Of a stretch of DNA of 64,000 nucleotides, positions 1-64,000 are shown piece by piece. Position numbers and translations under genes: made by a program. The stretch covers positions 558,001 to 622,000 of the forward strand of contig NZ_CP011968.1 of assembly GCF_001077535.1 (NCBI RefSeq). The letters run 5' to 3'. Numbering within the stretch: the stretch's first letter is position 1; every line of letters starts with the position of its first letter. The DNA comes from Clostridioides difficile ATCC 9689 = DSM 1296 (GTDB taxonomy: Bacteria; Bacillota; Clostridia; Peptostreptococcales; Peptostreptococcaceae). The notes under the pieces were generated by a model that worked only from the letters and a program-made list of their open reading frames with translations, had not been told where the DNA came from and made no database searches.

Positions 1-953
1 GATATCCAGTTAAGAAGAGATTAGAGAAGGTAGCTGAAGACATTCATTATAAATTTGAATCAGATAATATTATGGAAGAAGATTTACCAAAGGTAAAAAG
101 TATACTTAAAAGTTTGAATGGAATGTTGACAATAAAAAATACTCTTACACTATATAAGGATTTCTTTAAACAAATGAATATATCAAACATGTTTGTGATG
201 GTAGAAAAGAAAACACTTGAATGGTCAGATGTATACCCATTTATATATATTCATGCTACATATGAAGGTATACAAGAAGATAAGATTATAAGGCATATTG
301 TTATTGATGAAATGCAGGATTATACACCTATTCAATATGCTGTAATAAACTTACTTTTTAAGTGTAAAAAGACTATTCTTGGAGATTTTGGACAATTGGT
401 TAATCCTAATCATACTCATACATTAGATGATATGAAACAGCTATATAATGATGGGGAATTAGTTATGTTGAACAAGAGTTACCGTTCTACTTTTGAGATT
501 ATTAATTTCGCCAAAAAGATTCAAGACATATCTTCATTAGAGCCTATTGAACGACATGGTGAAGAACCAGCTTTATTAAAATGTAATAACGAGCAAGATG
601 AAATAAATAAGATAAAAATAGAAATTGAAGAATTTAAAAAGAGTGATAATGCGACTCTTGGTATTATATTAAAGACAGATAATGACGCTAAAGCTGTATA
701 TGATGCGTTAAGAGAAGAATATAGTGTTCACTTAATATCTTCTGAAAGTTCTAGCTTTACAAAAGGAGTATCCATAACTTCTATTAAAATGTCAAAAGGT
801 TTAGAGTTTGATGAAGTTATTGTACCTTCAGTAAATAATAAAACATATTATAGTGATTATGACCGCAGTTTGTTATATATTGCCTGTACACGAGCTATGC
901 ATAAACTTAAGTTGACATATACTTGTGAATTGACTCAACTTATAGATATGTAG
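1..953 (+). CDS. HelD/UvrD-like superfamily 1 helicase, C-terminal part (5' end outside window)
   Basis: The reading frame is open from the left edge (frame beginning at base 3), so only the C-terminal ~316 residues are present; the first ATG inside the window (72) is internal. Superfamily 1 helicase motifs run in order: DEMQD (motif II), ILGDFGQL (III), NKSYRST (IV), VSITSIKMSKGLEFDEVIV (V) and LLYIACTRAMHKL (VI). The DEMQDYTPIQ form and the overall spacing suit the HelD (helicase IV-like) branch, whose members release stalled RNA polymerase, more than UvrD/PcrA or Rep. That assignment is inference, because the distinctive N-terminal coiled coil and Walker A lie outside the window. A terminator hairpin follows about 95 bases after the stop. 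Confidence 0.85.
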   Translation, partial: YPVKKRLEKVAEDIHYKFESDNIMEEDLPKVKSILKSLNGMLTIKNTLTLYKDFFKQMNISNMFVMVEKKTLEWSDVYPFIYIHATYEGIQEDKIIRHIVIDEMQDYTPIQYAVINLLFKCKKTILGDFGQLVNPNHTHTLDDMKQLYNDGELVMLNKSYRSTFEIINFAKKIQDISSLEPIERHGEEPALLKCNNEQDEINKIKIEIEEFKKSDNATLGIILKTDNDAKAVYDALREEYSVHLISSESSSFTKGVSITSIKMSKGLEFDEVIVPSVNNKTYYSDYDRSLLYIACTRAMHKLKLTYTCELTQLIDM

Positions 954-1047
954 ATTATATACTTAATTATGTAAGTGTTTACTTATATAAATATAACCTG
1001 TCAATAAAATTCATTAATAAATCAATAAAAACAATATTTGTAAAAGT

Positions 1048-1091
1048 AAAAGCTATAAATTATATATTAAATTTTATAATTTATAGCTTTT
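1048..1091 (+). terminator. Intrinsic terminator of the helicase gene
   Basis: Inverted arms 1048-1064 and 1075-1091 form an AT-rich stem closing with AAAAGCTATAA/TTATAGCTTTT, followed by T-rich sequence. It is near-symmetrical and could act on both strands. Confidence 0.6.
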
Positions 1092-1198
1092 ATAATACTG
1101 CTTATCTTAATCCTCCCAATAGCAAAATAATTTTAAACATGCCATATTTTATAAATGTAATAACAATTATACAATTAAAATAACTTTCCCAAACTAAC

Positions 1199-1257
1199 TT
1201 GACATTTAAAACTTACTATTGTAATATTTAAATATTACAATAGTAAGTTTTAAATGT
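1199..1257 (+). promoter_or_regulatory. bla promoter with BlaI-type operator palindrome
   Basis: A strong promoter is visible: TTGACA (1199-1204), 17-base spacer, TAATAT (1222-1227). It is buried in a perfect 56-base palindrome (1202-1257, 28-base arms, no loop) containing ACTTACTATTGTAATAT and its reverse complement. The half-site resembles the sites before the MecA-like PBP (17868, 17987) and blaI (22654), all of the form CTTAC-NNN-TGTAAT or close to it. BlaI/MecI proteins are known to bind TACA/TGTA dyads over such promoters, so this is very likely the BlaI operator for the downstream beta-lactamase. Confidence 0.75.
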
Positions 1258-1296
1258 GGAATCAATTATTATATCACAAATTAAAAGGAGGACAGG

Positions 1297-1418
1297 ATGT
1301 TATTAATAGTTACTTAATTATCTTCGCAATAGGTTTAATCAACATAATTGTACTAGGTGAAGAAAATATAAGAGATACAGCTATTCATTTAGTCTTGTTT
1401 CTTATAAGTAGAACCTAG
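1297..1418 (+). pseudogene. Small membrane ORF before the beta-lactamase (BlaX-like), apparently frameshifted
   Basis: A strong ribosome binding site, AAGGAGG at 1285-1291, precedes ATG 1297, but that frame stops after six codons (MLLIVT). The neighbouring frame continues to TAG 1416-1418 and encodes a hydrophobic segment, NSYLIIFAIGLINIIVLGEE, then a second one. One extra A at about 1305 would join the two into a 39-residue single-pass or hairpin membrane peptide. I recall a small membrane gene, blaX, described as co-transcribed with the C. difficile beta-lactamase; the position fits. Alternatively the second frame is read from ATG 1254 (54 residues), but that codon lies inside the operator palindrome and has no ribosome binding site. 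Frameshift, sequencing error and slippage cannot be separated here. Confidence 0.5.
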
Positions 1419-1442
1419 ATTGGAGTATATTACAAATAATGT

Positions 1443-1460
1443 CTACTATTTTAATAGTAG
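1443..1460 (+). promoter_or_regulatory. Perfect 18-bp palindrome upstream of the beta-lactamase
   Basis: CTACTATTTTAATAGTAG lies 35 bases before the beta-lactamase start. It shares TACTATT with the arms of the upstream operator, so it may be a second, weaker BlaI site or an mRNA hairpin in the leader. This is inference from similarity only. Confidence 0.4.
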
Positions 1461-1494
1461 GTTATAAATTTAAATATGGGAGATGATATAAATT

Positions 1495-2448
1495 ATGAAA
1501 AGAAAAAAGAATTTTATTTGGATAGCTATCTTATTGGTTGGTGTAGTTATGGTAATGTATTATGTAGGGAAAAAACATAACGATATAAATCAAAAAACTG
1601 ATAAGAATTATATAAAATCTGAATTAAATAAGTCTGAATTAAATAAATCCAAAATTGAAAACAATAATAAAAACAAAAAAGAAAAAATTAATATGGTTGA
1701 CTATAGTGATTGTTTTGAAGGTATTAGTGGAGGAGCTATTTTTTATAATACTAAAAATAAAGAATATAATATATATAACAAAGAATTAATTGAAACAAGA
1801 AGGTCACCATGTTCTACTTTTAAAATAGTTTCAACTTTAATTGGTTTAGAAAAAGGGGTAATAAACTCAAAAGAATCAGTTATGGGATATGATGGTACAG
1901 AGTATCCAAATAAAAATTGGAATAAAAATCTTAGTTTAGAAGAGGCATTTAAGGAGTCTTGTGTTTGGTACTACAAAAAATTGATAGATAAAGTTGATGC
2001 TAAATCTGTCCAAAACATTTTAGATGATTTAAAGTATGGGAATTGCGATATTAGCGAATGGGAAGGAGATTTAAAAAATGGAAAGGGACATTTAAATGGA
2101 TTTTGGTTAGAATCTTCATTACAAATATCTCCAAAAGAACAAGTGCAAACAATGGCAAAAATATTTGAGGGAGATACAAACTTTAAAAAAGAGCATATTA
2201 ATATTTTAAGAGATATTATGAAAATAGATGTAAATGATAAAAACATAAATGTATATGGAAAAACTGGAACAGGATTTGATGAAAAAAATAAATGTGTGGA
2301 TGCATGGTTTGTTGGTATGCTAGAGCGTGAAGGTGACACCTATTATTTTGCTATTAAATCAGATGATTCCAATAAAGAAATTACAGGGCCAAAGGTAAAG
2401 GAAATTGCAATTAATATAATTAAGAAATATTATAGTGTAAGGGAATAA
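1495..2448 (+). CDS. blaCDD: Class D beta-lactamase, CDD family
   Basis: A serine beta-lactamase that hydrolyses penicillins and some cephalosporins outside the membrane. The 317-residue protein has a basic N-terminus and one hydrophobic segment (about residues 7-26), a charged Lys/Asn-rich linker to about residue 65, then the catalytic domain. Class D motifs are complete: S107-T-F-K110 (active-site Ser and carboxylated Lys), S155-C-V157, Y181-G-N183 and K256-T-G258. The N-terminal segment may be an uncleaved anchor, since no obvious cleavage site or lipobox is seen. It follows the operator/promoter at 1199-1257 and the small membrane ORF, giving an inducible bla unit. The similarity of its catalytic domain to the C-terminal sensor of BlaR1 (20449-22248) is evident by eye. 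Confidence 0.95.
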   Translation: MKRKKNFIWIAILLVGVVMVMYYVGKKHNDINQKTDKNYIKSELNKSELNKSKIENNNKNKKEKINMVDYSDCFEGISGGAIFYNTKNKEYNIYNKELIETRRSPCSTFKIVSTLIGLEKGVINSKESVMGYDGTEYPNKNWNKNLSLEEAFKESCVWYYKKLIDKVDAKSVQNILDDLKYGNCDISEWEGDLKNGKGHLNGFWLESSLQISPKEQVQTMAKIFEGDTNFKKEHINILRDIMKIDVNDKNINVYGKTGTGFDEKNKCVDAWFVGMLEREGDTYYFAIKSDDSNKEITGPKVKEIAINIIKKYYSVRE

Positions 2449-2612
2449 ACTTAATTTTATTTGTAAATATTATTTACCTATAGTCTGTAATATTTATTAA
2501 ATAATTTTACTAAATTGAGTCTATATAGAGCAAAACTCCTTTAGTACATAAAATACTTGCTATTGATTATTAAATTGAATACCTATAGATTTAAAGTTAA
2601 TACCTTTTAAAG

Positions 2613-2662
2613 ACTATGTAATATATTAAAAGTATAAATAAAATATATTGCATAGTTTTTGT
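2613..2662 (+). terminator. Intrinsic terminator after the beta-lactamase
   Basis: Arms ACTATGTAATATATT (2613-2627) and AATATATTGCATAGT (2642-2656) pair with one G-T wobble, followed by TTTTGTTTT. Confidence 0.65.
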
Positions 2663-2791
2663 TTTATATTATAATTTTAAATAATGTGCAAAAACTAAAC
2701 AATATTTTTAATAGTAATTTATATTTGTATTCATGTCACTATAATGTCATTTTAGGTTGCTAAAATTTAACCATAAAGGAGATGATTGTAT

Positions 2792-3475
2792 ATGGAAATA
2801 TTAAAATGTGAAAATCTCACAAAAATATATGGTTCAAATCAAACCAGAGTGACAGCCCTTAATAATGTAAATTTATCAGTTCAAAAAGGTGATTTTGTAT
2901 CCATTGTAGGAGCATCTGGTTCTGGCAAATCTACATTGCTACATCTGCTTGGGGGAGTAGATAGACCTACATATGGAAAGATTTATGTTGAAGATACAGA
3001 AATATCAAGTTTAAAGGAAGAAGCTCTTGCAGTTTTTAGACGTAGAAAAGTAGGTCTTATTTATCAATTTTATAATCTTATACCTACTCTTGATGTTAGA
3101 AAAAATATATTATTACCCATGTTACTTGATAAAAGAAAGGTGGATGAGGATAGATTCTCTGAGATTGTATCTATATTGGGATTATCTGATAGATTAAACC
3201 ATCTTCCAAGTCAACTTTCAGGTGGACAACAACAAAGGGTATCTATAGCTAGAAGTTTAATTTATAGACCAGCTATTTTATTAGCAGATGAGCCAACTGG
3301 TAATCTCGATAGAAAAAATTCAGAAGAAATTGTAGATTTGTTAAACTTATCAAATAAACGATTTAATCAGACAATACTTCTTATTACTCATGATGAGAAA
3401 ATAGCACTAGAGGCAAATCGTATTGTAACTATGGAAGATGGAGTGATTGTCTCTGAAAAGGTGGTGAAGAAATGA
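2792..3475 (+). CDS. ABC transporter ATP-binding protein (MacB/BceA type)
   Basis: ATPase of an FtsX-type export or target-protection complex. It has Walker A GASGSGKST, the signature LSGGQQQR, Walker B ILLADEPTGNLD and the switch His in LLITHD. The ATG at 2792 is chosen over the TTG at 2786 because AAAGGAG at 2775-2781 is then 10 bases away. The stop overlaps the permease start by four bases (ATGA), so the two are translationally coupled. With the two-component system converging on it (6313-8156) the set looks like a peptide-antibiotic detoxification module; the substrate cannot be read from the sequence. Confidence 0.9.
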   Translation: MEILKCENLTKIYGSNQTRVTALNNVNLSVQKGDFVSIVGASGSGKSTLLHLLGGVDRPTYGKIYVEDTEISSLKEEALAVFRRRKVGLIYQFYNLIPTLDVRKNILLPMLLDKRKVDEDRFSEIVSILGLSDRLNHLPSQLSGGQQQRVSIARSLIYRPAILLADEPTGNLDRKNSEEIVDLLNLSNKRFNQTILLITHDEKIALEANRIVTMEDGVIVSEKVVKK

Positions 3476-6132
3476 ATATTCTTCAAGAATACACCTTAGA
3501 CTTTGTACGACGCAATAAACGTAGTAGTATAGCTATAATGTTAGCTATATTACTTACTACAACCATGATGTCTTCTTTGTGTGGACTGTTGTATACCATG
3601 TGGACAGATTTTATAAGACTTTCAATTGAGAAAGAAGGTAACTGGCATGGTGAATTGTTTGACTATACTTATGGAAGTGACTTACCATTAATTGAAAATT
3701 TTTCTTCAGTTGATGATGTAATGGTAAAAGGACAATGGTATGTAGGCAAAATTAATGATGAGAAAAGAGATTATATAATTTATAGAAATGCTACATCAGA
3801 GTATTGGGATTCTATGCCAGAAAAGGATACTATAATAGAGGGTCGTCGACCAAATAATGCTAATGAAATTGCATTATCAAAACAATATTTTGAGAATAAT
3901 CCAAGTGTAAAAATTGGTGATAAAATTACTCTCCCAATAGGAGATAGAATCCTAAATGGAAAGCCTCTTGAACCCATAGCCCCAAAATCGAAAGGGGAAA
4001 GTTTTAAAAAAATTTCAGAGACTACATTGACAATAGTAGGAAAGGTAGATGTTTCTACTTCATCAGTAATACCTGCATATACAGCTCTTGGATATCTTGA
4101 TAAAACAAGTATAAAACCTAATGATAGTATAACTGTGTACTTGCGATTTAAAAATATAAGAGACACGTATAAGGAACTTCCAAAACTTGCTAAATCATTG
4201 GGGTGGAAGACTAATGAATATGGAAAATACAATCTTAAATACAATAGTAATTATCTTTTAAAGATGTTAGTCTTTTCACCAGAACAGAAAGCATCTATGA
4301 GTAGTATATCAAAATTTTCAACTCCTATTATGTATCTTACAATAGCAATTTTTACAGTAGCCGTGTTTGTAATGGTGATTTACAACGCGTTTTCACTGTC
4401 TGCAAATGCTAGACTTACTCAGTTAGGGATATTATCTAGTGTTGGTGCATCACCAAAACAAATTAAAAGGTCTGTAGTGTTTGAAGGATTTTTACTGACA
4501 ATTATACCATTACCAATAGGTTTATTTTTAGGATGGTTATTGTGTAATAGGCTTATAGTTTATGTTAATTCAGTTAATTATCATACTGATGTTCCAGAAG
4601 TGGTATTTACTTATGGTATTCCTGCTTTTCTGCCAGCAGTTTTACTTACAATAGTAACAGTCTGGATTTCTGCACTTATACCAGCACGAAAAGTATCAAA
4701 GATATCTCCTATAGAAGCAATACGACAAGGAGATAGTGTTAAAATCAAAAAGTCGCATAAATATTCATTAGGAAAGATATTTGGAATAGAAGGAGAACTT
4801 GCATCAAACGCACTACGTGCTCGTAAAAAATCTTATCGTACTGCAACAATATCTTTAACATTATCTTTTTTATTACTTACATGTTTTTTGCATATAATTG
4901 CAAATCAAGAAGGAGCAAAAGCTGTTTATGGAAGTGATAATTATAAGGACCAAAGAGATATAGCAGTTTATTTGGAAAATAGTGAACCTGTAGAGTCTGC
5001 TTTCATTGAAAAATTAGATAATACAGAAGGTGTAAAAAGTTCACTATATTATCAAAAAATATCTGCTTCCACTTGGCTGACTGAAAAAGATGCATCAAAA
5101 GAACTTGCGAAAAATGGAGGATTTAAAAGTATAGTTTCATCTAAAAAATACTCTCCTATAGAACGTGATGGCAAGTTTCGTATAATTTCAAATATAATTG
5201 GGCTTGATGATAAGAGTTTTACAGAATATTGTAGGCAAATTTCTGTAGACCCAAAGTTATTTTATGATACAAAAAATCCAACCTCAATTGTATATAATAA
5301 GGAGGAAGATATTAATCGTAGTACACGTAGAAATAAAGTATATATAGATTATTTAAATCTTTCAATAGGAGATAACATTAAATTAAATGAAAAAGTATAT
5401 GACGAAGATAAAGGGGATTATACTTACAACATGAAAGTGGGAGCTATTACAAGCACACTTCCTAAAATAGTAGATACTAGTTCAAAATATACATTAATGC
5501 AAATAGTGCCAATGTCTATGGTGCAGGAAATATCTAAAAATTATGATGAAGTAAGTAGGTTACGTTCAAATAGGCTGATAGGAGTATTTAAAGTAAATAA
5601 TCGTGAGGACATTCCTAGAGTAAGAGAAAAATTAGAGTCCATTTATAATAAAGACTATGGTTCAGGAGATTATAGTATTGAGGATGTTTTAGAAAGTGAA
5701 AAACAAAAGGCTAGTGGAATAAAGACCATGAATTTAATAGTAGGCTTTATTACAGGTTTATTGGCTATGATTGGATTATCAAATGTACTTGCTACAGTGT
5801 CAGGAAATATTAGAAGTAGACGACAAGAGTTTGCTATGTTGCGTTCTGTTGGATTATCTCCAGAAGGCATAAAAAAGATGCTTATTTTGGAAGGTTTATT
5901 CTTAGGAATTACACCATTACTACTTAGTATTCCTGTGCAAATAGGAATAGTGTATGCTTTTCTACGTATAAATGAAATATATTTTATAGAGTATTTACCA
6001 TTTGCACCTATATCTACAATAATAGGTTTTACTATATTGATACTTTTTATTGTAATAGCATCATATATGACAGGATACAAGCAGTTGAAGAATGAAAATA
6101 TAGTAGAATCTATAAAAAATGAAACAATATAA
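3472..6132 (+). CDS. FtsX-type ABC transporter permease, 886 aa
   Basis: Membrane partner of the preceding ATPase. A signal-anchor-like segment (about residues 17-40) is followed by a ~240-residue extracytoplasmic region, a first FtsX domain of three membrane segments (about 280-410, with the internal QLGILSSVGASPKQIK coupling segment), one more membrane segment (about 455-475), a second long extracytoplasmic region and a second FtsX domain (about 750-875, EFAMLRSVGLSPEGIKK). The duplicated FtsX arrangement and length are typical of the large MacB/YknZ- and BceB-related permeases of Firmicutes. A paralogue of similar build lies at 31870-34338. It ends convergent with the sensor kinase, with a shared terminator between. 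Confidence 0.9.
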   Translation: MNILQEYTLDFVRRNKRSSIAIMLAILLTTTMMSSLCGLLYTMWTDFIRLSIEKEGNWHGELFDYTYGSDLPLIENFSSVDDVMVKGQWYVGKINDEKRDYIIYRNATSEYWDSMPEKDTIIEGRRPNNANEIALSKQYFENNPSVKIGDKITLPIGDRILNGKPLEPIAPKSKGESFKKISETTLTIVGKVDVSTSSVIPAYTALGYLDKTSIKPNDSITVYLRFKNIRDTYKELPKLAKSLGWKTNEYGKYNLKYNSNYLLKMLVFSPEQKASMSSISKFSTPIMYLTIAIFTVAVFVMVIYNAFSLSANARLTQLGILSSVGASPKQIKRSVVFEGFLLTIIPLPIGLFLGWLLCNRLIVYVNSVNYHTDVPEVVFTYGIPAFLPAVLLTIVTVWISALIPARKVSKISPIEAIRQGDSVKIKKSHKYSLGKIFGIEGELASNALRARKKSYRTATISLTLSFLLLTCFLHIIANQEGAKAVYGSDNYKDQRDIAVYLENSEPVESAFIEKLDNTEGVKSSLYYQKISASTWLTEKDASKELAKNGGFKSIVSSKKYSPIERDGKFRIISNIIGLDDKSFTEYCRQISVDPKLFYDTKNPTSIVYNKEEDINRSTRRNKVYIDYLNLSIGDNIKLNEKVYDEDKGDYTYNMKVGAITSTLPKIVDTSSKYTLMQIVPMSMVQEISKNYDEVSRLRSNRLIGVFKVNNREDIPRVREKLESIYNKDYGSGDYSIEDVLESEKQKASGIKTMNLIVGFITGLLAMIGLSNVLATVSGNIRSRRQEFAMLRSVGLSPEGIKKMLILEGLFLGITPLLLSIPVQIGIVYAFLRINEIYFIEYLPFAPISTIIGFTILILFIVIASYMTGYKQLKNENIVESIKNETI

Positions 6133-6276
6133 ACAAAATCTATTTGAACTTATTTAAAGGTTTCGATTTAAGACTACTTACAAGTATAGGGATAGTTAAT
6201 TTGTTTGTTTAATAAAACCTTAAATGTAAATAGAAGTATATTACTAAAACAATAGATAACATAGAATATAGATATA

Positions 6277-6309
6277 GCTGGATTATAGGTATTTTACCTA
6301 TAATCCAGC
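6277..6309. terminator. Bidirectional terminator between convergent genes
   Basis: A perfect 15-base stem, GCTGGATTATAGGTA paired with its complement, with a TTT loop. It separates the ABC permease (+) from the sensor kinase (-) and would serve both. Confidence 0.8.
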
Positions 6310-6312
6310 ATT

Positions 6313-7494
6313 TTATGTGTAAAATTTAATTATGAATTTTGCACCACCATTATGGCAATTTTCTGCATGTAGAGTACCATTTTGACGTTCTATAATAGAC
6401 TTTGATAGAGCAAGCCCTATACCAATACTGTCCTTACTAGCATTTTTACCACGATAAAATCTATTAAAAATATATGGAAGTTCTTCCTGAGCAAACCCCT
6501 TACCATTATCTTCTATGATAATCTCAACATATAGAGGATTTTGACTATAATAAGCAACTATATATCCACCATCTTCTATATGCTCACTACAATTTTTAAG
6601 AATATTTAAAAGAGCTTCTAAAGTCCAATTAATATCGATTTCAAATTCTACCGAAGGAGAAGCCTCGATAGTAAATGTCTGATGTTTTTCTCTTAAAGAA
6701 CCTTCTATAGGCTCAATTGCATAAGTAAGAAGAGAATGTACATCTATAAGTTTGCTTTCAAATATTAAAGTACTTGCATCCAATTTTGATAATGTAAGTA
6801 AAGATGAAACTAGTCTCTCAAGTCTTGAGATTTGATTTGTAAGCCTGTTAATATAATCTATTTCTTCATCTGGACAATTTTCTGAAAGTAATTGTGCCAT
6901 AAGTGACATAGAAGTAATTGGAGTCTTAAGTTGATGAGCAATATCTGCAAGATTATCTGAAAGAGTTTGTCTTTCTTTTAAAGCAAATTCTTTTGAACAA
7001 CGAAGTTCCCCAACTGTTTTATATATCTCATCTTCAAGGTGAGAAAATTCATCTTCACATCGTAAAAGTACAGACTCTTTTCCTAAATTCACTTCTTCTA
7101 AGTATTGAGTAAGATTGTTTATTCTACTCAGTTTTTGCTTATTTGTTCTATGTTTGATTATATATACAACTGTAGCCATTGTTGAAATTATACCAAACGA
7201 TATCACTAGAAAATAAAAAAAGTTTTTACTCCAAAGTGTACTTTTAGAATATCCATGTTTTGATAAAATTTCATTTCCTGTTTTAAAATCCTTATCACTA
7301 GAATTTTTCAGTGATTTTAGTATACTTTCTGTAGACTTAGGATTGTACTCATATGATGCACCAAGAGCCTTAGACAGTACATTGTATTCATTAAAAGAAG
7401 TTATAGTTGTTAGAATTACACTCAATAAAAAAGTTACAATTAAGCAGAATATTATAAAAACAACTGTACTGTTGATATTTCTTGGAGTTTTCAC
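6313..7494 (-). CDS. Sensor histidine kinase (OmpR-type partner)
   Basis: A 393-residue membrane kinase: two membrane segments (about residues 11-33 and 91-113) bracket a ~55-residue external loop. A HisKA domain with phospho-acceptor His187 in DIAHQLKTPIT follows, then a HATPase domain with N-box LLNILKNCSEH and G-boxes EDNGKGF and GIGLALSK. It starts at GTG 7494-7492, sharing one base with the TAG stop of the response regulator, and GGAGG stands seven bases upstream. The pair probably senses the stress handled by the convergent ABC transporter, as Bce-type pairs do; that link is inferred from position. Confidence 0.92.
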   Translation of the reverse strand: MKTPRNINSTVVFIIFCLIVTFLLSVILTTITSFNEYNVLSKALGASYEYNPKSTESILKSLKNSSDKDFKTGNEILSKHGYSKSTLWSKNFFYFLVISFGIISTMATVVYIIKHRTNKQKLSRINNLTQYLEEVNLGKESVLLRCEDEFSHLEDEIYKTVGELRCSKEFALKERQTLSDNLADIAHQLKTPITSMSLMAQLLSENCPDEEIDYINRLTNQISRLERLVSSLLTLSKLDASTLIFESKLIDVHSLLTYAIEPIEGSLREKHQTFTIEASPSVEFEIDINWTLEALLNILKNCSEHIEDGGYIVAYYSQNPLYVEIIIEDNGKGFAQEELPYIFNRFYRGKNASKDSIGIGLALSKSIIERQNGTLHAENCHNGGAKFIIKFYT

Positions 7495-8156
7495 TAGTTG
7501 TCCTCCATTCTATATCCTATGCCTCTTAATGTTTTTATACAAGGTGGATTTTTTAATTTTTCTCTAAGACGTTTTATTGTAACAGTAAGAGTGTTATCAT
7601 TTACGAAATTACCATCTACATCCCAGAGCATTTCTAGTAACTTTGTACGAGTCATAGCTCTATTTTTATTTTCCATAAGACTTAGAAGAAGTTTATATTC
7701 TCCTGCTGTCAAAGGTACTTCAACATTATCTAAATATGCTTTGACTTCAACCTTATTCAAGCTTATATTTTCACATGTAATAGTATTGTTAGTATTTGAA
7801 TGAGTTCTTCTAAGAACTGCATTAATTCTGGATTGAAGTACTGAGAGCAAAAACGGTTTAACCACATAGTCATCTGCACCCATATCTAATCCACGTATAA
7901 TGTCTTTTTCATCATCACGGACTGTCAAAAATATCACTGGAGTATCTTCTATACTTTTAACATATTGGCAAAACTCGTATCCAATACCATCAGGTAGATT
8001 TAAATCAAGCAGAATTAAATCAATAGTTTTATCAAAATTTTTTTTAGCTTCAGCAATCGTATTATAACAACATACAGTGTGATTTTTCTTTTCAAGGGAA
8101 GTTTTTATTCCAAATGTAATTGTATCATCATCTTCTAAAAGAAGTATTTTAGCCAT
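7494..8156 (-). CDS. OmpR/PhoB-family response regulator
   Basis: Receiver domain with the acidic cluster EDDD (residues 8-11), phospho-acceptor Asp51 in LLDLNLPDG and conserved Lys100 in DDYVVKPF, followed by a winged-helix DNA-binding domain ending GYRMEDN. First gene of a two-gene operon with the kinase (one-base overlap). Its likely targets are the ABC genes at 2792-6132 and its own promoter; no repeat operator was recognised in front of either. Confidence 0.93.
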   Translation of the reverse strand: MAKILLLEDDDTITFGIKTSLEKKNHTVCCYNTIAEAKKNFDKTIDLILLDLNLPDGIGYEFCQYVKSIEDTPVIFLTVRDDEKDIIRGLDMGADDYVVKPFLLSVLQSRINAVLRRTHSNTNNTITCENISLNKVEVKAYLDNVEVPLTAGEYKLLLSLMENKNRAMTRTKLLEMLWDVDGNFVNDNTLTVTIKRLREKLKNPPCIKTLRGIGYRMEDN

Positions 8157-8293
8157 TTACTTTTAATCCTTTCAGTAATTTAGTTATTCCATTAACTAAG
8201 TTATTAGTTTTATGTTTAATATTTTTTATATTAGAGATAGAAAAAATTATCATTTAAATTTAAGTATATAAACTTTAATTTATAAACTTAGGT

Positions 8294-8932
8294 TTATGCT
8301 TTAATTGAATCTATTAAAAGAGCAAGAGTTGTTTCAATAAATTTTTCCTCATCTATATTAAAGTTGTTCAGGTATGATTTTCCTATTACAGATAGTAAAT
8401 TAAAAAATCCTGTAAGTGTAAATATTGATGAATACATAAGAGTAGGTATTTCAATATCATGCCTAATACTTCTATCATTTTTTCCAATTTCAAACATTCC
8501 TTGTATTTCATCAAACATAAATTTATTAAAAGAAAAAAACTTTTCTTTAAACAGCATATCAGTATCCGATTTTTCAGAGTTTACAATACCAATCATTCCC
8601 ATAAGGCATAATAGAGAAGGTTCTACAGAGTAAAATTTATGAAAAGCAAAGTATGAAAGTTTTATTTTTTCAAACCCTGTTTTGCCTTTTGCACTTTCTA
8701 TTTTAACATTATCCCAAAGTCTTTTATATCCTCTTAAGACAACAGCAAAGAATAAATCTTCTTTACATGAAAAGTACTTGTATATGGTGCGTTTAGTATA
8801 TTCAACTTCTTTTGCTAATTCATTCATAGTTGTATTATCAAATCCATTAAGACAAAATAATTTTTCTGCCTTATCAATAATCTCATTTTCTCTTTGTATT
8901 TTTTCTTTATCTCTTTTTGATAATTCTGACAT
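8294..8932 (-). CDS. TetR-family transcriptional regulator
   Basis: A 212-residue regulator with an N-terminal TetR helix-turn-helix (about residues 16-60: AEKLFCLNGFDNTTMNELAK then the recognition part YTKRTIYKYFSCKEDLF) and a variable C-terminal ligand domain with no recognisable pocket. The start is supported by AAAGGAA ten bases upstream. It is divergent from the metallo-beta-lactamase-fold gene at 9111, and the interval holds two matching operators, so autoregulation and repression of the hydrolase gene are likely. Confidence 0.88.
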   Translation of the reverse strand: MSELSKRDKEKIQRENEIIDKAEKLFCLNGFDNTTMNELAKEVEYTKRTIYKYFSCKEDLFFAVVLRGYKRLWDNVKIESAKGKTGFEKIKLSYFAFHKFYSVEPSLLCLMGMIGIVNSEKSDTDMLFKEKFFSFNKFMFDEIQGMFEIGKNDRSIRHDIEIPTLMYSSIFTLTGFFNLLSVIGKSYLNNFNIDEEKFIETTLALLIDSIKA

Positions 8933-8959
8933 ATAAATTATTCCTTTCTATTGATAAAA

Positions 8960-9014
8960 AAGTATACTGATGGTATACTTATGTAAATATAATACTTGTA
9001 TACCTATAGTATAC
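8960..9014. promoter_or_regulatory. Two TetR operators in a divergent promoter region
   Basis: Two dyads share the same geometry, GTATAC-N5-GTATAC: 8960-8980 (extended to AAGTATAC/GTATACTT) and 8998-9014. Their centres are 36 bases apart. They sit between the divergent tetR and hydrolase genes and are best explained as binding sites for that TetR protein. Confidence 0.7.
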
Positions 9015-9110
9015 TTTAATAAAAAATAAAATTAATATCAAGTATTATAACTATTTATAACTTTATTAATTAATTATATAGGTAAAATACCAAATAAGGG
9101 GAATTTATTT

Positions 9111-9716
9111 ATGAAGATAAAAGAAAATGTATTAATGTTAGATAGTACTCGTGGCTCAAATTGTTTTATTGTGTTTGATAAAGAAATTATTCTTATAGAC
9201 ACAGGTCTTCCTTTTATGGGGAAAAATATAATTAAAGAATTAAAAACACTTGGTATTAAACTTACAGATATTAAGCATATTTTATTAACTCATCATGATG
9301 TTGACCATATATCTAATATTAAATTATTGAAAGAAAAAACAGGAGCAAAAGTATGGGCTCATGTAGAGGATATACCTTTTATTATAGGAGAGAAGGATAG
9401 ACCTGGGTTTAAGAAGTTTATTGGAAAGGCAATTTCCAGAAGGCTCATTAAGGATGTTGAACCTTATGGAGAGAATATGCAGATTGGGAATATAAAAATT
9501 ATCCATACTCCTGGTCATACTCCAGGGCATGTCTGCATGATTTTTGAAGATGTATTATTTGCAGGTGATTTAGTCAAAAATAAGAATGGAAATATAGTTC
9601 CTTATCCTAATCCATGGAATTGGGATTATAAAAAGATGATGAAATCTATAAGAGAATTGGATAATTTAAAATATGAATGGATATGTATGTCTCATGGAAC
9701 TCCTTGTATTAAATAA
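9111..9716 (+). CDS. Metallo-beta-lactamase-fold hydrolase
   Basis: A 201-residue MBL-fold protein in the glyoxalase II/lactonase size class, not a true beta-lactamase. Metal-binding elements: THHDVDH (about residue 62), HTPGHTPGH, the bridging Asp in FAGDLV and the terminal His in MSHGTP. In the first motif the canonical H-x-H-x-D-H reads H-H-D-V-D-H, so the second His is replaced by Asp. Similar substitutions occur in YflN-like members, so activity is not excluded. GGGGAATTT precedes the ATG. It is probably controlled by the divergent TetR regulator; the substrate is unknown. Confidence 0.85.
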   Translation: MKIKENVLMLDSTRGSNCFIVFDKEIILIDTGLPFMGKNIIKELKTLGIKLTDIKHILLTHHDVDHISNIKLLKEKTGAKVWAHVEDIPFIIGEKDRPGFKKFIGKAISRRLIKDVEPYGENMQIGNIKIIHTPGHTPGHVCMIFEDVLFAGDLVKNKNGNIVPYPNPWNWDYKKMMKSIRELDNLKYEWICMSHGTPCIK

Positions 9717-9755
9717 TAAAAATTAACATGGATTAATAGAGGCGTAGTTGCTTGT

Positions 9756-9905
9756 ATGTATGATAATAATTTACAGCTTCTTTTTAATATATCATGTATA
9801 TTTGTAGCTGTAAGCATATTTATAACAATACTTACAATTTTGTATTTTAACATCTATAATAATAGTTTTAGCTTTGTTAACTATGAAATTTACTTAAAGA
9901 AGTAA
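9756..9905 (+). CDS. Small putative membrane protein, 49 aa
   Basis: A short ORF beginning MYDNNLQLLF with one long hydrophobic segment (about residues 9-31) and a basic end, EIYLKK. AGAGG at 9738-9742 is about 13 bases before the ATG, so initiation is not well supported. It follows the MBL-fold gene by 39 bases and could be its operon partner. No family is recognised; it may be spurious. Confidence 0.35.
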   Translation: MYDNNLQLLFNISCIFVAVSIFITILTILYFNIYNNSFSFVNYEIYLKK

Positions 9906-9989
9906 ATATTCAAGTAGTAGTAATTATTAAATAAGATAAAAAATAAATGGCAGATGAATTAAAGTAATTTCTACCATGGAAAATACTTT

Positions 9990-10115
9990 TGAGTTAGAAA
10001 AAACTCTATTTTAGAGTATGAAGAGATGAAGCTTCCGAAGAAAGCAATATCTAAAGTACATGTTCGAAAGGATAAGTACTTTTTGGTGCCTGCTTTTAGC
10101 AGGTTATTTTTATTT
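9990..10115 (+). ncRNA. Candidate structured leader or small RNA ending in an intrinsic terminator
   Basis: Upstream of the sugar cluster, a stretch forms nested helices: AAAGTAC (10054-10060 region) pairs with GTACTTT about 25 bases on, GCTT with AAGC around CCGAAGA, and outer GAT with ATC. It is followed by a terminator, CCTGC-TTTTA-GCAGG (10089-10103), and TTATTTTTATTTT. The layout is that of an attenuator or riboswitch for the RpiR-led genes starting 104 bases later. I compared it by memory with common riboswitch classes and recognised none; it could equally be an independent small RNA. Confidence 0.4.
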
Positions 10116-10219
10116 TAATAAAAATAAAATCAAATGATTATTTTATCCTTATTATTTAAAACTCTTCCCTAGAAAAAGCAACTAATGTATATTAAAATAA
10201 TATTTAGGGAGTGGAAAAA

Positions 10220-10969
10220 ATGAGATTAGAATCGTTAGTTAACCAAAATTATGATAATTTAAATGAAAATGATAAAATTATTATTAAACAAATATTGATT
10301 TGTCAAAGAGAATACCGTAATTTTTCGTGTGAAAAAATTGCAAATGAATGTAATGTTTCTAGAGCTACTTTATTAAGGCTTTGTAGAAAAATTGGATTAG
10401 ATTCATTCTCTGATTTAAAGTATTTACTTAAAAATAATCAACTAGAATTTGTTAATAATGATAATAATTTTCATGATGTTTGCGAGAATTATCGACTATT
10501 AATGAATGAATTACAAAAAATATCATTTCAAGATATTTGTAAAATAATATATGATGCAGAAACAATTTATATTTATGGGACAGGTAATGAACAGAAAAGT
10601 TTAGCTCAAGAAATAAAGAGAATATTTCTTTCAGTAGGTAAATGTGTTATTGACTTATTTGATATAGGTGAAATTGAATTTATGAGAGAATCATTTCAAA
10701 AAAGTGATTTATTTATTATTATTTCTTTATATGGAGAAACAAAAGCAGGAATTGAAATTGCAAAATTTATCAACAATCATATACATACGATTTCTTTAAC
10801 TAGGCTTGATAATAATACAATTGCAACACTTTGTGAGTATAATCTGTATGTTGAAACTCAAAAACTTGATACATTACAAGCTATATCTTATGAAGTCGTA
10901 GGAGCATTTTATGCTCTATTAGATTTGCTTCATATGAATTACATAGAGTATAGAAGGAGAAAAGAATGA
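10220..10969 (+). CDS. RpiR-family sugar-responsive regulator (first of two)
   Basis: An N-terminal RpiR helix-turn-helix (about residues 1-75, ECNVSRATLLRLCRKIGLDSFSDLKYLLK) is followed by a SIS sugar-phosphate-binding domain (about 100-240, IYIYGTGNEQKSLAQEIKRIF). The ATG at 10220 is preferred to the GTG at 10211 because AGGGA (10206-10210) is then nine bases away. It overlaps the next RpiR gene by four bases (ATGA). Such proteins sense a sugar phosphate made by the co-encoded PTS. The SIS domain looks degenerate compared with isomerase types, as expected of a sensor. Confidence 0.87.
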   Translation: MRLESLVNQNYDNLNENDKIIIKQILICQREYRNFSCEKIANECNVSRATLLRLCRKIGLDSFSDLKYLLKNNQLEFVNNDNNFHDVCENYRLLMNELQKISFQDICKIIYDAETIYIYGTGNEQKSLAQEIKRIFLSVGKCVIDLFDIGEIEFMRESFQKSDLFIIISLYGETKAGIEIAKFINNHIHTISLTRLDNNTIATLCEYNLYVETQKLDTLQAISYEVVGAFYALLDLLHMNYIEYRRRKE

Positions 10970-11730
10970 AAATTGAAGGACTTTTCAATAAATATTATAA
11001 TTCATTTACAGCAAATGATAAGTATATCTGTGAGTGTATTCTTAATCATAAAGAAGATTGTATTAAACTTTCTATAGATGAATTTGCAGACAAATACCAT
11101 ATATCTACAAGTGCACTTTCTCGTTTTGCTCAAAAACTACAATTACCTGGATATAGTGAATTAAGAGTTATTATACGCTTAAATGAAACAGAAGTAGAAT
11201 ATAAAAATCAAAGTAAACACCAATTAATGGATTGTTATAATAAGGTGATAGATGATATAGAGAAGAAGGATTGTTCGATTATGTTTGAAAGAATGAAAAA
11301 GGCAAATCGTATAATCGTCTTTGGAGAAGGTTATTCTCAGGAAAGAGTTGCTAAAGAGATGAAAAGGATTTTCTTACCAACAGGGAAAATTATATATGAT
11401 GTTTATGGTTATGATATGATTCAGGCACTTAATCATTTTATAAAAACAGATGATATGATTTTCTTTATTTCATTGAATGGAGATGCATCTACAATTATTG
11501 ATTTTGCTAAAGAAATGAGAATGAAAGGAATTTATATGGTTTCTATTACAAAAATGATAAGTAATCCTTTAGCAAGATTATGTGATGAAAACCTGTATAT
11601 TCAATCTATATCTATTTCTGTAGATAAACAACTGGACTACGATGTAACAACACCTTATTTTATTTTAATTGAACTGCTTTATATTAAATACAAGATGTAT
11701 TTAGAAAGTGAACATATTCCCCGAAAATGA
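10966..11730 (+). CDS. RpiR-family sugar-responsive regulator (second of two)
   Basis: A 254-residue paralogue of the preceding gene with the same plan: HTH_6 (DKYHISTSALSRFAQKLQLPGYSELRVII, about residues 38-70) and a SIS domain (IIVFGEGYSQERVAKEMKRIF, about 115-240). The near-identical architecture and four-base overlap suggest a tandem duplication and possibly a heterodimer. A terminator follows at 11762, so the two regulators may form their own transcript, separate from the catabolic genes. Confidence 0.87.
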   Translation: MKIEGLFNKYYNSFTANDKYICECILNHKEDCIKLSIDEFADKYHISTSALSRFAQKLQLPGYSELRVIIRLNETEVEYKNQSKHQLMDCYNKVIDDIEKKDCSIMFERMKKANRIIVFGEGYSQERVAKEMKRIFLPTGKIIYDVYGYDMIQALNHFIKTDDMIFFISLNGDASTIIDFAKEMRMKGIYMVSITKMISNPLARLCDENLYIQSISISVDKQLDYDVTTPYFILIELLYIKYKMYLESEHIPRK

Positions 11731-11761
11731 AAATTTGTGCTAAAAATGAACATATTTTTTA

Positions 11762-11787
11762 AAAGATATCAAAATATTGATATCTTT
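11762..11787 (+). terminator. Intrinsic terminator after the RpiR pair
   Basis: Perfect stem AAAGATATC (11762-11770)/GATATCTTT (11779-11787) with an eight-base loop and an uninterrupted T run. It separates the regulators from the catabolic genes, although it lies only 42 bases before the next gene. Confidence 0.8.
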
Positions 11788-11828
11788 TTTTTTGAATGCT
11801 ATTATGATTTTGATAGTAAGAAAGGAAG

Positions 11829-12650
11829 ATGAAATTGTACAAATTATTAATACTTGATATAGATGGTACGCTTAGAGATGAGGTATATGGAATCCCAGAA
11901 TCTGCAAAGCATGCTATACGTTTATGTCAAAAGAATCATTGTAGTGTTGTTATTTGTACTGGAAGAAGTATGGGTACAATACAAGATGATGTTTTATCAT
12001 TAGGAGTTGATGGATATATTGCAGGAGGAGGTAATTACATTCAATATCATGGTGAATTACTTTATAATCAATCTTTTAATCAAAGATTGATAAAGGAAGT
12101 TGTTTGTTTATTAAAAAAGAGGGAAGTTGCTTTTTCGATTGAGAGTCAGGAAAAAGTTTTCATGAATCAAAAAGCCAAAGAAATATTTGAAACAATGAAT
12201 CAGTTGAAAGGAACTAATTCTTGTATAAATAAACAACATATCCAAGAAAAAATAACATATGAAAATAACATTGAAGAGTATAAGTCACAAGATATACATA
12301 AAATTTGTTTATGGTCAAATGAAAAGGTATTTGACGAAGTGAAAGATATACTACAAGATAAAATGGAATTAGCACAGAGAGATATTTCTAGTCAGTATTA
12401 TGAAATTATTCAAAAAGATTTTCATAAGGGCAAAGCAATTAAGAGATTACAAGAAAGATTAGGAGTAACTCAAAAAGAAACCATATGTTTTGGTGATGGT
12501 CAAAATGACATTGTCATGTTTCAAGCATCAGACGTTACAATTGCAATGAAAAATAGTCATCAACAACTTAAAGATATAGCGACATCTATATGTGAGGACA
12601 TATTCGATAATGGAATTTATAAAGAATTAAAAAGAAGAAATATCATATAA
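11829..12650 (+). CDS. HAD-superfamily phosphatase, Cof/YidA type
   Basis: A 273-residue HAD phosphatase of the C2 cap type: motif I DIDGTL (about residue 10), motif II CTGRS, the conserved Lys in KGKAIKRL and motif III FGDGQNDIVMF. These enzymes dephosphorylate sugar phosphates or phospholipid-like substrates; here it may relieve sugar-phosphate stress from the co-encoded PTS. Start choice: the ATG lies only two to three bases after AAAGGA, whereas TTG 11835 has better spacing, so the true N-terminus could be two residues shorter. It is 13 bases from the GH13 gene and co-transcribed. Confidence 0.87.
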   Translation: MKLYKLLILDIDGTLRDEVYGIPESAKHAIRLCQKNHCSVVICTGRSMGTIQDDVLSLGVDGYIAGGGNYIQYHGELLYNQSFNQRLIKEVVCLLKKREVAFSIESQEKVFMNQKAKEIFETMNQLKGTNSCINKQHIQEKITYENNIEEYKSQDIHKICLWSNEKVFDEVKDILQDKMELAQRDISSQYYEIIQKDFHKGKAIKRLQERLGVTQKETICFGDGQNDIVMFQASDVTIAMKNSHQQLKDIATSICEDIFDNGIYKELKRRNII

Positions 12651-12663
12651 AAAGGAGTAATTT

Positions 12664-14328
12664 ATGGAAAAGAAATGGTGGCAAAAAGAAATCGTTTATC
12701 AAATTTATCCAAGAAGCTTTCAAGATAGTAATAATGATGGAATTGGAGATTTACAGGGAATTATTTCTCGTTTAGATTATTTAAAAGATTTAGGTATTAC
12801 ATCATTGTGGTTATGTCCAATTTTTAAATCACCTATGGACGATAATGGGTATGATATTAGTGATTATTTGGATATTGCAAGTGAATTTGGAAGTATGGAA
12901 GATTTAAAAGAGTTAATTAAAGAAAGTAAAGATAGAGGAATCAAAATTATATTAGATTTAGTTCTTAACCATACAAGTGATGAACATCCTTGGTTTCAAG
13001 AAGCATTAAAAAATCCAGAAAGTCCTTATCATGATTATTATATTTTTAAAAAAGGAAACGATTTACCAAATAACTGGAGGTCTGTTTTTGGTGGAAGTGT
13101 TTGGGAAAAGGTAGAGAATAGAGACGAATATTATTTTCATTCTTTTGGTAAAAAACAACCTGACCTTAATTGGGAAAATCCAATATTAAGAAGTGAACTT
13201 TACCAAATGATTAATACCTGGTCTCAAATGGGAGTGGCAGGATTTAGAGTTGATGCTATTACATTCATCAAAAAGAATTTAAGTTTTCAAAGTTTAGAAA
13301 GTGATGGTGTTGATGGTCTTGTTAAATGTACAAAAACAGTTAGAAATCAGCCTGGAATAGAAAAAATGCTTTATGAATTAAAAGAAAATACGTTTAAAAA
13401 ATATGATTGTATGACTGTTGCTGAAGCAGCAGGTATTAGCTATGACCAGTTAGGTGATTTTATTGGAGAAGATGGTTTCTTTTCAATGGTCTTTGACTTT
13501 AAACATGCTGACTTAGATGTTGCTTCTGGTAGTGAGTGGTTTAAAAGAATTTCATGGACAATTCCAGATTTAAGAAAATGCATTTTAGATAGTCAAATGT
13601 ATGTTCAGGAACATGGATGGGCAGCTAATTTTATTGAAAATCATGACCAACCAAGAGCTACAACAAAGTATCTTTTGCAATACGAAAGGAATGATGATGC
13701 AGTAAAAATGTTGGGAGCAATGTATTTCTTTTTAAGAGGAACCCCATTTATTTATCAGGGGCAGGAATTAGGAATGACAAATTTTAAAAGAGATACCATA
13801 AATGATTTTAATGATTTATCTAGCATTGACCAATACTATCGTTCAATAGATGAAGGTTACTCAGAAGAAGAAGCGTTAGAATTTGTGAATTTAAGAAGCC
13901 GAGATAATGCAAGAACGCCATTTCCATGGGCAGATAAAGAAAATGCAGGTTTTTCAGATACAACACCATGGTTAAAGGTTATTGAAAATTATAAAGATAT
14001 TAATGCACAGAGTCAGATTAACAATTCAGAGAGTATTTTAGAATTTTATAAAAAGATGATAAAGTTGAGACAAGATAGTGAGTATTCTGATTGTTTGATT
14101 TATGGTTCAATAGAACCTATTGATATAGAAAGTGAAGATGTTATTGCGTATAGAAGGCAATTAGATTTGGTAGTTATTGATTGTTATTATAATTTTTCTG
14201 ATAAACCTGTAGAAATAAGAGTAGAAGAAAAATATGATATTGTATTCCAAAATTTAGATGATATAAATCTATTAAATAAAACAGTGTGTTTGAAACCATT
14301 TCATGCAGTATTATTGAAAGCGAGGTAG
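12664..14328 (+). CDS. GH13 alpha-glucosidase / phospho-alpha-glucosidase
   Basis: A 554-residue cytoplasmic glycoside hydrolase family 13 enzyme of the oligo-1,6-glucosidase/MalL/TreC subfamily (QIYPRSFQDSNNDGIGDLQGI, LDLVLNHTSDEHPWF). Catalytic residues: nucleophile Asp197 in GFRVDAI, acid/base Glu254 in TVAEAAG and Asp328 in ENHDQPR. The residue after the nucleophile is Ala, whereas alpha-1,6-specific enzymes typically have Val; Ala/Thr there is associated with alpha-1,4 preference. No signal peptide. It lies five bases before the PTS gene, so it probably cleaves the phosphorylated disaccharide delivered by that PTS (maltose-, sucrose- or trehalose-like); the exact sugar is unproven. Confidence 0.9.
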   Translation: MEKKWWQKEIVYQIYPRSFQDSNNDGIGDLQGIISRLDYLKDLGITSLWLCPIFKSPMDDNGYDISDYLDIASEFGSMEDLKELIKESKDRGIKIILDLVLNHTSDEHPWFQEALKNPESPYHDYYIFKKGNDLPNNWRSVFGGSVWEKVENRDEYYFHSFGKKQPDLNWENPILRSELYQMINTWSQMGVAGFRVDAITFIKKNLSFQSLESDGVDGLVKCTKTVRNQPGIEKMLYELKENTFKKYDCMTVAEAAGISYDQLGDFIGEDGFFSMVFDFKHADLDVASGSEWFKRISWTIPDLRKCILDSQMYVQEHGWAANFIENHDQPRATTKYLLQYERNDDAVKMLGAMYFFLRGTPFIYQGQELGMTNFKRDTINDFNDLSSIDQYYRSIDEGYSEEEALEFVNLRSRDNARTPFPWADKENAGFSDTTPWLKVIENYKDINAQSQINNSESILEFYKKMIKLRQDSEYSDCLIYGSIEPIDIESEDVIAYRRQLDLVVIDCYYNFSDKPVEIRVEEKYDIVFQNLDDINLLNKTVCLKPFHAVLLKAR

Positions 14329-14332
14329 AAAA

Positions 14333-16207
14333 ATGAATAAATATAATAAAATAGCAAATGAGCTTATTAAAATTATTGGTGAAGATAATATTATTTCTAT
14401 TACACATTGTGCAACAAGACTAAGGGTGATGATTAAAGATAGGGAAACTATTAATGATAAGAAAGTGGAAAAGGTCAATGAGGTTAAAGGTGTTTTCTTT
14501 ACTTCTGGACAGTATCAAATTATTTTAGGAACAGGAATAGTTAATAAAGTTTATGCAGAAGTTGAAAAAATGGGATTAAAAACTTTATCAAAAAAAGAAC
14601 AAGATGAATTAGTTAAAAATAATGAAACTGGATTTAAGAAAGTTATGAGAACTCTAGCAGATATATTTGTTCCTATTATTCCAGTTATTGCAGCAACAGG
14701 ATTATTCTTGGGATTAAAGGGTTGTTTGTTTAATGATAATGTACTTGGATTATTTGGAATGTCTTCTGCAAATATTCCATTGTATATTCAGACACTTGTT
14801 TCGGTTCTTACAGAAACAGCATTTGCTTTTTTACCAGCAATTATTGTATGGTCAGCATTTAAAGTATTTGGAGGAACACCTGTTATTGGACTTGTTATTG
14901 GACTTATGTTAGTTTCCCCAATACTTCCTAATGCATATTCTGTTGCTGACCCATCAAATGAAATTGAAGCAATTATGGCATTTGGATTTATTCCTATTGT
15001 AGGTTGTCAAGGAAGTGTTTTAACAGCTATTGTTACAGCATTTATTGGAGCTAATCTTGAAAAATGGTTCCGTAAACATATGCCTAATGTATTAGACCTT
15101 ATTTTCACACCATTCTTTGTTATGCTAATAACAATGTTAGTTATTTTATTAGGTGTAGGCCCTATAATGCATACAATAGAATTAAAAATGGTTGATATCA
15201 TCAGCTTATTGATTGATTTGCCTTTAGGAATTGGAGGATTTATTATTGGATTTACATATCCATTAGCTGTTATTACTGGCTTACATCATACTTATGTAAT
15301 GATTGAAACATCACTATTAGCAAATACAGGATTTAATGCCCTTATTACTCTTTGTGCAATGTATGGATTTGCGAATATTGGAACATGTCTAGCATTTATG
15401 AAAAAATCTAAAAATAATCAAGTTAAACAAACTGCAGTTGGAGCAATGCTATCTCAACTTTTTGGTATAAGTGAGCCTGTTTTATTTGGGATTCAGCTTC
15501 GATATAATTTAAAGCCTTTGATTATTATGTGTGCATCTTCAGGTTTAGGAGCAGCAATATTATCAATTTTACATATTCAATCTAATTCATATGGATTAGC
15601 AGTTTTACCTTCTTATTTAATGTATATCTATGATGGATATAATTTAATCACATACTTATTAGTATCAATATTTGTGGTTGCATTCTGCTTTATTGTAACA
15701 TGTTTATTTGGAGTGCCTAAAGAAGCTATAAATGAAGATGAAGACGAAGAATTAGTGTTTAATGAAAATAATGAAAACTTTGTGTCTCCAGCTAAGGGGA
15801 AAATTGTTGCATTAGAAAATGTACCAGATGAAACATTTTCTAAAAAAATGTTAGGTGATGGTTTTGCTATTGATATTATAGATGGAAAAATTGTTTCTCC
15901 TATTTCAGGTAAATTAGAAACAGTATTTTCAAGTGGACATGCATTTGGGATTAAAGGAACTAATGGAGAAGTATTAATTCATGTTGGAATTGATACAGTT
16001 GCATTAAATGGAGATGGCTTTGATGTTGCTGTTAAACAAGGAGATATGGTTAAACAGGGAGACGTTCTTGTTAATGTTGATTTAAAGAGAATACACGAAT
16101 TAGGAAAGTCTACTTTAACAATGGTATTGTTTCCAGATGGTAAGAAGGTAAATATTTTGGATATAAACAAGGATGTAAAAATAGGTCAAAGAATATGTGT
16201 TGAGTAG
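14333..16207 (+). CDS. PTS EIIBCA component, glucose/sucrose/beta-glucoside superfamily
   Basis: A 624-residue sugar permease with all three domains fused: EIIB (residues 1-90, phospho-Cys26 in ITHCATRLR), EIIC membrane domain (about 105-465, with GLHHTYVMIE in its sugar-binding region) and EIIA(Glc) (about 485-620, His550 in LIHVGIDTV assisted by His536 in GHAFGI). It imports and phosphorylates a sugar, giving the substrate for the preceding GH13 enzyme. Last intact gene of the operon: ten bases beyond lies a ribosome binding site with a nine-codon ORF (ATG 16220), possibly the stump of a lost gene. Confidence 0.93.
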   Translation: MNKYNKIANELIKIIGEDNIISITHCATRLRVMIKDRETINDKKVEKVNEVKGVFFTSGQYQIILGTGIVNKVYAEVEKMGLKTLSKKEQDELVKNNETGFKKVMRTLADIFVPIIPVIAATGLFLGLKGCLFNDNVLGLFGMSSANIPLYIQTLVSVLTETAFAFLPAIIVWSAFKVFGGTPVIGLVIGLMLVSPILPNAYSVADPSNEIEAIMAFGFIPIVGCQGSVLTAIVTAFIGANLEKWFRKHMPNVLDLIFTPFFVMLITMLVILLGVGPIMHTIELKMVDIISLLIDLPLGIGGFIIGFTYPLAVITGLHHTYVMIETSLLANTGFNALITLCAMYGFANIGTCLAFMKKSKNNQVKQTAVGAMLSQLFGISEPVLFGIQLRYNLKPLIIMCASSGLGAAILSILHIQSNSYGLAVLPSYLMYIYDGYNLITYLLVSIFVVAFCFIVTCLFGVPKEAINEDEDEELVFNENNENFVSPAKGKIVALENVPDETFSKKMLGDGFAIDIIDGKIVSPISGKLETVFSSGHAFGIKGTNGEVLIHVGIDTVALNGDGFDVAVKQGDMVKQGDVLVNVDLKRIHELGKSTLTMVLFPDGKKVNILDINKDVKIGQRICVE

Positions 16208-16262
16208 TAGGTGATATGTAATGACTACAAAAGAAGATTATCAAGAGTAATTCAATCTTTTT

Positions 16263-16350
16263 AAAGTATGAGAAATAATTCATTTCATATTAACTATTGG
16301 TAAGTTCAAAGTATAAGAAATAATTCATCTCATATTAACTATTGTAAGTA
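16263..16350. repeat. Two-copy 43-bp tandem repeat
   Basis: Segments 16263-16305 and 16308-16350 (period 45) are almost identical, sharing AGAAATAATTCAT and CATATTAACTATTG. They fill the gap between the PTS gene and the convergent CAT gene. The function is unknown; it looks like a recent local duplication. Confidence 0.7.
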
Positions 16351-16402
16351 AAAAAGAGCTTTCTCATAGCAAATTTAATTTGCTCATGCGACAGTTCTTT
16401 TT
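16351..16402. terminator. Bidirectional terminator between PTS and CAT genes
   Basis: AAAAAGAGCT (16351-16360) pairs with AGTTCTTTTT (16393-16402) around an inner GCAAA/TTTGC helix. It serves the + strand PTS operon and probably the - strand CAT operon. Confidence 0.65.
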
Positions 16403-16417
16403 ATATTGTATAAATTT

Positions 16418-17077
16418 TTAGTGTAGCCATATCTTAGTATTAAAGCACATTTTTTGTATGTAATCAATAAAACAACTTACATGGTATCCATCAGTAGTTG
16501 CGTGATGCACTGTTATAGAAAGAGGAAGAAGTATTTTTTCATCTTTTTGATAGTATTTACCTGCTTCAATTGTAGGGAAAAAATAATTTTCAAGACCATG
16601 ATTATGTACAGTAAAACTCTTAAAGCTAATCCATGGAAGGCAGGAAACAGTATAGCAGTTTCTTGGCGGATTTGGTTTTGCTAGAAAACCATGATTTTTT
16701 CCATATTCTTTAACATCAGCTAAATAATTTTCATAGAATATTGAGAAATTTTCATCATATTCTGTCCATATTGATGAGAAAGTCTTATTATCATCATGAA
16801 AAATCGCATAAAGTGGCGTTAACGTGTTCCAATATCCGAGTTCATCTTCATCATATGCGATTTTTAGTTCTCTATATCGATTTAAGCAAGTAGTTATTGT
16901 ATATAAATACGCTGGATAAAATTTAATATTTCTTTTTTTCGTTTCCTTAAGCAAATTAGTAATATCTATTTCTATAGTCAAATTAAACCCTACATTTGTC
17001 ATTTTTGAAAAGTAGTAAAAATGTGTATATCGTTCCCAGTTTTGTAAATTAATTTTATGGAATTTTTGTTTATTCAT
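16418..17077 (-). CDS. Chloramphenicol acetyltransferase-like protein (type A CAT fold)
   Basis: A 219-residue protein with the type A CAT fold from end to end (NWERYTHFYYF near the N-terminus, LPWISFKSF in the centre). The catalytic His lies in VHHATTDGYH; classical enzymes have HHAVCDGFH, so the CD pair is replaced by TD while the Asp-Gly-Tyr/Phe-His core is kept. It transfers acetyl from acetyl-CoA to a hydroxylated acceptor. Whether chloramphenicol is the true substrate is uncertain, because chromosomal CAT-like proteins often show weak activity. It overlaps the upstream TetR gene by eight bases and is co-regulated with it. Confidence 0.85.
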   Translation of the reverse strand: MNKQKFHKINLQNWERYTHFYYFSKMTNVGFNLTIEIDITNLLKETKKRNIKFYPAYLYTITTCLNRYRELKIAYDEDELGYWNTLTPLYAIFHDDNKTFSSIWTEYDENFSIFYENYLADVKEYGKNHGFLAKPNPPRNCYTVSCLPWISFKSFTVHNHGLENYFFPTIEAGKYYQKDEKILLPLSITVHHATTDGYHVSCFIDYIQKMCFNTKIWLH

Positions 17078-17648
17078 ATAAAATCACCATGTCCTTTATA
17101 ATATTTATTTGATTATCAATGTCTTTATTTGTAAGTTTCAAAATGGAAGCAGATGTTTTCATGCTATCAAATAAGAACATTATGTGTATTGCAACTGATT
17201 TAGAATCACATTTTTTAAATTCACTTTTAGATTGTCCATAATCGATTAAATTTGAAAGCATTGTGATAGCTGAACTGTATCTTTTATTCATATAATCACG
17301 TTGGTCTTTTTCTACAAAAGCAAATTCGTGTATTGCAAAATCAAATCCACAATATTTGCCATTTATGTCAGCCTTTTGTTGTTGGAAAAAATATTCTAGC
17401 ATATGCTTAGCTGATATATTTTCCTTGATACCTTTATCCAACAAATTTTGAGAGTAGTATTTATGAGTGTTTAATATACTGATAAAAATTTCTTTTGGTG
17501 AATTAAAGTGTCTATATAGGCCACCACGGCTTAAATTACATGCTTCACATATATCTTTCATTGTCACATTACTATATCCTTTTTCAGAAAATAGCATTAT
17601 TGATGTATCAATGATAAATTGTTTAGTTTGTTCTCCTTTTGTTGGCAT
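17070..17648 (-). CDS. TetR-family regulator of the CAT-like gene
   Basis: A 192-residue repressor: TetR helix-turn-helix in residues 8-55 (MLFSEKGYSNVTMKDICEACNLSRGGLYRHF) and a C-terminal domain resembling the TetR_C group with a conserved Phe-rich helix. The start at 17648 (MPTKGEQ) is chosen because AAGGAGG lies nine bases upstream; an in-frame codon at 17684 lies inside the operator. First gene of the operon with the CAT-like gene. It probably binds the two dyads at 17669-17710 and so represses its own operon. Confidence 0.88.
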   Translation of the reverse strand: MPTKGEQTKQFIIDTSIMLFSEKGYSNVTMKDICEACNLSRGGLYRHFNSPKEIFISILNTHKYYSQNLLDKGIKENISAKHMLEYFFQQQKADINGKYCGFDFAIHEFAFVEKDQRDYMNKRYSSAITMLSNLIDYGQSKSEFKKCDSKSVAIHIMFLFDSMKTSASILKLTNKDIDNQINIIKDMVILYE

Positions 17649-17668
17649 ATGTTTTAACCTCCTTTTTA

Positions 17669-17718
17669 ACGACATAAGTGTCACTTTTAATTATGAGACA
17701 CTTGTGTCGTTTTGTCAA
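17669..17718 (-). promoter_or_regulatory. Promoter and twin operators of the tetR-CAT operon
   Basis: On the minus strand: -35 TTGACA (17718-17713), 17-base spacer, -10 CATAAT (17695-17690). Two 12-base dyads, GACATAAGTGTC and GACACTTGTGTC (the latter a perfect palindrome), have centres 28 bases apart and lie respectively downstream of the -10 and inside the spacer. Together they also form a 14-base inverted repeat (17669-17682/17697-17710, one mismatch). This is the expected layout for repression by the adjacent TetR protein. Confidence 0.8.
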
Positions 17719-17854
17719 GTTAAAGTTATATACTATAAAATAATTACAATAGAATAAGGTTAATTTATAAAATAGTTGAAGAATACAAAAGAATATAATG
17801 GAACTGATTTATTTTTAAGTTGATGTAAAAAATAATTAAATAATGATAATATTA

Positions 17855-18004
17855 TTGACTTTTAAAACTTACATGTGTAATATATAAGTTACTATCAATT
17901 ATACTGCTTACATATTTTTATGAGATACTTAAAAACATAATAAAAACATAGATTAGTTATGTCTATAAGAGTATTTTAACCTTAAAGCTTACGTATGTAA
18001 TATA
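17855..18004 (+). promoter_or_regulatory. BlaI-type promoter/operators of the MecA-like PBP
   Basis: TTGACT (17855-17860), 17-base spacer and TAATAT (17878-17883) reproduce the architecture of the bla promoter at 1199, and the sequence ACTTACATGTGTAATAT overlaps the -10 in the same position. A second copy, GCTTACGTATGTAATATA, lies at 17987-18004, just before the ribosome binding site. Both match the site in front of blaI (22654). BlaI repression of this PBP is therefore a strong inference. Confidence 0.75.
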
Positions 18005-18026
18005 TTAAATGATAAAGGTGGTTTAT

Positions 18027-20096
18027 ATGAGAAAAAATAAAAAAACAAGAAAAATGATAATTTTTGGTTTTCTAATGTGTCTGCTTATAGTTATTATTGT
18101 TTTTTTAGCAAAATTCATACTAGATGGACTCAATAAAAACAAACCAGATGAAGTGTTTAAGCAGTATATGTCTTTTGCAAATAAAAAACAATATGAGAAA
18201 ATGTATGATTTATTAGATGAAAAGAGCAAGTCTGAAAATAAAAAAGAAGATTTTGTTTTAAGAAATAAAAAAATCTATGAAGGAATTGATGCACACGATA
18301 TAAGTATTAAGATTAATGATATTAAAAAAAATAAAAATAATGATAAAGTAATAAACTATGATTCTAAGATGGATACTTTAGCAGGTGAAATTTCATTTTC
18401 AAATGAAGTACTATTAACTAGAGATAGACAGAAAAATTATAAAATAAAATGGCAGTCAAACGTCATATTTCCAGAACTTGAAGAAGATAATACTGTAAGG
18501 GTATCAAAGCTGAAAGGTAAGAGAGGACGTATCCTGGATAGGAACGGTGTAATGATTGCTGGTCAAGGTCTTGCATCTATGATAGGATTAGTTCCTGGAA
18601 AAATGAGTGATAATATAGAAGACTTAAAAAAATTATCTACTTTATTGAATGTATCAGTTGAACAAATTGAAAAGAAATTAAATGCATCTTGGGTAAAAGA
18701 AAATTCAATGGTACCTATAAAAACTATTGAAAAAATAAAAGAAAATACAGATGGTACTGTAAAAGAAGAAGATAAGGAACTACAAGAGTCACTTCTTAGT
18801 ATTCCTGGAGTTAAAATATCTAATACAGAGGTTAGAGTATATCCATTTGGTGAAAAAACCGGTCATTTAACTGGTTATGTTCAAAATGTAAATGCAGATA
18901 TACTAAAGGAAAAAGAGGGTAAGAGGTACAACGATAATAGTATAATTGGTAAGATTGGTTTAGAAAATTTACTGGAAGATAGAATACGTGGTATTGATGG
19001 ATATGAGATTATAATAGCTGATAGATATGGTGACAAGAAAGAAACTTTAGTAACTGAGCCAAAGGTAGATGGAGAAGATGTAAAGCTAACTATAGATTCA
19101 AAACTACAGAGTAAACTATATGACCAAATGAAAAATGATAAAGGTTGTGCAGTAGTTATGAATCCTAAAACAGGAGAGGTTTTATCACTTGTAAGTAGTC
19201 CGTCGTACAATCCAAATGAGTTTATATTGGGAATGTCAGAAGATAGATGGAATGAACTCAATAAAAATGAAAATAAACCAATGTACAATAGATTTAAAGC
19301 ACGATTATGTCCTGGGTCTTCTTTTAAACCAGTTACTGCTGGTATTGGTATAACAACAGGAAAGATTAATCCAAATGAAAACTTTGGACACAGCAGTCTA
19401 AGTTGGCAAAAAGATTCTAGTTGGGGAAGTTATAAGGTAACCACGTTAAAAGATTATGGAAATACTGCAAATATGAAAAATGCTTTGATTTATTCTGACA
19501 ATATTTATTTTGCTAAGGCAGCCTTAAAAATAGGTGAAGATGTATTAGCAAAAGAGTTGCTGAAGCTTGGATTTGATGAAAGTATGCCATTTGAATTTGG
19601 ATTGTCTTCTTCAAAATTTGGCACTGACAATAAATTTGAGACTGAAATACAATTAGCAGATACTGGCTATGGACAAGGTAAGCTTCTTGTAAATCCAGTA
19701 CATACGGCATCAATATATTCAGCTTTTGTAAATGATGGAGACATGATAAAACCCCATCTTGAATTTAAAAAGGCTGAATTTTGGAAGAAAGGTGTGTTTT
19801 CTAAAGAGGCTGTAAAAATTATTCGTGATGACTTACTTCAAGTTGTTGAAAGCCCTGATGGTACAGGTCATAGTGCTATGATTAAAGGAATTAGCATTGC
19901 TGGGAAAACTGGTACAGCAGAAATTAAAGCATCAAAAGATGATGTTACAGGGACAGAACTTGGATGGTTTAATGCTTTTACTGTAGATGAAAATAGTGAT
20001 AAACAATATATAGTAATTGCTATGATTGAAGATGTAAAGAGTCGTGGGGGAAGTCATTATGTTATTCCTATTGTTAAATCAGTGTTTGAAGATTAA
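18027..20096 (+). CDS. MecA-like class B penicillin-binding protein
   Basis: A 689-residue transpeptidase that cross-links peptidoglycan. Order: cytoplasmic basic tail, membrane anchor (about residues 9-33), an NTF2-like MecA_N domain (about 38-150, DEVFKQYMSFANKKQYEKMYDLL), a PBP dimerisation domain (about 160-345, KGKRGRILDRNG, GLENLLEDRIRG) and the transpeptidase with S431-S-F-K434, S490-D-N492 and K627-T-G629. The MecA_N domain is typical of beta-lactam-insensitive PBPs such as MecA/PBP2a and PBP5fm. The ATG at 18027 is chosen over 18009 because AAGGTGG lies five bases upstream. Preceded by two BlaI-type operators and convergent with blaR1, so it looks inducible by beta-lactams. Confidence 0.9.
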   Translation: MRKNKKTRKMIIFGFLMCLLIVIIVFLAKFILDGLNKNKPDEVFKQYMSFANKKQYEKMYDLLDEKSKSENKKEDFVLRNKKIYEGIDAHDISIKINDIKKNKNNDKVINYDSKMDTLAGEISFSNEVLLTRDRQKNYKIKWQSNVIFPELEEDNTVRVSKLKGKRGRILDRNGVMIAGQGLASMIGLVPGKMSDNIEDLKKLSTLLNVSVEQIEKKLNASWVKENSMVPIKTIEKIKENTDGTVKEEDKELQESLLSIPGVKISNTEVRVYPFGEKTGHLTGYVQNVNADILKEKEGKRYNDNSIIGKIGLENLLEDRIRGIDGYEIIIADRYGDKKETLVTEPKVDGEDVKLTIDSKLQSKLYDQMKNDKGCAVVMNPKTGEVLSLVSSPSYNPNEFILGMSEDRWNELNKNENKPMYNRFKARLCPGSSFKPVTAGIGITTGKINPNENFGHSSLSWQKDSSWGSYKVTTLKDYGNTANMKNALIYSDNIYFAKAALKIGEDVLAKELLKLGFDESMPFEFGLSSSKFGTDNKFETEIQLADTGYGQGKLLVNPVHTASIYSAFVNDGDMIKPHLEFKKAEFWKKGVFSKEAVKIIRDDLLQVVESPDGTGHSAMIKGISIAGKTGTAEIKASKDDVTGTELGWFNAFTVDENSDKQYIVIAMIEDVKSRGGSHYVIPIVKSVFED

Positions 20097-20187
20097 ATTT
20101 ACTCAATTTGGAAATTAATCTTACTCAGTTGAGAATAATATTTTAGATAAATTGTTTTTAGACTTCTTAGTAAACTCTAAAATAATT

Positions 20188-20257
20188 AAAGAGGTTGTTT
20201 CAAAATAGAGATAGACCTCTTTTTTATTGTTGAAATGATGAAAATATATTTAACTTC
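20188..20257 (+). terminator. Terminator of the PBP gene with a conserved tail (repeat family)
   Basis: Stem AAAGAGGT (20188-20195)/ACCTCTTT (20214-20221) plus a T run. The hairpin and the ~35 bases after it (ending GAAAATATATTTAACTTCA) recur in reverse orientation at 31701-31774 with about 80% identity by eye, including the loop TCAAAATAGAGATA. Confidence 0.7.
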
Positions 20258-20258
20258 A

Positions 20259-20423
20259 TACAAAAAATTAAATAGTGGCAACAATTGAGGATGTGAGGGA
20301 GAGTTGCCACTATTTGTATAGGGTATTATATTATGTTTTTAAGCTAGTTTTACTATCTTCTATGTTTATATAATAAGCCTTGTATATGAATTTAATTGAT
20401 AATTAATATGAAAATTATGTGAA
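20259..20423 (-). repeat. Dispersed 165-bp element, copy A (candidate small RNA)
   Basis: Matches 51827-51993 in reverse complement: by eye the two are identical except that each hairpin arm is one base longer in the other copy. On the minus strand the element ends in a hairpin (AAATAGTGGCAAC with its complement, 13 bp) having a 20-base loop with CTCTCCCTCACATCCTC, then TAATTTTTT, as in an intrinsic terminator. The loop is complementary to purine-rich ribosome binding sites. It lies 3' of blaR1 in the same orientation, so it may end the blaI-blaR1 transcript or be a separate small RNA gene. Confidence 0.75.
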
Positions 20424-20448
20424 TTTTTTAGAATGTACAGTAAATATA

Positions 20449-22248
20449 TTAAGGATTATAGATTTTTTTGTCATTTAATATGGATAATGTTATCTTAGAT
20501 GCTGAACTACCATTAGAATAATCTTTGCTTTGAATATTTGTAGCAAAGAAATAAGTATTTTCATTTTTTTCCACATAACCTATAAACCAACCATTTACAT
20601 CTTTTCCATTTATATTAGCAGTGCCTGTTTTACCAAAAAGTGATACCCCATCCTTTTTTGATATTAACAATGAATCTTTTACTGTTTCTATATTTTTATC
20701 TTCAAATTTAAACTTATTTGTATAAAAACTTTCAAGTAATTCTACCTGTTCAATAGGTGATATTTTTAATGAAGATTCTAGCCAAAAGTTTGAGATACCA
20801 CCTGAAACATCATAATTGCCATATCCAATTTGCCTAAGATAAGTTTGTATGTTTTTTAGCCCTGTTTTTTTATCTAGAGTCTGAAAGTACCAGTTTACGG
20901 AGTTTTCCATAGCAGAAAATAAGTCTTGGTCTTCATTCCAAGAACTATTAGAATGATGCTTTCCATCCCAAGGGATATGTGAATTATTTCTTGTTATTAT
21001 CCCATTTTCCAATCCCAATAAGGCACTATAAATCTTATAAGTAGAATTTGGAGAAATTCTTGTTTTACTTTTTTCTTTATTGTAAATATGATATTGCTTG
21101 GATTTTAAATCATACATAACAAAACTTCCATCAAAACCTTTAAAATACTGACTTAAGTCCTCGTACACAGTTTGTTCATTTGTAGGTCTATATTTTTCGT
21201 TGATATCTGCCATAATAGATAGTTTGGGAATATTTCCAAATACAATTAAAGCTATCAATGTAAAAATTAAAATGCTTTTGAATTTTAACGTATTTGATTC
21301 ATTATGAAAATCCATTATCTTCAATAGTCGCTTTTTTATTTGTTTTTTTGACCCACCAATATCTGATGTAAGTGTAAGATTTGATGGTCTTGAAATATTA
21401 TCCACAAAGTTTATTAGAGTTTGTCCATATTCTATATGACTATCTTTATCAAGCTTTTTTAAAACTGAAATATCACATGCAATTTCACGGTCTATACGCA
21501 TTTCTTTAAATGCATACCATACAAGAGGATTAAACCAATATAATATTTGAAGGAAGCACATTATATAATTTATCAGTATATCTTTATTTTTAAAGTGTTG
21601 TAATTCATGAAGTAAGATATATTTTATATCTTTTAAAGATAATTTAGATATAGACTTATCTGGTAATATAATGTGTGGTTTAAAGTATCCAAATGTAATA
21701 GGTGTATTTATAATAGGTGATTTGCATAGTATAAAATCCTTATTTATACCAATATCTTTTTTACACTTTTCAAATATAAATACTATCTCCTCATCTCTTA
21801 AAATTTGTATTGATTTTTTCATATTTTTTATTTTAATGTTGCAATGAATAGTAATAGCTATCATGATTAAAATTCCAATTATCCATGATATTAGTAATAA
21901 AATATTTAAACTATCAAAATTAACTTGGTTTAGGGATACTGAAAAATCGTTTAATGCATTTGAGTTATTAATTATAGAATTTGGACTATTTTTTATCATA
22001 GAAGTCCTATTAGTACTGCTTCCAAGTTGATTAAAAGTATATAAATAGTTAAATACATTTCCAAGATTAATATATTTAAGAGGGACAAATGGAATTATTA
22101 ACATTATAAGCAATATAAATCCAATATTGTATTGGTACTTTGCAGAAATATGTTTTTTAAATACTTTTTTGGCAAGTAAAATTACAGCAATTAATATTGA
22201 TAAGGTTAATGTACTGAGTAAAAATCGTATAAAGAATGGGGCATACAT
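20449..22248 (-). CDS. blaR1: BlaR1-type beta-lactam sensor/transducer (M56 metallopeptidase)
   Basis: A 599-residue membrane sensor. Four membrane segments (about residues 5-25, 38-56, 116-136 and 310-330) frame a cytoplasmic M56 zinc protease loop with H214-E-L-Q-H218. The extracellular C-terminal domain resembles a class D beta-lactamase: S402-T-Y-K405 (acylated by drug), SVN, YGN and K540-T-G542. On acylation, such proteins lead to loss of BlaI repression. It starts two bases after blaI and is co-transcribed. Its sensor domain closely resembles the CDD beta-lactamase at 1495. Likely targets are blaCDD, the MecA-like PBP and its own operon. Confidence 0.95.
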   Translation of the reverse strand: MYAPFFIRFLLSTLTLSILIAVILLAKKVFKKHISAKYQYNIGFILLIMLIIPFVPLKYINLGNVFNYLYTFNQLGSSTNRTSMIKNSPNSIINNSNALNDFSVSLNQVNFDSLNILLLISWIIGILIMIAITIHCNIKIKNMKKSIQILRDEEIVFIFEKCKKDIGINKDFILCKSPIINTPITFGYFKPHIILPDKSISKLSLKDIKYILLHELQHFKNKDILINYIMCFLQILYWFNPLVWYAFKEMRIDREIACDISVLKKLDKDSHIEYGQTLINFVDNISRPSNLTLTSDIGGSKKQIKKRLLKIMDFHNESNTLKFKSILIFTLIALIVFGNIPKLSIMADINEKYRPTNEQTVYEDLSQYFKGFDGSFVMYDLKSKQYHIYNKEKSKTRISPNSTYKIYSALLGLENGIITRNNSHIPWDGKHHSNSSWNEDQDLFSAMENSVNWYFQTLDKKTGLKNIQTYLRQIGYGNYDVSGGISNFWLESSLKISPIEQVELLESFYTNKFKFEDKNIETVKDSLLISKKDGVSLFGKTGTANINGKDVNGWFIGYVEKNENTYFFATNIQSKDYSNGSSASKITLSILNDKKIYNP

Positions 22249-22250
22249 AT

Positions 22251-22637
22251 TTATTTATCCCCCTTAGTCGTCCTTTTATTTAAGATTTCTCTCAGTTCCT
22301 CAATATCATCTTCAGATAGTTTATCATTTTCTAAAAAGTTTAGTACCATAGAATTAAGAGTACCATTATAAAAACGATTTAAAAAAGAACTACTTTCTTT
22401 AGCTACGTATTCTTCTTCTTTAACAAGTGGAGTATAAACGAATACTCTGCTATTTTTTTCATATGTTAAAGCTCCTTTTTTAACTAATCTCAATAACATT
22501 GTTTGAATTGTTTTAGGACTCCATGTACTTGTTTCTACCAACTTTTCAATTACTTCAGTAGTGCTGATAGGAGCATATTTCCAAATAATTTTCATAACTT
22601 GATATTCTGCTTCTGAAATATGTGGTAACTTTTTCAT
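22251..22637 (-). CDS. blaI: BlaI/MecI-family repressor
   Basis: A 128-residue dimeric winged-helix repressor: helix-turn-helix in residues 5-75 (ISEAEYQVMKIIWKYAPISTTEVIEKL, STWSPKTIQTMLLRLVKKGAL) and a C-terminal dimerisation part (about 80-125) where BlaR1-dependent cleavage would occur. First gene of the blaI-blaR1 operon, with AAGGAGG 5' of its ATG. Similar operators precede this gene, the MecA-like PBP and the beta-lactamase, so it probably controls all three. Confidence 0.94.
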   Translation of the reverse strand: MKKLPHISEAEYQVMKIIWKYAPISTTEVIEKLVETSTWSPKTIQTMLLRLVKKGALTYEKNSRVFVYTPLVKEEEYVAKESSSFLNRFYNGTLNSMVLNFLENDKLSEDDIEELREILNKRTTKGDK

Positions 22638-22653
22638 ACTATACCTCCTTCTA

Positions 22654-22702
22654 CTTACATTTGTAATACATAAAGTATATTATCATTAATTTAGTTTGTC
22701 AA
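22654..22702 (-). promoter_or_regulatory. blaI-blaR1 promoter and operator
   Basis: Minus strand: TTGACA (22702-22697), 17-base spacer, TATACT (22679-22674), then the operator CTTACATTTGTAATACA (22654-22670 on the plus strand) between the -10 and the ribosome binding site. The operator matches those of the PBP and beta-lactamase, indicating autoregulation by BlaI. Confidence 0.8.
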
Positions 22703-22804
22703 TTATTAAAAATAATTCATTTATAGTTGATTAAATAAGCACATGTAGTTAAATAAAACTTTTATTTAAGCTGTGTAAGTATAGCTTTAAATAAATGGTT
22801 TATA

Positions 22805-22853
22805 TTGACAGCTAAAAATATAGTTGATATACTTATTGTTGATATAACAACTA
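22805..22853 (+). promoter_or_regulatory. Promoter and operator of the flavoprotein-MarR operon
   Basis: TTGACA (22805-22810), 17-base spacer, TATACT (22828-22833). The -10 lies in an inverted repeat (22821-22853) with outer arms TAGTTGATAT and ATAACAACTA and a central TTGTTGATATAACAA-like core. Related dyads, TTGATATATCAA, occur twice at 38194-38251 next to a dead copy of the EFR1 gene. A probable MarR binding site. Confidence 0.65.
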
Positions 22854-22869
22854 AAAAGGAGATATAGAA

Positions 22870-23547
22870 ATGATAATTACAGTTATAAATGGAAGCCCTA
22901 GAAAAAATGGAGCTACATCAAAAGTTTTAACTTACTTGTATAAAGATATAGAAAGATTAATACCAGATGTAAAAATTAATTATTTTGATTTAAGTAAGGT
23001 AAATCCATCATATTGTATTGGTTGTTTAAATTGTTATAAAATGGGCAAGTGTATCAATCAAAATGATAAAGTAGAGTATATTCATGATATAATTACTAAG
23101 AGTGATGGTGTTATATTTGGTAGCCCAACTTATGGAAGTAGTGTAACTGGACTTTTCAAGGTGTTTACAGATAGAGCACATATGATGCTTGAAAGATTAT
23201 TGTATCGTAAGCCATGTATAGCAGTTACTACATATGAAAATGCACGTGGTTCAAAAGCAATTTCTTTTATAAAATCCATGGTCTTAGATTCGGGAGGTTA
23301 TGTTTGTGGTAGTTTATCTATAAAAACTGGATTTAATCAAAATCCTATAACTGAAAAAGTAGAATCAAAGATACAAAAGGTATCTAAAAAATTTATTTAT
23401 TGCATAGAGGAAAAGAAAAATCCACCTGTGCTTTCTCAAATCTATAATTTTATTGCTATAAATGCTGTTTTAAAGCCAATGGCTTTTAAAGATATTGAGC
23501 AATATAAGGGAATAATTGATAGATGGGAGGAGCAAGGGATTATTTAA
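22870..23547 (+). CDS. Iron-sulfur flavoprotein / NADPH-dependent FMN reductase family
   Basis: A 225-residue flavodoxin-fold protein. The FMN phosphate loop GSPRKNGATSK is at residues 8-18, and a compact cysteine cluster, C49-x2-C52-x2-C55-x5-C61, is that of archaeal/clostridial iron-sulfur flavoproteins (Isf) carrying a [4Fe-4S] cluster next to FMN. The second flavin loop is GSPTYGSSVTG (about 83-93). Likely a cytoplasmic electron carrier reducing O2, peroxide or quinone-like compounds. Followed closely by a MarR gene and an EFR1 ferredoxin-flavodoxin gene, a redox-stress arrangement. Confidence 0.87.
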   Translation: MIITVINGSPRKNGATSKVLTYLYKDIERLIPDVKINYFDLSKVNPSYCIGCLNCYKMGKCINQNDKVEYIHDIITKSDGVIFGSPTYGSSVTGLFKVFTDRAHMMLERLLYRKPCIAVTTYENARGSKAISFIKSMVLDSGGYVCGSLSIKTGFNQNPITEKVESKIQKVSKKFIYCIEEKKNPPVLSQIYNFIAINAVLKPMAFKDIEQYKGIIDRWEEQGII

Positions 23548-23558
23548 ATGGAGGTAAA

Positions 23559-23984
23559 ATGAAAGATTTTGAGAAACTATATGAAGCTACAACTAAGTTA
23601 GTAAGTACTTCGTTAAAAGTAAAAGATGATTTAAAAAAGATGTTTAAACAAAATGGATATGATATAACAACTGACCATTATGCGTTATTAAGGTTTCTAT
23701 GGGAGCAAGATGGAATTTCTCAGATAGATTTATGTGAAAAATCATGTAAGGATAAATCTAATACGACAAGAATCTTAGATGTTATGAAAAATAAGGGATT
23801 AATTGTCCGTAAAGTAGATGTTAAAGATAGACGTAAGTTTCAAATATTCCTAACAGATTTAGGTAGAGAATTAGAAGAACCATTAAATGAAATTGCAAGT
23901 ATATATGCAACAGAGACATTTAAATCTATCTCTGATGAAGAATTGCCTTTGTTTACTGATATTTTGGATAGAATTGGAAAGTAA
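23559..23984 (+). CDS. MarR-family regulator
   Basis: A 141-residue winged-helix regulator (GISQIDLCEKSCKDKSNTTRILDVMKNKGLIVRKVDVKDRRKFQIFLT) with the MarR wing motif DRRK. The ATG at 23559 is chosen because TGGAGG lies four to five bases upstream; an in-frame codon at 23523 overlaps the flavoprotein gene and lacks a ribosome binding site. Cys residues (Cys56 and Cys60 in LCEKSCK) beside the recognition helix could make it redox-responsive, an inference. Operon partner of the flavoprotein. Confidence 0.9.
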   Translation: MKDFEKLYEATTKLVSTSLKVKDDLKKMFKQNGYDITTDHYALLRFLWEQDGISQIDLCEKSCKDKSNTTRILDVMKNKGLIVRKVDVKDRRKFQIFLTDLGRELEEPLNEIASIYATETFKSISDEELPLFTDILDRIGK

Positions 23985-24051
23985 ATATAAATCCTATTTT
24001 AAGAGACTTTTTAACTATTGATGATGTAGAAATATAGAAAGAGGGATAAGA

Positions 24052-24831
24052 ATGAATAGTAAGATTTATTATTTTTCTGGAACAGGAAATTCGCTAGTAG
24101 TTTCAAATATTTTAAAAGAAACGTTAAATGGAAGTAAAGAAGTTATACCCTTAGCTATACATAGAAAAGAAAATAATATAGACATAAATGAAGATATATT
24201 GGTAATTGTTTTTCCTGTTTATTTTGCTGATGTTCCTGATATAGTAAAGTCTTTTGTAGAGAAATTAAATTTTAATATTAATACTCATATATATGCCATT
24301 GCCACTTGTAATGGGGTAGCTGGACATAGTTTATTTACTATAGATAAGTTACTTAAAAAAAGGGGGAAAAAATTATCTGCTGGTTTTTTAATCAATATGC
24401 CTGGAAATGCTTTGATAACACCTCCAGATGTTGAAGAAGAAAGATTGAAAAATCAGACTAATAGGGTAGCTGAGATTGCAAAATGTATCAATAACTTGGA
24501 GATTGGAAATATAGAAGGAAAAAACAATTTAAAGTCACATATAGATAGTGTTGTACTTCGTTTAGTAGGTAAGAATATGCAAATTGCAACTACTAAATTT
24601 TTTGCAGAAAATAAATGTAATGGATGTGGGACATGTAAAAGGGTTTGTCCTGTAGAGAATATAAGTATAGTTGATAAAAAGCCAAAGTGGGGTAATGAGT
24701 GTGAAAGATGCCTAGCTTGTTTTCACTGGTGTCCAAAAGAGGCTATTAATGTAAAAAAATCTTTTTTAACGAATAGGAAGAAGTATCACCATCCAGATAT
24801 TACTGTAAAAGATATATTTTTAGATAAATAG
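24052..24831 (+). CDS. EFR1-family ferredoxin-flavodoxin fusion
   Basis: A 259-residue protein: an N-terminal flavodoxin domain (IYYFSGTGNSLVVSNIL, residues 4-20, about 1-150) joined to a C-terminal double [4Fe-4S] ferredoxin (CNGCGTCKRVCP and CERCLACFHWCP, about residues 190-235). This EFrFdx/EFR1 organisation is common in anaerobic Firmicutes; it carries electrons from ferredoxin to flavin-dependent partners. It starts 67 bases after the MarR gene with AGAGGG upstream. A broken second copy of its C-terminal end lies at 38317-38508. Confidence 0.9.
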   Translation: MNSKIYYFSGTGNSLVVSNILKETLNGSKEVIPLAIHRKENNIDINEDILVIVFPVYFADVPDIVKSFVEKLNFNINTHIYAIATCNGVAGHSLFTIDKLLKKRGKKLSAGFLINMPGNALITPPDVEEERLKNQTNRVAEIAKCINNLEIGNIEGKNNLKSHIDSVVLRLVGKNMQIATTKFFAENKCNGCGTCKRVCPVENISIVDKKPKWGNECERCLACFHWCPKEAINVKKSFLTNRKKYHHPDITVKDIFLDK

Positions 24832-24994
24832 ATATATTTGACTTGTATTAATAATTGTTTTATTAAATAAAAACGTTAGAGATATAAAAGAAATATAAAG
24901 TAATCTTGTAAAGAGTAATGTTACCTAGACTAAATGGAATAGAGATTAAAAAGAACAATATAAATAATAAATTATGTTAATAGTATATAGTTAC

Positions 24995-25058
24995 ACTAAT
25001 ATAAAATAAAAGTGCCTCATAAATAGAAGTTTTTGATGCACTTTTATTTTATATTAGT
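24995..25058. terminator. Bidirectional terminator with 21-bp perfect stem
   Basis: Arms 24995-25015 and 25038-25058 are perfectly complementary over 21 bases (core AAAATAAAAGTGC) with a 22-base loop. It separates the EFR1 gene (+) from the convergent gene at 25077 (-). Confidence 0.8.
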
Positions 25059-25076
25059 TTTTATTATTTTGTAATA

Positions 25077-25703
25077 TCAACCGTTTATAATCTCGAACAT
25101 TTTTTTTATATCTTCTGATGCCATTTCAAATTTTGATTTTTCAATCAGTATGTTTCCACCAGTCATAATATATGATGGAAATACTCTTAAATTATCATAA
25201 TAAAGTTCATTATTACGAAGTTTATATGTTGAAATGGAAGGGATGACATTCTTTTTTATATGCTTTTTAGTAATCATATTAAAAGATTTTTTTGCAACAT
25301 CTCCCATTAACATTACTACCTCTAGGTTTTTAAATAATTTAATTTCTTCTTCTAAAATAGGCATATGTAATTTAATTGTATCACGAGTTATTGTATATTC
25401 TGATTTAGGAAGTTTTACTGCATTAGTTATATAGATACCCATATCTAGGATATCATTTATGTTAGATACTTTTATTCCTGCACTGTCAAATAAAGGAATA
25501 GTAGTTTTTAAATAATCAGCATCTTTATCTACACTATAAAAATCGTCATTGGTGTTAGTTGGGACAACCTCATTAATCATTATAGTTTTTATTTTGTCTG
25601 TTTCTATTGTTATATTAGGAAGGTAGGATATTATTCTGCTGTCATCAAAAAGATTGTTCTGTTTAATAAATTCACTTAACTTTGATTTTATATTTATTTT
25701 CAT
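25077..25703 (-). CDS. Putative uracil-DNA glycosylase-superfamily-like protein
   Basis: A 208-residue cytoplasmic protein starting MKINIKSKLSEF, with AAGGAG nine bases upstream; the frame is open 39 codons further but without a start signal. Segments MINEVVPTN, GIYITNAVKLPK and VVMLMGDVAKKSFN resemble in order the substrate loop, central strand and later strand of the uracil-DNA glycosylase fold, and similar clostridial proteins are often labelled that way. Classical catalytic motifs (GQDPYH, HPSPLS) are not seen, so enzymatic activity is doubtful. Upstream, in the same direction, is an unrelated 85-residue gene. Confidence 0.6.
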   Translation of the reverse strand: MKINIKSKLSEFIKQNNLFDDSRIISYLPNITIETDKIKTIMINEVVPTNTNDDFYSVDKDADYLKTTIPLFDSAGIKVSNINDILDMGIYITNAVKLPKSEYTITRDTIKLHMPILEEEIKLFKNLEVVMLMGDVAKKSFNMITKKHIKKNVIPSISTYKLRNNELYYDNLRVFPSYIMTGGNILIEKSKFEMASEDIKKMFEIING

Positions 25704-25845
25704 ATAACGAGTCTCCTTAGTTTTAAGCTTTAAATTACTATAAAAAGCTAGTTTTAAAGCACACAATTTTGAAAATATAGTAGCATATTTGAAAGTATAA
25801 TAACATATAAAACATGACAACAGAATGTCATGTTTTATAAATAAT

Positions 25846-26103
25846 CTATCGCAACTTAGAATTTATTAGAGACTCTGCCTGTTCATAATCGTCTTTATGA
25901 ACATAAATTAAGTACTCATAAGAGAAATCTTCCTTTTGACCTAAATTGCCAAGTGTTATTTCATTAAAAAAAGGTTTTTTAGAGTAAGCATTATTTTTCA
26001 CTTTATACTTATATTTAATTTTATTTACTGATAATATATTGCATATCTCGTTAAATCTATTTAAAGAATATCCTCGGAAAAGCTCAGCTCTATTTAAAAT
26101 CAT
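25846..26103 (-). CDS. Conserved hypothetical protein, 85 aa (possibly DUF2007-like)
   Basis: Short soluble protein with mixed alpha/beta pattern. The end, YEYLIYVHKDDYEQAESLINSKLR, resembles the beta-strand plus helix of DUF2007 (putative signal-transducing) proteins, but the match is weak. AGGAGG lies about ten bases before the ATG, so translation is credible. Its stop is 143 bases from the downstream UDG-like gene, so co-transcription is possible. No function assigned. Confidence 0.65.
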   Translation of the reverse strand: MILNRAELFRGYSLNRFNEICNILSVNKIKYKYKVKNNAYSKKPFFNEITLGNLGQKEDFSYEYLIYVHKDDYEQAESLINSKLR

Positions 26104-26428
26104 AAGGAAAACCTCCTTTTAAAAGTAATATATTGAAAAGCATAGGAGAAATGTACTATAAGTTGTTATAAATAAAAGGTAGCAAATTTAAATTGATTTG
26201 TAAAGTTTTTAAGAGTATTATATTAGTGATAAAATAAATAATTTTTAGAATCTAACTAATAACAATTTAAAATAAGTAACTTATGTAAGAATTGTAGGAA
26301 CTACGGAGATATCCTGTAGAGAATTAATAAGACATATTTAAGTATGCAAAATTCTATTAAGTAGAAACCTTGTAACTTTAGTCATGTGAGATTCATAAGA
26401 ATATTTAAGTATTGAAAGGAGAGTTTAA
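26104..26428. other. Divergent intergenic region without recognised element
   Basis: Between a minus-strand gene and the plus-strand gene at 26429. Only a short hairpin (CTACGGAGATATCCTGTAG, around 26303) and AT-rich sequence are seen; no known riboswitch recognised. Confidence 0.4.
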
Positions 26429-26941
26429 TTGAAAAAAATATCTCAAGAAAAAATAAGTACACATATCCAAGAAATACCACAGGAAAAAATTGAACAGTGG
26501 AAATCTTTATATGAAAAATATAAAAGTATTTTAAAAGTAAATTCTAAGTCTGTTTTAGAAATAATAGAGTTTTTAAAGCGAAAATATGTAATAGTAGAAG
26601 AAACTTCAGAGGAATTTAAACATGTAGTTATCAATAATATTAAGTTAAACAAGCCTTTTTCACAAAAGATTTCCAGTGATAAAGAATTAAAACCTATTGT
26701 ATTTACAATTCCAAATGAAGGAAATGCAAAAAAATTGTACGATACTCAAGAGGAAATTTATAGTGGCTGTAAGATTATTGTAGGTATGGAATTTGAAACA
26801 GGTTATGTTTTTGTAGAAGGTAGTGATGAGCTTAATGATGAAATAACTTCTTTTAAAGGATTAGATAAATATGATATAAATAATTATTATTTAGTAGCAA
26901 ACTATATTAGATGTCTAAAGAAATATAAATTAATAGATTAG
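26429..26941 (+). CDS. Hypothetical protein, 170 aa
   Basis: A soluble, Lys/Glu-rich protein with an N-terminal helical part (EKIEQWKSLYEKYKSILKV) and a beta-containing C-terminal half (KIIVGMEFETGYVFVEG). Initiates at TTG 26429, with AAAGGAGAG eight bases upstream. No family or catalytic motif is recognised. It stands alone, flanked by its own terminator at 27051. Confidence 0.7.
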   Translation: MKKISQEKISTHIQEIPQEKIEQWKSLYEKYKSILKVNSKSVLEIIEFLKRKYVIVEETSEEFKHVVINNIKLNKPFSQKISSDKELKPIVFTIPNEGNAKKLYDTQEEIYSGCKIIVGMEFETGYVFVEGSDELNDEITSFKGLDKYDINNYYLVANYIRCLKKYKLID

Positions 26942-27050
26942 TGTTTGATTAATAAATTAGTGTTTGATTTAAGGATTATAGAGTAAATTTGAAGTTAGTG
27001 TGATAATGAAACTAAGCTTAAATCTAATATAACTGTAAAACATAAACTTA

Positions 27051-27085
27051 AATAGAGTTGCCAAAATAAAATTGGTAACTCTATT
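27051..27085 (+). terminator. Intrinsic terminator
   Basis: AATAGAGTTGCCA (27051-27063) pairs with TGGTAACTCTATT (27073-27085) with one wobble, followed by a T-rich run. Confidence 0.75.
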
Positions 27086-27195
27086 TTTTATTTTAAATTT
27101 TATTAAAATTAGTAGGTGTTATAGAATTGTTATTTTTTCATGTTAGTATTCTCTTAGTAACAGATTTAAGGTATTACAAGAAGGGAGAAATTAAT

Positions 27196-27900
27196 ATGAA
27201 AGATTTAATTCTTGAAACAAAAAACTTATCAAAAAGATATGGAGAACAAATGGCAGTTAACAATGTTTCTCTACAAATTGAACGAAATAGTATATATGGA
27301 CTTTTAGGACCAAATGGAGCAGGAAAGTCCACAACACTTAAAATGCTTGTTGGTCTTCTTCGCCCAACAAATGGTCGTATTATTTTTGATAGAAAGCCTT
27401 GGAAACGAGAATCTCTTGCAAAAATAGGTTCTTTAATAGAATCCCCTGCATTGTATGGAAACCTTACAGCAGAGGAAAATTTGTTAGTACATACAAAAAT
27501 ATTGGGAATACCTAAAGATAAAATTTATGAAGTGTTGGAAATAGTAAATTTGAAAAATACAGGTAAAAAGAGAGCTTCACAATTTTCTATGGGTATGAAA
27601 CAAAGGTTAGGAATAGCTATTGCACTTTTGAGTGACCCAGAGTTGTTAATACTAGATGAACCAACCAATGGTCTTGACCCCTTTGGCATTCAAGAATTGC
27701 GTGAATTGATTGCTTCTTTTCCCAAAAAAGGTATAACTGTAATTCTTTCTAGCCATATTCTATCAGAGGTTGCTCAAGTTGTAGATAATATAGGAATTAT
27801 AAATGGAGGACGACTATTATTTCAAGGAATGCCTGACCCTAATGAAAATCTAGAAGAATTTTTTACAGATGTTATTCTTAAAGGAGGACAAAACAGATGA
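27196..27900 (+). CDS. Lantibiotic/antimicrobial-peptide ABC transporter ATPase (LanF/CprA-like)
   Basis: A 234-residue ATPase of the LanFEG immunity family: Walker A GPNGAGKST, signature FSMGMKQRLG and Walker B LLILDEPTNGLD. The Q-loop carries Glu instead of Gln (SLIESPALYGNLT), the E-loop feature known for lantibiotic exporters. Start 27196 (MKDLIL) is preferred because AAGGGAG lies just upstream; an in-frame codon at 27127 has none. It overlaps the first permease by four bases. Together with the next four genes it resembles the C. difficile cprABC-KR system, which expels cationic peptides such as nisin, but this is a separate locus. Confidence 0.92.
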   Translation: MKDLILETKNLSKRYGEQMAVNNVSLQIERNSIYGLLGPNGAGKSTTLKMLVGLLRPTNGRIIFDRKPWKRESLAKIGSLIESPALYGNLTAEENLLVHTKILGIPKDKIYEVLEIVNLKNTGKKRASQFSMGMKQRLGIAIALLSDPELLILDEPTNGLDPFGIQELRELIASFPKKGITVILSSHILSEVAQVVDNIGIINGGRLLFQGMPDPNENLEEFFTDVILKGGQNR

Positions 27901-28667
27901 ATGCTTTACAATCAGAACTTTTAAAGTATAAAAGAACATTTATGGGTAAACTTATTGTTTTTTTCCCAGTGTCTTTTGCAGCATATGCATTTATAATGCA
28001 ATCAACACTCATGCAAAATCCATTATCTCAAACAACTTCTTGGGCGTGGCAAAATCTTTTAGCATTAATTTTTAACTGGTGGTCATTTTTATTTCTGCCT
28101 ATTGGATTTGCATTGTTCGCTACTTTGGTAGCTTTCCAGGAAAAAAAAGCTGGAAATTATCGTGCTTTACGTACACACAATGTGTCTCCTATGACACTTT
28201 GGATTAATAAAGTTATAGCTATGGCAGTCTACAGTTTTATTTCAACGCTAGTTTTAATAGTCGTAACAATTATAACTGGTTTAATATTGAAAGCTGGTCC
28301 AGTTCCTTTTGGACAGATTATAGGGGCAAGTATTGTATGCTGGGTTGTTTCTCTTGCTATACTTCCACTTCAGCTATGGCTAGCTACATGGAAAGGTATG
28401 TTCCTAAGTATGGGAGTTGGAGCTTTAGGTATGATATTTGGTGTTCTTGCTGCGACAAAACCATTTTGGATTGCAGTACCTTGGAGTTGGGCAGTTAGAA
28501 TGGTATGCCCAATCATCAACATACATCCTAACGGTACTATATTAGAAGCTGGAGACCCACTTTTGAATACTTCAGTGATTCCTATTGGGATTGTTGTTTC
28601 TTTGGTTGTGTTTATAGTATTAACAGCACTTACTGCAGCTTGGTTCAATAGGAGGGATGACAAATGA
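27897..28667 (+). CDS. LanE-type permease subunit of the peptide exporter
   Basis: A 256-residue membrane protein with six predicted segments (ABC-2 type, lantibiotic MutE/EpiE family: FAYAFIMQ at the first, QNLLALIFNWWSFLFLPIGFALFA at the second, last about residues 225-245). Forms the channel with the next gene product. Overlaps its neighbours by four bases on each side (ATGA at both junctions), showing tight translational coupling. Confidence 0.9.
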   Translation: MNALQSELLKYKRTFMGKLIVFFPVSFAAYAFIMQSTLMQNPLSQTTSWAWQNLLALIFNWWSFLFLPIGFALFATLVAFQEKKAGNYRALRTHNVSPMTLWINKVIAMAVYSFISTLVLIVVTIITGLILKAGPVPFGQIIGASIVCWVVSLAILPLQLWLATWKGMFLSMGVGALGMIFGVLAATKPFWIAVPWSWAVRMVCPIINIHPNGTILEAGDPLLNTSVIPIGIVVSLVVFIVLTALTAAWFNRRDDK

Positions 28668-29443
28668 TAAAACTATTATCATCAGAATGGCTTCGAGCAA
28701 AGAGGACAGCTGTCCAGTGGCTTACTCTTTGTATGCCTATTATTTTTTCATTATGTGTGGTTTTTTATCTCACAACTAAATCTGGAAGTACACAAGAATT
28801 TGCTTTTGAAGGATTTTTTACAGTATGGACTGTATTCATCATTCCTATTGGAGTAGGTATTTTAGCAGGATTTATAGTGCAGGAGGAAGAGCTTGCTGGA
28901 AATTTTAATGGTTTTTTATGTGTAGGTATTTCTCGTGTCAGATTATATCTGGGAAAATTTCTTTTTCTTCTGTTTTGCCTAACTATATGCACATTTATTG
29001 CTACGTTGATACTTTGCATAGGAATGAGTATTGCAGTGCCATCTGGAGCAACAATATGGTTATTCCTGTCAGCAGCAGGACTTGTGGTGATTGGGACACT
29101 TCCACTATTAGCTATTCATCTTTGGGTGAGTTTTGCATGGGGTATGGGTGCATCTATTGGTATTAGTATTGGTGGAATTTTGATGGCAGCAATACTTGGA
29201 TTAACTAGCGTTGGTGAAAAAGTATGGGCATTTGTTCCATGGACATGGCCAGTAAAACTAGGTATGCTTCCAGGAATTTATTTTATTAAAGAAGCTGGAA
29301 CTATTTCAACTGAGGCATTTTACTCTAAAGTGATGCAAACAGCTAGTATAGAGCTTATAGTAGTAGCAATAGGTTTGATTATATTCTTGATAGGAGGCGT
29401 TATTTGGTTTAAAATGTGGGAGGGAAGGAAAAGTTATGAGTAG
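28664..29443 (+). CDS. LanG-type permease subunit of the peptide exporter
   Basis: A 259-residue ABC-2-type membrane protein, distant paralogue of the preceding subunit, with six predicted segments and the family-typical AFVPWTWPVKLGMLPGI near residue 190. LanFEG complexes move amphipathic peptides from the membrane to the outside. About 50 bases separate it from the response regulator gene, so one operon is likely. Confidence 0.9.
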   Translation: MIKLLSSEWLRAKRTAVQWLTLCMPIIFSLCVVFYLTTKSGSTQEFAFEGFFTVWTVFIIPIGVGILAGFIVQEEELAGNFNGFLCVGISRVRLYLGKFLFLLFCLTICTFIATLILCIGMSIAVPSGATIWLFLSAAGLVVIGTLPLLAIHLWVSFAWGMGASIGISIGGILMAAILGLTSVGEKVWAFVPWTWPVKLGMLPGIYFIKEAGTISTEAFYSKVMQTASIELIVVAIGLIIFLIGGVIWFKMWEGRKSYE

Positions 29444-29494
29444 ACGAATATTGTTTTAATACTGACCTTCCCATAAGAGAAAGGTGGTGTTATA

Positions 29495-30187
29495 TTGAGT
29501 AAAATATTGATTATTGATGATGAAATGGACCTAGTAATGCTACTTGAGGATGAATTGAAGGCAAAAGGACATGAAGTGTTGATAGCTTATGATGGTCAGG
29601 CAGGTATAGAGTTATCAAAACAGGAGCCTGACCTTATTATACTGGATATTATGATGCCTAAAATGAATGGATTTGAGGTATGTCAGGCAATTAGAGATGA
29701 TGTTTTATGCCCAATTATATTTTTAAGTGCAAAGCAATCAGAAACCGACAAAATCAAAGGGTTGACCTTTGGAGGGGATGATTATGTAACAAAGCCATTT
29801 GGACTGCGTGAACTTATGGCAAGGATTGAAGCTAATCTGCGTAGGGAAAAGCGTTCACAGTATATCAATGAAGAGAACAAGAGATCTACTTTGTATTTTG
29901 GGAAGTTATGCTTATATATGAAGGAACGTGCAATTAAAATTGATGGTAAGAATATTGATTTAACAAAAATAGAGTATGATATTGTTGAATTACTAGCACT
30001 CCATGCAGGACAAGTTTTCTCAAGAGAACAAATCTATGAAAAAGTATGGGGGTGTGATTCTGAAGGTGATTCCTCAACTGTTGTTGAACGAGTAAAAAAA
30101 ATACGAGCTAAGTTTTCTGCTGTGACACCAGAAAAAGAATATATTTCCACAGTTTGGGGTATTGGGTATAAGTGGAATAAAATGTAA
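29495..30187 (+). CDS. OmpR-family response regulator of the peptide exporter
   Basis: A 230-residue regulator with receiver residues DDE (9-11), Asp51 in IILDIMMPKMNG and Lys in DDYVTKPFG, then a winged-helix domain. It starts at TTG, with AAAGGTGG eight bases upstream. Resembles CprR/NisR-type regulators. It probably activates the exporter operon when its partner kinase senses a peptide. Confidence 0.92.
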   Translation: MSKILIIDDEMDLVMLLEDELKAKGHEVLIAYDGQAGIELSKQEPDLIILDIMMPKMNGFEVCQAIRDDVLCPIIFLSAKQSETDKIKGLTFGGDDYVTKPFGLRELMARIEANLRREKRSQYINEENKRSTLYFGKLCLYMKERAIKIDGKNIDLTKIEYDIVELLALHAGQVFSREQIYEKVWGCDSEGDSSTVVERVKKIRAKFSAVTPEKEYISTVWGIGYKWNKM

Positions 30188-30205
30188 AGAGAGAGAGGTT
30201 ATTAA

Positions 30206-31630
30206 ATGAAAAATCAATCCCTTATTACCCAATTTAGACATACTTTTATTTTTATTATAATAGCCAGTATAGTTGCCACAGTGATTACTTATGTATTTGC
30301 TCTCTATTTGTATATTCATTCCTTAAATAAGGATATCTATCCACCAAACTATTATGAGCGACAAGTTCCTAGAATTGAAAAATACATCAATGAAAAAAAC
30401 ATAGCTTTGTTATCACAATCGAATGAAGAAGGTTTAAAAAGAACGATTCGTGGGGATGATATGCTATATCAAGTTGTGGATAATAATGGCAATATTTTAT
30501 ATGGTACTAACCCCAAAAAACTATTTAAAACAAAAGAAGAATTATTTAATAATAATATCAATAAAACTGTTCGTAAAGGTGGTTATATCCATACTGTTCC
30601 AATCAAAGGGGATAATGGAAAGATTGAGGGTGCTGTTATTCTATTCTACCAAGTGAAAATCACCTTTGCAAATATTAGAGGGAGATTTGTATTTGCAGTT
30701 ATTATAATGGCTCTGTTTTCTCCATTTCTATATATCGTGGGTTTTACTAGATGGCTTTCTAAGCGCTTTGTAAAGAATATCAATCAACCATTACATCTAT
30801 TGATTGATGCGTCCAAGAAGATAAAAGAAAAGGACCTTGATTTTGAAATCGACTATTATTCAGATAATGAACTCGGTAAACTTTGTAGTGCCTTTTCTGA
30901 AATGAAAGACGAATTAAAAGGCTCTTTATCTGCACAGTGGAAGATGGAGCAGGAACGTGTTGAAATGGTGGAAGCTCTAGCACATGATTTAAAATCTCCT
31001 CTTTCTATTATTTTGGGATATACAGATGCACTTATTGGTAATAATACAGATGACAATGAAAAACTTCATAGGTATCTTACAGTGATAAGAGAAAATACAG
31101 AAAAAAGTGCTGCTCTTGTCCAAAAGATGCAATATACGTCTGACTTAGAAAAGTCAAATATACAATTAAATCTTGTTCCTATAAATTTACCTGAATTTTT
31201 GAGGCAAAAGGTGCAAGACTATGAATTACAGGCTCATCAAAAGGAAGTTGAACTTATATTGAAAATGCAGGGGAATATACAATCCCCAATTCAAATCGAC
31301 GTGGATAGGTTGACACGAATTTTTGATAATATCATATCCAACAGTCTGCAATACACTCCATCAGGTGGTAATATTAGTATTACTGTAAAGGATGAAAAAA
31401 ATTGTATTTCTTATGAGATTTGTGATTCTGGTAGAGGGTTTAGCTCTAAAGATTTAAAAAAGGCTCTTGATAAATTTTATCGAGGAGATGAAGCTAGGCA
31501 GACAAAAGGTGGACATTCTGGTCTTGGGCTTTACATTGTCAAACAATTAGTGGAACAGCTTGGAGGTTCTGTTAAAATAGAAAATTCAAAATCAGGTGGA
31601 GCATGTGTGAAATTTTGGCATAGCATTTAA
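30206..31630 (+). CDS. Sensor histidine kinase of the peptide exporter (CprK/NisK-like)
   Basis: A 474-residue kinase: membrane segments at about residues 13-36 and 160-181 enclose a ~120-residue external domain (lantibiotic-sensing size). HAMP (about 182-240), HisKA with His260 in EALAHDLKSPLS and a HATPase domain with IISNSLQYT, CDSGRGF and GLGLYIVK follow. AGAGAGGT precedes the ATG, 18 bases after the response regulator stop. Terminator at 31653. Confidence 0.92.
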   Translation: MKNQSLITQFRHTFIFIIIASIVATVITYVFALYLYIHSLNKDIYPPNYYERQVPRIEKYINEKNIALLSQSNEEGLKRTIRGDDMLYQVVDNNGNILYGTNPKKLFKTKEELFNNNINKTVRKGGYIHTVPIKGDNGKIEGAVILFYQVKITFANIRGRFVFAVIIMALFSPFLYIVGFTRWLSKRFVKNINQPLHLLIDASKKIKEKDLDFEIDYYSDNELGKLCSAFSEMKDELKGSLSAQWKMEQERVEMVEALAHDLKSPLSIILGYTDALIGNNTDDNEKLHRYLTVIRENTEKSAALVQKMQYTSDLEKSNIQLNLVPINLPEFLRQKVQDYELQAHQKEVELILKMQGNIQSPIQIDVDRLTRIFDNIISNSLQYTPSGGNISITVKDEKNCISYEICDSGRGFSSKDLKKALDKFYRGDEARQTKGGHSGLGLYIVKQLVEQLGGSVKIENSKSGGACVKFWHSI

Positions 31631-31652
31631 CTATATATTTTAAATTAAAGGG

Positions 31653-31698
31653 GAGTGTCTCAAAGCGAAATTTTTAATTCGTGAGGCACTCTTTTTTT
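31653..31698 (+). terminator. Terminator of the LanFEG-RK operon
   Basis: GAGTGTCTCA (31653-31662) pairs with TGAGGCACTC (31682-31691), followed by TTTTTTT. Confidence 0.85.
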
Positions 31699-31700
31699 GT

Positions 31701-31774
31701 GAAGTTAAATATATTTTCATTATTTCGACAATGAAAAAAGGCTTATCTCTATTTTGAGACAGGCCTTTTTTAAA
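31701..31774 (-). terminator. Terminator of the second FtsX-ABC operon, with a conserved tail (repeat family)
   Basis: On the minus strand, AAAAAGGC...GCCTTTTTT encloses TCTCAAAATAGAGATA. The hairpin and its tail are a related copy of 20188-20257 on the plus strand (about 80% identity by eye). Confidence 0.75.
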
Positions 31775-31869
31775 GCTTATATTATAGTTAAAAAGATTTA
31801 TTAGTTAGATTTGAAAGAAAATAGAGACAGTCATTGATAATTTAATTTATATTATTATCTGTAAAATAG

Positions 31870-34338
31870 TTATAAATTGATATCTATACAGTCAATTATA
31901 TTCATCTTTTTAACTTTTCTTAACGGAATAAGAGTAGCTATAATACATGCAAGTACAGAAATAATAGTAGCTTGTAAAATTGAAGTAATTGGTATATTAG
32001 TGAAATCAAGCTTTTCTATAGTTGCCATGTTTATAATAATAGCACTGGCATACCCAGCAATTGAACCAAATATAGCAGCAAAAATTCCATAATAAACACC
32101 TTCCCATAAAAACATTTTATATAAGCTACTATTACTCATACCAATAGCTCTTTTAACTCCAATCTCATTAGTCCTAGTATTTATATTTGTATGAGTTGTG
32201 TTAATGATGTTTAAAGTACCAATCAATCCCACAAATAATATAACTGCCCATGCTAGAAATTCTATTTGTTTAAAACTCTCTTTAAGTTGTTTATCTGATT
32301 CAATATATGATATCCAATGAGAGCCAGGATTATTTTCACAAATCTGTTCGATAGACAATCCTATTTGTTCTAATTTTGATTTATCTTTAGCATAAATATT
32401 TATCTGGTTGAATTTGTTTTTATTTGTCAAGGTGTTATAAACAGAATCATATACAATAACATCAACACCATTTATCCAGCCATTACCTTGTAAAAAGAAC
32501 ATTTTATCTACTGTACTATATATATCTAGTTGTTTTTTGTTGATTGTGATACTATCTTTAGGTTTTAAATTTGTATGTCTAGTTTTTACACCTGGTGTAG
32601 AAATAGCAATCGGATTTTTTATAAAACAGATAGAACCATTTTTAAAGTCTTCTAGTATAGAATCTGTAATAGAAGGCATTAAGTCTTTTAAAGTTTGCTC
32701 ATCAATTCCAATGATTTTTAACATCTCACCACTATTTTCAAAATTTATATCTGTATCTATTTCCCCCTGTTTGTATTCAGAGTACTTTATAAAGGAAGTG
32801 CGATTGACGTTTTTCATTTTAGTTATTTTATCTAGTGTTGATTTATCAAAACCAGATATTTCATTTGTTAAGGAAAAATCTCCTTCTTTTAAATTACTTA
32901 CTGACCTAGATACATCTAATACATTAGAGAACTCACTCAGTGCAACGAATACTGTTATACTCATAAATAATGATAGTATAGTTATTATAGTTCTTCCTTT
33001 ATTTCTTTTTAAGTTTAGCCATGCTAGATGTCTTTCAAAGTTTTTTATTGTTTTTTCTCTTTTAATTTTTCTTTTGATTTTGGTGGTACTACCAACCATA
33101 GCAATTTTGGGAGAGACATGTGAAGCATATATTGCTGATGGTAATGCTGAAATAAATGAAAAAATCAAAGATACATTAGTGCTTAATACTAATGGGAACA
33201 TATATGCTGTTGTATTTTTATGTATAAGCTCAGTAATTTCTTTATTATCATTTGCTAGAAGTATATCTGGATTTAAGATATTAGTGACCATTCCAGTTAT
33301 GCCTTTAGAAGATATAATTCCAATTACAGCTCCAATAGGTATGGCAACAGTACATAAAATTAAGATTTGTAAAATAACTATCTTATATATCTGGTTTGGT
33401 TCAGCTCCTATTGCTCTTAAACATCCATACTCTTTAATTTTCTTTGTAACAGAGATTTTTAAAATATTATAGATTACAAGTCCAGAGGCCAGTAAAACCA
33501 ATAAGGCAACAAATAAAGATACCAATATAATCATAGATATACCATCACTATTAGAACTATTTTCATCTTTTTCAAACTGTATCTTAAGAGCATTTAAGTA
33601 AATCCAATTATATTGAATTGAATTGTGAGAAAGATTTATTTTTTTAGCTAATTGATTTACTATTTCTTGAAACTTTTCTTGCTGTTTTATTTTAAAATCC
33701 AAAGAGGATAAAATATATCTCTTAGGTAATAGATTTTCTGATGTACCTTTACCTACAATACCATTTACTATACCACTTACATATCCTGTATAATCATCCT
33801 CTAAAATGCCACTCAATTTAAAGTTAGCTGTGTAATTATATGGTGGTATGGTATCATTTAAAAGTGAAATATCTAAATTCATAGGTATAGTCACTCCTAG
33901 TCTTGGTTTTATACCCATAAGCTTTAGTGTGTTTTCATCTAAGGCTATTTCGTTTTTATCTTTAGGCAAATGTCCAGATTTTAATTTCATTAATTTGGGG
34001 TAGTTAGAAAGTCCTGTTTTATCATACTCTTTTACAAGTACAGAGATACCAGAATCCTTTATTTTACTACTGCCAATAGTTATTGAAGTACCAGCTTGAT
34101 AAACTCTATCATCTTTCTTTATGTCATCAACTTGATTTTTAGTGAGTTGGTGAAAGGATACATGTCTATCACCATTAAAAGAACGGGCTTGTTCAATTCT
34201 TAAATTTTGTAGGATACCAATTGACTGTCCAACCACAGTTGTCATAATAGTTGATAGTACTATTGCTATAATGATGAATGTAGTCATAAGTTTCTGGCTT
34301 TTTAATTCTTTTATTGAAAGTGAAAGGTAATTCTTCAT
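31870..34338 (-). CDS. FtsX-type ABC transporter permease, 822 aa
   Basis: Large permease with the same plan as that at 3472: signal anchor (about residues 18-40), extracytoplasmic domain, FtsX domain 1 (about 268-425), further membrane segment (about 450-470), second extracytoplasmic domain and FtsX domain 2 (about 695-815, RTNEIGVKRAIGMSNSSLYKMFLWEGVYYG). Its start is two bases after the ATPase stop. Works with the ATPase at 34341 and probably under the two-component pair at 36039-37861. Substrate unknown, probably a peptide antibiotic or envelope component. Confidence 0.9.
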   Translation of the reverse strand: MKNYLSLSIKELKSQKLMTTFIIIAIVLSTIMTTVVGQSIGILQNLRIEQARSFNGDRHVSFHQLTKNQVDDIKKDDRVYQAGTSITIGSSKIKDSGISVLVKEYDKTGLSNYPKLMKLKSGHLPKDKNEIALDENTLKLMGIKPRLGVTIPMNLDISLLNDTIPPYNYTANFKLSGILEDDYTGYVSGIVNGIVGKGTSENLLPKRYILSSLDFKIKQQEKFQEIVNQLAKKINLSHNSIQYNWIYLNALKIQFEKDENSSNSDGISMIILVSLFVALLVLLASGLVIYNILKISVTKKIKEYGCLRAIGAEPNQIYKIVILQILILCTVAIPIGAVIGIISSKGITGMVTNILNPDILLANDNKEITELIHKNTTAYMFPLVLSTNVSLIFSFISALPSAIYASHVSPKIAMVGSTTKIKRKIKREKTIKNFERHLAWLNLKRNKGRTIITILSLFMSITVFVALSEFSNVLDVSRSVSNLKEGDFSLTNEISGFDKSTLDKITKMKNVNRTSFIKYSEYKQGEIDTDINFENSGEMLKIIGIDEQTLKDLMPSITDSILEDFKNGSICFIKNPIAISTPGVKTRHTNLKPKDSITINKKQLDIYSTVDKMFFLQGNGWINGVDVIVYDSVYNTLTNKNKFNQINIYAKDKSKLEQIGLSIEQICENNPGSHWISYIESDKQLKESFKQIEFLAWAVILFVGLIGTLNIINTTHTNINTRTNEIGVKRAIGMSNSSLYKMFLWEGVYYGIFAAIFGSIAGYASAIIINMATIEKLDFTNIPITSILQATIISVLACIIATLIPLRKVKKMNIIDCIDINL

Positions 34339-34340
34339 TT

Positions 34341-35009
34341 CTATTTCACCTCCATAAGAACACCATCAATAATTGAAATTTTTCTATCAGCAAGTTTTGC
34401 AATTCTATCATCATGAGTAATTACCACTAAAGTCTTTCCAAACTGTTTTGAAGTTTTTATAAGAAGATTCATAACTTCACTGCCACTTTTACTGTCCAAG
34501 TTTCCTGTAGGCTCATCAGCAAATATTATATCTGGTTTTGCAATAAGTGCTCTAGCAATTGCAACTCTTTGTTGCTGACCGCCTGAAAGTTCATGGGGAA
34601 GATGATTGAGTCTATCTGCAATTCCAAGTAATGATGAAATTTCATTTAAATAGCCTTTATCAGGTTGTTTTTTATCTAGAAGTACAGGCATTGAAATATT
34701 TTCAGATGCTGTAAGAACAGGTAAAAGATTAAATTGTTGAAAGACGAATCCAAAGGATTTTCTTCTAAGTGCAGATAGTTCTTTTTCAGTGTGTTTATAT
34801 ATATCTTTATCATCAAGTAACACTTGTCCAGAGGTAGGATTATCTAATCCACTTAAAATATGTAAAAGTGTGCTTTTTCCACTTCCAGAAGGTCCAATTA
34901 CAGAAACAAATTCACCTGAGTTTATTTCTAAATTTACATTATTAAGTGCGATAACTTTATTGTTATTAGAACCATATATTTTTGATAATTGTTTTGCTTT
35001 TATAATCAT
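34341..35009 (-). CDS. ABC transporter ATP-binding protein (MacB/BceA type)
   Basis: Walker A GPSGSGKST, signature LSGGQQQR, Walker B IIFADEPTGNLD and switch His in VVITHDD. The start at 35009 (MIIKAKQLSK) is chosen because AAGGAGAG lies about ten bases upstream; the in-frame GTG at 35018 would abut that site. Operon with the permease. Strongly similar in build to the ATPase at 2792. Confidence 0.91.
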   Translation of the reverse strand: MIIKAKQLSKIYGSNNNKVIALNNVNLEINSGEFVSVIGPSGSGKSTLLHILSGLDNPTSGQVLLDDKDIYKHTEKELSALRRKSFGFVFQQFNLLPVLTASENISMPVLLDKKQPDKGYLNEISSLLGIADRLNHLPHELSGGQQQRVAIARALIAKPDIIFADEPTGNLDSKSGSEVMNLLIKTSKQFGKTLVVITHDDRIAKLADRKISIIDGVLMEVK

Positions 35010-35294
35010 AAAAAACACTCTCCTTTTCTATATAAGAAGAGTGTAAGTTTTAAAACTCAATTTTTTCCCAACTTTTAGCTTAAATCTAAAAAGTCTTCAC
35101 TATTTGCGGATAATTCGCAGTGCTGATAAGCAGTTTCAGTATCATTTTTAATTTAAAATGTAATTTATGCACTAAAGGCTTTACAATACAACTCTATTGC
35201 TTTAAAACTATTTTACACATAAACTTGTGGATAATTTTTTATGTTTTACTTCCTCATTATTATATAAATTATTTTTGTCACAAATTCTAAGTTG

Positions 35295-35822
35295 TCACAT
35301 AAATATACTTTTTATATCACGATTTAATTCTTTTGATTTTATCATAATTGCTATTTCTTCAAAAGAAGAAAGAAAAGCCACGATACATATCATAATTCCT
35401 GCAACATCAAGACCAAAGCAAATATAGAGTAATGGAAACGCAAAGATAGAAATTCCAGTGATTTTATTCATCAAAGTATGAAGCGATGAAAATGTGCGAT
35501 ACTTAAAAAAACCAATACTGTAACTAATCAACCGTAACAATGCTATTGCAACAATACACCACCATAGATACATGGGAAGAGCAATATTTTTTCCGACAGT
35601 AACCAAAATTGTAACCGCAAAAATGAAATCAGCAATACTATCTAACTTTGCACCTATTCCACTTTGTTGTCTCAACTTTCGGGCAATAAGACCATCAAGT
35701 ATATCACTAATTCCACACCAAAAATAACATATCCAGAAAGGCAGTGAACAGAATGTAGAACTAAGCATTAGCAATGCAAACACAATACGAGAGAATGTAA
35801 TATTATTAGCAAAACTTTTAAT
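35295..35822 (-). CDS. CDP-alcohol phosphatidyltransferase, probable ATT start
   Basis: Membrane enzyme joining a CDP-diacylglycerol-type donor to an alcohol (PgsA/PssA superfamily). The full signature D-x2-DG-x2-AR-x8-G-x3-D-x3-D is present in DILDGLIARKLRQQSGIGAKLDSIAD, with about five to six membrane segments. A GTG at 35783 would begin the protein inside its first conserved segment. Reading upstream in frame gives KSFANNITFSRIVFALLML, the family's usual N-terminus (ANxITxxRI), beginning at ATT 35822-35820, seven bases after GGAGG. ATT initiation is therefore inferred (175 residues). It lies between an ABC exporter and a two-component system on the same strand, suggesting lipid-headgroup modification as part of the same response. 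Confidence 0.8.
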   Translation of the reverse strand: MKSFANNITFSRIVFALLMLSSTFCSLPFWICYFWCGISDILDGLIARKLRQQSGIGAKLDSIADFIFAVTILVTVGKNIALPMYLWWCIVAIALLRLISYSIGFFKYRTFSSLHTLMNKITGISIFAFPLLYICFGLDVAGIMICIVAFLSSFEEIAIMIKSKELNRDIKSIFM

Positions 35823-36038
35823 ATAATCACCTCCAAAATTCTAATTTCATACTATTCTACATATTTAAATATATATTTCTATTATTGTTTCAAATGCCTT
35901 TTGCCAAAATATTATAATTGAAGCAACTCTTACAACTTCTACAAAATAGTATATATATTGGTTGTAAATTGAAATACATTTTATAAATTCTAAACTAACA
36001 AATTTTATATAATAGCAGTGAAAGCTTACAAAATCATT

Positions 36039-37199
36039 TTAATTTCTTGTTGAGAATTTAGCAGTAATTTTAGCACTGTTAGTAGAATTATTTTCAATAG
36101 AAATAGAGCCACCATGTTTTTCACATAATATTTTTGAGATATAAAGACCCATACCAAAGTGTGCATTGCTGTCATTTAAAGTCTTATCTCTATAGAAAGG
36201 TCTTAAAGCTAATTTTAGAGATTCCTTACTAAATCCTATACCATCATCTTCAATTACAAAGGTAAGGAGTTCTTGTTCAAGATATATAAGTATGGATACA
36301 TTATTTCTAGCATATCTAAAAGCATTCGATATTATATTTTCGACGACTCTAAGAATGATATTTTCATCAAAAAATAGATTTATATTATTTATTTGATTTT
36401 TAAGTGTAAAAGATTTTCCTTCTTGTTTAGCAATGATAGATATATTTTCATCTAAGTTTTCTATAAACTTGTTTATATTCGACATAGATTTTGAAACAAC
36501 TAAATCTTCTAATCGTTGAGCATTACTCATATTTTCTACATAGTATTCAATTCTGTTAATATGCTCAGACATAAGTTGTGTGGTTGATAAAATCTTCTCA
36601 TCACTAAGCTTACCTGTTGGTATGTATTTTGTTAAATAGTTTGAGTAACCTTTTAGAACTGTTAGGGGATTTCTTAAATCATGAGAAAAAGCAGCATTAA
36701 GTTGTTTTCTATCATTAATCATAGTCCACATCTTTATGTTGTTTTTATTTAGTTCAGACCTCATTTTTTCAAAAGCATTACATAGATTACCTAATTCATC
36801 ATTATTATTATATTCTAAGCAAAAGTCTAAATTGTTGTTGGATATTTCCATTGCACCTTTATTGAGTATTTCTATGGGTGTTTTTAATTTTACCTTGTAA
36901 AAAATTATATCAGCTAATAATAAAAGTCCTATAAAAAATATAAGTGGAAGTACAAGCTGGAGTATGTTGATTATATTAAGTAATGTTTTATCATAATCAC
37001 TAAATTGGTTCACATTGTTTTGAACTATGGTTATAATACCTGTATTTATAGGTGTTTTTAAATACTTATCTTGTATAGAATTATATAGATTATTAAGTAA
37101 AATGTATGCGAAAGTAGTAAGTACTGATGCTATAATTAGTGAAGATAAAGTAAGAACAAAGAAAGCTTTTTTTAATGACATATTATTTATTTTATCCAT
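36039..37199 (-). CDS. Sensor histidine kinase
   Basis: A 386-residue kinase with membrane segments at about residues 11-34 and 79-100, a ~45-residue external loop, HAMP (about 102-155), HisKA with His173 in AFSHDLRNPLTVLKGY and a HATPase domain with IISNAFRYA, EDDGIGF and GMGLYISK. The start overlaps the response regulator stop by 13 bases. Short external loop and neighbouring FtsX exporter fit a Bce-like arrangement in which the transporter itself helps sensing. Confidence 0.92.
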   Translation of the reverse strand: MDKINNMSLKKAFFVLTLSSLIIASVLTTFAYILLNNLYNSIQDKYLKTPINTGIITIVQNNVNQFSDYDKTLLNIINILQLVLPLIFFIGLLLLADIIFYKVKLKTPIEILNKGAMEISNNNLDFCLEYNNNDELGNLCNAFEKMRSELNKNNIKMWTMINDRKQLNAAFSHDLRNPLTVLKGYSNYLTKYIPTGKLSDEKILSTTQLMSEHINRIEYYVENMSNAQRLEDLVVSKSMSNINKFIENLDENISIIAKQEGKSFTLKNQINNINLFFDENIILRVVENIISNAFRYARNNVSILIYLEQELLTFVIEDDGIGFSKESLKLALRPFYRDKTLNDSNAHFGMGLYISKILCEKHGGSISIENNSTNSAKITAKFSTRN

Positions 37200-37861
37200 T
37201 TATAACCAACTCCCCAGACTGTTTCTATATAATTTTCAAGAGTATGTTTTGATAGTTTGATTCGTATTTTTCTAATGTGTTCCATTATAACATCACTATT
37301 TCCATTGCTATTGTATCCCCAGACTCTATCATATATTTTTTCTTTATCAAATACTTGTCCAGGATTCATAGAGAGAAGCTCTACTATATCAAATTCCTTT
37401 TTTGAAAGTGAAATCTGATTATTATATATACAAATTAACCTTTTTTCGTAATCTATTGTTAAATCATTATAAAATTTAATTTTAGTTTGATTTGACTTCC
37501 TTTGTTCACGTCTTAAATGGGCAGATACTCTAGCTCCAAGTTCGTCTAAATCAAAAGGTTTTACAATATAATCATCAGCACCAGCACGAAAACCATTTAT
37601 CTTGTCAGTGTTTTCAATTCTAGCTGTAAGAAATAGAATAGGGCATGATACATAATCTCTAATTCTATTACAAACTTCAATTCCATCTATTTCAGGCATG
37701 TTTATATCAAGTAGAATGATATCTGGATTTTTGGATATTTTTTTTAATGCGTCTTTTCCACTTTGAGCAGTGTAAACCTCATAACCATTCATTTCAAAGT
37801 AATCTTTTAAGAGTGTTATTATACCTTCCTCATCATCTACGACGAGTATTTTATTGTTCAT
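37187..37861 (-). CDS. OmpR-family response regulator
   Basis: A 224-residue regulator with acidic pocket DDEE (9-12), Asp52 in ILLDINMPEIDG and Lys in DDYIVKPFD, then a winged-helix domain ending TVWGVGYKWIK. First gene of the block reading RR-kinase-phosphatidyltransferase-ATPase-permease on the minus strand. Sequence similarity by eye to the regulator at 29495 (GYKWxK ending, VAEHIRKIR-like helix) suggests the two are paralogues. Confidence 0.92.
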   Translation of the reverse strand: MNNKILVVDDEEGIITLLKDYFEMNGYEVYTAQSGKDALKKISKNPDIILLDINMPEIDGIEVCNRIRDYVSCPILFLTARIENTDKINGFRAGADDYIVKPFDLDELGARVSAHLRREQRKSNQTKIKFYNDLTIDYEKRLICIYNNQISLSKKEFDIVELLSMNPGQVFDKEKIYDRVWGYNSNGNSDVIMEHIRKIRIKLSKHTLENYIETVWGVGYKWIK

Positions 37862-38193
37862 AAGAATGCTCCCTTCTAAATTAAGTTTGTATAGTATGTA
37901 TATTTTAGTATAAAAATCTCAATAAATTATCAAATTTTTAGTTATATTTCAAAACTTAATCATTAAAGTTAGTATATTTTTATATATTAAATAAATCAAG
38001 GATGAAATTATTAGAAATTTTAATAGAATATATATTTGATATTTAATACTTATTGGTATGCAAAAATATAGCTGATGAAATCTTATAATTTAAGTTGAAA
38101 ATGGATAAATAGAAAGGAAGGATTTTAATTAAATAAGGTAGATTAATTAAAAAGTATATAAATTATAAAAATGAATTAATCTACATTAATTAG

Positions 38194-38251
38194 TTGATAT
38201 ATCAATTATTATTGTTTTTTTCAGTTGCTTAAAATATACTTGATATATCAA
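38194..38251. promoter_or_regulatory. Two orphan MarR-type operator dyads
   Basis: The palindrome TTGATATATCAA occurs at 38194-38205 and 38240-38251, each extended toward TTAGTTGATATATCAAC. The same word forms the operator of the flavoprotein-MarR operon (22821-22853). They lie 66 bases before a decayed EFR1 fragment and probably belonged to its promoter. Confidence 0.55.
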
Positions 38252-38316
38252 CTAATGTTGTTTTTTAATTAAAAGAAATTTTAGGAAAGATAATATCAAC
38301 TAGGAGAGATAATATC

Positions 38317-38508
38317 AACATTGAAGAAGGTAGAGCAAGATTTCTACATAATTGTGAACATTATCTGGCATGTGTGCATTGGTGTTTTAAGCAAGTAATT
38401 CAATAGAAAGATGTGACTAAAAATAGAAAGAAATACCATAATCCAAATGTAAAGCTAGAAGACATAATAAGTAAAAAAGTAAAGATATTTAATAAAAGAA
38501 ATAACTAA
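38317..38508 (+). pseudogene. Decayed 3' end of an EFR1 ferredoxin-flavodoxin gene
   Basis: Translation gives NCEHYLACVHWCFKQVIQ, an in-frame stop, then NRKKYHNPNVKLEDI. It aligns without gaps to the C-terminus of the intact EFR1 protein at 24052 (ECERCLACFHWCPKEAIN, then NRKKYHHPDITVKDI). Two cluster elements are altered (C to H, P to F), there is a stop codon and the rest of the gene is missing. A remnant of a second redox locus. Confidence 0.8.
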
Positions 38509-38627
38509 TAGTGATTAAATTAGTAAATGCTGATAATTAGCATAATCATTAGTAATTATTAGTATTATTTAATTAAATTAATTTTAGCATTATTTTTATG
38601 AAATTAATTTTAAATCAAATTAATGAG

Positions 38628-38672
38628 AACCCCATAAATTTTTTTAACACTTAATTTACGATTTATGGGGTT
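38628..38672. terminator. Terminator downstream of the nitrilase-family gene
   Basis: AACCCCATAAAT (38628-38639) pairs perfectly with ATTTATGGGGTT (38661-38672). It lies 3' of the minus-strand amidase gene. Confidence 0.7.
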
Positions 38673-38682
38673 ATGTTCTGTT

Positions 38683-39510
38683 TTATTTCAAAGTATTAAG
38701 TTCATATAAATCAGTTCTTCTGTGCTTAAGAAGTGGTAACTGTTGTCTTATGTCAGGAATTAAATCTCTATCAATGTCAGCATAAATAATACATTCTTTT
38801 TCATCAGCTTGAGCAATTATTCTTCCCCAAGGGTCTGAAATTCTTGAATTTCCAAAAGCTATATAAGAAGCATTCATATTTCTAGCAGGTGCAGCACCAA
38901 CATAGAATATCTGATTATCTAAAGCACGCATTCTTATAGATAACTCCCAATGGGCGGGACCAGTAGTCATATTAAATGCAGCAGGTAAGATAACGATTTC
39001 AGCACCTTTAAGAGCCATTAAACGTGATAACTCAGGGAAACGAATATCATAGCAAATAGCTATACCAACTTTTCCATATTCGGTATCTATTACAGTGACA
39101 TCATTTCCAGCTGTAAGAGTATCTGATTCTTTAAAACTAACTTTTCCTGTAACTTCAATGTCAAATAAGTGCATTTTACGATGTTTTCCAATTAGAGCTC
39201 CATTTTTATCAAATACATAGCAAGTATTATAGATTTTTCCATCTTCTAACTCAGGAATACTACCAGAAACTAGATAAATTCCATGTTTCTCAGCTAATTT
39301 ACTTAATATCGTTGTTGTTTCACCTGGATATTCTTCAGCAAATTTAGGAAAATATTTATTTTCATATGGGCAGTTAAACATTTCTGGCAAAACTACAATT
39401 TTAGCTCCATTGATGGCAGCTTCTGTTACCATATCTACAGCATGATTGATATTTTCAATTTTATTTTCTGTAGTAATCATCTGACATACTGCAATTTTAT
39501 AGAAATTCAT
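38683..39510 (-). CDS. Carbon-nitrogen hydrolase (nitrilase superfamily, omega-amidase-like)
   Basis: A 275-residue cytoplasmic amidase with the complete catalytic triad: Glu43 in LPEMFNCPY, Lys112 in HRKMHLFD and Cys153 in AICYDIRFPE. The KMHLFDIEV and CYDIRFPEL contexts are those of Nit2/omega-amidase enzymes, which hydrolyse alpha-ketoglutaramate and similar omega-amides. Start 39510 (MNFYKIAV) chosen by AAAGGAGT upstream; the in-frame start at 39528 overlaps this site. Single gene with its own terminator. Confidence 0.92.
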   Translation of the reverse strand: MNFYKIAVCQMITTENKIENINHAVDMVTEAAINGAKIVVLPEMFNCPYENKYFPKFAEEYPGETTTILSKLAEKHGIYLVSGSIPELEDGKIYNTCYVFDKNGALIGKHRKMHLFDIEVTGKVSFKESDTLTAGNDVTVIDTEYGKVGIAICYDIRFPELSRLMALKGAEIVILPAAFNMTTGPAHWELSIRMRALDNQIFYVGAAPARNMNASYIAFGNSRISDPWGRIIAQADEKECIIYADIDRDLIPDIRQQLPLLKHRRTDLYELNTLK

Positions 39511-39719
39511 AGAAATTACTCCTTTCAATATTTTTATGTTATTATAACATATTAAATAAAAATTAGATATTCTTAGATTGACCTAAATGGGTATGGAGAG
39601 AAGTGAATAAGAATATTAAAAGGTATATAAAAGTTATTTTTATTATAGATGGAACCCATATATTGACTTTTTTTATATATGTTGATAGTATTATTATAGA
39701 TAAAATAGAATAATTAATA

Positions 39720-39844
39720 GAGTTTTATAGGGTTCCGCAATTATTAATGATTGGTCTGGTCCGAGATAAAACCCACAACATAGTTTTTGTTGTGAACACG
39801 GAAGGACAAAAACCTGGGAGATATTTTATAATATTTCTCAGGTT
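39720..39844 (+). ncRNA. Guanidine-I (ykkC-yxkD) riboswitch with terminator
   Basis: Conserved ykkC elements appear in order: TAGGGTTCCGC, CTGGTCCGAGA, AAACCC, ACACGGAAGGACAAAAACC and TGGGAG. The aptamer (about 39720-39820) runs into a terminator hairpin, AACCTGGGAGATATT paired with AATATTTCTCAGGTT (39811-39844), and ATTTTATT. Guanidine binding would prevent termination and turn on the Gdx exporter beginning 48 bases later. Confidence 0.92.
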
Positions 39845-39891
39845 ATTTTATTGGAAAAATAAGAGACATATTTGAAAAGAGGGATGAATTT

Positions 39892-40212
39892 ATGAAATGG
39901 TTATTTTTGTTTGTTGCAGGTTTGTTTGAAGTGTTTTGGGCTTTTCAACTAAAAAATTCACATGGATTTTCTAAATTAACTCCAAGTATACTTACTGTTG
40001 TTGGAATGATTGTAAGTTTTTATTTTTTGTCATTAGCACTAAAACATCTTCCACTTGGAACTTCATATGCAATATGGACTGGAATTGGTACCGTCGGTAC
40101 AGCTATTGTAGGCATGGCTATTTTAAATGAGCCTATTAGTATATCAAGAATTGCATGTATAGGTTTTATTGTGGTGGGAATTGTAGGGTTAAAGCTATTA
40201 TCTACTAATTAG
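39892..40212 (+). CDS. gdx: Guanidinium exporter, SMR family (Gdx/SugE)
   Basis: A 106-residue, four-helix small multidrug resistance protein. The essential Glu13 lies in GLFEVFWAFQLK, and GTSYAIWTGIGTVGTA is the SMR signature in the Gdx (guanidinium/proton antiporter) form rather than the EmrE drug form. The upstream guanidine-I riboswitch makes the substrate assignment strong. AGAGGGAT lies before the ATG. Single-gene unit: SMR Gdx proteins work as antiparallel homodimers. Confidence 0.93.
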   Translation: MKWLFLFVAGLFEVFWAFQLKNSHGFSKLTPSILTVVGMIVSFYFLSLALKHLPLGTSYAIWTGIGTVGTAIVGMAILNEPISISRIACIGFIVVGIVGLKLLSTN

Positions 40213-40227
40213 AGTATATTAATTTAA

Positions 40228-40302
40228 ATAAGCTATGAAATTAAAGGCGAGAAAATGTTTAAAAATAATCAACATTTAAAAAGTCTTTACTTCATAGCTT
40301 AT
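40228..40302. terminator. Bidirectional terminator between gdx and purC
   Basis: ATAAGCTATGAA (40228-40239) pairs perfectly with TTCATAGCTTAT (40291-40302), with an inner AAATGTT/AACATTT helix. Confidence 0.7.
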
Positions 40303-40344
40303 CTTATTTATAAGTTTATTATATTTGTAAATTATATGTATATA

Positions 40345-41025
40345 CTATTTATCTAATAAAAGAGCAGTTAAATCCATAGGGTCAACTATTACACCATCTT
40401 TATAGACACGCATATTTCCAGATGCTATTTCATCTATTAAGATTACTTCATCATTGTAGAATCCAAATTCAAATTTAATATCATAAAGCTCAAGACCTTT
40501 TTCAGCTATAGTATCACGAACTATGTTAGAAATTTTTTGAGTCATGCTTTTCATTGAATCAAATTGAGCTTGAGTCATAATGTTTAAAGCTTCTAAACCT
40601 TCAGATGTTATAAGAGGGTCACAACGGTCATCATCTTTTAAAGTTGCTTCTACATAACAATCTAGTTTAGCACCTTCTTCAACACATGAACCATAACGAC
40701 GTAAGAAACTACCTACAGCTCTATAACGACAAATAACTTCTAATCCATTACCAAAAACTTTTGCTGGTAGAACTTCCATAGTTGCTTCTTCTAAATTAGC
40801 ACTTACATAATGAGTTTTAATTCCAGCATTGTTTAGAATTTCAAAGAACTTAACAGATGTCTCTAAATTAGCTCTACCAATTCCATCTATACTTAGACCT
40901 ACACTATTTTCGCCTGGGTCAAATACTCCATCTTTACCAGTTACATCGTCTTTAAATTTAAGTAAGTAATTTCCATTATCTAATTCAAAAACATCTTTAG
41001 TCTTTCCTTGATACACTTTTTTCAT
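40345..41025 (-). CDS. purC: Phosphoribosylaminoimidazole-succinocarboxamide (SAICAR) synthase
   Basis: Purine pathway enzyme joining CAIR and aspartate with ATP. The 226-residue protein has the nucleotide loop [11 protein letters not shown] at the N-terminus, [17 protein letters not shown] in the centre and the substrate motif [12 protein letters not shown] near the C-terminus; length is standard for bacterial PurC. The ATG at 41025 is used, six bases after GGAGG; the in-frame TTG at 41031 is too close. It stands alone here, outside any pur operon visible in the window. Confidence 0.95.
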
Positions 41026-41242
41026 AAACAACCTCCAAAAAGTTAAATTATTATATTGAATAAGGCATTAGTGTCAAAAAAGTTCTGATATTCGCATGAA
41101 AATTTATATTGATACCTTATATTTAATATTATATCACAAATAGAAGGGAAATTTCCGAACAATTTTATAAAAATAACAAAAAAAGTACATTTTATAAAAC
41201 TTATAATAAGAGAACTAATATAAAATGTTAGTGTCGTTTATA

Positions 41243-41293
41243 TTGACACACATAAGTTTTAATATAAGAAACTTTTGACACACTTTGACACAC
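41243..41293 (+). promoter_or_regulatory. Candidate upstream activator sites of the PTS operon
   Basis: TTGACACAC occurs three times, at 41243-41251, 41275-41283 and 41285-41293. Reverse-oriented GTGTC copies lie at about 41231 and 41070. They sit 50-100 bases before a sigma-54 promoter, where enhancer-binding activators attach. Confidence 0.5.
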
Positions 41294-41341
41294 ATTTAAT
41301 GATAATTTTGTAAAATGCATGAATACAATGCTTACATATAT

Positions 41342-41358
41342 TGGCATGAAAGTTGCTT
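41342..41358 (+). promoter_or_regulatory. Sigma-54 (RpoN) -24/-12 promoter
   Basis: TTGGCATGAAAGTTGCTTT has GG (41343-41344) and GC (41355-41356) separated by exactly ten bases, matching TGGCAC-N5-TTGCW. It lies 62 bases before the polyol dehydrogenase gene and should drive the whole PTS operon, with an AAA+ activator such as the LevR-like protein at 53349. Confidence 0.85.
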
Positions 41359-41420
41359 TAGATATTTAACATATAAACAATAGGAATATATTCTCAAATA
41401 AAAAGTAGGGGTGGTTAATA

Positions 41421-42473
41421 GTGAAGTCAGTTAGATTCTATGGTATAAGAGACTTAAGAGTGGAGGATGTGGATGTACCAAAAATATTAGAAAAAGATGA
41501 TGTAATAATTAAAGTAAAAGTAGCTGGAATATGTGGTTCTGATATATCAAAATATTCAAAGACAGGTCCACATATGGTTGGAGAAATTTTAGGGCATGAA
41601 TTTTCTGGAGAAGTGGCACAGGTTGGTAAAGAAGTAAGGAGTTTTAAAATAGGAGATAGAGTTGCTGTTTGTCCAGCTATGCCATGTTTTGAATGTGATG
41701 AATGTAAAAAAGGCTTGTATTCAAGATGTAATAATGTAGCAATAATAGGAAATAAAGAACTTGGAGGTTGTTTTGCAGAGTATACAAAGGTGAAAGAGAG
41801 AAATTTAATAAAAATACCAGATGAGATAAGTTATGAGACTGCCGCTGCACTAGAACCAGTATGTATAGCAGGACATGGTCTTTTTAGGTCAGAAGCTAAA
41901 GTTGGAGATACTGTTGTAGTACTTGGTACAGGTCCAATAGGATTATTTTCAATACAATGGGCAAAAATATTTGGTTCTACAAAAGTAATAGCTGTGGATG
42001 TATTTGATGAGAAGTTAGACTTGGCAAAAGAGTTAGGGGCAGATATTTGTATAAATGCAAAAGAAAAGAATATTGTAGAAGAAATAAAAAGGTTAACTGA
42101 TGGAGATGGAGCAGATATTGTTATTGAATCGGCTGGTACTCCACTGACATGTGGTCAAGTACTGTTGCTAGCTAAAAAGGGAGGTACAGTATTGTATGCA
42201 GGTGTACCATATGGGGATGTAGCTTTGACTAGAGAGCAATTTGAAAAGATAGTAAGAAGTGAATTAACTGTAAAGGGAATTTGGTTTGGAAACTCCTTTC
42301 CATTCCCAGGAAAAGAATGGAGTGCTGGATTGTATCATATGCAAAAGGGTGATATGAATGTTGAAAAATTAGTAACACATAGAATAAATTTAGAAGAAGT
42401 ACCAGCTTATTTTGAAAAAGTATACAAAAGGGATATTTTCTTTGGTAAGATAATGATTAATATAGATAATTAG
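41421..42473 (+). CDS. Zinc-dependent polyol (phosphate) dehydrogenase, GatD/sorbitol dehydrogenase type
   Basis: A 350-residue MDR-family NAD(P)-dependent dehydrogenase: catalytic zinc region VAGICGSDISKY and GHEFSGEV, structural zinc cysteines CFECDECKKGLYSRC and Rossmann loop VVLGTGPIGLFSIQWAK. It resembles galactitol-1-phosphate 5-dehydrogenase and sorbitol dehydrogenase. It starts at GTG with AGGGGTGG upstream. First gene after the sigma-54 promoter and followed by all four subunits of a mannose-class PTS, so it should oxidise the phosphorylated polyol imported by that PTS. Confidence 0.88.
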   Translation: MKSVRFYGIRDLRVEDVDVPKILEKDDVIIKVKVAGICGSDISKYSKTGPHMVGEILGHEFSGEVAQVGKEVRSFKIGDRVAVCPAMPCFECDECKKGLYSRCNNVAIIGNKELGGCFAEYTKVKERNLIKIPDEISYETAAALEPVCIAGHGLFRSEAKVGDTVVVLGTGPIGLFSIQWAKIFGSTKVIAVDVFDEKLDLAKELGADICINAKEKNIVEEIKRLTDGDGADIVIESAGTPLTCGQVLLLAKKGGTVLYAGVPYGDVALTREQFEKIVRSELTVKGIWFGNSFPFPGKEWSAGLYHMQKGDMNVEKLVTHRINLEEVPAYFEKVYKRDIFFGKIMINIDN

Positions 42474-42528
42474 ATTAGAGTACTAAATAATAATCCATAT
42501 AAAAAAGGTTAAGAAAGGTATGATTCAT

Positions 42529-42936
42529 ATGGCAGGAATAATTATAGCCACACATGGAAATATGGCTAAAGCAATGTTAGAAAGTGCTGAATTAATAGTA
42601 GGCAAACAGGAAAATGTAGAAACTTTAGGATTAAACCATGGTGACAGCATAGATGAGTTTAGTAGAAAGTTAGAAGATGGAATTGAGAAATATAAGGATG
42701 AAGGGGTTTTAGTATTGCTTGATTTTTATGGCGGAACTCCATTTAATACATCTGCTATTATAATAAATAAATTTGCTAAGGTATGTGAGTTAGAATGTTT
42801 GACAGGTGTAAATTTACCTATGCTTTTAGAGTTATTTTTAAACAGAGATACTATGAAGTTAAAAGACTTGAAGAATTTATGTGAGGAAGTTGGGATATCA
42901 GGAATCAAAGATGTTAAAACTGTTTTAAAGTTGTAA
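42529..42936 (+). CDS. PTS mannose-class EIIA component
   Basis: A 135-residue cytoplasmic phosphocarrier with phospho-His9 in IIIATHGNMA, and the family pattern LLDFYGGTPFNTS. The start at 42529 is preferred because AAGAAAGG is then nine bases away; the ATG at 42520 abuts it. Passes phosphate from HPr to the EIIB encoded next. Confidence 0.92.
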   Translation: MAGIIIATHGNMAKAMLESAELIVGKQENVETLGLNHGDSIDEFSRKLEDGIEKYKDEGVLVLLDFYGGTPFNTSAIIINKFAKVCELECLTGVNLPMLLELFLNRDTMKLKDLKNLCEEVGISGIKDVKTVLKL

Positions 42937-42964
42937 AATAAATTAAAAATCTGGAGGAATAATT

Positions 42965-43438
42965 ATGAGTAATATAGCATTAACAAGAATTGATGATAGA
43001 TTAATACATGGGCAAGTTATTACTGCTTGGTGTAAGATTACATCAGCAAAAAGGATAATAATCGTGGATGATTTAGTAGTAAAGGACCCATTTATAGTTC
43101 AAGTTTTACAAATGGCAGCTCCATCAACTGTTAAGGTTGAAGTACATGATGTAGAATCAGGTGCTGAAGTCTTAAAATCACATAATGGAGATGAAAATTT
43201 AATAGTATTGGTCAAATACCCTAAAACTGTCTTAGGTTTAGTAAATAGCGGGGTAGATTTAAAGGAATTGAATGTTGGAGGTATGGGAGCAGGGCTTGGT
43301 AGAAAAAGTTTTTATAAAAATATATCTGTGTCAGATGAAGAAAAAGAAATATTTAGAGAGCTAATATCAAAAGATGTTAAATGCTTTATACAAATAGTAC
43401 CAGATGCAAAGAAAATTGATGTAGGAACATTATTATAA
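42965..43438 (+). CDS. PTS mannose-class EIIB component
   Basis: A 157-residue protein with the phospho-His15 in TRIDDRLIHGQV, the universal EIIB(Man/Sor) motif, and the conserved NVGGMGAGLGRK segment. Phosphorylates the sugar as it passes through EIIC/EIID. CTGGAGGA stands before the ATG. Encoded separately from EIIA, as in sorbose and fructose-type mannose-class systems. Confidence 0.93.
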   Translation: MSNIALTRIDDRLIHGQVITAWCKITSAKRIIIVDDLVVKDPFIVQVLQMAAPSTVKVEVHDVESGAEVLKSHNGDENLIVLVKYPKTVLGLVNSGVDLKELNVGGMGAGLGRKSFYKNISVSDEEKEIFRELISKDVKCFIQIVPDAKKIDVGTLL

Positions 43439-43484
43439 AGAAGACTATCTTGTAAATCTTTAAAAGAAAATAGGGAGGAAGAAT

Positions 43485-44243
43485 ATGCACATTTCACTAA
43501 TTCAAGCAGTATTAATAGCAATTTTTTATTATCTTTCTTGGAGTCCGTGGTTGACTTATGTTGGATTTTTTACATGGAATAGACCTCTATTGGCTGGATT
43601 TGTAACGGGAATTATATTAGGAGACCCTGTTCAAGGAGCAATTATAGGAGCAGGTATAAATATGATATATCTAGGCTTTATATCAGCAGGGGGAGCTCAG
43701 ATGGGGGACCCAGCTTTTGCAGGATATGTAGGTACTGCTTTAGCTATAGCATCTAAGCTAGATGTAAGTACTGCAATGGCAATAGCTGTACCATTGGGAA
43801 CTGTTGCAACTGTACTTTGGATTGGAAAGATGACAGTAAATTCTTTTTTTGCACATTGGGCTGATAGAGAGGTTCAAAAAGGGAATGTTGATAGAGTAGC
43901 ATTTATAAATATAGTACCACCACAGATACTGTTATTTGCAATGAGTTTTATACCAGCATTATTAGTTGTTTATTTTGGTCCAAATGCGATAGATGGTATG
44001 TTGGAAGTAATGAATGATAATGTGTTACATGTATTTAATGTAATTGGGGCTATGTTGCCAGCACTTGGGATTGCTATGAATTTAAAATTGATTGGAAACA
44101 AGTTTACTATGCCTTTTTTCATATTAGGAATACTAATGGCTGTTTATTTTAAAGTAGATATAATAGTAATATCTGTTATTGGAGTAATACTTGCTCTTAC
44201 AATTACTTCAATTAAGTACGGAAAAGATAGTGCTACATCTTAA
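43485..44243 (+). CDS. PTS mannose-class EIIC component
   Basis: A 252-residue membrane protein with about seven hydrophobic segments and the EIIC(Man) pattern GDPVQGAIIGAGINMIYLGFISAGGAQMGDPAFAG split over helices and re-entrant loops. Forms the sugar pathway with EIID. GGGAGGA precedes the start. Confidence 0.92.
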   Translation: MHISLIQAVLIAIFYYLSWSPWLTYVGFFTWNRPLLAGFVTGIILGDPVQGAIIGAGINMIYLGFISAGGAQMGDPAFAGYVGTALAIASKLDVSTAMAIAVPLGTVATVLWIGKMTVNSFFAHWADREVQKGNVDRVAFINIVPPQILLFAMSFIPALLVVYFGPNAIDGMLEVMNDNVLHVFNVIGAMLPALGIAMNLKLIGNKFTMPFFILGILMAVYFKVDIIVISVIGVILALTITSIKYGKDSATS

Positions 44244-44266
44244 ATACATGTGAGGGGGAAAATATT

Positions 44267-45106
44267 ATGTCAGATATAAAAAATGAAGTATCTAAGAAAA
44301 CGTTAAGCAAGAAAGATGTAATAAAATCATGGTTAAGATGGTTTTTCTTTGCACAATCTAATTACAATTATGAAAGATTGCAATCAACAGCTTTTTCACA
44401 TTCAATGTTGCCAGTACTTAAAAAATTATATCCAGATAAGGATGAGTTAAAACAAGAAGTGGAGACTCATCTAGCATTTTTTAACACAGAACCTATATGT
44501 GGATGTGTTATACATGGAATAACAATAGCTATGGAAGAAGAAAAAGCTAATGGAGCAGATGAAATAAGTGGAGATGGTATGAATGCTATCAAAACAGGCT
44601 TGATGGGTCCACTAGCAGGAATTGGCGATACTTTAACTCAAGGAGTTATAACTCCTATAGTGTTGGCTGTTTGTATTGGTTTAACTGAGGGAGGAGCATC
44701 AATTGCAGGACCTATATTATTTGTAATAGCTCAATATATAATAATGACTTCAATTTCTTTTGGAATGTGGACAAATGGATATAAGTATGGGAAAAAAGCT
44801 GTTGAAAGTATACTTCAAGGTGGAATAGTAAATAAGGTTATAGAAGGGGCTTCTATACTAGGTACCTTAGTCATGGGGGGACTTGTAGGTAGGTTTATTA
44901 ATTTATCTACACCAATAAGTTATACTAGTGGTGATTTTAAATTTAGTCTTCAAACGGATTTACTTGATAAGATATTTCCAGGATTAATTCCTTTGGTACT
45001 TACTTTATTAGTACTCTTTGCTTTAAAAAAAGGTCTTTCTCCAATAAAAATAATGTTTATACTGATAGTAGTGGGAGCTATTACAGGTATTTTAGGACTA
45101 TTTTAA
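44267..45106 (+). CDS. PTS mannose-class EIID component
   Basis: A 279-residue membrane subunit: cytoplasmic N-terminus with the family motif FFFAQSNYNYERLQ, then FFNTEP and the GLMGPLAGIGDTLTQG segment, and C-terminal membrane helices. GAGGGGG precedes the start. Last gene of the operon; terminator at 45261. Confidence 0.92.
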   Translation: MSDIKNEVSKKTLSKKDVIKSWLRWFFFAQSNYNYERLQSTAFSHSMLPVLKKLYPDKDELKQEVETHLAFFNTEPICGCVIHGITIAMEEEKANGADEISGDGMNAIKTGLMGPLAGIGDTLTQGVITPIVLAVCIGLTEGGASIAGPILFVIAQYIIMTSISFGMWTNGYKYGKKAVESILQGGIVNKVIEGASILGTLVMGGLVGRFINLSTPISYTSGDFKFSLQTDLLDKIFPGLIPLVLTLLVLFALKKGLSPIKIMFILIVVGAITGILGLF

Positions 45107-45260
45107 ATAAATATATATTGGTGTAAGTTAGGATTCTATATCTATTGATTATATTTGTAGGATGTTGGAAAATTTATATTAAAAAGTTTGGCAATTAGGG
45201 TAATTTTATAATAGATTAAATTTTAAACTTATGTAAGCTATATGTAGTATTTAATATTTT

Positions 45261-45305
45261 AAAAAGTATCTCAGAAAGATTTTTAATCAGAATGAGGTGC
45301 TTTTT
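45261..45305 (+). terminator. Terminator of the mannose-class PTS operon
   Basis: AAAAAGTATCTCA (45261-45273) pairs with TGAGGTGCTTTTT (45293-45305), including two G-T wobbles. Confidence 0.75.
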
Positions 45306-45369
45306 CATTTTTATATAAAATATTAAGTAATTTCAAAAAAATATAAATTTATTTAATTTAATTAAAATA

Positions 45370-45460
45370 TTATAACATATTAGTTACATATTAAAATATA
45401 TAATCGAGATATTGTTAAGACATTGTCGAGATATTATAATATGTAACTAATGTATTATAA
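45370..45460. repeat. Long imperfect inverted repeat with internal direct repeats
   Basis: Arms 45370-45393 and 45437-45460 (24 bases) are complementary apart from a few positions (shared core TATTAGTTACATATTA). The 43-base centre carries TCGAGATATT twice as a direct repeat. It lies between the PTS terminator and the Fic gene. It fits neither a simple terminator (no T run) nor a gene; the role is unknown. Confidence 0.6.
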
Positions 45461-45642
45461 ATAATAGTTGTAAACTTCCTGTGCCATATATTTTAAATGC
45501 TTATTCTTAAATTTTTGCATTATTTATTAAAATTTATTATGCTTTAACGCTAAATTGAGTTTGATAATTATAAAACAAATAATCAAAAATAGTGTAAAAA
45601 TTAATACTTTTTGTTAATATTAATAGATAAAGATAATCTAAG

Positions 45643-46782
45643 GTGGTGATTAAACTGACAATAGAAGAATACAAAAACAAATACTTTACTGGAAATAAAA
45701 TCGTACTTTCTATAAATAGTTTTGATAATAAAGAACTATACTATCATGAAACTGAAAATATATTAAATTTAATAAATGAAATAGATAAATTAACATCAAG
45801 TAAGATATTTAAAATAATAGAAGATAAAAATGATTTGGCACTAGAGTCTTATTATTCTAGTGTAATAGAAGGTGCTTTTTCAAATAGAAAGATTGCAAAA
45901 TCTATAATTAGAGGAAAGATGAAACCTAGTAATAAAAGTGAATATATGATTTACAATAATCATAGAGCCTTAGAATATGGATTAGACAACTTAGATAAAT
46001 TATATAGTCACAAATTTATATATGATTTGCATCATATATTGGGCGAAAACTGCTTGGATTCAGAAGAATATGAGTATAGAACTGAAAAAGTATATGTATG
46101 TGATTCAAAAGGTGAGATTATACATATAGGGCTTGAACCTTTGAAGATATATGACTTTATGAGTAAATTAATAGATTTTATGGAAAATAGCAAAGTAAGT
46201 AATTTAATTAAAAGTGCTATAATTCATTTTTACTTTGTATATGTTCATCCTTTTAGTGATGGTAATGGAAGAACATCAAGAGCCTTATCATATCTATATT
46301 TGATTGATAAAGGATATGATACTTTCAAGGAGTTTTCAATATCATATATGATATCTAAAAACAGAACTAAGTATTATAAGGCTATACTTGATGTAGAAAA
46401 CAAAGGAAATAATTTAACTGTATTTATAGAGTTTATGCTCAAGTCTATAATACAATCTATTAATGAGATGCGTAATATGCATGATAGAAAATCTTTAGAA
46501 AGTATATTAAAAGAAGAATTGTTTGAAAATGACATAACTCTATCAGCAACAGAAGAACATATATTAAAATATATTTGCAATAAAGATAACTATTCTATGA
46601 CATTAGAAAATTATATAAAAAAGAATAAAAGTAGATACTTAAAGGCTGGAATAAAGGAAATTGAATTAGTTGACCAGTTGATGGAAGTGTTTAATAATCT
46701 TGAAGGGATAGAGATTTTGTCTAAAGAAAAAAATATATATAAAGTTAATGATAAGTACTTAAAAATGCTTGATATAGACTAA
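45643..46782 (+). CDS. Fic-domain protein (AMPylase family)
   Basis: A 379-residue Fic protein. The active-site loop HPFSDGNGRTSR is complete (His at codon 202 from the first GTG), so AMP or another nucleotide monophosphate can be transferred to a target hydroxyl. An inhibitory motif, SSVIEGA, lies N-terminal (about residue 70), making it a class II, self-inhibited Fic protein, with a Fic_N-like start and a C-terminal helical part. Start uncertain: GTG 45643 lies within the ribosome binding site AAGGTGG, so CTG 45655 (TIEEYKNKY) is a likely true start. I recall that Tn5397 inserts in a Fic gene in strain 630; here the gene is intact. Confidence 0.87.
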   Translation: MVIKLTIEEYKNKYFTGNKIVLSINSFDNKELYYHETENILNLINEIDKLTSSKIFKIIEDKNDLALESYYSSVIEGAFSNRKIAKSIIRGKMKPSNKSEYMIYNNHRALEYGLDNLDKLYSHKFIYDLHHILGENCLDSEEYEYRTEKVYVCDSKGEIIHIGLEPLKIYDFMSKLIDFMENSKVSNLIKSAIIHFYFVYVHPFSDGNGRTSRALSYLYLIDKGYDTFKEFSISYMISKNRTKYYKAILDVENKGNNLTVFIEFMLKSIIQSINEMRNMHDRKSLESILKEELFENDITLSATEEHILKYICNKDNYSMTLENYIKKNKSRYLKAGIKEIELVDQLMEVFNNLEGIEILSKEKNIYKVNDKYLKMLDID

Positions 46783-46807
46783 TTTAGATAATCTGGAGAG
46801 GGAATAT

Positions 46808-46996
46808 ATAAATAATAAGAAAAAGGCATTTTTGATTTCTGGGGCTATAAACGTAATTTCATTAATTATTGTTTTTTCATTGTTTCATTATAATATTATA
46901 GAAAATAGTACACAAAATATGATAATAACTGTAATCTTAATTTTTATTTTTGAAATGATAAAAATAAAAATCATAGAGAAATACTATAAACTATAA
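46808..46996 (+). CDS. Small two-helix membrane protein, probable non-ATG start
   Basis: A 62-residue ORF, NNKKKAFLISGAINVISLIIVFSLF, a polar turn (NIIENSTQN), then a second hydrophobic helix IITVILIFIFEMI and a basic tail. GGAGAGGG (46795-46802) lies six to seven bases before ATA 46808, which would then be the start; TTG 46829 is the alternative. It lies 25 bases after the Fic gene and before its terminator, so the two are co-transcribed. No function known. Confidence 0.45.
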   Translation: MNNKKKAFLISGAINVISLIIVFSLFHYNIIENSTQNMIITVILIFIFEMIKIKIIEKYYKL

Positions 46997-47013
46997 ACAA
47001 GAAATATCTTTTC

Positions 47014-47041
47014 TAAGAGCATATTGTACAATATGCTCTTA
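47014..47041. terminator. Palindromic terminator after the Fic operon
   Basis: A perfect 28-base palindrome, TAAGAGCATATTG and its complement around a central TA, followed by an AT-rich tail. Confidence 0.7.
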
Positions 47042-47484
47042 ATTTAGTTATATAGATTTAATATAAATAATGTATTTTTTGTAGATGATTTATGTAAGAT
47101 TTATGACCAATTTGTGTATGATTTGTGTTCTTTAATCATGACAATATTATATTGTAAAAAATAAATTTAATAAAAATGACTTGGAATTTATATTCTAGGT
47201 CTTTTTTATATAAAAATTTAATAAGTTTCAAATGTTGGTAACTTTGACAGTAGAAAACGTCTATTGAGATAACGAGGATTCTAATTGAGGGGGAGATATA
47301 TTAGCACTTAAAGTAGTATATGCAACAGATATAATCTTTATAAAAGTAATTCGAATTAAAATGTAAATATAAAGAATAATTAAAAAAATATCGCAATTAT
47401 TTGTTTTTCATATGGATAAAATTGGTTATTTAATATATAATTACAAGTATAAATAATAAAATTTATTTGTAAAAAGAGTAGCGC
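47042..47484 (+). promoter_or_regulatory. cwpV upstream region: terminator-ended stretch and probable promoter
   Basis: A terminator-like hairpin, GACTTGGAAT (47178-47187)/ATTCTAGGTC (47192-47201), followed by TTTTTT, may end a short transcript that begins after 47041. A -35-like TTGACA is at 47244-47249, with AGATAA 17 bases on (47267-47272), the best cwpV promoter candidate; the leader would be about 500 bases, with the invertible switch inside it. Confidence 0.5.
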
Positions 47485-47721
47485 TTTTAATTCTAAAGGA
47501 TACTTAATATCTAATTTTAAAGAGGTTTCTAACTATAATGATTTCATAATTAATTTGTAATTATTTTGTTACATTGCAGTCATTATGTAAGGAATAAAGA
47601 AATTTTCTTATTGATTGAAAAATTTGTAAATTTATATTTTAAGGTAAGTTTGATTTTTATGTTAATGAATTGTTATAAAAAATAGGGTTTTGTATAAAAA
47701 AAGTAGCCTTTAGAATTAGAA
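47485..47721. mobile_element. cwpV invertible DNA switch (195 bp between 21-bp inverted repeats), ON orientation
   Basis: Imperfect 21-base inverted repeats at 47485-47505 and 47701-47721 (core TAATTCTAAAGG, two differences) flank exactly 195 bases, matching the published cwpV switch flipped by the tyrosine recombinase RecV. Rebuilding the flipped form on paper joins the outside AGTAGCGCTTT to AAAGGCTACT and a run of six T, creating an intrinsic terminator with a ten-pair stem. In the present orientation the stem is broken (GGATACT) and no T run follows, so the leader should be read through: phase ON. Confidence 0.92.
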
Positions 47722-47778
47722 CGGGAACAAAGTTAAAAAATTAAGTAATATCAAATGGACAAGGGGGAAGAAAATAAA

Positions 47779-50700
47779 ATGAAAATACCAAAGAAGATTG
47801 CTGCAATGCTTACAGTTACAATGATAGCTGGAAGTTCAACAGCAGGCATAGCTAGTGCACAAACTGTGGCAACAAATTTAACAGGGCAAGAAAGATATGA
47901 AACTGCTGTTAAAATAAGTCAAGATGGATGGAAAAATGCTGATGAGGTAGTAATCGTAAACGACTCATCTATAGCAGATGCTCTATCTGCAACACCATTT
48001 GCAAAAGCAAAAAATGCTCCAATACTTTTAACAAGTAAAGATAAATTAAATGATAAGACGAAAGCAGAAATACAAAGATTAAAAGCTAAAAAAGTATACT
48101 TAATAGGTGGAACTTCTGTATTAAGTACAAATATAGAAAAAGAAATAAAAGATTTAAAAATATCTTTTGAGAGAATCTCTGGAGCTGAGAGATATCAAAC
48201 ATCCTTAGAATTAGCAAAGAAATTAGATGCTATAAGTGATGTTAAGAAAATAGCTGTAGTTAATGGTGAAAAAGGACTTGCAGATGCTGTAAGTGTAGGA
48301 GCACCAGCTGCACAAAACAATATGCCAGTAATACTTGCTGATTCTAAAAATGGAACAGCAGTTGCAGACAAATTTATAAAAGATGCTGGAATAACTCAAT
48401 CTTATGTAGTAGGTGGAGAGAGTTCAATTTCTGAAGCTGTTAAAAATAAACTACCAAATAGTACAAGACTAGGTGGAACAGATAGAAATGATACAAATGC
48501 AAAAGTAATAAAAGAATTTTATAAAAAGACAGATTTAAAAAATGCTTATGTAACTAAAGATGGTATGAATAAACAAGACCAACTTATAGATGCACTAGCA
48601 GTAGGTGTATTAGGTGCTAAAAATCAATCACCAGTAGTTTTAGTTGGAAAGAACTTATCAGCTTCACAAAAATCTCTAGTTAACTCTAAGAGTTTTGATA
48701 AGATAACTAAAGTTGGTGGGAATGGTAATGAGACAGCATTTAATGAAATGAAGTCATTACAAGAAGTAAAAACAGTTGAAGCTAAAACAATTTCTGAATT
48801 AAAATCAGCTATAGATAAAGCTACTGCTAATGATGTTATAAACTTTAAGCCAACTAGTGAGGTTAAAGAAGCATTTACAATACAAACTGATAAAGCAGTA
48901 ACAGTAAACTTAAATGGTACATATACAAAGACTGTGACTATCAACATGCCTAATGGTGATGTAAATAACTATGCAAAAGTGGATGATGTAGTTATAGATG
49001 ATGTAAAAGATGGAACTTTTGTTAACTACGGAAAAATAACTAACTTAAAGGTTAATGATAAAAATGGAGCCAAGATAGAAAATAATTCTAAAGGTGAGAT
49101 TGGTAGTTTAACAGTAGCATCTGGAGCAAGTCAAGTAAAAGTGACTAATGGTGGTAAGATAACTACAGTTACAAATAATTCTAAAGGGACTACTATAGAT
49201 AATAAAGGTACAATAAGTAGTGTTAAGGGAGATAATTCTCCAACAATAAGTGGAAATAGTCCAAGTTCTAATTCATCAGGAGGAAGTTCATCAAGTGGAG
49301 GTTCTTCAGGAGGAAGTAGTGGAGGAAGTTCTTCATCAAAGGTAGGTCAAATAAAATTTAGTGCAACAGATAAACAAATAAAAATGGCATCAGGAGATAA
49401 GACAGTAGATCCATCAGATAACACATATATACTAAAATTAACAAATGGGACAGTAAAAGATGGAGATGTAAAAGCTAATGTTAAAGTAGCAGGATTACCA
49501 TCAGGACTAGATTATACAGCAGTAGGAAATAGATCAGCAAATACAATAACAATTACAGTATCAGGAACAGCAAGCCAATCAATACAAAATGATTTAAATA
49601 ATGTAAGTGTGCTAGTTAAAGCAGGAGCAGTATCTGGAACAGGAGCTACAGATTCAATTGCAAATACAACATTTGAAATTAAAAAATATGTGGCGCCAGC
49701 AATAGGTCAATTAACTTTTGATGCAACAGATAAACAAATAAAAATGGCATCAGGAGATAAGACAGTAGATCCATCAGATGACACATATGTACTAACATTA
49801 ACAAAAGGAACAGCAAAAGATGGAGATGTAAAGGCTAATGTTGAAGTAACAGGATTACCATCAGGGTTAGATTATACAGCAGAAGGAGATTCATCAACAA
49901 ATACAATAACAATAACAGTATCAGGAACAGCAAGCCAAGCAGTACAAACTGATTTAGATAATATAAGTGTGTTAGTTAAAGCAGGAGCAGTATCTGAAAC
50001 AACTGCCACAGATTCAGCAGCAAATGCAACATTTGAAGTTAAAAAATATGTGGCGCCAGCAATAGGTCAATTAACTTTTGATGCAACAGATAAACAAATA
50101 AAAATGGCATCAGGAGATAAGACAGTAGATCCATCAGATGACACATATGTACTAACATTAACAAAAGGAACAGCAAAAGATGGAGATGTAAAGGCTAATG
50201 TTGAAGTAACAGGATTACCATCAGGGTTAGATTATACAGCAGAAGGAGATTCATCAACAAATACAATAACAATAACAGTATCAGGAACAGCAAGCCAAGC
50301 AGTACAAACTGATTTAGATAATATAAGTGTGTTAGTTAAAGCAGGAGCAGTATCTGAAACAACTGCCACAGATTCAGCAGCAAATGCAACATTTGAAGTT
50401 AAAAAATATGTGGCAGCGCCAGCAGTAGGTCAATTAACTTTTGATGCAACAGATAAACAAATAAAAATGGCATCAGGAGATAAGACAGTAGACCCATCAG
50501 ATGACACATATGTACTAACATTAACAAAAGGAACAGCAAAAGATGGAGATATAAAGGCTAATGTTGAAGTAACAGGATTACCATCAGGGTTAGATTATAC
50601 AGCAGAAGGAGATTCATCAGCAAATACAATAACAATAACAGTATCAGGAACAGCAAGCCAAGCAGTACAAACTGATTTAGATAATGTAAGTGTGCTAGTT

Positions 50701-51567
50701 AAAGCAGGAGCAGTATCTGAAACAACTGCTACAGATTCAGCAGCAAATGCAACATTTGAAGTTAAAAAATATGTGGCAGCGCCAGCAGTAGGTCAATTAA
50801 CTTTTGATGCAACAGATAAACAAATAAAAATGGCATCAGGAGATAAGACAGTAGACCCATCAGATGACACATATGTACTAACATTAACAAAAGGAACAGC
50901 AAAAGATGGAGATATAAAGGCTAATGTTGAAGTAACAGGATTACCATCAGGGTTAGATTATACAGCAGAAGGAGATTCATCAGCAAATACAATAACAATA
51001 ACAGTATCAGGAACAGCAAGCCAAGCAGTACAAACTGATTTAGATAATGTAAGTGTGCTAGTTAAAGCAGGAGCAGTATCTGAAACAACTGCCACAGATT
51101 CAGCAGCAAATGCAACATTTGAAGTTAAAAAATATGTGGCACCAGCAATAGGTCAATTAACTTTTGATGCAACAGATAAACAAATAAAAATGGCATCAGG
51201 AGATAAGACAGTAGACCCATCAGATGACACATATGTACTAACATTAACAAAAGGAACAGCAAAAGATGGAGATATAAAGGCTAATGTTGAAGTAACAGGA
51301 TTACCATCAGGGTTAGATTATACAGCAGAGGGAGATTCATCAGCAAATACAATAACAATAACAGTATCAGGAACAGCAAGCCAAGCAGTACAAACTGATT
51401 TAGATAATGTAAGTGTGCTAGTTAAAGCAGGAGCAGTATCTGAAACAACTGCTACAGATTCAGCAGCAAATGCAACATTTGAAGTTAAAAAACATGCGTC
51501 AGATCCAATATCAACAATAGGAAAAATATCTTCTGGGCTATCAAGTTTATTTAATATATTAAAATAA
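47779..51567 (+). CDS. cwpV: Phase-variable cell wall protein CwpV
   Basis: Surface protein that promotes auto-aggregation and phage resistance in C. difficile. The ATG at 47779 (MKIPKKIAAML) is used, with AAGGGGGAAG just upstream; an ATG 24 bases earlier precedes the ribosome binding site. A signal peptide ends about residue 28 (GIASAQT). Three cell wall binding 2 (PF04122) modules follow (about residues 30-325, TGQERYETA, GAERYQTSLELA, GGTDRNDTNA), anchoring it to the wall polymer PSII. Next come a beta-rich unique region (about 335-490), a Gly/Ser linker (about 495-521) and six ~120-residue repeats to the end. 1262 residues. Transcription depends on the switch at 47485-47721. Confidence 0.96.
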   Translation: MKIPKKIAAMLTVTMIAGSSTAGIASAQTVATNLTGQERYETAVKISQDGWKNADEVVIVNDSSIADALSATPFAKAKNAPILLTSKDKLNDKTKAEIQRLKAKKVYLIGGTSVLSTNIEKEIKDLKISFERISGAERYQTSLELAKKLDAISDVKKIAVVNGEKGLADAVSVGAPAAQNNMPVILADSKNGTAVADKFIKDAGITQSYVVGGESSISEAVKNKLPNSTRLGGTDRNDTNAKVIKEFYKKTDLKNAYVTKDGMNKQDQLIDALAVGVLGAKNQSPVVLVGKNLSASQKSLVNSKSFDKITKVGGNGNETAFNEMKSLQEVKTVEAKTISELKSAIDKATANDVINFKPTSEVKEAFTIQTDKAVTVNLNGTYTKTVTINMPNGDVNNYAKVDDVVIDDVKDGTFVNYGKITNLKVNDKNGAKIENNSKGEIGSLTVASGASQVKVTNGGKITTVTNNSKGTTIDNKGTISSVKGDNSPTISGNSPSSNSSGGSSSSGGSSGGSSGGSSSSKVGQIKFSATDKQIKMASGDKTVDPSDNTYILKLTNGTVKDGDVKANVKVAGLPSGLDYTAVGNRSANTITITVSGTASQSIQNDLNNVSVLVKAGAVSGTGATDSIANTTFEIKKYVAPAIGQLTFDATDKQIKMASGDKTVDPSDDTYVLTLTKGTAKDGDVKANVEVTGLPSGLDYTAEGDSSTNTITITVSGTASQAVQTDLDNISVLVKAGAVSETTATDSAANATFEVKKYVAPAIGQLTFDATDKQIKMASGDKTVDPSDDTYVLTLTKGTAKDGDVKANVEVTGLPSGLDYTAEGDSSTNTITITVSGTASQAVQTDLDNISVLVKAGAVSETTATDSAANATFEVKKYVAAPAVGQLTFDATDKQIKMASGDKTVDPSDDTYVLTLTKGTAKDGDIKANVEVTGLPSGLDYTAEGDSSANTITITVSGTASQAVQTDLDNVSVLVKAGAVSETTATDSAANATFEVKKYVAAPAVGQLTFDATDKQIKMASGDKTVDPSDDTYVLTLTKGTAKDGDIKANVEVTGLPSGLDYTAEGDSSANTITITVSGTASQAVQTDLDNVSVLVKAGAVSETTATDSAANATFEVKKYVAPAIGQLTFDATDKQIKMASGDKTVDPSDDTYVLTLTKGTAKDGDIKANVEVTGLPSGLDYTAEGDSSANTITITVSGTASQAVQTDLDNVSVLVKAGAVSETTATDSAANATFEVKKHASDPISTIGKISSGLSSLFNILK
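49342..51486 (+). repeat. CwpV C-terminal tandem repeats, six copies
   Basis: Six in-frame units of about 360 bases. Unit 1 (49342-49680) is divergent. Units 2 and 3 (49681-50040 and 50041-50400) appear identical base for base. Units 4 and 5 are 363 bases each, adding one Ala codon in the hinge (VAAPAVG), and unit 6 is 360. Each encodes the pattern GQLTFDATDKQIKMASGDKT followed by a domain of beta-strand character. Near-identity suggests recent unequal recombination and variable copy number. Confidence 0.95.
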
Positions 51568-51630
51568 ATAATGAAATATGAATAAAAATTAGTTTAATAA
51601 GATGTAAATTTTCTTGATGATACTAGTATT

Positions 51631-51669
51631 GGCTGTAGGATTTTTAAAATAATTTTTCTACAGCCTTTT
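51631..51669 (+). terminator. cwpV terminator
   Basis: GGCTGTAG (51631-51638) pairs perfectly with CTACAGCC (51658-51665), with additional AT pairs inside, followed by TTTTA. Confidence 0.75.
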
Positions 51670-51826
51670 AACATATAAGAATAGTATAAATCTGAAATAA
51701 TGTTTGAATAAAGGTATTTAATAAGTATTTATACTAGAATTAATTAGTATAAATATAAAAATTAAGATGTTTTATTATAATTTTAAGTGTCTAAATAGAA
51801 TCTATTACTTTACATCAATTAAAAAC

Positions 51827-51993
51827 TTCACATAATTTTCATATTAATTATCAATTAAATTCATATACAAGGCTTATTATATAAACATAGAAGATAGTAA
51901 AACTAGCTTAAAAACATAATATAATACCCTATACAAAATAGTGGCAACTCTCCCTCACATCCTCAATTGTTGCCACTATTTTAATTTTTTGTA
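51827..51993 (+). repeat. Dispersed 167-bp element, copy B (candidate small RNA)
   Basis: Reverse-complement counterpart of 20259-20423. The element ends with AAAATAGTGGCAAC and its complement (14-bp stem, one pair longer than in copy A) around a C-rich loop, then TAATTTTTT. It lies 3' of cwpV in the same sense and beyond the cwpV terminator, before the convergent carboxypeptidase gene. Confidence 0.75.
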
Positions 51994-52005
51994 AAAAACA
52001 AAAAA

Positions 52006-52022
52006 ACTCCACAAAGTGGAGT
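52006..52022 (-). terminator. Terminator of the D,D-carboxypeptidase gene
   Basis: ACTCCAC (52006-52012)/GTGGAGT (52016-52022); on the minus strand the stem is followed by TTTTTTTGTTTTTT, a strong terminator. Confidence 0.8.
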
Positions 52023-52061
52023 CTTTATAAATTTAACATACCCTTTTAATAATATGCTTTA

Positions 52062-53291
52062 CTATGCTTTAAAACAAACAGAATTTTTAATCTCAAGTTT
52101 TTTATTTATCTTAGCAACCTTAATCTTAATCTTATCCTTCAAAGGAATACATCCTATATTACTTTCACTTTTTACATCAACACTTCCAACAAATTTACCA
52201 GAGTCATTATAATACTTTGCAACACCAACAATATCTCCCTTATGGATAGGATAATTCATATTTTTAAACACTACCTTAGGATTGATATTCTCGTTATCTG
52301 AAACAACACCATACAAATCTTTATCAACCTTAACTGTTATCTTAAAATCATCAATACCATCAACACAAGGAGTCTCTATAATATCACCCTTATGTGCTAT
52401 CTTTTTAGAATGGAAATTATCTTTACCATATTTCAATAAAGTAGCAGAAGAAGAAATTCTATTTTTCTTGTTACCATCACCAAGTACAACACCTATCAAT
52501 CTATGATTTCTTTCGTTTTTAGCATCTTTAGGTACCATCATAGAAAATGCAAGGCAATATCCAGCATTATCTGTATATCCTGTCTTTATTCCATCAACAC
52601 CAGGTACTGAAACAAGCAGAGGATTTGTGTTATAATGTGTAAAATCCTTTTTAGTATCATTATATACTTGCATAGTGGTTATTCTTGTAACTTGATTTTC
52701 ATAATGGTCGTACATATACTTTCCAAGTGTAACTATATCGTGAGCAGTTGACATATTTTCAATAGGAGGTTCTTTATGTTCTGGGTCAGTATATATAGGA
52801 AGCCCATTTGGATTAAAATAATACGTATCAATCATTCCTATTTCTTCTGCTTTCTTGTTCATCATATTTACAAAATTCTTTTCAGTTTTACCAATATGTT
52901 TAGCTATGGCTATAGCAGCATCATTTCCAGATACTAGCATTAGACCCTGCATAAGCTCTCCTAGAGATATTTCATCACCATCTTTAAGTTTACAAGTAGA
53001 ACCTCCTACTGAAGCTGTAGACTTGTCTATTTTCACCATATCAGTCTCTTTAACTTGATTTTTATCAACTGCTTCTATTGCCAATAAAAAGGTCATCATT
53101 TTACTTAAACTCGCTAATGGCATTTTTTCATCAATGTTTTTTTCAAATAATATTCTTTTAGTTTCCTGGTCTATAAGTAGTGCTGCTCTTGAAGAATTTG
53201 GTACTGGTGGAGTATCTGCAAATGCAAATACAGGAGTTATAAATATAAAAATTAATGCAAGTATTGTTAACTGTTTTATTTTTCCTTTCAA
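52062..53291 (-). CDS. D-alanyl-D-alanine carboxypeptidase (S11, DacF/PBP5 type)
   Basis: Low-molecular-weight PBP trimming the pentapeptide stem. The 409-residue protein has a signal peptide (KQLTILALIFIFITPVFAFA), the SxxK motif SLSK in LASLSKMMTF, SGN in LVSGNDAAIA and KTG in DGIKTGYTDNAG, then a PBP5-type C-terminal beta domain (about 310-395). Start: TTG 53291 is favoured, since GGAGG lies eight bases upstream and a typical signal peptide follows directly; an ATG at 53306 overlaps that site. No C-terminal amphipathic anchor is obvious. Convergent with cwpV. Confidence 0.92.
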   Translation of the reverse strand: MKGKIKQLTILALIFIFITPVFAFADTPPVPNSSRAALLIDQETKRILFEKNIDEKMPLASLSKMMTFLLAIEAVDKNQVKETDMVKIDKSTASVGGSTCKLKDGDEISLGELMQGLMLVSGNDAAIAIAKHIGKTEKNFVNMMNKKAEEIGMIDTYYFNPNGLPIYTDPEHKEPPIENMSTAHDIVTLGKYMYDHYENQVTRITTMQVYNDTKKDFTHYNTNPLLVSVPGVDGIKTGYTDNAGYCLAFSMMVPKDAKNERNHRLIGVVLGDGNKKNRISSSATLLKYGKDNFHSKKIAHKGDIIETPCVDGIDDFKITVKVDKDLYGVVSDNENINPKVVFKNMNYPIHKGDIVGVAKYYNDSGKFVGSVDVKSESNIGCIPLKDKIKIKVAKINKKLEIKNSVCFKA

Positions 53292-53348
53292 AATCTCGTC
53301 CTCCATTTCATATATTAATTAATATGCACAAAATAAGTGCTATAAATT

Positions 53349-56183
53349 TTATTTATTTAGATACTCATTAATCATGTCTATTATATAAGCAATTTCTTCG
53401 TCTGGTATCAAAATATTAAAATAAGCTTCTGTTGGCTTAAAGGCTTCACGTATTAAACTATATAGTTCATGATTTTTACTAATTAATTCAGTAATGTTAT
53501 TATATGGAAAAGTTGTATTTTTAAAACATCTTTCTATCATAAAAGAGCAATGTAGTATATATCCTAGCTTAAATTTGCTCTTTAAGTTTTCATCTATTAA
53601 TTCTATTATTGTAAATAAGGAAGAATTGACATAGTTGAACAATTTAACAGAGTCCAAAAGCTCTAAGTTTTGGGTCATAAAGTTTATTATTAAACTGTTG
53701 TATGATAGATTTGTTTCTTTTATATTTGTAATACTATTGGCATTGAATGTACCTTCTATTATTTTGTTTAGCATATCTAGGCCATATCCATTTAGTAGTT
53801 CCTCTATGTGTATAAAAGGGGTGTTGGCTACATTAAAATCTACACTTCCAACAACTGCCAGAATTTTAGTATTACTAAATTTATTCTTATACATTTTAAA
53901 ACTTTCTATATTATGAGGAACTAAATTAATATTGTATTTACTAATATTTTTAAGTGAAGAATTTATAAAGTCTGCTACTTTCATAGCTGAACCATATCCT
54001 GTTATACAAGTAGTTATTATTACATACTCTCTTGACTTTTCAGGATAGTTTATTTCTGTTAAATCGATTGCTGCTCGTCCAATATATGGATTTAAAGAGC
54101 TTAAGGAATTAGCTAATTCATCCAAAGTCATTTCTGGTAGTGTACTTTTTCTTACTGCTTCTAAAACTATTGGAGTAGATACCATTTCAATTGAGCGAGT
54201 TTTGATTTTTGTTTTTTCTGAAATAAGTTCTCCAAAAGCTATAAGAGAGCCCATATCTGTTAAAAGAAGTACACCCTTACCTTCGTCACATTCTTTTACC
54301 AACTCTATAGTTTTATCAAGTATGGTACTTACTTTTACATCAAGAGGCATGTCAATTGCATTACAATGGTTTGTACCAAGCAATGAATTTGCTACATCAC
54401 ACATACTGCTTGCTGTTGAATTTCCATGAGCAAGTATTATGACTCCTATACTTTCAGATTGATTGTTTGGTTCAAGATACATGCTATTTAGAAACATGGA
54501 TATAAATTTTACTTCATCTTTAGGTAAAGATGTTTGTAAGTCATTTTCAATTATACTTAAAACTATTTTAGCTATATTTAAATCTTTATCTAAGAAAATT
54601 TTATCATTATATAAATTGTACTTAGGATTATATGTGTCTTGATTTATATTTTCTATAAGTGCACTTATATGCATTGAAAGAGCAATATAAGTTTGTTTTG
54701 TGTATTTGTTTCTCGATATTTTTTCAGCCTCTTTTAAAGAATGTTCAACAGCATAGTAAATCTTTGGATTGATTACTTTAAAAATCTCATTACTTGTATA
54801 ATCAGAATGAGTTACTGAAGATATCGAAAGTAATTTTGTAGAGTACTTTTCCATGTAATTTATAAACATACTCCTTATATCATTTTCCAGATAAGGAATC
54901 TCTGTAGAGTATTTAAATCCATTGTTTGATGTATCTATATTGTATTTAGATAGTTCTTTTGTATATTCAACTTCTAAGTTATTACCATTAAATTCATAAA
55001 AAAGCATATAATCAAGTTCTGATAATTTATTTAGATTACTACGATTTTCATTCAATTTTAAAAGACCAATATAGATGTAATCAGGAACAAGGGATAAATC
55101 TATTTCTATATTATCCTTAAGTCCAGTTTTGTAATTTAAGAAGGCTCTTGCACTCATAAGTTGTATGTCAGATTTAAGCTGACCTATATTACCAAAACAA
55201 TCATAAAGGAGTAATGATTTAATTACATCTTTGTGAACTTTTATAGTTGCATTGGTGTATTTTGATTCTATAATAAAGAAGTATTTAATAAGAGATAATC
55301 TTTCTTTTAAAGACCTATCCTGTAAAGCAGGTAGGTTGATTGTAACAGGGATTCTTCTTAAAAAAGTCCCAAGCAGAGAAGAATGTATATCTTCTGTTGT
55401 GGCACACACAATAAAGACATTAGCTTTGTGCACAATGTCAGATTCTCCTAATCGTCTGTATATGCCTTTGTCCATCAAAAGAAAAAGCATCTCTTGACCT
55501 TCTGGTGGTAATCTGTGTATTTCATCTAAGAATAATATGCCTCCATCAGCCTGTGCAACTATGCCGAATTTATCCTTATTAGCACCAGTAAAAGAACCTT
55601 TGACATAACCAAATAAATTACTTAATAATAAGTTAGCATTTTCTGCATATTCAGCACAGTTAAATACTACGAATTTGCTTTCAGAAGAAAAGATTTTACT
55701 TTCTACAGCATATTTGTACATTGTTTCGGCAAATGTACTTTTTCCAACACCAGTAGGTCCTATGAGTAACGTATTAAGACCTTTTGGAGGATAGAGTATA
55801 GCAGATTTAGCTTTTTCTATAGGTAGTTTAAGACTAGAATCATGTCCAAGTAATGTTGAAAAAATATCTTCTGAGTCATTTTTACTTGATTTAAGTAGCT
55901 CATTACAATTATTTATAGAAAATTCATCACTGTTCAAAGTACGGCCAATTAAATTTTCTATAATACTAGCATGTAGAAATAAAATTGGCTTACTAGATAT
56001 TTTCAGAACTTTTTTTTCATTGTATAGGTTATTTAATTCTTTACTGGTATTACTTCTATCAAGAGATGAATGGTTAGCAATTTCTATTGTAGTGAATCCT
56101 GTTTTATCTGATTGAAGGTCTTTTAAAGTCATATTTTCACATAATTTATGTAGAGATAATAGAACTTTATCTTTTCTTAGCAT
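53349..56183 (-). CDS. LevR/DctR-type sigma-54 activator with PTS-regulated domains
   Basis: A 944-residue activator: N-terminal winged helix (about 1-75), AAA+ sigma-54 interaction domain with Walker A GPTGVGKST, the sigma-54 contact loop GSFTGANKDKFG and Walker B GGILFLDEIHRLP (about 85-330), a first PRD-like region (about 440-545), an EIIA(Man)-like domain (about 575-690, VIILAHGNSTASS), an EIIB-like stretch and a second PRD (about 840-940). PTS phosphorylation of these domains sets its activity. Its expected target is the sigma-54 promoter at 41342 of the mannose-class PTS operon, the only such promoter I found in the window. Confidence 0.9.
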   Translation of the reverse strand: MLRKDKVLLSLHKLCENMTLKDLQSDKTGFTTIEIANHSSLDRSNTSKELNNLYNEKKVLKISSKPILFLHASIIENLIGRTLNSDEFSINNCNELLKSSKNDSEDIFSTLLGHDSSLKLPIEKAKSAILYPPKGLNTLLIGPTGVGKSTFAETMYKYAVESKIFSSESKFVVFNCAEYAENANLLLSNLFGYVKGSFTGANKDKFGIVAQADGGILFLDEIHRLPPEGQEMLFLLMDKGIYRRLGESDIVHKANVFIVCATTEDIHSSLLGTFLRRIPVTINLPALQDRSLKERLSLIKYFFIIESKYTNATIKVHKDVIKSLLLYDCFGNIGQLKSDIQLMSARAFLNYKTGLKDNIEIDLSLVPDYIYIGLLKLNENRSNLNKLSELDYMLFYEFNGNNLEVEYTKELSKYNIDTSNNGFKYSTEIPYLENDIRSMFINYMEKYSTKLLSISSVTHSDYTSNEIFKVINPKIYYAVEHSLKEAEKISRNKYTKQTYIALSMHISALIENINQDTYNPKYNLYNDKIFLDKDLNIAKIVLSIIENDLQTSLPKDEVKFISMFLNSMYLEPNNQSESIGVIILAHGNSTASSMCDVANSLLGTNHCNAIDMPLDVKVSTILDKTIELVKECDEGKGVLLLTDMGSLIAFGELISEKTKIKTRSIEMVSTPIVLEAVRKSTLPEMTLDELANSLSSLNPYIGRAAIDLTEINYPEKSREYVIITTCITGYGSAMKVADFINSSLKNISKYNINLVPHNIESFKMYKNKFSNTKILAVVGSVDFNVANTPFIHIEELLNGYGLDMLNKIIEGTFNANSITNIKETNLSYNSLIINFMTQNLELLDSVKLFNYVNSSLFTIIELIDENLKSKFKLGYILHCSFMIERCFKNTTFPYNNITELISKNHELYSLIREAFKPTEAYFNILIPDEEIAYIIDMINEYLNK

Positions 56184-56884
56184 ATACCGTTTCCTTTCTT
56201 TATGTTTAAACTATATTTAAGCTACATTAAATATATTATAATATATATTCGGTATTAAAATAAGGTTTATAGTGGATATTTTGTATTTTACTTTTTAATA
56301 TGTTGTTTTGTGTAATAGATGGTGTTAAAATAAGAGTTGCATTATATTAAGTATGGATTTTTATAGATTAAATTAGAGTATTATGTTGTTAAATAACTAA
56401 ATTTAAGTTTTTTAATATACTTAAGTCTATGTAATATCATTTATTAATATATGGTTGGTATAGATGAAGATATATGAAAAAACTGATAAGGTCAAGAATA
56501 ATTTATATATACACAGTTAATACATATATACATTTACAAATTATATTTTGTATCATAAAAATAATGTTTTATATTGTACATATATAAATATAAAGTTACT
56601 ATAAGCTAAATACTCAAGAGAAAGAATTAAAAGAGATATAATTTTATTTGTAGTAAAAAGTTATACAATTTAGAAGGTTATATAAATGGTTGAAAGTGTT
56701 TGTCAAATATTAATTCAGCCATTTTATGGTGTAAACAAGCTTAAAATTTGATTTTGACAAGCATAAAAAACAAGTTTTTTCATAAAATGTAAATATTGGA
56801 TATGAATTATTTAAAATAGTTTAAATAAATAATATCTTGTATTAAAATATGAATAATACTATAAAAGAATGGGAGATATGTTTT
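56184..56884. other. AT-rich intergenic region, nothing recognised
   Basis: About 700 bases between the divergent LevR-like and ThrE-like genes. Very AT-rich with only short ORFs (longest noticed about 21 codons near 56686) and no clear promoter, riboswitch or repeat. Confidence 0.5.
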
Positions 56885-57646
56885 GTGGATATAGATAGAA
56901 TTTTAAACTTTTCCTCAAATGCAGGTAAAGCTATGTTGCAAAGTGGAGGAGAAACCTATAGAGTTGAAGAAACGATAGCTAGAATATGTCAATCTTTTGG
57001 AATAGACCACGTAGATGTATTTGCAACTCCAACAGCTGTAATGGCATCTGTATTTGTAGATGGGAAATTACATTCAGCAATTAAAAGAATAAGCTCAAGA
57101 AGAGTAGACCTAAACTTGGTTCATGAAGTTAACTCATTATCAAGAGCAATAAGTATAAATAATTTAGATATTGAATTATGTGAGAAAATTTTAGATGAAA
57201 TAAGTGAAGATAACTATTACTCGGATTTAATAACAATATTTTTTGCAGGTATTGCAGCAGCAACTTTTTCGATATTATTTGGAGGAAATGTGGAAGAATT
57301 TATAGCTGCATTTACTGTTGGGATTCTGACTAAGTTTGTTATTATGTATTTAAGTAAATCTTCCCTTAATGACTTTTTTGTAAATGCAATTGGAGCAGTT
57401 ATTATAGCTTCTTGTTCAATTTTAATTTTAAAGCTCGGATTCATAAAGACGTTAGACCATTTAATAGCAGGAGCAATAATGCTCTTAGTTCCCGGGCTTG
57501 CTTTGACTAATGCATTAAGAGATTTGTTAGATGGACAGTTGATTTCTGGTCTTGCAAAATTAGCAGAAGTATTTTTTGTAGGTGTATCTATAGCAGTAGG
57601 AATGTTCTTGGTACTTGGATTGTACTTCAAGTTAGGGGGGATATAA
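56885..57646 (+). CDS. Threonine/serine exporter family protein, ThrE N-terminal half (DUF1212)
   Basis: Membrane protein with an N-terminal cytoplasmic domain (RILNFSSNAGKAMLQSGGETYRVEETIARIC, FATPTAVMASV) and five hydrophobic segments (from about residue 115). The GTG at 56885 is chosen because GGGAG lies about ten bases upstream and the product then begins MDIDRILNFSSNAG like family members; an ATG 36 bases earlier has no ribosome binding site. Next gene begins directly after its stop; the two halves correspond to ThrE in actinobacteria, where they are fused. Confidence 0.85.
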   Translation: MDIDRILNFSSNAGKAMLQSGGETYRVEETIARICQSFGIDHVDVFATPTAVMASVFVDGKLHSAIKRISSRRVDLNLVHEVNSLSRAISINNLDIELCEKILDEISEDNYYSDLITIFFAGIAAATFSILFGGNVEEFIAAFTVGILTKFVIMYLSKSSLNDFFVNAIGAVIIASCSILILKLGFIKTLDHLIAGAIMLLVPGLALTNALRDLLDGQLISGLAKLAEVFFVGVSIAVGMFLVLGLYFKLGGI

Positions 57647-58141
57647 GTGCATTTGTTTATAGAAGTAATAGCAGCTTTTTTTACTGCCTTAAGCTTTGGA
57701 GTGCTATTTAATATGAAAGGAAAAAACTTAATACTAGCAGGAATAGGTGGAAGTATAGCTTGGTTTTCGTATAAATTTCTTTTAAATATGGGAGTAACAG
57801 AAAACTTATGTTTTTTTATAGCTACAGTTTGTTTTGCGATATACTGTGAGTTATGTGCAAGAATTTATATGACTCCAGCAACTACATTAAGTGTTTGCTG
57901 TTTAATAATATTAGTACCAGGTTATGGAATATATAATACTATGTATTCTGTTTTGACCAATAATTATATAAAAGCTGTAGAATATGGGGTGAGTACATTA
58001 TCGTGTGCAAGTTCAATTGCATTAGGATTGGTATTTATAACTACTGTATTTAGAAAAGTCAACTTATATGGAGTACTTACAAAGATAAAAGAAAATGAAA
58101 AATATAAAAAGAGTATAAATAAAATTAAACAACAAAAATAG
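57647..58141 (+). CDS. Threonine/serine exporter family protein, ThrE C-terminal half (DUF3815)
   Basis: A 164-residue membrane protein with about five hydrophobic segments (EVIAAFFTALSFGVLFNM at the N-terminus, LSVCCLIILVPGYGIYNTMYS in the centre). GTG start immediately abutting the previous stop, with TTAGGGGGG upstream. Together the two products should form a complete ThrE-like transporter for threonine, serine or a related small metabolite; the substrate is inferred from the family only. Confidence 0.85.
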   Translation: MHLFIEVIAAFFTALSFGVLFNMKGKNLILAGIGGSIAWFSYKFLLNMGVTENLCFFIATVCFAIYCELCARIYMTPATTLSVCCLIILVPGYGIYNTMYSVLTNNYIKAVEYGVSTLSCASSIALGLVFITTVFRKVNLYGVLTKIKENEKYKKSINKIKQQK

Positions 58142-58189
58142 AAAAAATTGACTTTTAAACAAAAGGATGATAATATAATAACATAAAAT

Positions 58190-58229
58190 AGAATAAGAGT
58201 ATCCAAATTAAAGAGGATATTCTTATTCT
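58190..58229 (+). terminator. Terminator of the ThrE-like operon
   Basis: AGAATAAGAGTATCC (58190-58204) pairs with GGATATTCTTATTCT (58215-58229) with one wobble. Confidence 0.7.
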
Positions 58230-58366
58230 ATAAACGTAATTTTTTTTTATTTCAAAAAACTGACAACTTGCATTACGAGTGTAAGTTTTAGAACTCAGTT
58301 TGTACCAAAAAATTTGTACCAATGTTAGGAACCTTAATTTAAAATTAAAAGGGGGAAGATTTCAAG

Positions 58367-59545
58367 ATGGAAAAGCTGTCGGATAAGAGAAGAGTCAAGG
58401 CAGTAAGTATGGAAACCTTCGTATTTATTGTACTATTGGCGGTAGGATTTGGATATGTAGGAAGCATCATGGGTGCAGGAATGATGTTTAAAGTAATAAT
58501 GAGTACAGCACATGCGCTTTTATTAGACACAGTATTTTTAATAATGGCTATGGCAGTTCTTGCAGGTGCACTTAGTGCATTGCTTTCAGAGTTTGGAGTA
58601 ATATCTTTAGTTAATAAGATATTTAAGGGTCTTATGAGACCTATATGGGGCTTACCTGGTGCTAGTATAGCAGGAGTAGTTGCAACATATTTATCTGATA
58701 ATCCAGCTATTATACCATTTGCTAAAGACAAAACATTTACACAATATTTTAAGAAGTATCAAGTACCTGCTTTATGTAATTTAGGAACAGCCTTTGGTAT
58801 GGGACTTATTGTAACAACTTTTATGATAGCTCAAGGTAAAGAATATGTACTACCAGCTATAATAGGTAATGTTGCGGCAATAATAGGTAGTATTATTAGT
58901 GTTAGAATTATGTTGACTTTTACTAAAAAGTATTATAATTATGACCCTAAAAATGATACTGAAAAGCAAATAAATGATAAAGGTGCAAAACTTGAAGAGT
59001 TTAGAGAAATAAGAGATGGTAATGTATTCCAAAGAACATTGGATGCTATACTTGAAGGTGGTAAGTTAGGTGTTGAAATGGGTATGGCTATAATACCAGG
59101 AGTTTTAGTAGTTTGTACATTAGTTATGTTATTAACTTTTGGACCATCTACAGACCCTGCTACAGGTCAAGCTGTTTACACAGGAGCTGCATATGAAGGT
59201 ATAAAATTATTACCTGCTATTGGTGATAAGATTAGCTTCATAATAGAACCATTATTTGGATTCACATCACCAGAGGCAATAGCATTCCCTGTAACTGCAT
59301 TAGGAGCTGTTGGAGCAGCAATATCTTTAGTACCAGAGTTTATAAAATCAGGCGCTATAACTCCTAATGATATAGCAGTATTCACAGCAATGGGTATGTG
59401 TTGGAGTGGATATTTAAGTACACACATAGGTATGATGGATGCTTTAGATGCAAGACCATTGGCTGGTAAAGCGATACTTTCGCATACTATAGGTGGTTTA
59501 TGTGCAGGTATATGTGCCCACTTTATATTTATGCTTGTTGGATAG
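58367..59545 (+). CDS. Nucleoside-recognition (Gate) domain membrane protein
   Basis: A 392-residue membrane protein with about nine to ten hydrophobic segments. Two Gate-like (PF07670) stretches are visible, one around residues 55-150 (FLIMAMAVLAGALSALLSEFGVISL, YLSDNPAIIPFAKD) and one around 225-330. It resembles YjiH/SpmA-related clostridial proteins; transport of a nucleoside, amino acid or ion is possible but unproven. AAAGGGGGAAG lies before the ATG. Terminator at 59639. Confidence 0.8.
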   Translation: MEKLSDKRRVKAVSMETFVFIVLLAVGFGYVGSIMGAGMMFKVIMSTAHALLLDTVFLIMAMAVLAGALSALLSEFGVISLVNKIFKGLMRPIWGLPGASIAGVVATYLSDNPAIIPFAKDKTFTQYFKKYQVPALCNLGTAFGMGLIVTTFMIAQGKEYVLPAIIGNVAAIIGSIISVRIMLTFTKKYYNYDPKNDTEKQINDKGAKLEEFREIRDGNVFQRTLDAILEGGKLGVEMGMAIIPGVLVVCTLVMLLTFGPSTDPATGQAVYTGAAYEGIKLLPAIGDKISFIIEPLFGFTSPEAIAFPVTALGAVGAAISLVPEFIKSGAITPNDIAVFTAMGMCWSGYLSTHIGMMDALDARPLAGKAILSHTIGGLCAGICAHFIFMLVG

Positions 59546-59638
59546 AAATGTTTTATAATTGAAGTATTATAATTTATGAAATTGAATAAAACTATTGATT
59601 TAAGTATGTAAAAACTAAATTAGTAATTTAAATATATA

Positions 59639-59684
59639 GGTGCTGTTTTGAAATAGAGATTTATTTTCATTTTAAGACAGCACC
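59639..59684 (+). terminator. Terminator of the Gate protein gene
   Basis: GGTGCTGTTTT (59639-59649) pairs with AAGACAGCACC (59674-59684) and is followed by TTTT. The loop holds GAAATAGAGAT, echoing the terminator repeats at 20188 and 31701. Confidence 0.8.
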
Positions 59685-59798
59685 TTTTAGTAATTTAAGT
59701 ACATTAATTAAATGTATTGATTGAATTTATTATGATAAAATTGTATTATATAAAATAGAGCCAATTTAAACAGTAACAATAAGGAGGAATTGTAGTAA

Positions 59799-61406
59799 AT
59801 GAAAAAGGAACGACTACAACATGAAGACTTAAAAGAGTATGATTATGATGAAGATGGCTATCTCAGTAAAAAGATAATTATTAAGGACTTCATAAAAACT
59901 ATATTGGTTATGACAATTGCTACTGGAATATCAGTAGTTTTTGAAAAGGTAGGTTTTAATGAATCTAATATTATACTAGTATACATATTAGGTGTACTAT
60001 TTGCTACAAGTATAACCTATGGATATTTTTTTGGAATACTTTCTTCAGTAATAGGAGTGCTATCATTTAATTTTTTCTTTACGCATCCATTATATACTTT
60101 TTTAGCTTATAGAAAAGATTATCCTATGACCTTTTGTATTATGCTAATGGCAGCAATTATAACAAGTACTTTAACTTCTAGGATAAAAAGAGAAGTGAGA
60201 CTTTCTCATAAGAGAGAAAAAATGATAAGATTGCTCTATGAGAATAACAAAACGTTGCTTAAAGCAAAAAATAAAAATCAAATTATTGAATTTTGTGGGT
60301 CTAATTTAGTAAATATATTAAATAGAACTGTAATAGTGACTATTGCAGATGAGAATAATAATCTAGGTAAGCCAAGTATTTATATTTGTAACAATGATGG
60401 AAGTGAGAATATATTCCATTCAGTATTAGAAAAGGAAGCTATAAAAGAAGCTTTTAGGACAGGTAATCCAGTTGGAATTGGGACAAAATATTGTAAAAAC
60501 AGCAGTGCATATTATTTCCCTATAAAAGGTCAAGAATCAAATGTTCTTGGTGTTATAGGTGTTGCGTGTTTTAAGATAGATATTATTACAGAAAATGAAA
60601 AGATACTATTAGAAGCAGTTTCAACACAGGTTGCGTTGGCAATTGATAGAGAAAATTTATTTGAGAAAAATAAAAAAGCAAATCTTGAGGCAGAGAGAGA
60701 GAGATTAAGAGGAAACTTGCTTAGGTCAATTTCTCATGATTTAAGAACTCCACTTACAAGTATATTGGGTTCATCTTCAACAATACTTGAAAATGATGAT
60801 GTGATAGATAAAGAAACTAGAGTAGAATTATTGAAAAATATATATGAAGATACGAGTTGGCTAACTCATTCTGTTGAGAATATACTTAGTATGACCAGAA
60901 TAGATGAAGGAAAATTGGATATTGAAAAACGACCAGAGGTTGTTGATGAAATAATAGCTGAATCTATATTAAGAGTCAAAAAGTTTGCCAATAGTAGAGA
61001 CATAAAAACAAATATTCCAGATGAGATAATAATCGTTCATGTGGATGTATTATTAATAGAACAAGTGTTAGTAAATCTAATTGATAATGCTATAAGGCAT
61101 ACACCTAAAAATTCTAAGATAGAACTAACTGTAAAAAAAGAGTCAAATCAAGTACTATTTGAAGTTGCAGATAATGGAAAAGGAATACCAAATGAAGATA
61201 TCGGGAATATTTTTAATAGGTTTTATACTAAGAATAAGTCTAGAAATCTTGAAAGAAGAGGTATTGGTCTTGGATTGGAGATATGTAAATCTATAGTAGA
61301 AGCTCATGGTGGAGAAATTGTCGCCTTTAATAATCCTTCTGGAGGAGCTACATTTAGATTTAGCATACCTATGTATGATGAGGAGGGGAAAGACAAGTGG
61401 AAATAA
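59799..61406 (+). CDS. KdpD-like sensor histidine kinase lacking the KdpD/UspA cytoplasmic head
   Basis: A 535-residue kinase with four close membrane segments (DUF4118/KdpD type, about residues 30-128), a GAF-like domain (about 155-285), HisKA with His313 in SISHDLRTPLTS and a HATPase domain with NLIDNAIRHTP, ADNGKGI and GIGLGLEICKS. Full-length KdpD begins with ~350 extra residues (KdpD and UspA domains), which are absent. ATAAGGAGGA precedes the ATG. No kdpFABC genes lie nearby, so the target is uncertain. Confidence 0.9.
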   Translation: MKKERLQHEDLKEYDYDEDGYLSKKIIIKDFIKTILVMTIATGISVVFEKVGFNESNIILVYILGVLFATSITYGYFFGILSSVIGVLSFNFFFTHPLYTFLAYRKDYPMTFCIMLMAAIITSTLTSRIKREVRLSHKREKMIRLLYENNKTLLKAKNKNQIIEFCGSNLVNILNRTVIVTIADENNNLGKPSIYICNNDGSENIFHSVLEKEAIKEAFRTGNPVGIGTKYCKNSSAYYFPIKGQESNVLGVIGVACFKIDIITENEKILLEAVSTQVALAIDRENLFEKNKKANLEAERERLRGNLLRSISHDLRTPLTSILGSSSTILENDDVIDKETRVELLKNIYEDTSWLTHSVENILSMTRIDEGKLDIEKRPEVVDEIIAESILRVKKFANSRDIKTNIPDEIIIVHVDVLLIEQVLVNLIDNAIRHTPKNSKIELTVKKESNQVLFEVADNGKGIPNEDIGNIFNRFYTKNKSRNLERRGIGLGLEICKSIVEAHGGEIVAFNNPSGGATFRFSIPMYDEEGKDKWK

Positions 61407-62101
61407 AGCCATTAGTTCTAATTGTAGAAGATGATAAGCCAATTTGTAAATTTATAAAAGTATCTCTTGAAACTCAAAATTATAGGTGTGTAGAGACAGA
61501 TAATGGAGGAACAGCTATATCACTTATACATTCTCTTGACCCAGATTTGATAATTTTGGATTTAGGACTACCAGATATTGATGGGATTGAGGTAATAGGA
61601 CGAGTTAGGGCATGTGCAAAGACTAATAAAATAATTGTTGTTTCAGCGAGAGAGCATGAGAGGGATAAGGTGGAAGCTTTAGATGGAGGAGCAGACGATT
61701 ATTTAACTAAACCTTTTAGTGTAACAGAGCTTTTGGCTAGAGTACGTGTGGCTCTTAGAAATAAAGCTCAACAGGATAATATAAATAATGATGCTCCAAA
61801 GTCTTTTGAAGTTAAAAACCTAAAGATAGATTATGAAAATCATATTGTGTCAATTAATGGTGAAGAAATACATTTAACTCCAATCGAATATAAGATTATT
61901 GAGTTGATGTCTAAGTATTCAGGAAGAGTCTTAACCCATAAGTTTATAATAGATAAAGTTTGGGGAAATTACTATGAAAGTGAGAATCAGTCGCTTAGAG
62001 TTTTTATGGCAAGTATAAGAAGGAAAATTGAAAAGAATCCTGCTCAGCCAGAATATATTTTGACTGAGGTTGGGGTAGGTTACCGTATGGCGGATGAATA
62101 G
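61397..62101 (+). CDS. KdpE-like response regulator (OmpR family)
   Basis: A 234-residue regulator: acidic EDD (11-13), Asp55 in IILDLGLPDIDG, Lys in DDYLTKPFS and a winged-helix domain ending TEVGVGYRMADE, the usual KdpE ending. GTG start within the kinase 3' end (10-base overlap), with GAGGAGGGG upstream, so translation is coupled. Target genes unknown; KdpE proteins normally activate potassium uptake. Confidence 0.9.
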   Translation: MEIKPLVLIVEDDKPICKFIKVSLETQNYRCVETDNGGTAISLIHSLDPDLIILDLGLPDIDGIEVIGRVRACAKTNKIIVVSAREHERDKVEALDGGADDYLTKPFSVTELLARVRVALRNKAQQDNINNDAPKSFEVKNLKIDYENHIVSINGEEIHLTPIEYKIIELMSKYSGRVLTHKFIIDKVWGNYYESENQSLRVFMASIRRKIEKNPAQPEYILTEVGVGYRMADE

Positions 62102-62205
62102 ATACTAAATGATTAGTTGCTGAGTGATTACTAAATGAATATGAGTAATAATCAGATAGAAATTATTTGTTATGTAAGAAAATCTAAGTATTTTAAATCG
62201 AATAC

Positions 62206-62288
62206 AAATAGCTATGTATATTTTACAATGAAATGGATAGAGAGTTAGTCTATCTAATCTTGAATTTACATAGCTATTTTATTTTTTT
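62206..62288 (+). terminator. Terminator of the KdpDE-like operon
   Basis: AAATAGCTATGTA (62206-62218) pairs with TACATAGCTATTT (62267-62279) and is followed by TATTTTTTT. The long loop contains an inner GATAGA/TCTATC hairpin. Confidence 0.75.
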
Positions 62289-62392
62289 AAGAGAATACAA
62301 AGTGGATGATGTATTTCTGTAATAGAAAAAGTATCTAATTTTAGACTAATTACTTATGTAATATTAACTTGTAAAGTTAGGATTTGCCTATT

Positions 62393-62545
62393 TCATTTTT
62401 TCTTAGTTTTGACTTGTCTTACAGCTATCATTGTAGTTGCAAAAAAACTCAATGTTGCACCAGAAAAAGCTGAGGAATGCCCCATAAATCCAGCAATACA
62501 AAAACATATTCCCACTACAAACAACAAGAAACTAAATATTTTCAT
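62393..62545 (-). CDS. Small two-helix membrane protein, 50 aa
   Basis: MKIFSFLLFVVGICFCIAGFM, a short turn, then a second hydrophobic helix (SGATLSFFATTMIAV) and the basic tail RQVKTKKK. Start chosen at 62545 because GGGAG lies eight bases upstream; the open frame extends 12 codons further. Looks like a real small membrane protein; no family recognised. Confidence 0.65.
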   Translation of the reverse strand: MKIFSFLLFVVGICFCIAGFMGHSSAFSGATLSFFATTMIAVRQVKTKKK

Positions 62546-63248
62546 AACTATTCTCCCATTAAAATTTAATTTATTAAGCATATTTTATCATATATTAATA
62601 ATAAAATCCTCAGTTTTGATGACGTGGAAAAGTATATCATATTTTATGCTTTATTATGTCTTCTTCGTTGATTACTTATTAGACCACACTTTTTAAAGTG
62701 TGCTAAGTGTTGTTTTGCAACAAACTCTTAATAACTATATGCTAATAAGTGTAAGGGAAGTAAGTAGAATTGTTAAATATAGCATCTATATGGATAATAT
62801 CAATTTAACATTTTTTTTGATATAAAAAAATTGCCCTTTTTGTCTTTTTATATCAGCCTTTGTGATATTATATAATATATCAAAGTAACAATCTAAATAA
62901 TTTATTATTGAAGAAATTTTAATATATAATAGTTTTATATTTTTAAATGAATGAAGTATTATCCTCATATATGATTGGAATACTTAATTGAGGTGGAGAT
63001 TTGTCATTTATATGAGAATTAATTGTAAATACATAATAAGATAGTTAATTATAAATATATTAAATTAAGTATTACAAAACTCTATTGTACGATTGACACA
63101 ATAATAATTCTATTTACTAAAAAATAGAACCTCATTAAGGTACTATTTTAAAACATAAAGAAGTATAATATCATTGCCAAATATATAGCAAAATTTTAAA
63201 AGCTTTAAAAATTCAATCTGGAAAATGAATAAAAGGAGATATATATAA
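62546..63248. other. AT-rich intergenic region, nothing firm
   Basis: About 700 bases. A small hairpin, CACACTTTTTAAAGTGTG (about 62682-62699), and scattered AT-rich repeats are seen; no c-di-GMP riboswitch signature was found before the signalling gene at 63249. Confidence 0.45.
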
Positions 63249-64000
63249 ATGGATGTAATAAATTTAATAGATGAGTTGGATGAAATTGTATATGTTTCTT
63301 CTTTAGATACATATGAACTTTTATATATTAATGAAATTGGGAAAAAGGCAATGGGACTTAATGATATATCCCATTTAAAATGTTATAAAGCATTACAGGG
63401 GAAAGATTCTCCCTGCGAATTTTGTACAAACTCTATTTTAAAAGAAGATGAATATTACATATGGGAAAATACGAATACTCGAACAAATAGACATTTTATA
63501 TTAAAGGACAAGTTAATTAAATGGGAGGGCAAACATGCACGATTAGAAATAGCTCTTGATATTACAGAAAAGGAAGATATAAGTAAGTCAATAGCAGAAA
63601 AATTAGAGATAAAGGAGTTATTAGTTGGATGTATTAAACATCTTATAACAGAATCTAATTTTTCTGATGCTGTAAATCTTGTATTAACCAATATTGGTAA
63701 ATTTCATAAAGCTGATAGAGCATATGTTTTTGAAGTATCAGAAGATAGAACAAAAGTAACTAATACATATGAATGGTGCAATGAAGGTGTTGATGAACAA
63801 AAACAGGCACTAACAAATCTTGATATTAATGAATTAAAGAATTGGTTTTTATTATTCGAACAAAAAGGTTTTGTAATAATTGATGATATAGAAAATATAA
63901 AAGAAGAACAGCCAATAGAATATGAAATTTTAAAACCTCAAAAAATTGAAAGTTTAATGACATCTTCACTAAAACAAGATGATAAAGTAGTAGGGTTTAT
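63249..64000 (+). CDS. PAS/GAF signalling protein, N-terminal part (3' end outside window)
   Basis: ATG 63249, with AAAGGAGAT about ten bases upstream, opens a frame that runs to the window edge (about 250 codons). An N-terminal PAS-like sensor contains the cysteine-bearing loop CYKALQGKDSPCEFC (about residues 49-63) and is followed by the PAS end LEIALDITEKEDIS and a GAF domain (about 125 onward, DAVNLVLTNIGKFHKADRAYVFEV). In C. difficile such N-termini often precede GGDEF/EAL domains, so a c-di-GMP enzyme is likely, but the output domain is not in view. Confidence 0.8.
   Translation, partial: MDVINLIDELDEIVYVSSLDTYELLYINEIGKKAMGLNDISHLKCYKALQGKDSPCEFCTNSILKEDEYYIWENTNTRTNRHFILKDKLIKWEGKHARLEIALDITEKEDISKSIAEKLEIKELLVGCIKHLITESNFSDAVNLVLTNIGKFHKADRAYVFEVSEDRTKVTNTYEWCNEGVDEQKQALTNLDINELKNWFLLFEQKGFVIIDDIENIKEEQPIEYEILKPQKIESLMTSSLKQDDKVVGF

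What the first reader, a model, noticed from the sequence alone, without database searches (positions are those of the whole stretch)
1199..22702. A mec-like BlaI regulon: beta-lactamase, MecA-like PBP and sensor sharing one operator
Three promoters (1199, 17855 and 22702 minus strand) share TTGAC(A/T)-17-TAATAT/TATACT spacing and a CTTAC-NNN-TGTAAT dyad. They drive a class D beta-lactamase, a PBP with a MecA_N domain, and blaI-blaR1. In staphylococci the equivalent parts (bla and mec) come from mobile elements; here a chromosomal anaerobe appears to join both resistance mechanisms under one sensor. The PBP part is the less familiar piece.
Basis: partly seen in the sequence, partly recalled or inferred. 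Interest (0 to 1): 0.8.

Follow-up and report, generated by a model that had tools for sequence, protein, structure and literature searches.

The report
Inducible mecA-like PBP regulon in Clostridioides
In this Clostridioides chromosome one penicillin-sensing switch (BlaR1/BlaI) appears to control both a penicillin-destroying enzyme and a spare cell-wall enzyme related to the MRSA one, and the same pairing of switch and spare enzyme recurs in other gut Clostridia.

Summary
The window is a Clostridioides chromosome carrying blaCDD (class D beta-lactamase), blaI-blaR1, and a class B PBP that matches the known, variably present C. difficile gene pbp5. Six exact CTTAC-N3-TGTAAT sites occur in 64 kb against 0.08 expected. 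Five lie at the three named promoters; the sixth is inside a kinase gene, probably by chance. The blaCDD and pbp5 promoters match one 29-base -35/operator/-10 pattern exactly.

What this study adds is conservation. PBP5 occurs in 6 of 8 Clostridioides species genomes, and all six keep both operators. One of the two without pbp5 keeps a 155-bp remnant at the syntenic place, pointing to loss. Among 80 related clostridial PBPs, 34 have a BlaI-type dyad upstream; permuted palindromes average 2. Of 15 with a blaI ORF in the flank, 11 also have the dyad at blaI; in the other 4 blaI follows the PBP on the same strand.

Best reading: BlaI represses pbp5, blaCDD and itself; BlaR1 relieves this when a beta-lactam acylates it. 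Binding, pbp5 induction and drug affinity were not tested. PBP5 resembles PBP2a and enterococcal PBP4/5 but meets neither curated cut-off.

The parts
1199..1227 (+). promoter of the blaCDD transcript, TTGACA-17-TAATAT
1202..1257 (.). perfect 56-bp palindrome holding two BlaI-type dyads (1212-1225 + and 1234-1247 -)
   Evidence: both exact in 6 of 7 Clostridioides CDD loci, one exact in the seventh
1495..2448 (+). blaCDD, class D beta-lactamase, 317 aa, STFK/SCV/KTG motifs
   Evidence: NCBIfam NF033866 673.6 bits, cut-off 600
17855..17883 (+). promoter of pbp5, TTGACT-17-TAATAT
17868..17881 (+). BlaI-type operator 1 of pbp5, overlapping the -10 box
   Evidence: exact in 6 of 6
17988..18001 (+). 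BlaI-type operator 2 of pbp5, in the leader, ending 26 bp before the probable ATG
   Evidence: 6 of 6, one of them with 1 mismatch
18009..20096 (+). pbp5, class B PBP (MecA_N, PBP_dimer, transpeptidase); probable start 18027 (689 aa); SSFK/SDN/KTG
20449..22248 (-). blaR1, M56 metalloprotease (HELQH) plus penicillin sensor (STYK, SVN, KTG)
   Evidence: NCBIfam NF000326 799.5 bits, cut-off 400
22251..22637 (-). blaI, repressor, 128 aa, with VLNF at 98-101
   Evidence: Pfam Penicillinase_R; alignment to solved BlaI (first 80 residues) and MecI
22654..22667 (+). BlaI-type operator of blaI-blaR1, between -10 and start codon
   Evidence: present in 7 of 8 Clostridioides genomes
22674..22702 (-). promoter of blaI-blaR1, TTGACA-17-TATACT

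Best explanation
It is a chromosomal BlaR1/BlaI regulon with three transcription units: blaCDD, pbp5 and blaI-blaR1. Without drug, BlaI dimers sit on CTTACNNNTGTAAT dyads. At blaCDD and pbp5 the dyad fills the spacer and overlaps the -10 box, so RNA polymerase is excluded; a second dyad (22 bp away at blaCDD, 120 bp away at pbp5) would tighten repression or act as a roadblock in the leader. At blaI-blaR1 a single dyad just past the -10 would give looser autorepression, so some sensor is always made. When a beta-lactam acylates the BlaR1 sensor domain, its M56 protease domain is activated and BlaI is inactivated, probably by cleavage at the conserved N-F bond. All three units are then expressed: CDD destroys drug, and PBP5, if it is poorly acylated like PBP2a and enterococcal PBP4/5, keeps cross-linking the wall. 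Shown here: the genes, motifs, dyads, their positions and their conservation. Inferred from known BlaR1/BlaI systems (recalled): binding, sensing, cleavage, induction. Inferred from relatives only (recalled): low affinity of PBP5.
For: Exact sites 6 against 0.08 expected. Both dyads at 6 of 6 Clostridioides pbp5 genes; 23 of 28 operator columns invariant against 98 of 194 other columns, which include gap and coding columns (Fisher p 0.002). CDD promoter site in 7 of 7, blaI promoter site in 7 of 8 genomes; the eighth, G007, has no CDD or pbp5 match and keeps blaI without start codon, promoter or adjacent blaR1. Of 80 PBP relatives 34 have TTACANNTGTAA at 1 mismatch or fewer upstream, 19 exactly; 29 permuted palindromes average 2.07 and 0.03, the highest being 9 and 1; 16 of 17 loci with a BlaI or BlaR1 match in the flank have it, 18 of 63 without (Fisher p 1e-6). 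In 26 of the 34 the dyad overlaps a TTGAC promoter. Of 15 loci with a BlaI ORF, 11 have the dyad near blaI too, against a control mean of 0.14. BlaI aligns with MecI from residue 4 to 122, VLNF included. CDD activity is inducible by beta-lactams in two strains (PMC6299217, passages).
Against: No binding or pbp5 expression data. Near matches genome-wide are at background. Counts over the 80 relatives are not independent: for example L094, L096, L098 and L103 are near-copies from Blautia. 46 of 80 show no dyad at 1 mismatch or fewer, and whole clades lack it. On a tree of 92 PBPs operator state needs 12 changes, at least 10 by starred branches (shuffled mean 29.8), so the link was lost or gained repeatedly. 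Promoter-like sequences also occur in 18 of 46 loci without a dyad. One distant PBP (L027) scores a dyad with the symmetric pattern, so some of the 34 are likely false positives. The second BlaI paralogue (33% identical) could in principle bind, though the region fetched around it has no dyad at 1 mismatch or fewer (L044). C. difficile strains 630 and R20291 lack pbp5, so its share in resistance is open.
Confidence: 0.78

Rival explanations
1. The operators at pbp5 are real, but pbp5 is a stress-induced wall-repair transpeptidase with ordinary drug affinity rather than a low-affinity resistance enzyme.
For: Carriage of pbp5 alone does not give imipenem resistance: all 25 RT017 isolates carried it and 3 were susceptible (PMC5875251, whole text). 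PBP5 misses both curated resistance-PBP cut-offs.
Against: Best-scoring solved structures by sequence are a 'Penicillin-binding protein 3' (7bn9), PBP2a and enterococcal PBP5/PBP4; low affinity of the last two is recalled. Drug-sensing control of an enzyme that the drug would inactivate makes little sense.
Confidence: 0.25
2. pbp5 is a recently acquired mobile gene that brought its own mec-type promoter, and the link to the resident blaI is incidental.
For: Isidro et al. describe pbp5 as 'encoded in a mobile element', next to an ermB transposon-like element in the imipenem-resistant isolates (PMC5875251). Plasmids hold distant relatives: 55 records, all under 60% identity.
Against: Orthologues at 82-88% identity in 5 further Clostridioides genomes, 12.5-13.1 kb from CDD in each (15.6 kb in the window); a 155-bp remnant at 92% in the syntenic gap of G002. 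No close copy in viral contigs, plasmids or phages, but these tools may leave out records very near the window's genome. Dingle et al. also favour gradual loss from a constant location (PMC10128037, passages).
Confidence: 0.08
3. The dyads are bound by another repressor, such as the second BlaI paralogue or an unrelated dimeric regulator.
For: The genome holds a second BlaI-like gene, 33% identical.
Against: The dyad sits at the blaI promoter of the same locus, as expected of an autorepressor; the region around the paralogue (L044) has no dyad at 1 mismatch or fewer; the dyad tracks blaI/blaR1 linkage in other Clostridia.
Confidence: 0.05
4. The pbp5 operators are chance or relic sites in AT-rich DNA.
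For: The shorter symmetric dyad is near background genome-wide, 17 against 12.
Against: Exact longer sites are 6 against 0.08, and both pbp5 sites are kept in six species while flanking bases change.
Confidence: 0.03

Closest known systems
Staphylococcal mec complex (mecA-mecR1-mecI) with bla cross-control
   Same: Sensor protease, BlaI/MecI-type repressor, PBP with MecA_N domain, dyad at the promoter, PBP and beta-lactamase under one type of repressor (staphylococcal side recalled; the abstract start of PMC3102608 in the listing says bla may control mecA)
   Different: Chromosomal and found in most of the genus here; class D beta-lactamase instead of class A; PBP gene convergent with blaR1-blaI instead of divergent (recalled for mec); 446 bits to the PBP2a model whose cut-off is 750
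Staphylococcal and Bacillus licheniformis bla operons (recalled)
   Same: Same sensor, repressor and kind of dyad; autorepressed blaI
   Different: Control here extends to a PBP, and the enzyme is class D
C. difficile blaCDD and BlaRI (Toth 2018; Sandhu 2019)
   Same: Same kind of genes; CDD activity is inducible by beta-lactams (PMC6299217, passages)
   Different: Toth does not name BlaI or BlaR (0 occurrences); Sandhu was not read; strain 630 lacks pbp5 (PMC10128037)
C. difficile pbp5 (Isidro 2018; Dingle 2023)
   Same: Same length, 2088 nt; variable presence (M68 RS02615)
   Different: Isidro's main text does not mention BlaI; Dingle's has 0 occurrences of BlaI or BlaR
Enterococcal PBP4/PBP5 and Listeria PBP3
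   Same: Best curated model is PBP4(5), 588 bits, cut-off 700; best solved chain is 7bn9, 'Penicillin-binding protein 3' (that it is the Listeria protein is recalled)
   Different: Not known to me to be under BlaR1/BlaI control

Membership tests
BlaR1/BlaI regulon | BlaI/MecI-family repressor | tested here: met
   Pfam Penicillinase_R 134 bits, cut-off 22.6; alignment to BlaI and MecI structures. The narrow NCBIfam models for named BlaI and MecI proteins are below cut-off, best 134.7 of 180
BlaR1/BlaI regulon | BlaR1 with M56 protease and penicillin sensor | tested here: met
   blaR1_generic 799.5 bits, cut-off 400; HELQH, STYK, KTG
BlaR1/BlaI regulon | shared operator dyad at each target promoter | tested here: met
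   conservation
BlaR1/BlaI regulon | BlaI binds the dyads; genes induced by beta-lactams | not testable with these tools
   CDD induction is in print for two strains; nothing seen for pbp5
PBP2a (MecA) family | MecA_N, dimerisation and transpeptidase domains | tested here: met
PBP2a (MecA) family | curated PBP2a model cut-off (NF000237, 750 bits) | tested here: not met
   445.6 bits
PBP2a (MecA) family | low affinity for beta-lactams | not testable with these tools
   needs acylation kinetics
Enterococcal PBP4(5) | curated model cut-off (NF051842, 700 bits) | tested here: not met
   587.7 bits
CDD class D beta-lactamase | curated model cut-off (NF033866, 600 bits) | tested here: met
   673.6 bits
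C. difficile PBP5 | identity to the M68 gene | tested here: inconclusive
   equal length and class, but the M68 sequence was not compared

The most novel reading that the evidence does not exclude
A BlaR1/BlaI switch over a mecA-like PBP is an old and common chromosomal trait of gut Clostridia, not a staphylococcal peculiarity. Clostridioides joined it with a class D beta-lactamase, at least one other lineage holds all four genes as one cassette, and C. difficile lineages such as 017, 078 and 001 keep an inducible target-bypass layer that reference strains 630 and R20291 lack.
Probability: 0.5. Interest if true: 0.7.

Novelty: new variant of a known kind. Interest (0 to 1): 0.55.

Why it matters
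Beta-lactam resistance of C. [quoted passage not shown] (abstract) found that CDD accounts for only part of it. If PBP5 is induced by the same sensor, the lineages that carry it have a second, drug-inducible layer that work on strains 630 and R20291 cannot see, because both lack pbp5. The wider finding, PBP genes under BlaI-type dyads in other Clostridia, offers a chromosomal parallel or reservoir for the mec logic.

Tried and rejected
Close mobile copies of pbp5 were sought in viral contigs (3 stretches matched a pattern, none a relative), plasmids (55 records at E 1e-50 or better, all under 60% identity) and phages (33 records at 1e-20, all under 60%; the best, 47.7%, is an 8.4-kb unannotated 'Bacteriophage sp.' record, perhaps bacterial DNA). 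All three answers warn that records very near the window's genome may be left out, so C. difficile's own elements are not ruled out. Extra regulon members: of 17 exact TTACANNTGTAA sites in the genome, 15 were looked at; 11 lie in or overlap the end of ORFs of 90 codons or more, 4 do not: pbp5, blaI, L155 (before an amidotransferase-like ORF) and L162 (between a helix-turn-helix ORF and another), not pursued. The 36253 and 325930 sites were set aside as coding-sequence matches. Papers: 9 searches. difficile + pbp5 + blaI gave one paper, a review on Enterococcus and S. aureus; BlaI + penicillin-binding protein + Clostridia + operator gave none; difficile + pbp5 + beta-lactam gave 59, of which 25 were listed; BlaR1 + BlaI + Lachnospiraceae + penicillin-binding protein, three of four, gave 123, of which 15 were listed, none with Lachnospiraceae in the text. 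The library lacks most subscription papers, so this is weak evidence of novelty. Read: PMC5875251 whole main text; passages only of PMC10128037, PMC6291485, PMC12713402, PMC9210968, PMC8307371, PMC12539705, PMC11983580; abstract and passages of PMC6299217; Sandhu 2019 not held. No structure was predicted.

Two (L070, L071) are Clostridioides records whose contig lengths equal those of G005 and G001, and L131 has that of G277, so 78 lie outside the genus and 32 of these 78 have the dyad. Upstream DNA was short in L108 (154 bases) and L134 (136). BlaI/BlaR1 were sought only in the fetched flanks, up to 6 kb, and some flanks are cut by contig ends, so the number of linked loci is a lower bound. 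The tree held the 80, the window protein and 13 of the other loci; one search is the same less two rows, with the same placement.
Full report
What is there. The PBP at 18009-20096 has MecA_N, PBP_dimer and transpeptidase domains, the motifs SSFK, SDN and KTG, and the same 2088-nt length as the M68 gene that Isidro et al. called pbp5 in ribotype 017 (PMC5875251) and that Dingle et al. report in ST3(001), ST11(078) and ST37(017)/ST81(369) but not in 630 or R20291 (PMC10128037, passages). The M68 sequence itself was not compared. BlaR1 keeps HELQH in its protease part and STYK, SVN and KTG in its sensor. BlaI aligns with solved BlaI and MecI, including, for MecI, the VLNF segment in which, from memory, BlaI and MecI are cleaved.

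Operators. CTTACNNNTGTAAT occurs six times exactly in the window against 0.08 expected: twice in a perfect 56-bp palindrome at blaCDD, twice at pbp5, once at blaI, and once inside a kinase gene. The blaCDD and pbp5 promoters read TTGAC(A/T)TTTAAAACTTACNNNTGTAATAT, the dyad filling the spacer and running into the -10 box. The blaI dyad lies between the -10 and the start codon. The second pbp5 dyad lies in the leader, ending 26 bp before the probable ATG at 18027. Promoter scans alone are not telling, and with one mismatch, or in the fully symmetric form, genome-wide counts are near background. The case rests on exact sites, their position and conservation.

Conservation in the genus. Of 8 Clostridioides genomes, the window's own included (one per GTDB species), 6 hold PBP5 at 82-100% identity, 8 hold this BlaI at 88-100% and 7 hold CDD at 69-100%. 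All 6 PBP5 genes have both dyads, one of the twelve sites with one mismatch; 23 of 28 operator columns are invariant against 98 of 194 others. All 7 CDD genes have at least one exact TTACNNNTGTAA site, 6 of 7 the pair; 7 of 8 genomes have the blaI site. The exception, G007, has no CDD or PBP5 match at the limits used, and its blaI frame lacks start codon and promoter; next to it only 35 bp match blaR1. G002, which has CDD and blaI-blaR1 but no pbp5, keeps 155 bp at 92% identity to window 19797-19951, in the 3' part of pbp5, between the tetR gene and blaR1, where pbp5 stands in the window. So pbp5 was probably ancestral at this site in at least part of the genus and is being lost, in line with Dingle et al. 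and against recent acquisition.

Beyond the genus. From 330 bp upstream to 30 bp into the match, 34 of 80 have TTACANNTGTAA at one mismatch or fewer and 19 exactly; 29 palindromes made by permuting the arm average 2.07 and 0.03, the highest 9 and 1. Of 17 loci with a BlaI or BlaR1 match in the fetched flank, 16 have the dyad; the seventeenth, L134, has only 136 bp of upstream DNA. Of the other 63, 18 have it. In 26 of the 34 the dyad overlaps a TTGAC promoter, for example TTGACATTGAAATCTTACAGATGTAATAT in L131; promoter-like sequences also occur in 18 of the 46 loci without a dyad. Fifteen loci hold a BlaI ORF: in 11 the dyad is also near the start of blaI; in the other 4 (L097, L108, L127, L134) blaI lies downstream of the PBP on the same strand, so one promoter could serve both. 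Four of the 11 are near-copies from Blautia. In the tree of 92 proteins PBP5 falls in a set of 45 (SH-aLRT 96, quick search, no bootstrap) of which 32 have the dyad, against 7 of 47 outside; operator state needs 12 changes, shuffled mean 29.8. In 17 loci of PBPs from its taxonomic family that are 36-41% identical, none has the asymmetric site at one mismatch or fewer upstream; one of them, L027, has a symmetric one.

A four-gene cassette. In a MAG titled Eubacterium sp. (L140) the PBP ORF (5959-8184) overlaps the start of a CDD-like class D ORF (8117-9253; 206.6 bits to blaCDD, below its cut-off of 600; STFK and KTG present), followed by convergent blaR1 (9276-11069) and blaI (11108-11476), with two one-mismatch dyads upstream of the PBP and one near blaI. 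It is the only one of the 80 in which a CDD match that is neither BlaR1 nor a piece at a locus end was found. It is the clearest case of both resistance mechanisms under one sensor. Being a MAG, assembly error cannot be excluded, and beta-lactamase activity is not shown.

How it most likely works, and what is shown. Sequence and conservation support direct control of pbp5, blaCDD and blaI by BlaI. Sensing by BlaR1 acylation, protease activation and BlaI cleavage follow from the known family (recalled). Inducible CDD activity is in print for ATCC 43255 and 630 delta-erm (PMC6299217, passages). That PBP5 is a low-affinity bypass enzyme is inference from relatives. Isidro et al. report that all 25 RT017 isolates carry pbp5 while 3 are imipenem-susceptible, so pbp5 alone does not give that resistance; they suggest it facilitates it.

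Novelty. The parts are known. The link of pbp5 to BlaI, its depth in the genus, the remnant in G002 and the recurrence in other Clostridia were not found in the searches listed, in a library without most subscription papers, and Sandhu et al. 2019 could not be read. I rate it a new variant of a known kind.

Noticed in passing
about 1296-1494, and CDD upstream regions of G001-G006: Between promoter and blaCDD five of seven Clostridioides genomes (G001, G003-G006) have a membrane-peptide frame open to the end of the stretch printed (candidate blaX, name recalled); in the window this frame is short and interrupted, and in G002 other sequence stands there.
   Followed up: partly
1199-1494: The blaCDD -35 box starts 296 bp before its ATG. 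Toth 2018 tested the 'own promoters' of cdd1 and cdd2 with 182 and 177 bp of upstream DNA; if their strains share this layout, the BlaI-controlled promoter was left out, which could explain the poor expression they saw.
   Followed up: partly
L058:1044-1198: 155-bp pbp5 remnant in a Clostridioides genome without pbp5, at the syntenic place.
   Followed up: yes
L067:8485-8910: In G007 blaI survives without start codon or promoter, joined to the end of another gene, with 35 bp matching blaR1 beside it.
   Followed up: partly
L140:5959-11476: MAG with PBP, CDD-like class D ORF, blaR1 and blaI in about 5.5 kb.
   Followed up: partly
L043-L045, upstream of the second BlaI paralogue: The promoter regions show a dyad one base wider than the bla dyad (CACATGTTGTA, TACATATTGTA, CACATGTTGTA): perhaps a distinct operator for the second BlaI system.
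   Followed up: no
16418-17740: A CatA-like acetyltransferase gene and a tetR-family gene lie divergent to pbp5; the region upstream of tetR holds an inverted repeat, GACACTTGTGTC.
   Followed up: no
L102:8000-10527, L126:8012-12598: In these two loci genes for lipoprotein-like proteins follow the PBP on the same strand and may belong to the regulon.
   Followed up: no
G000:C1:1301446, L155: An exact symmetric dyad outside long ORFs, 216 bp before an amidotransferase-like ORF; possible extra BlaI target or chance.
   Followed up: no
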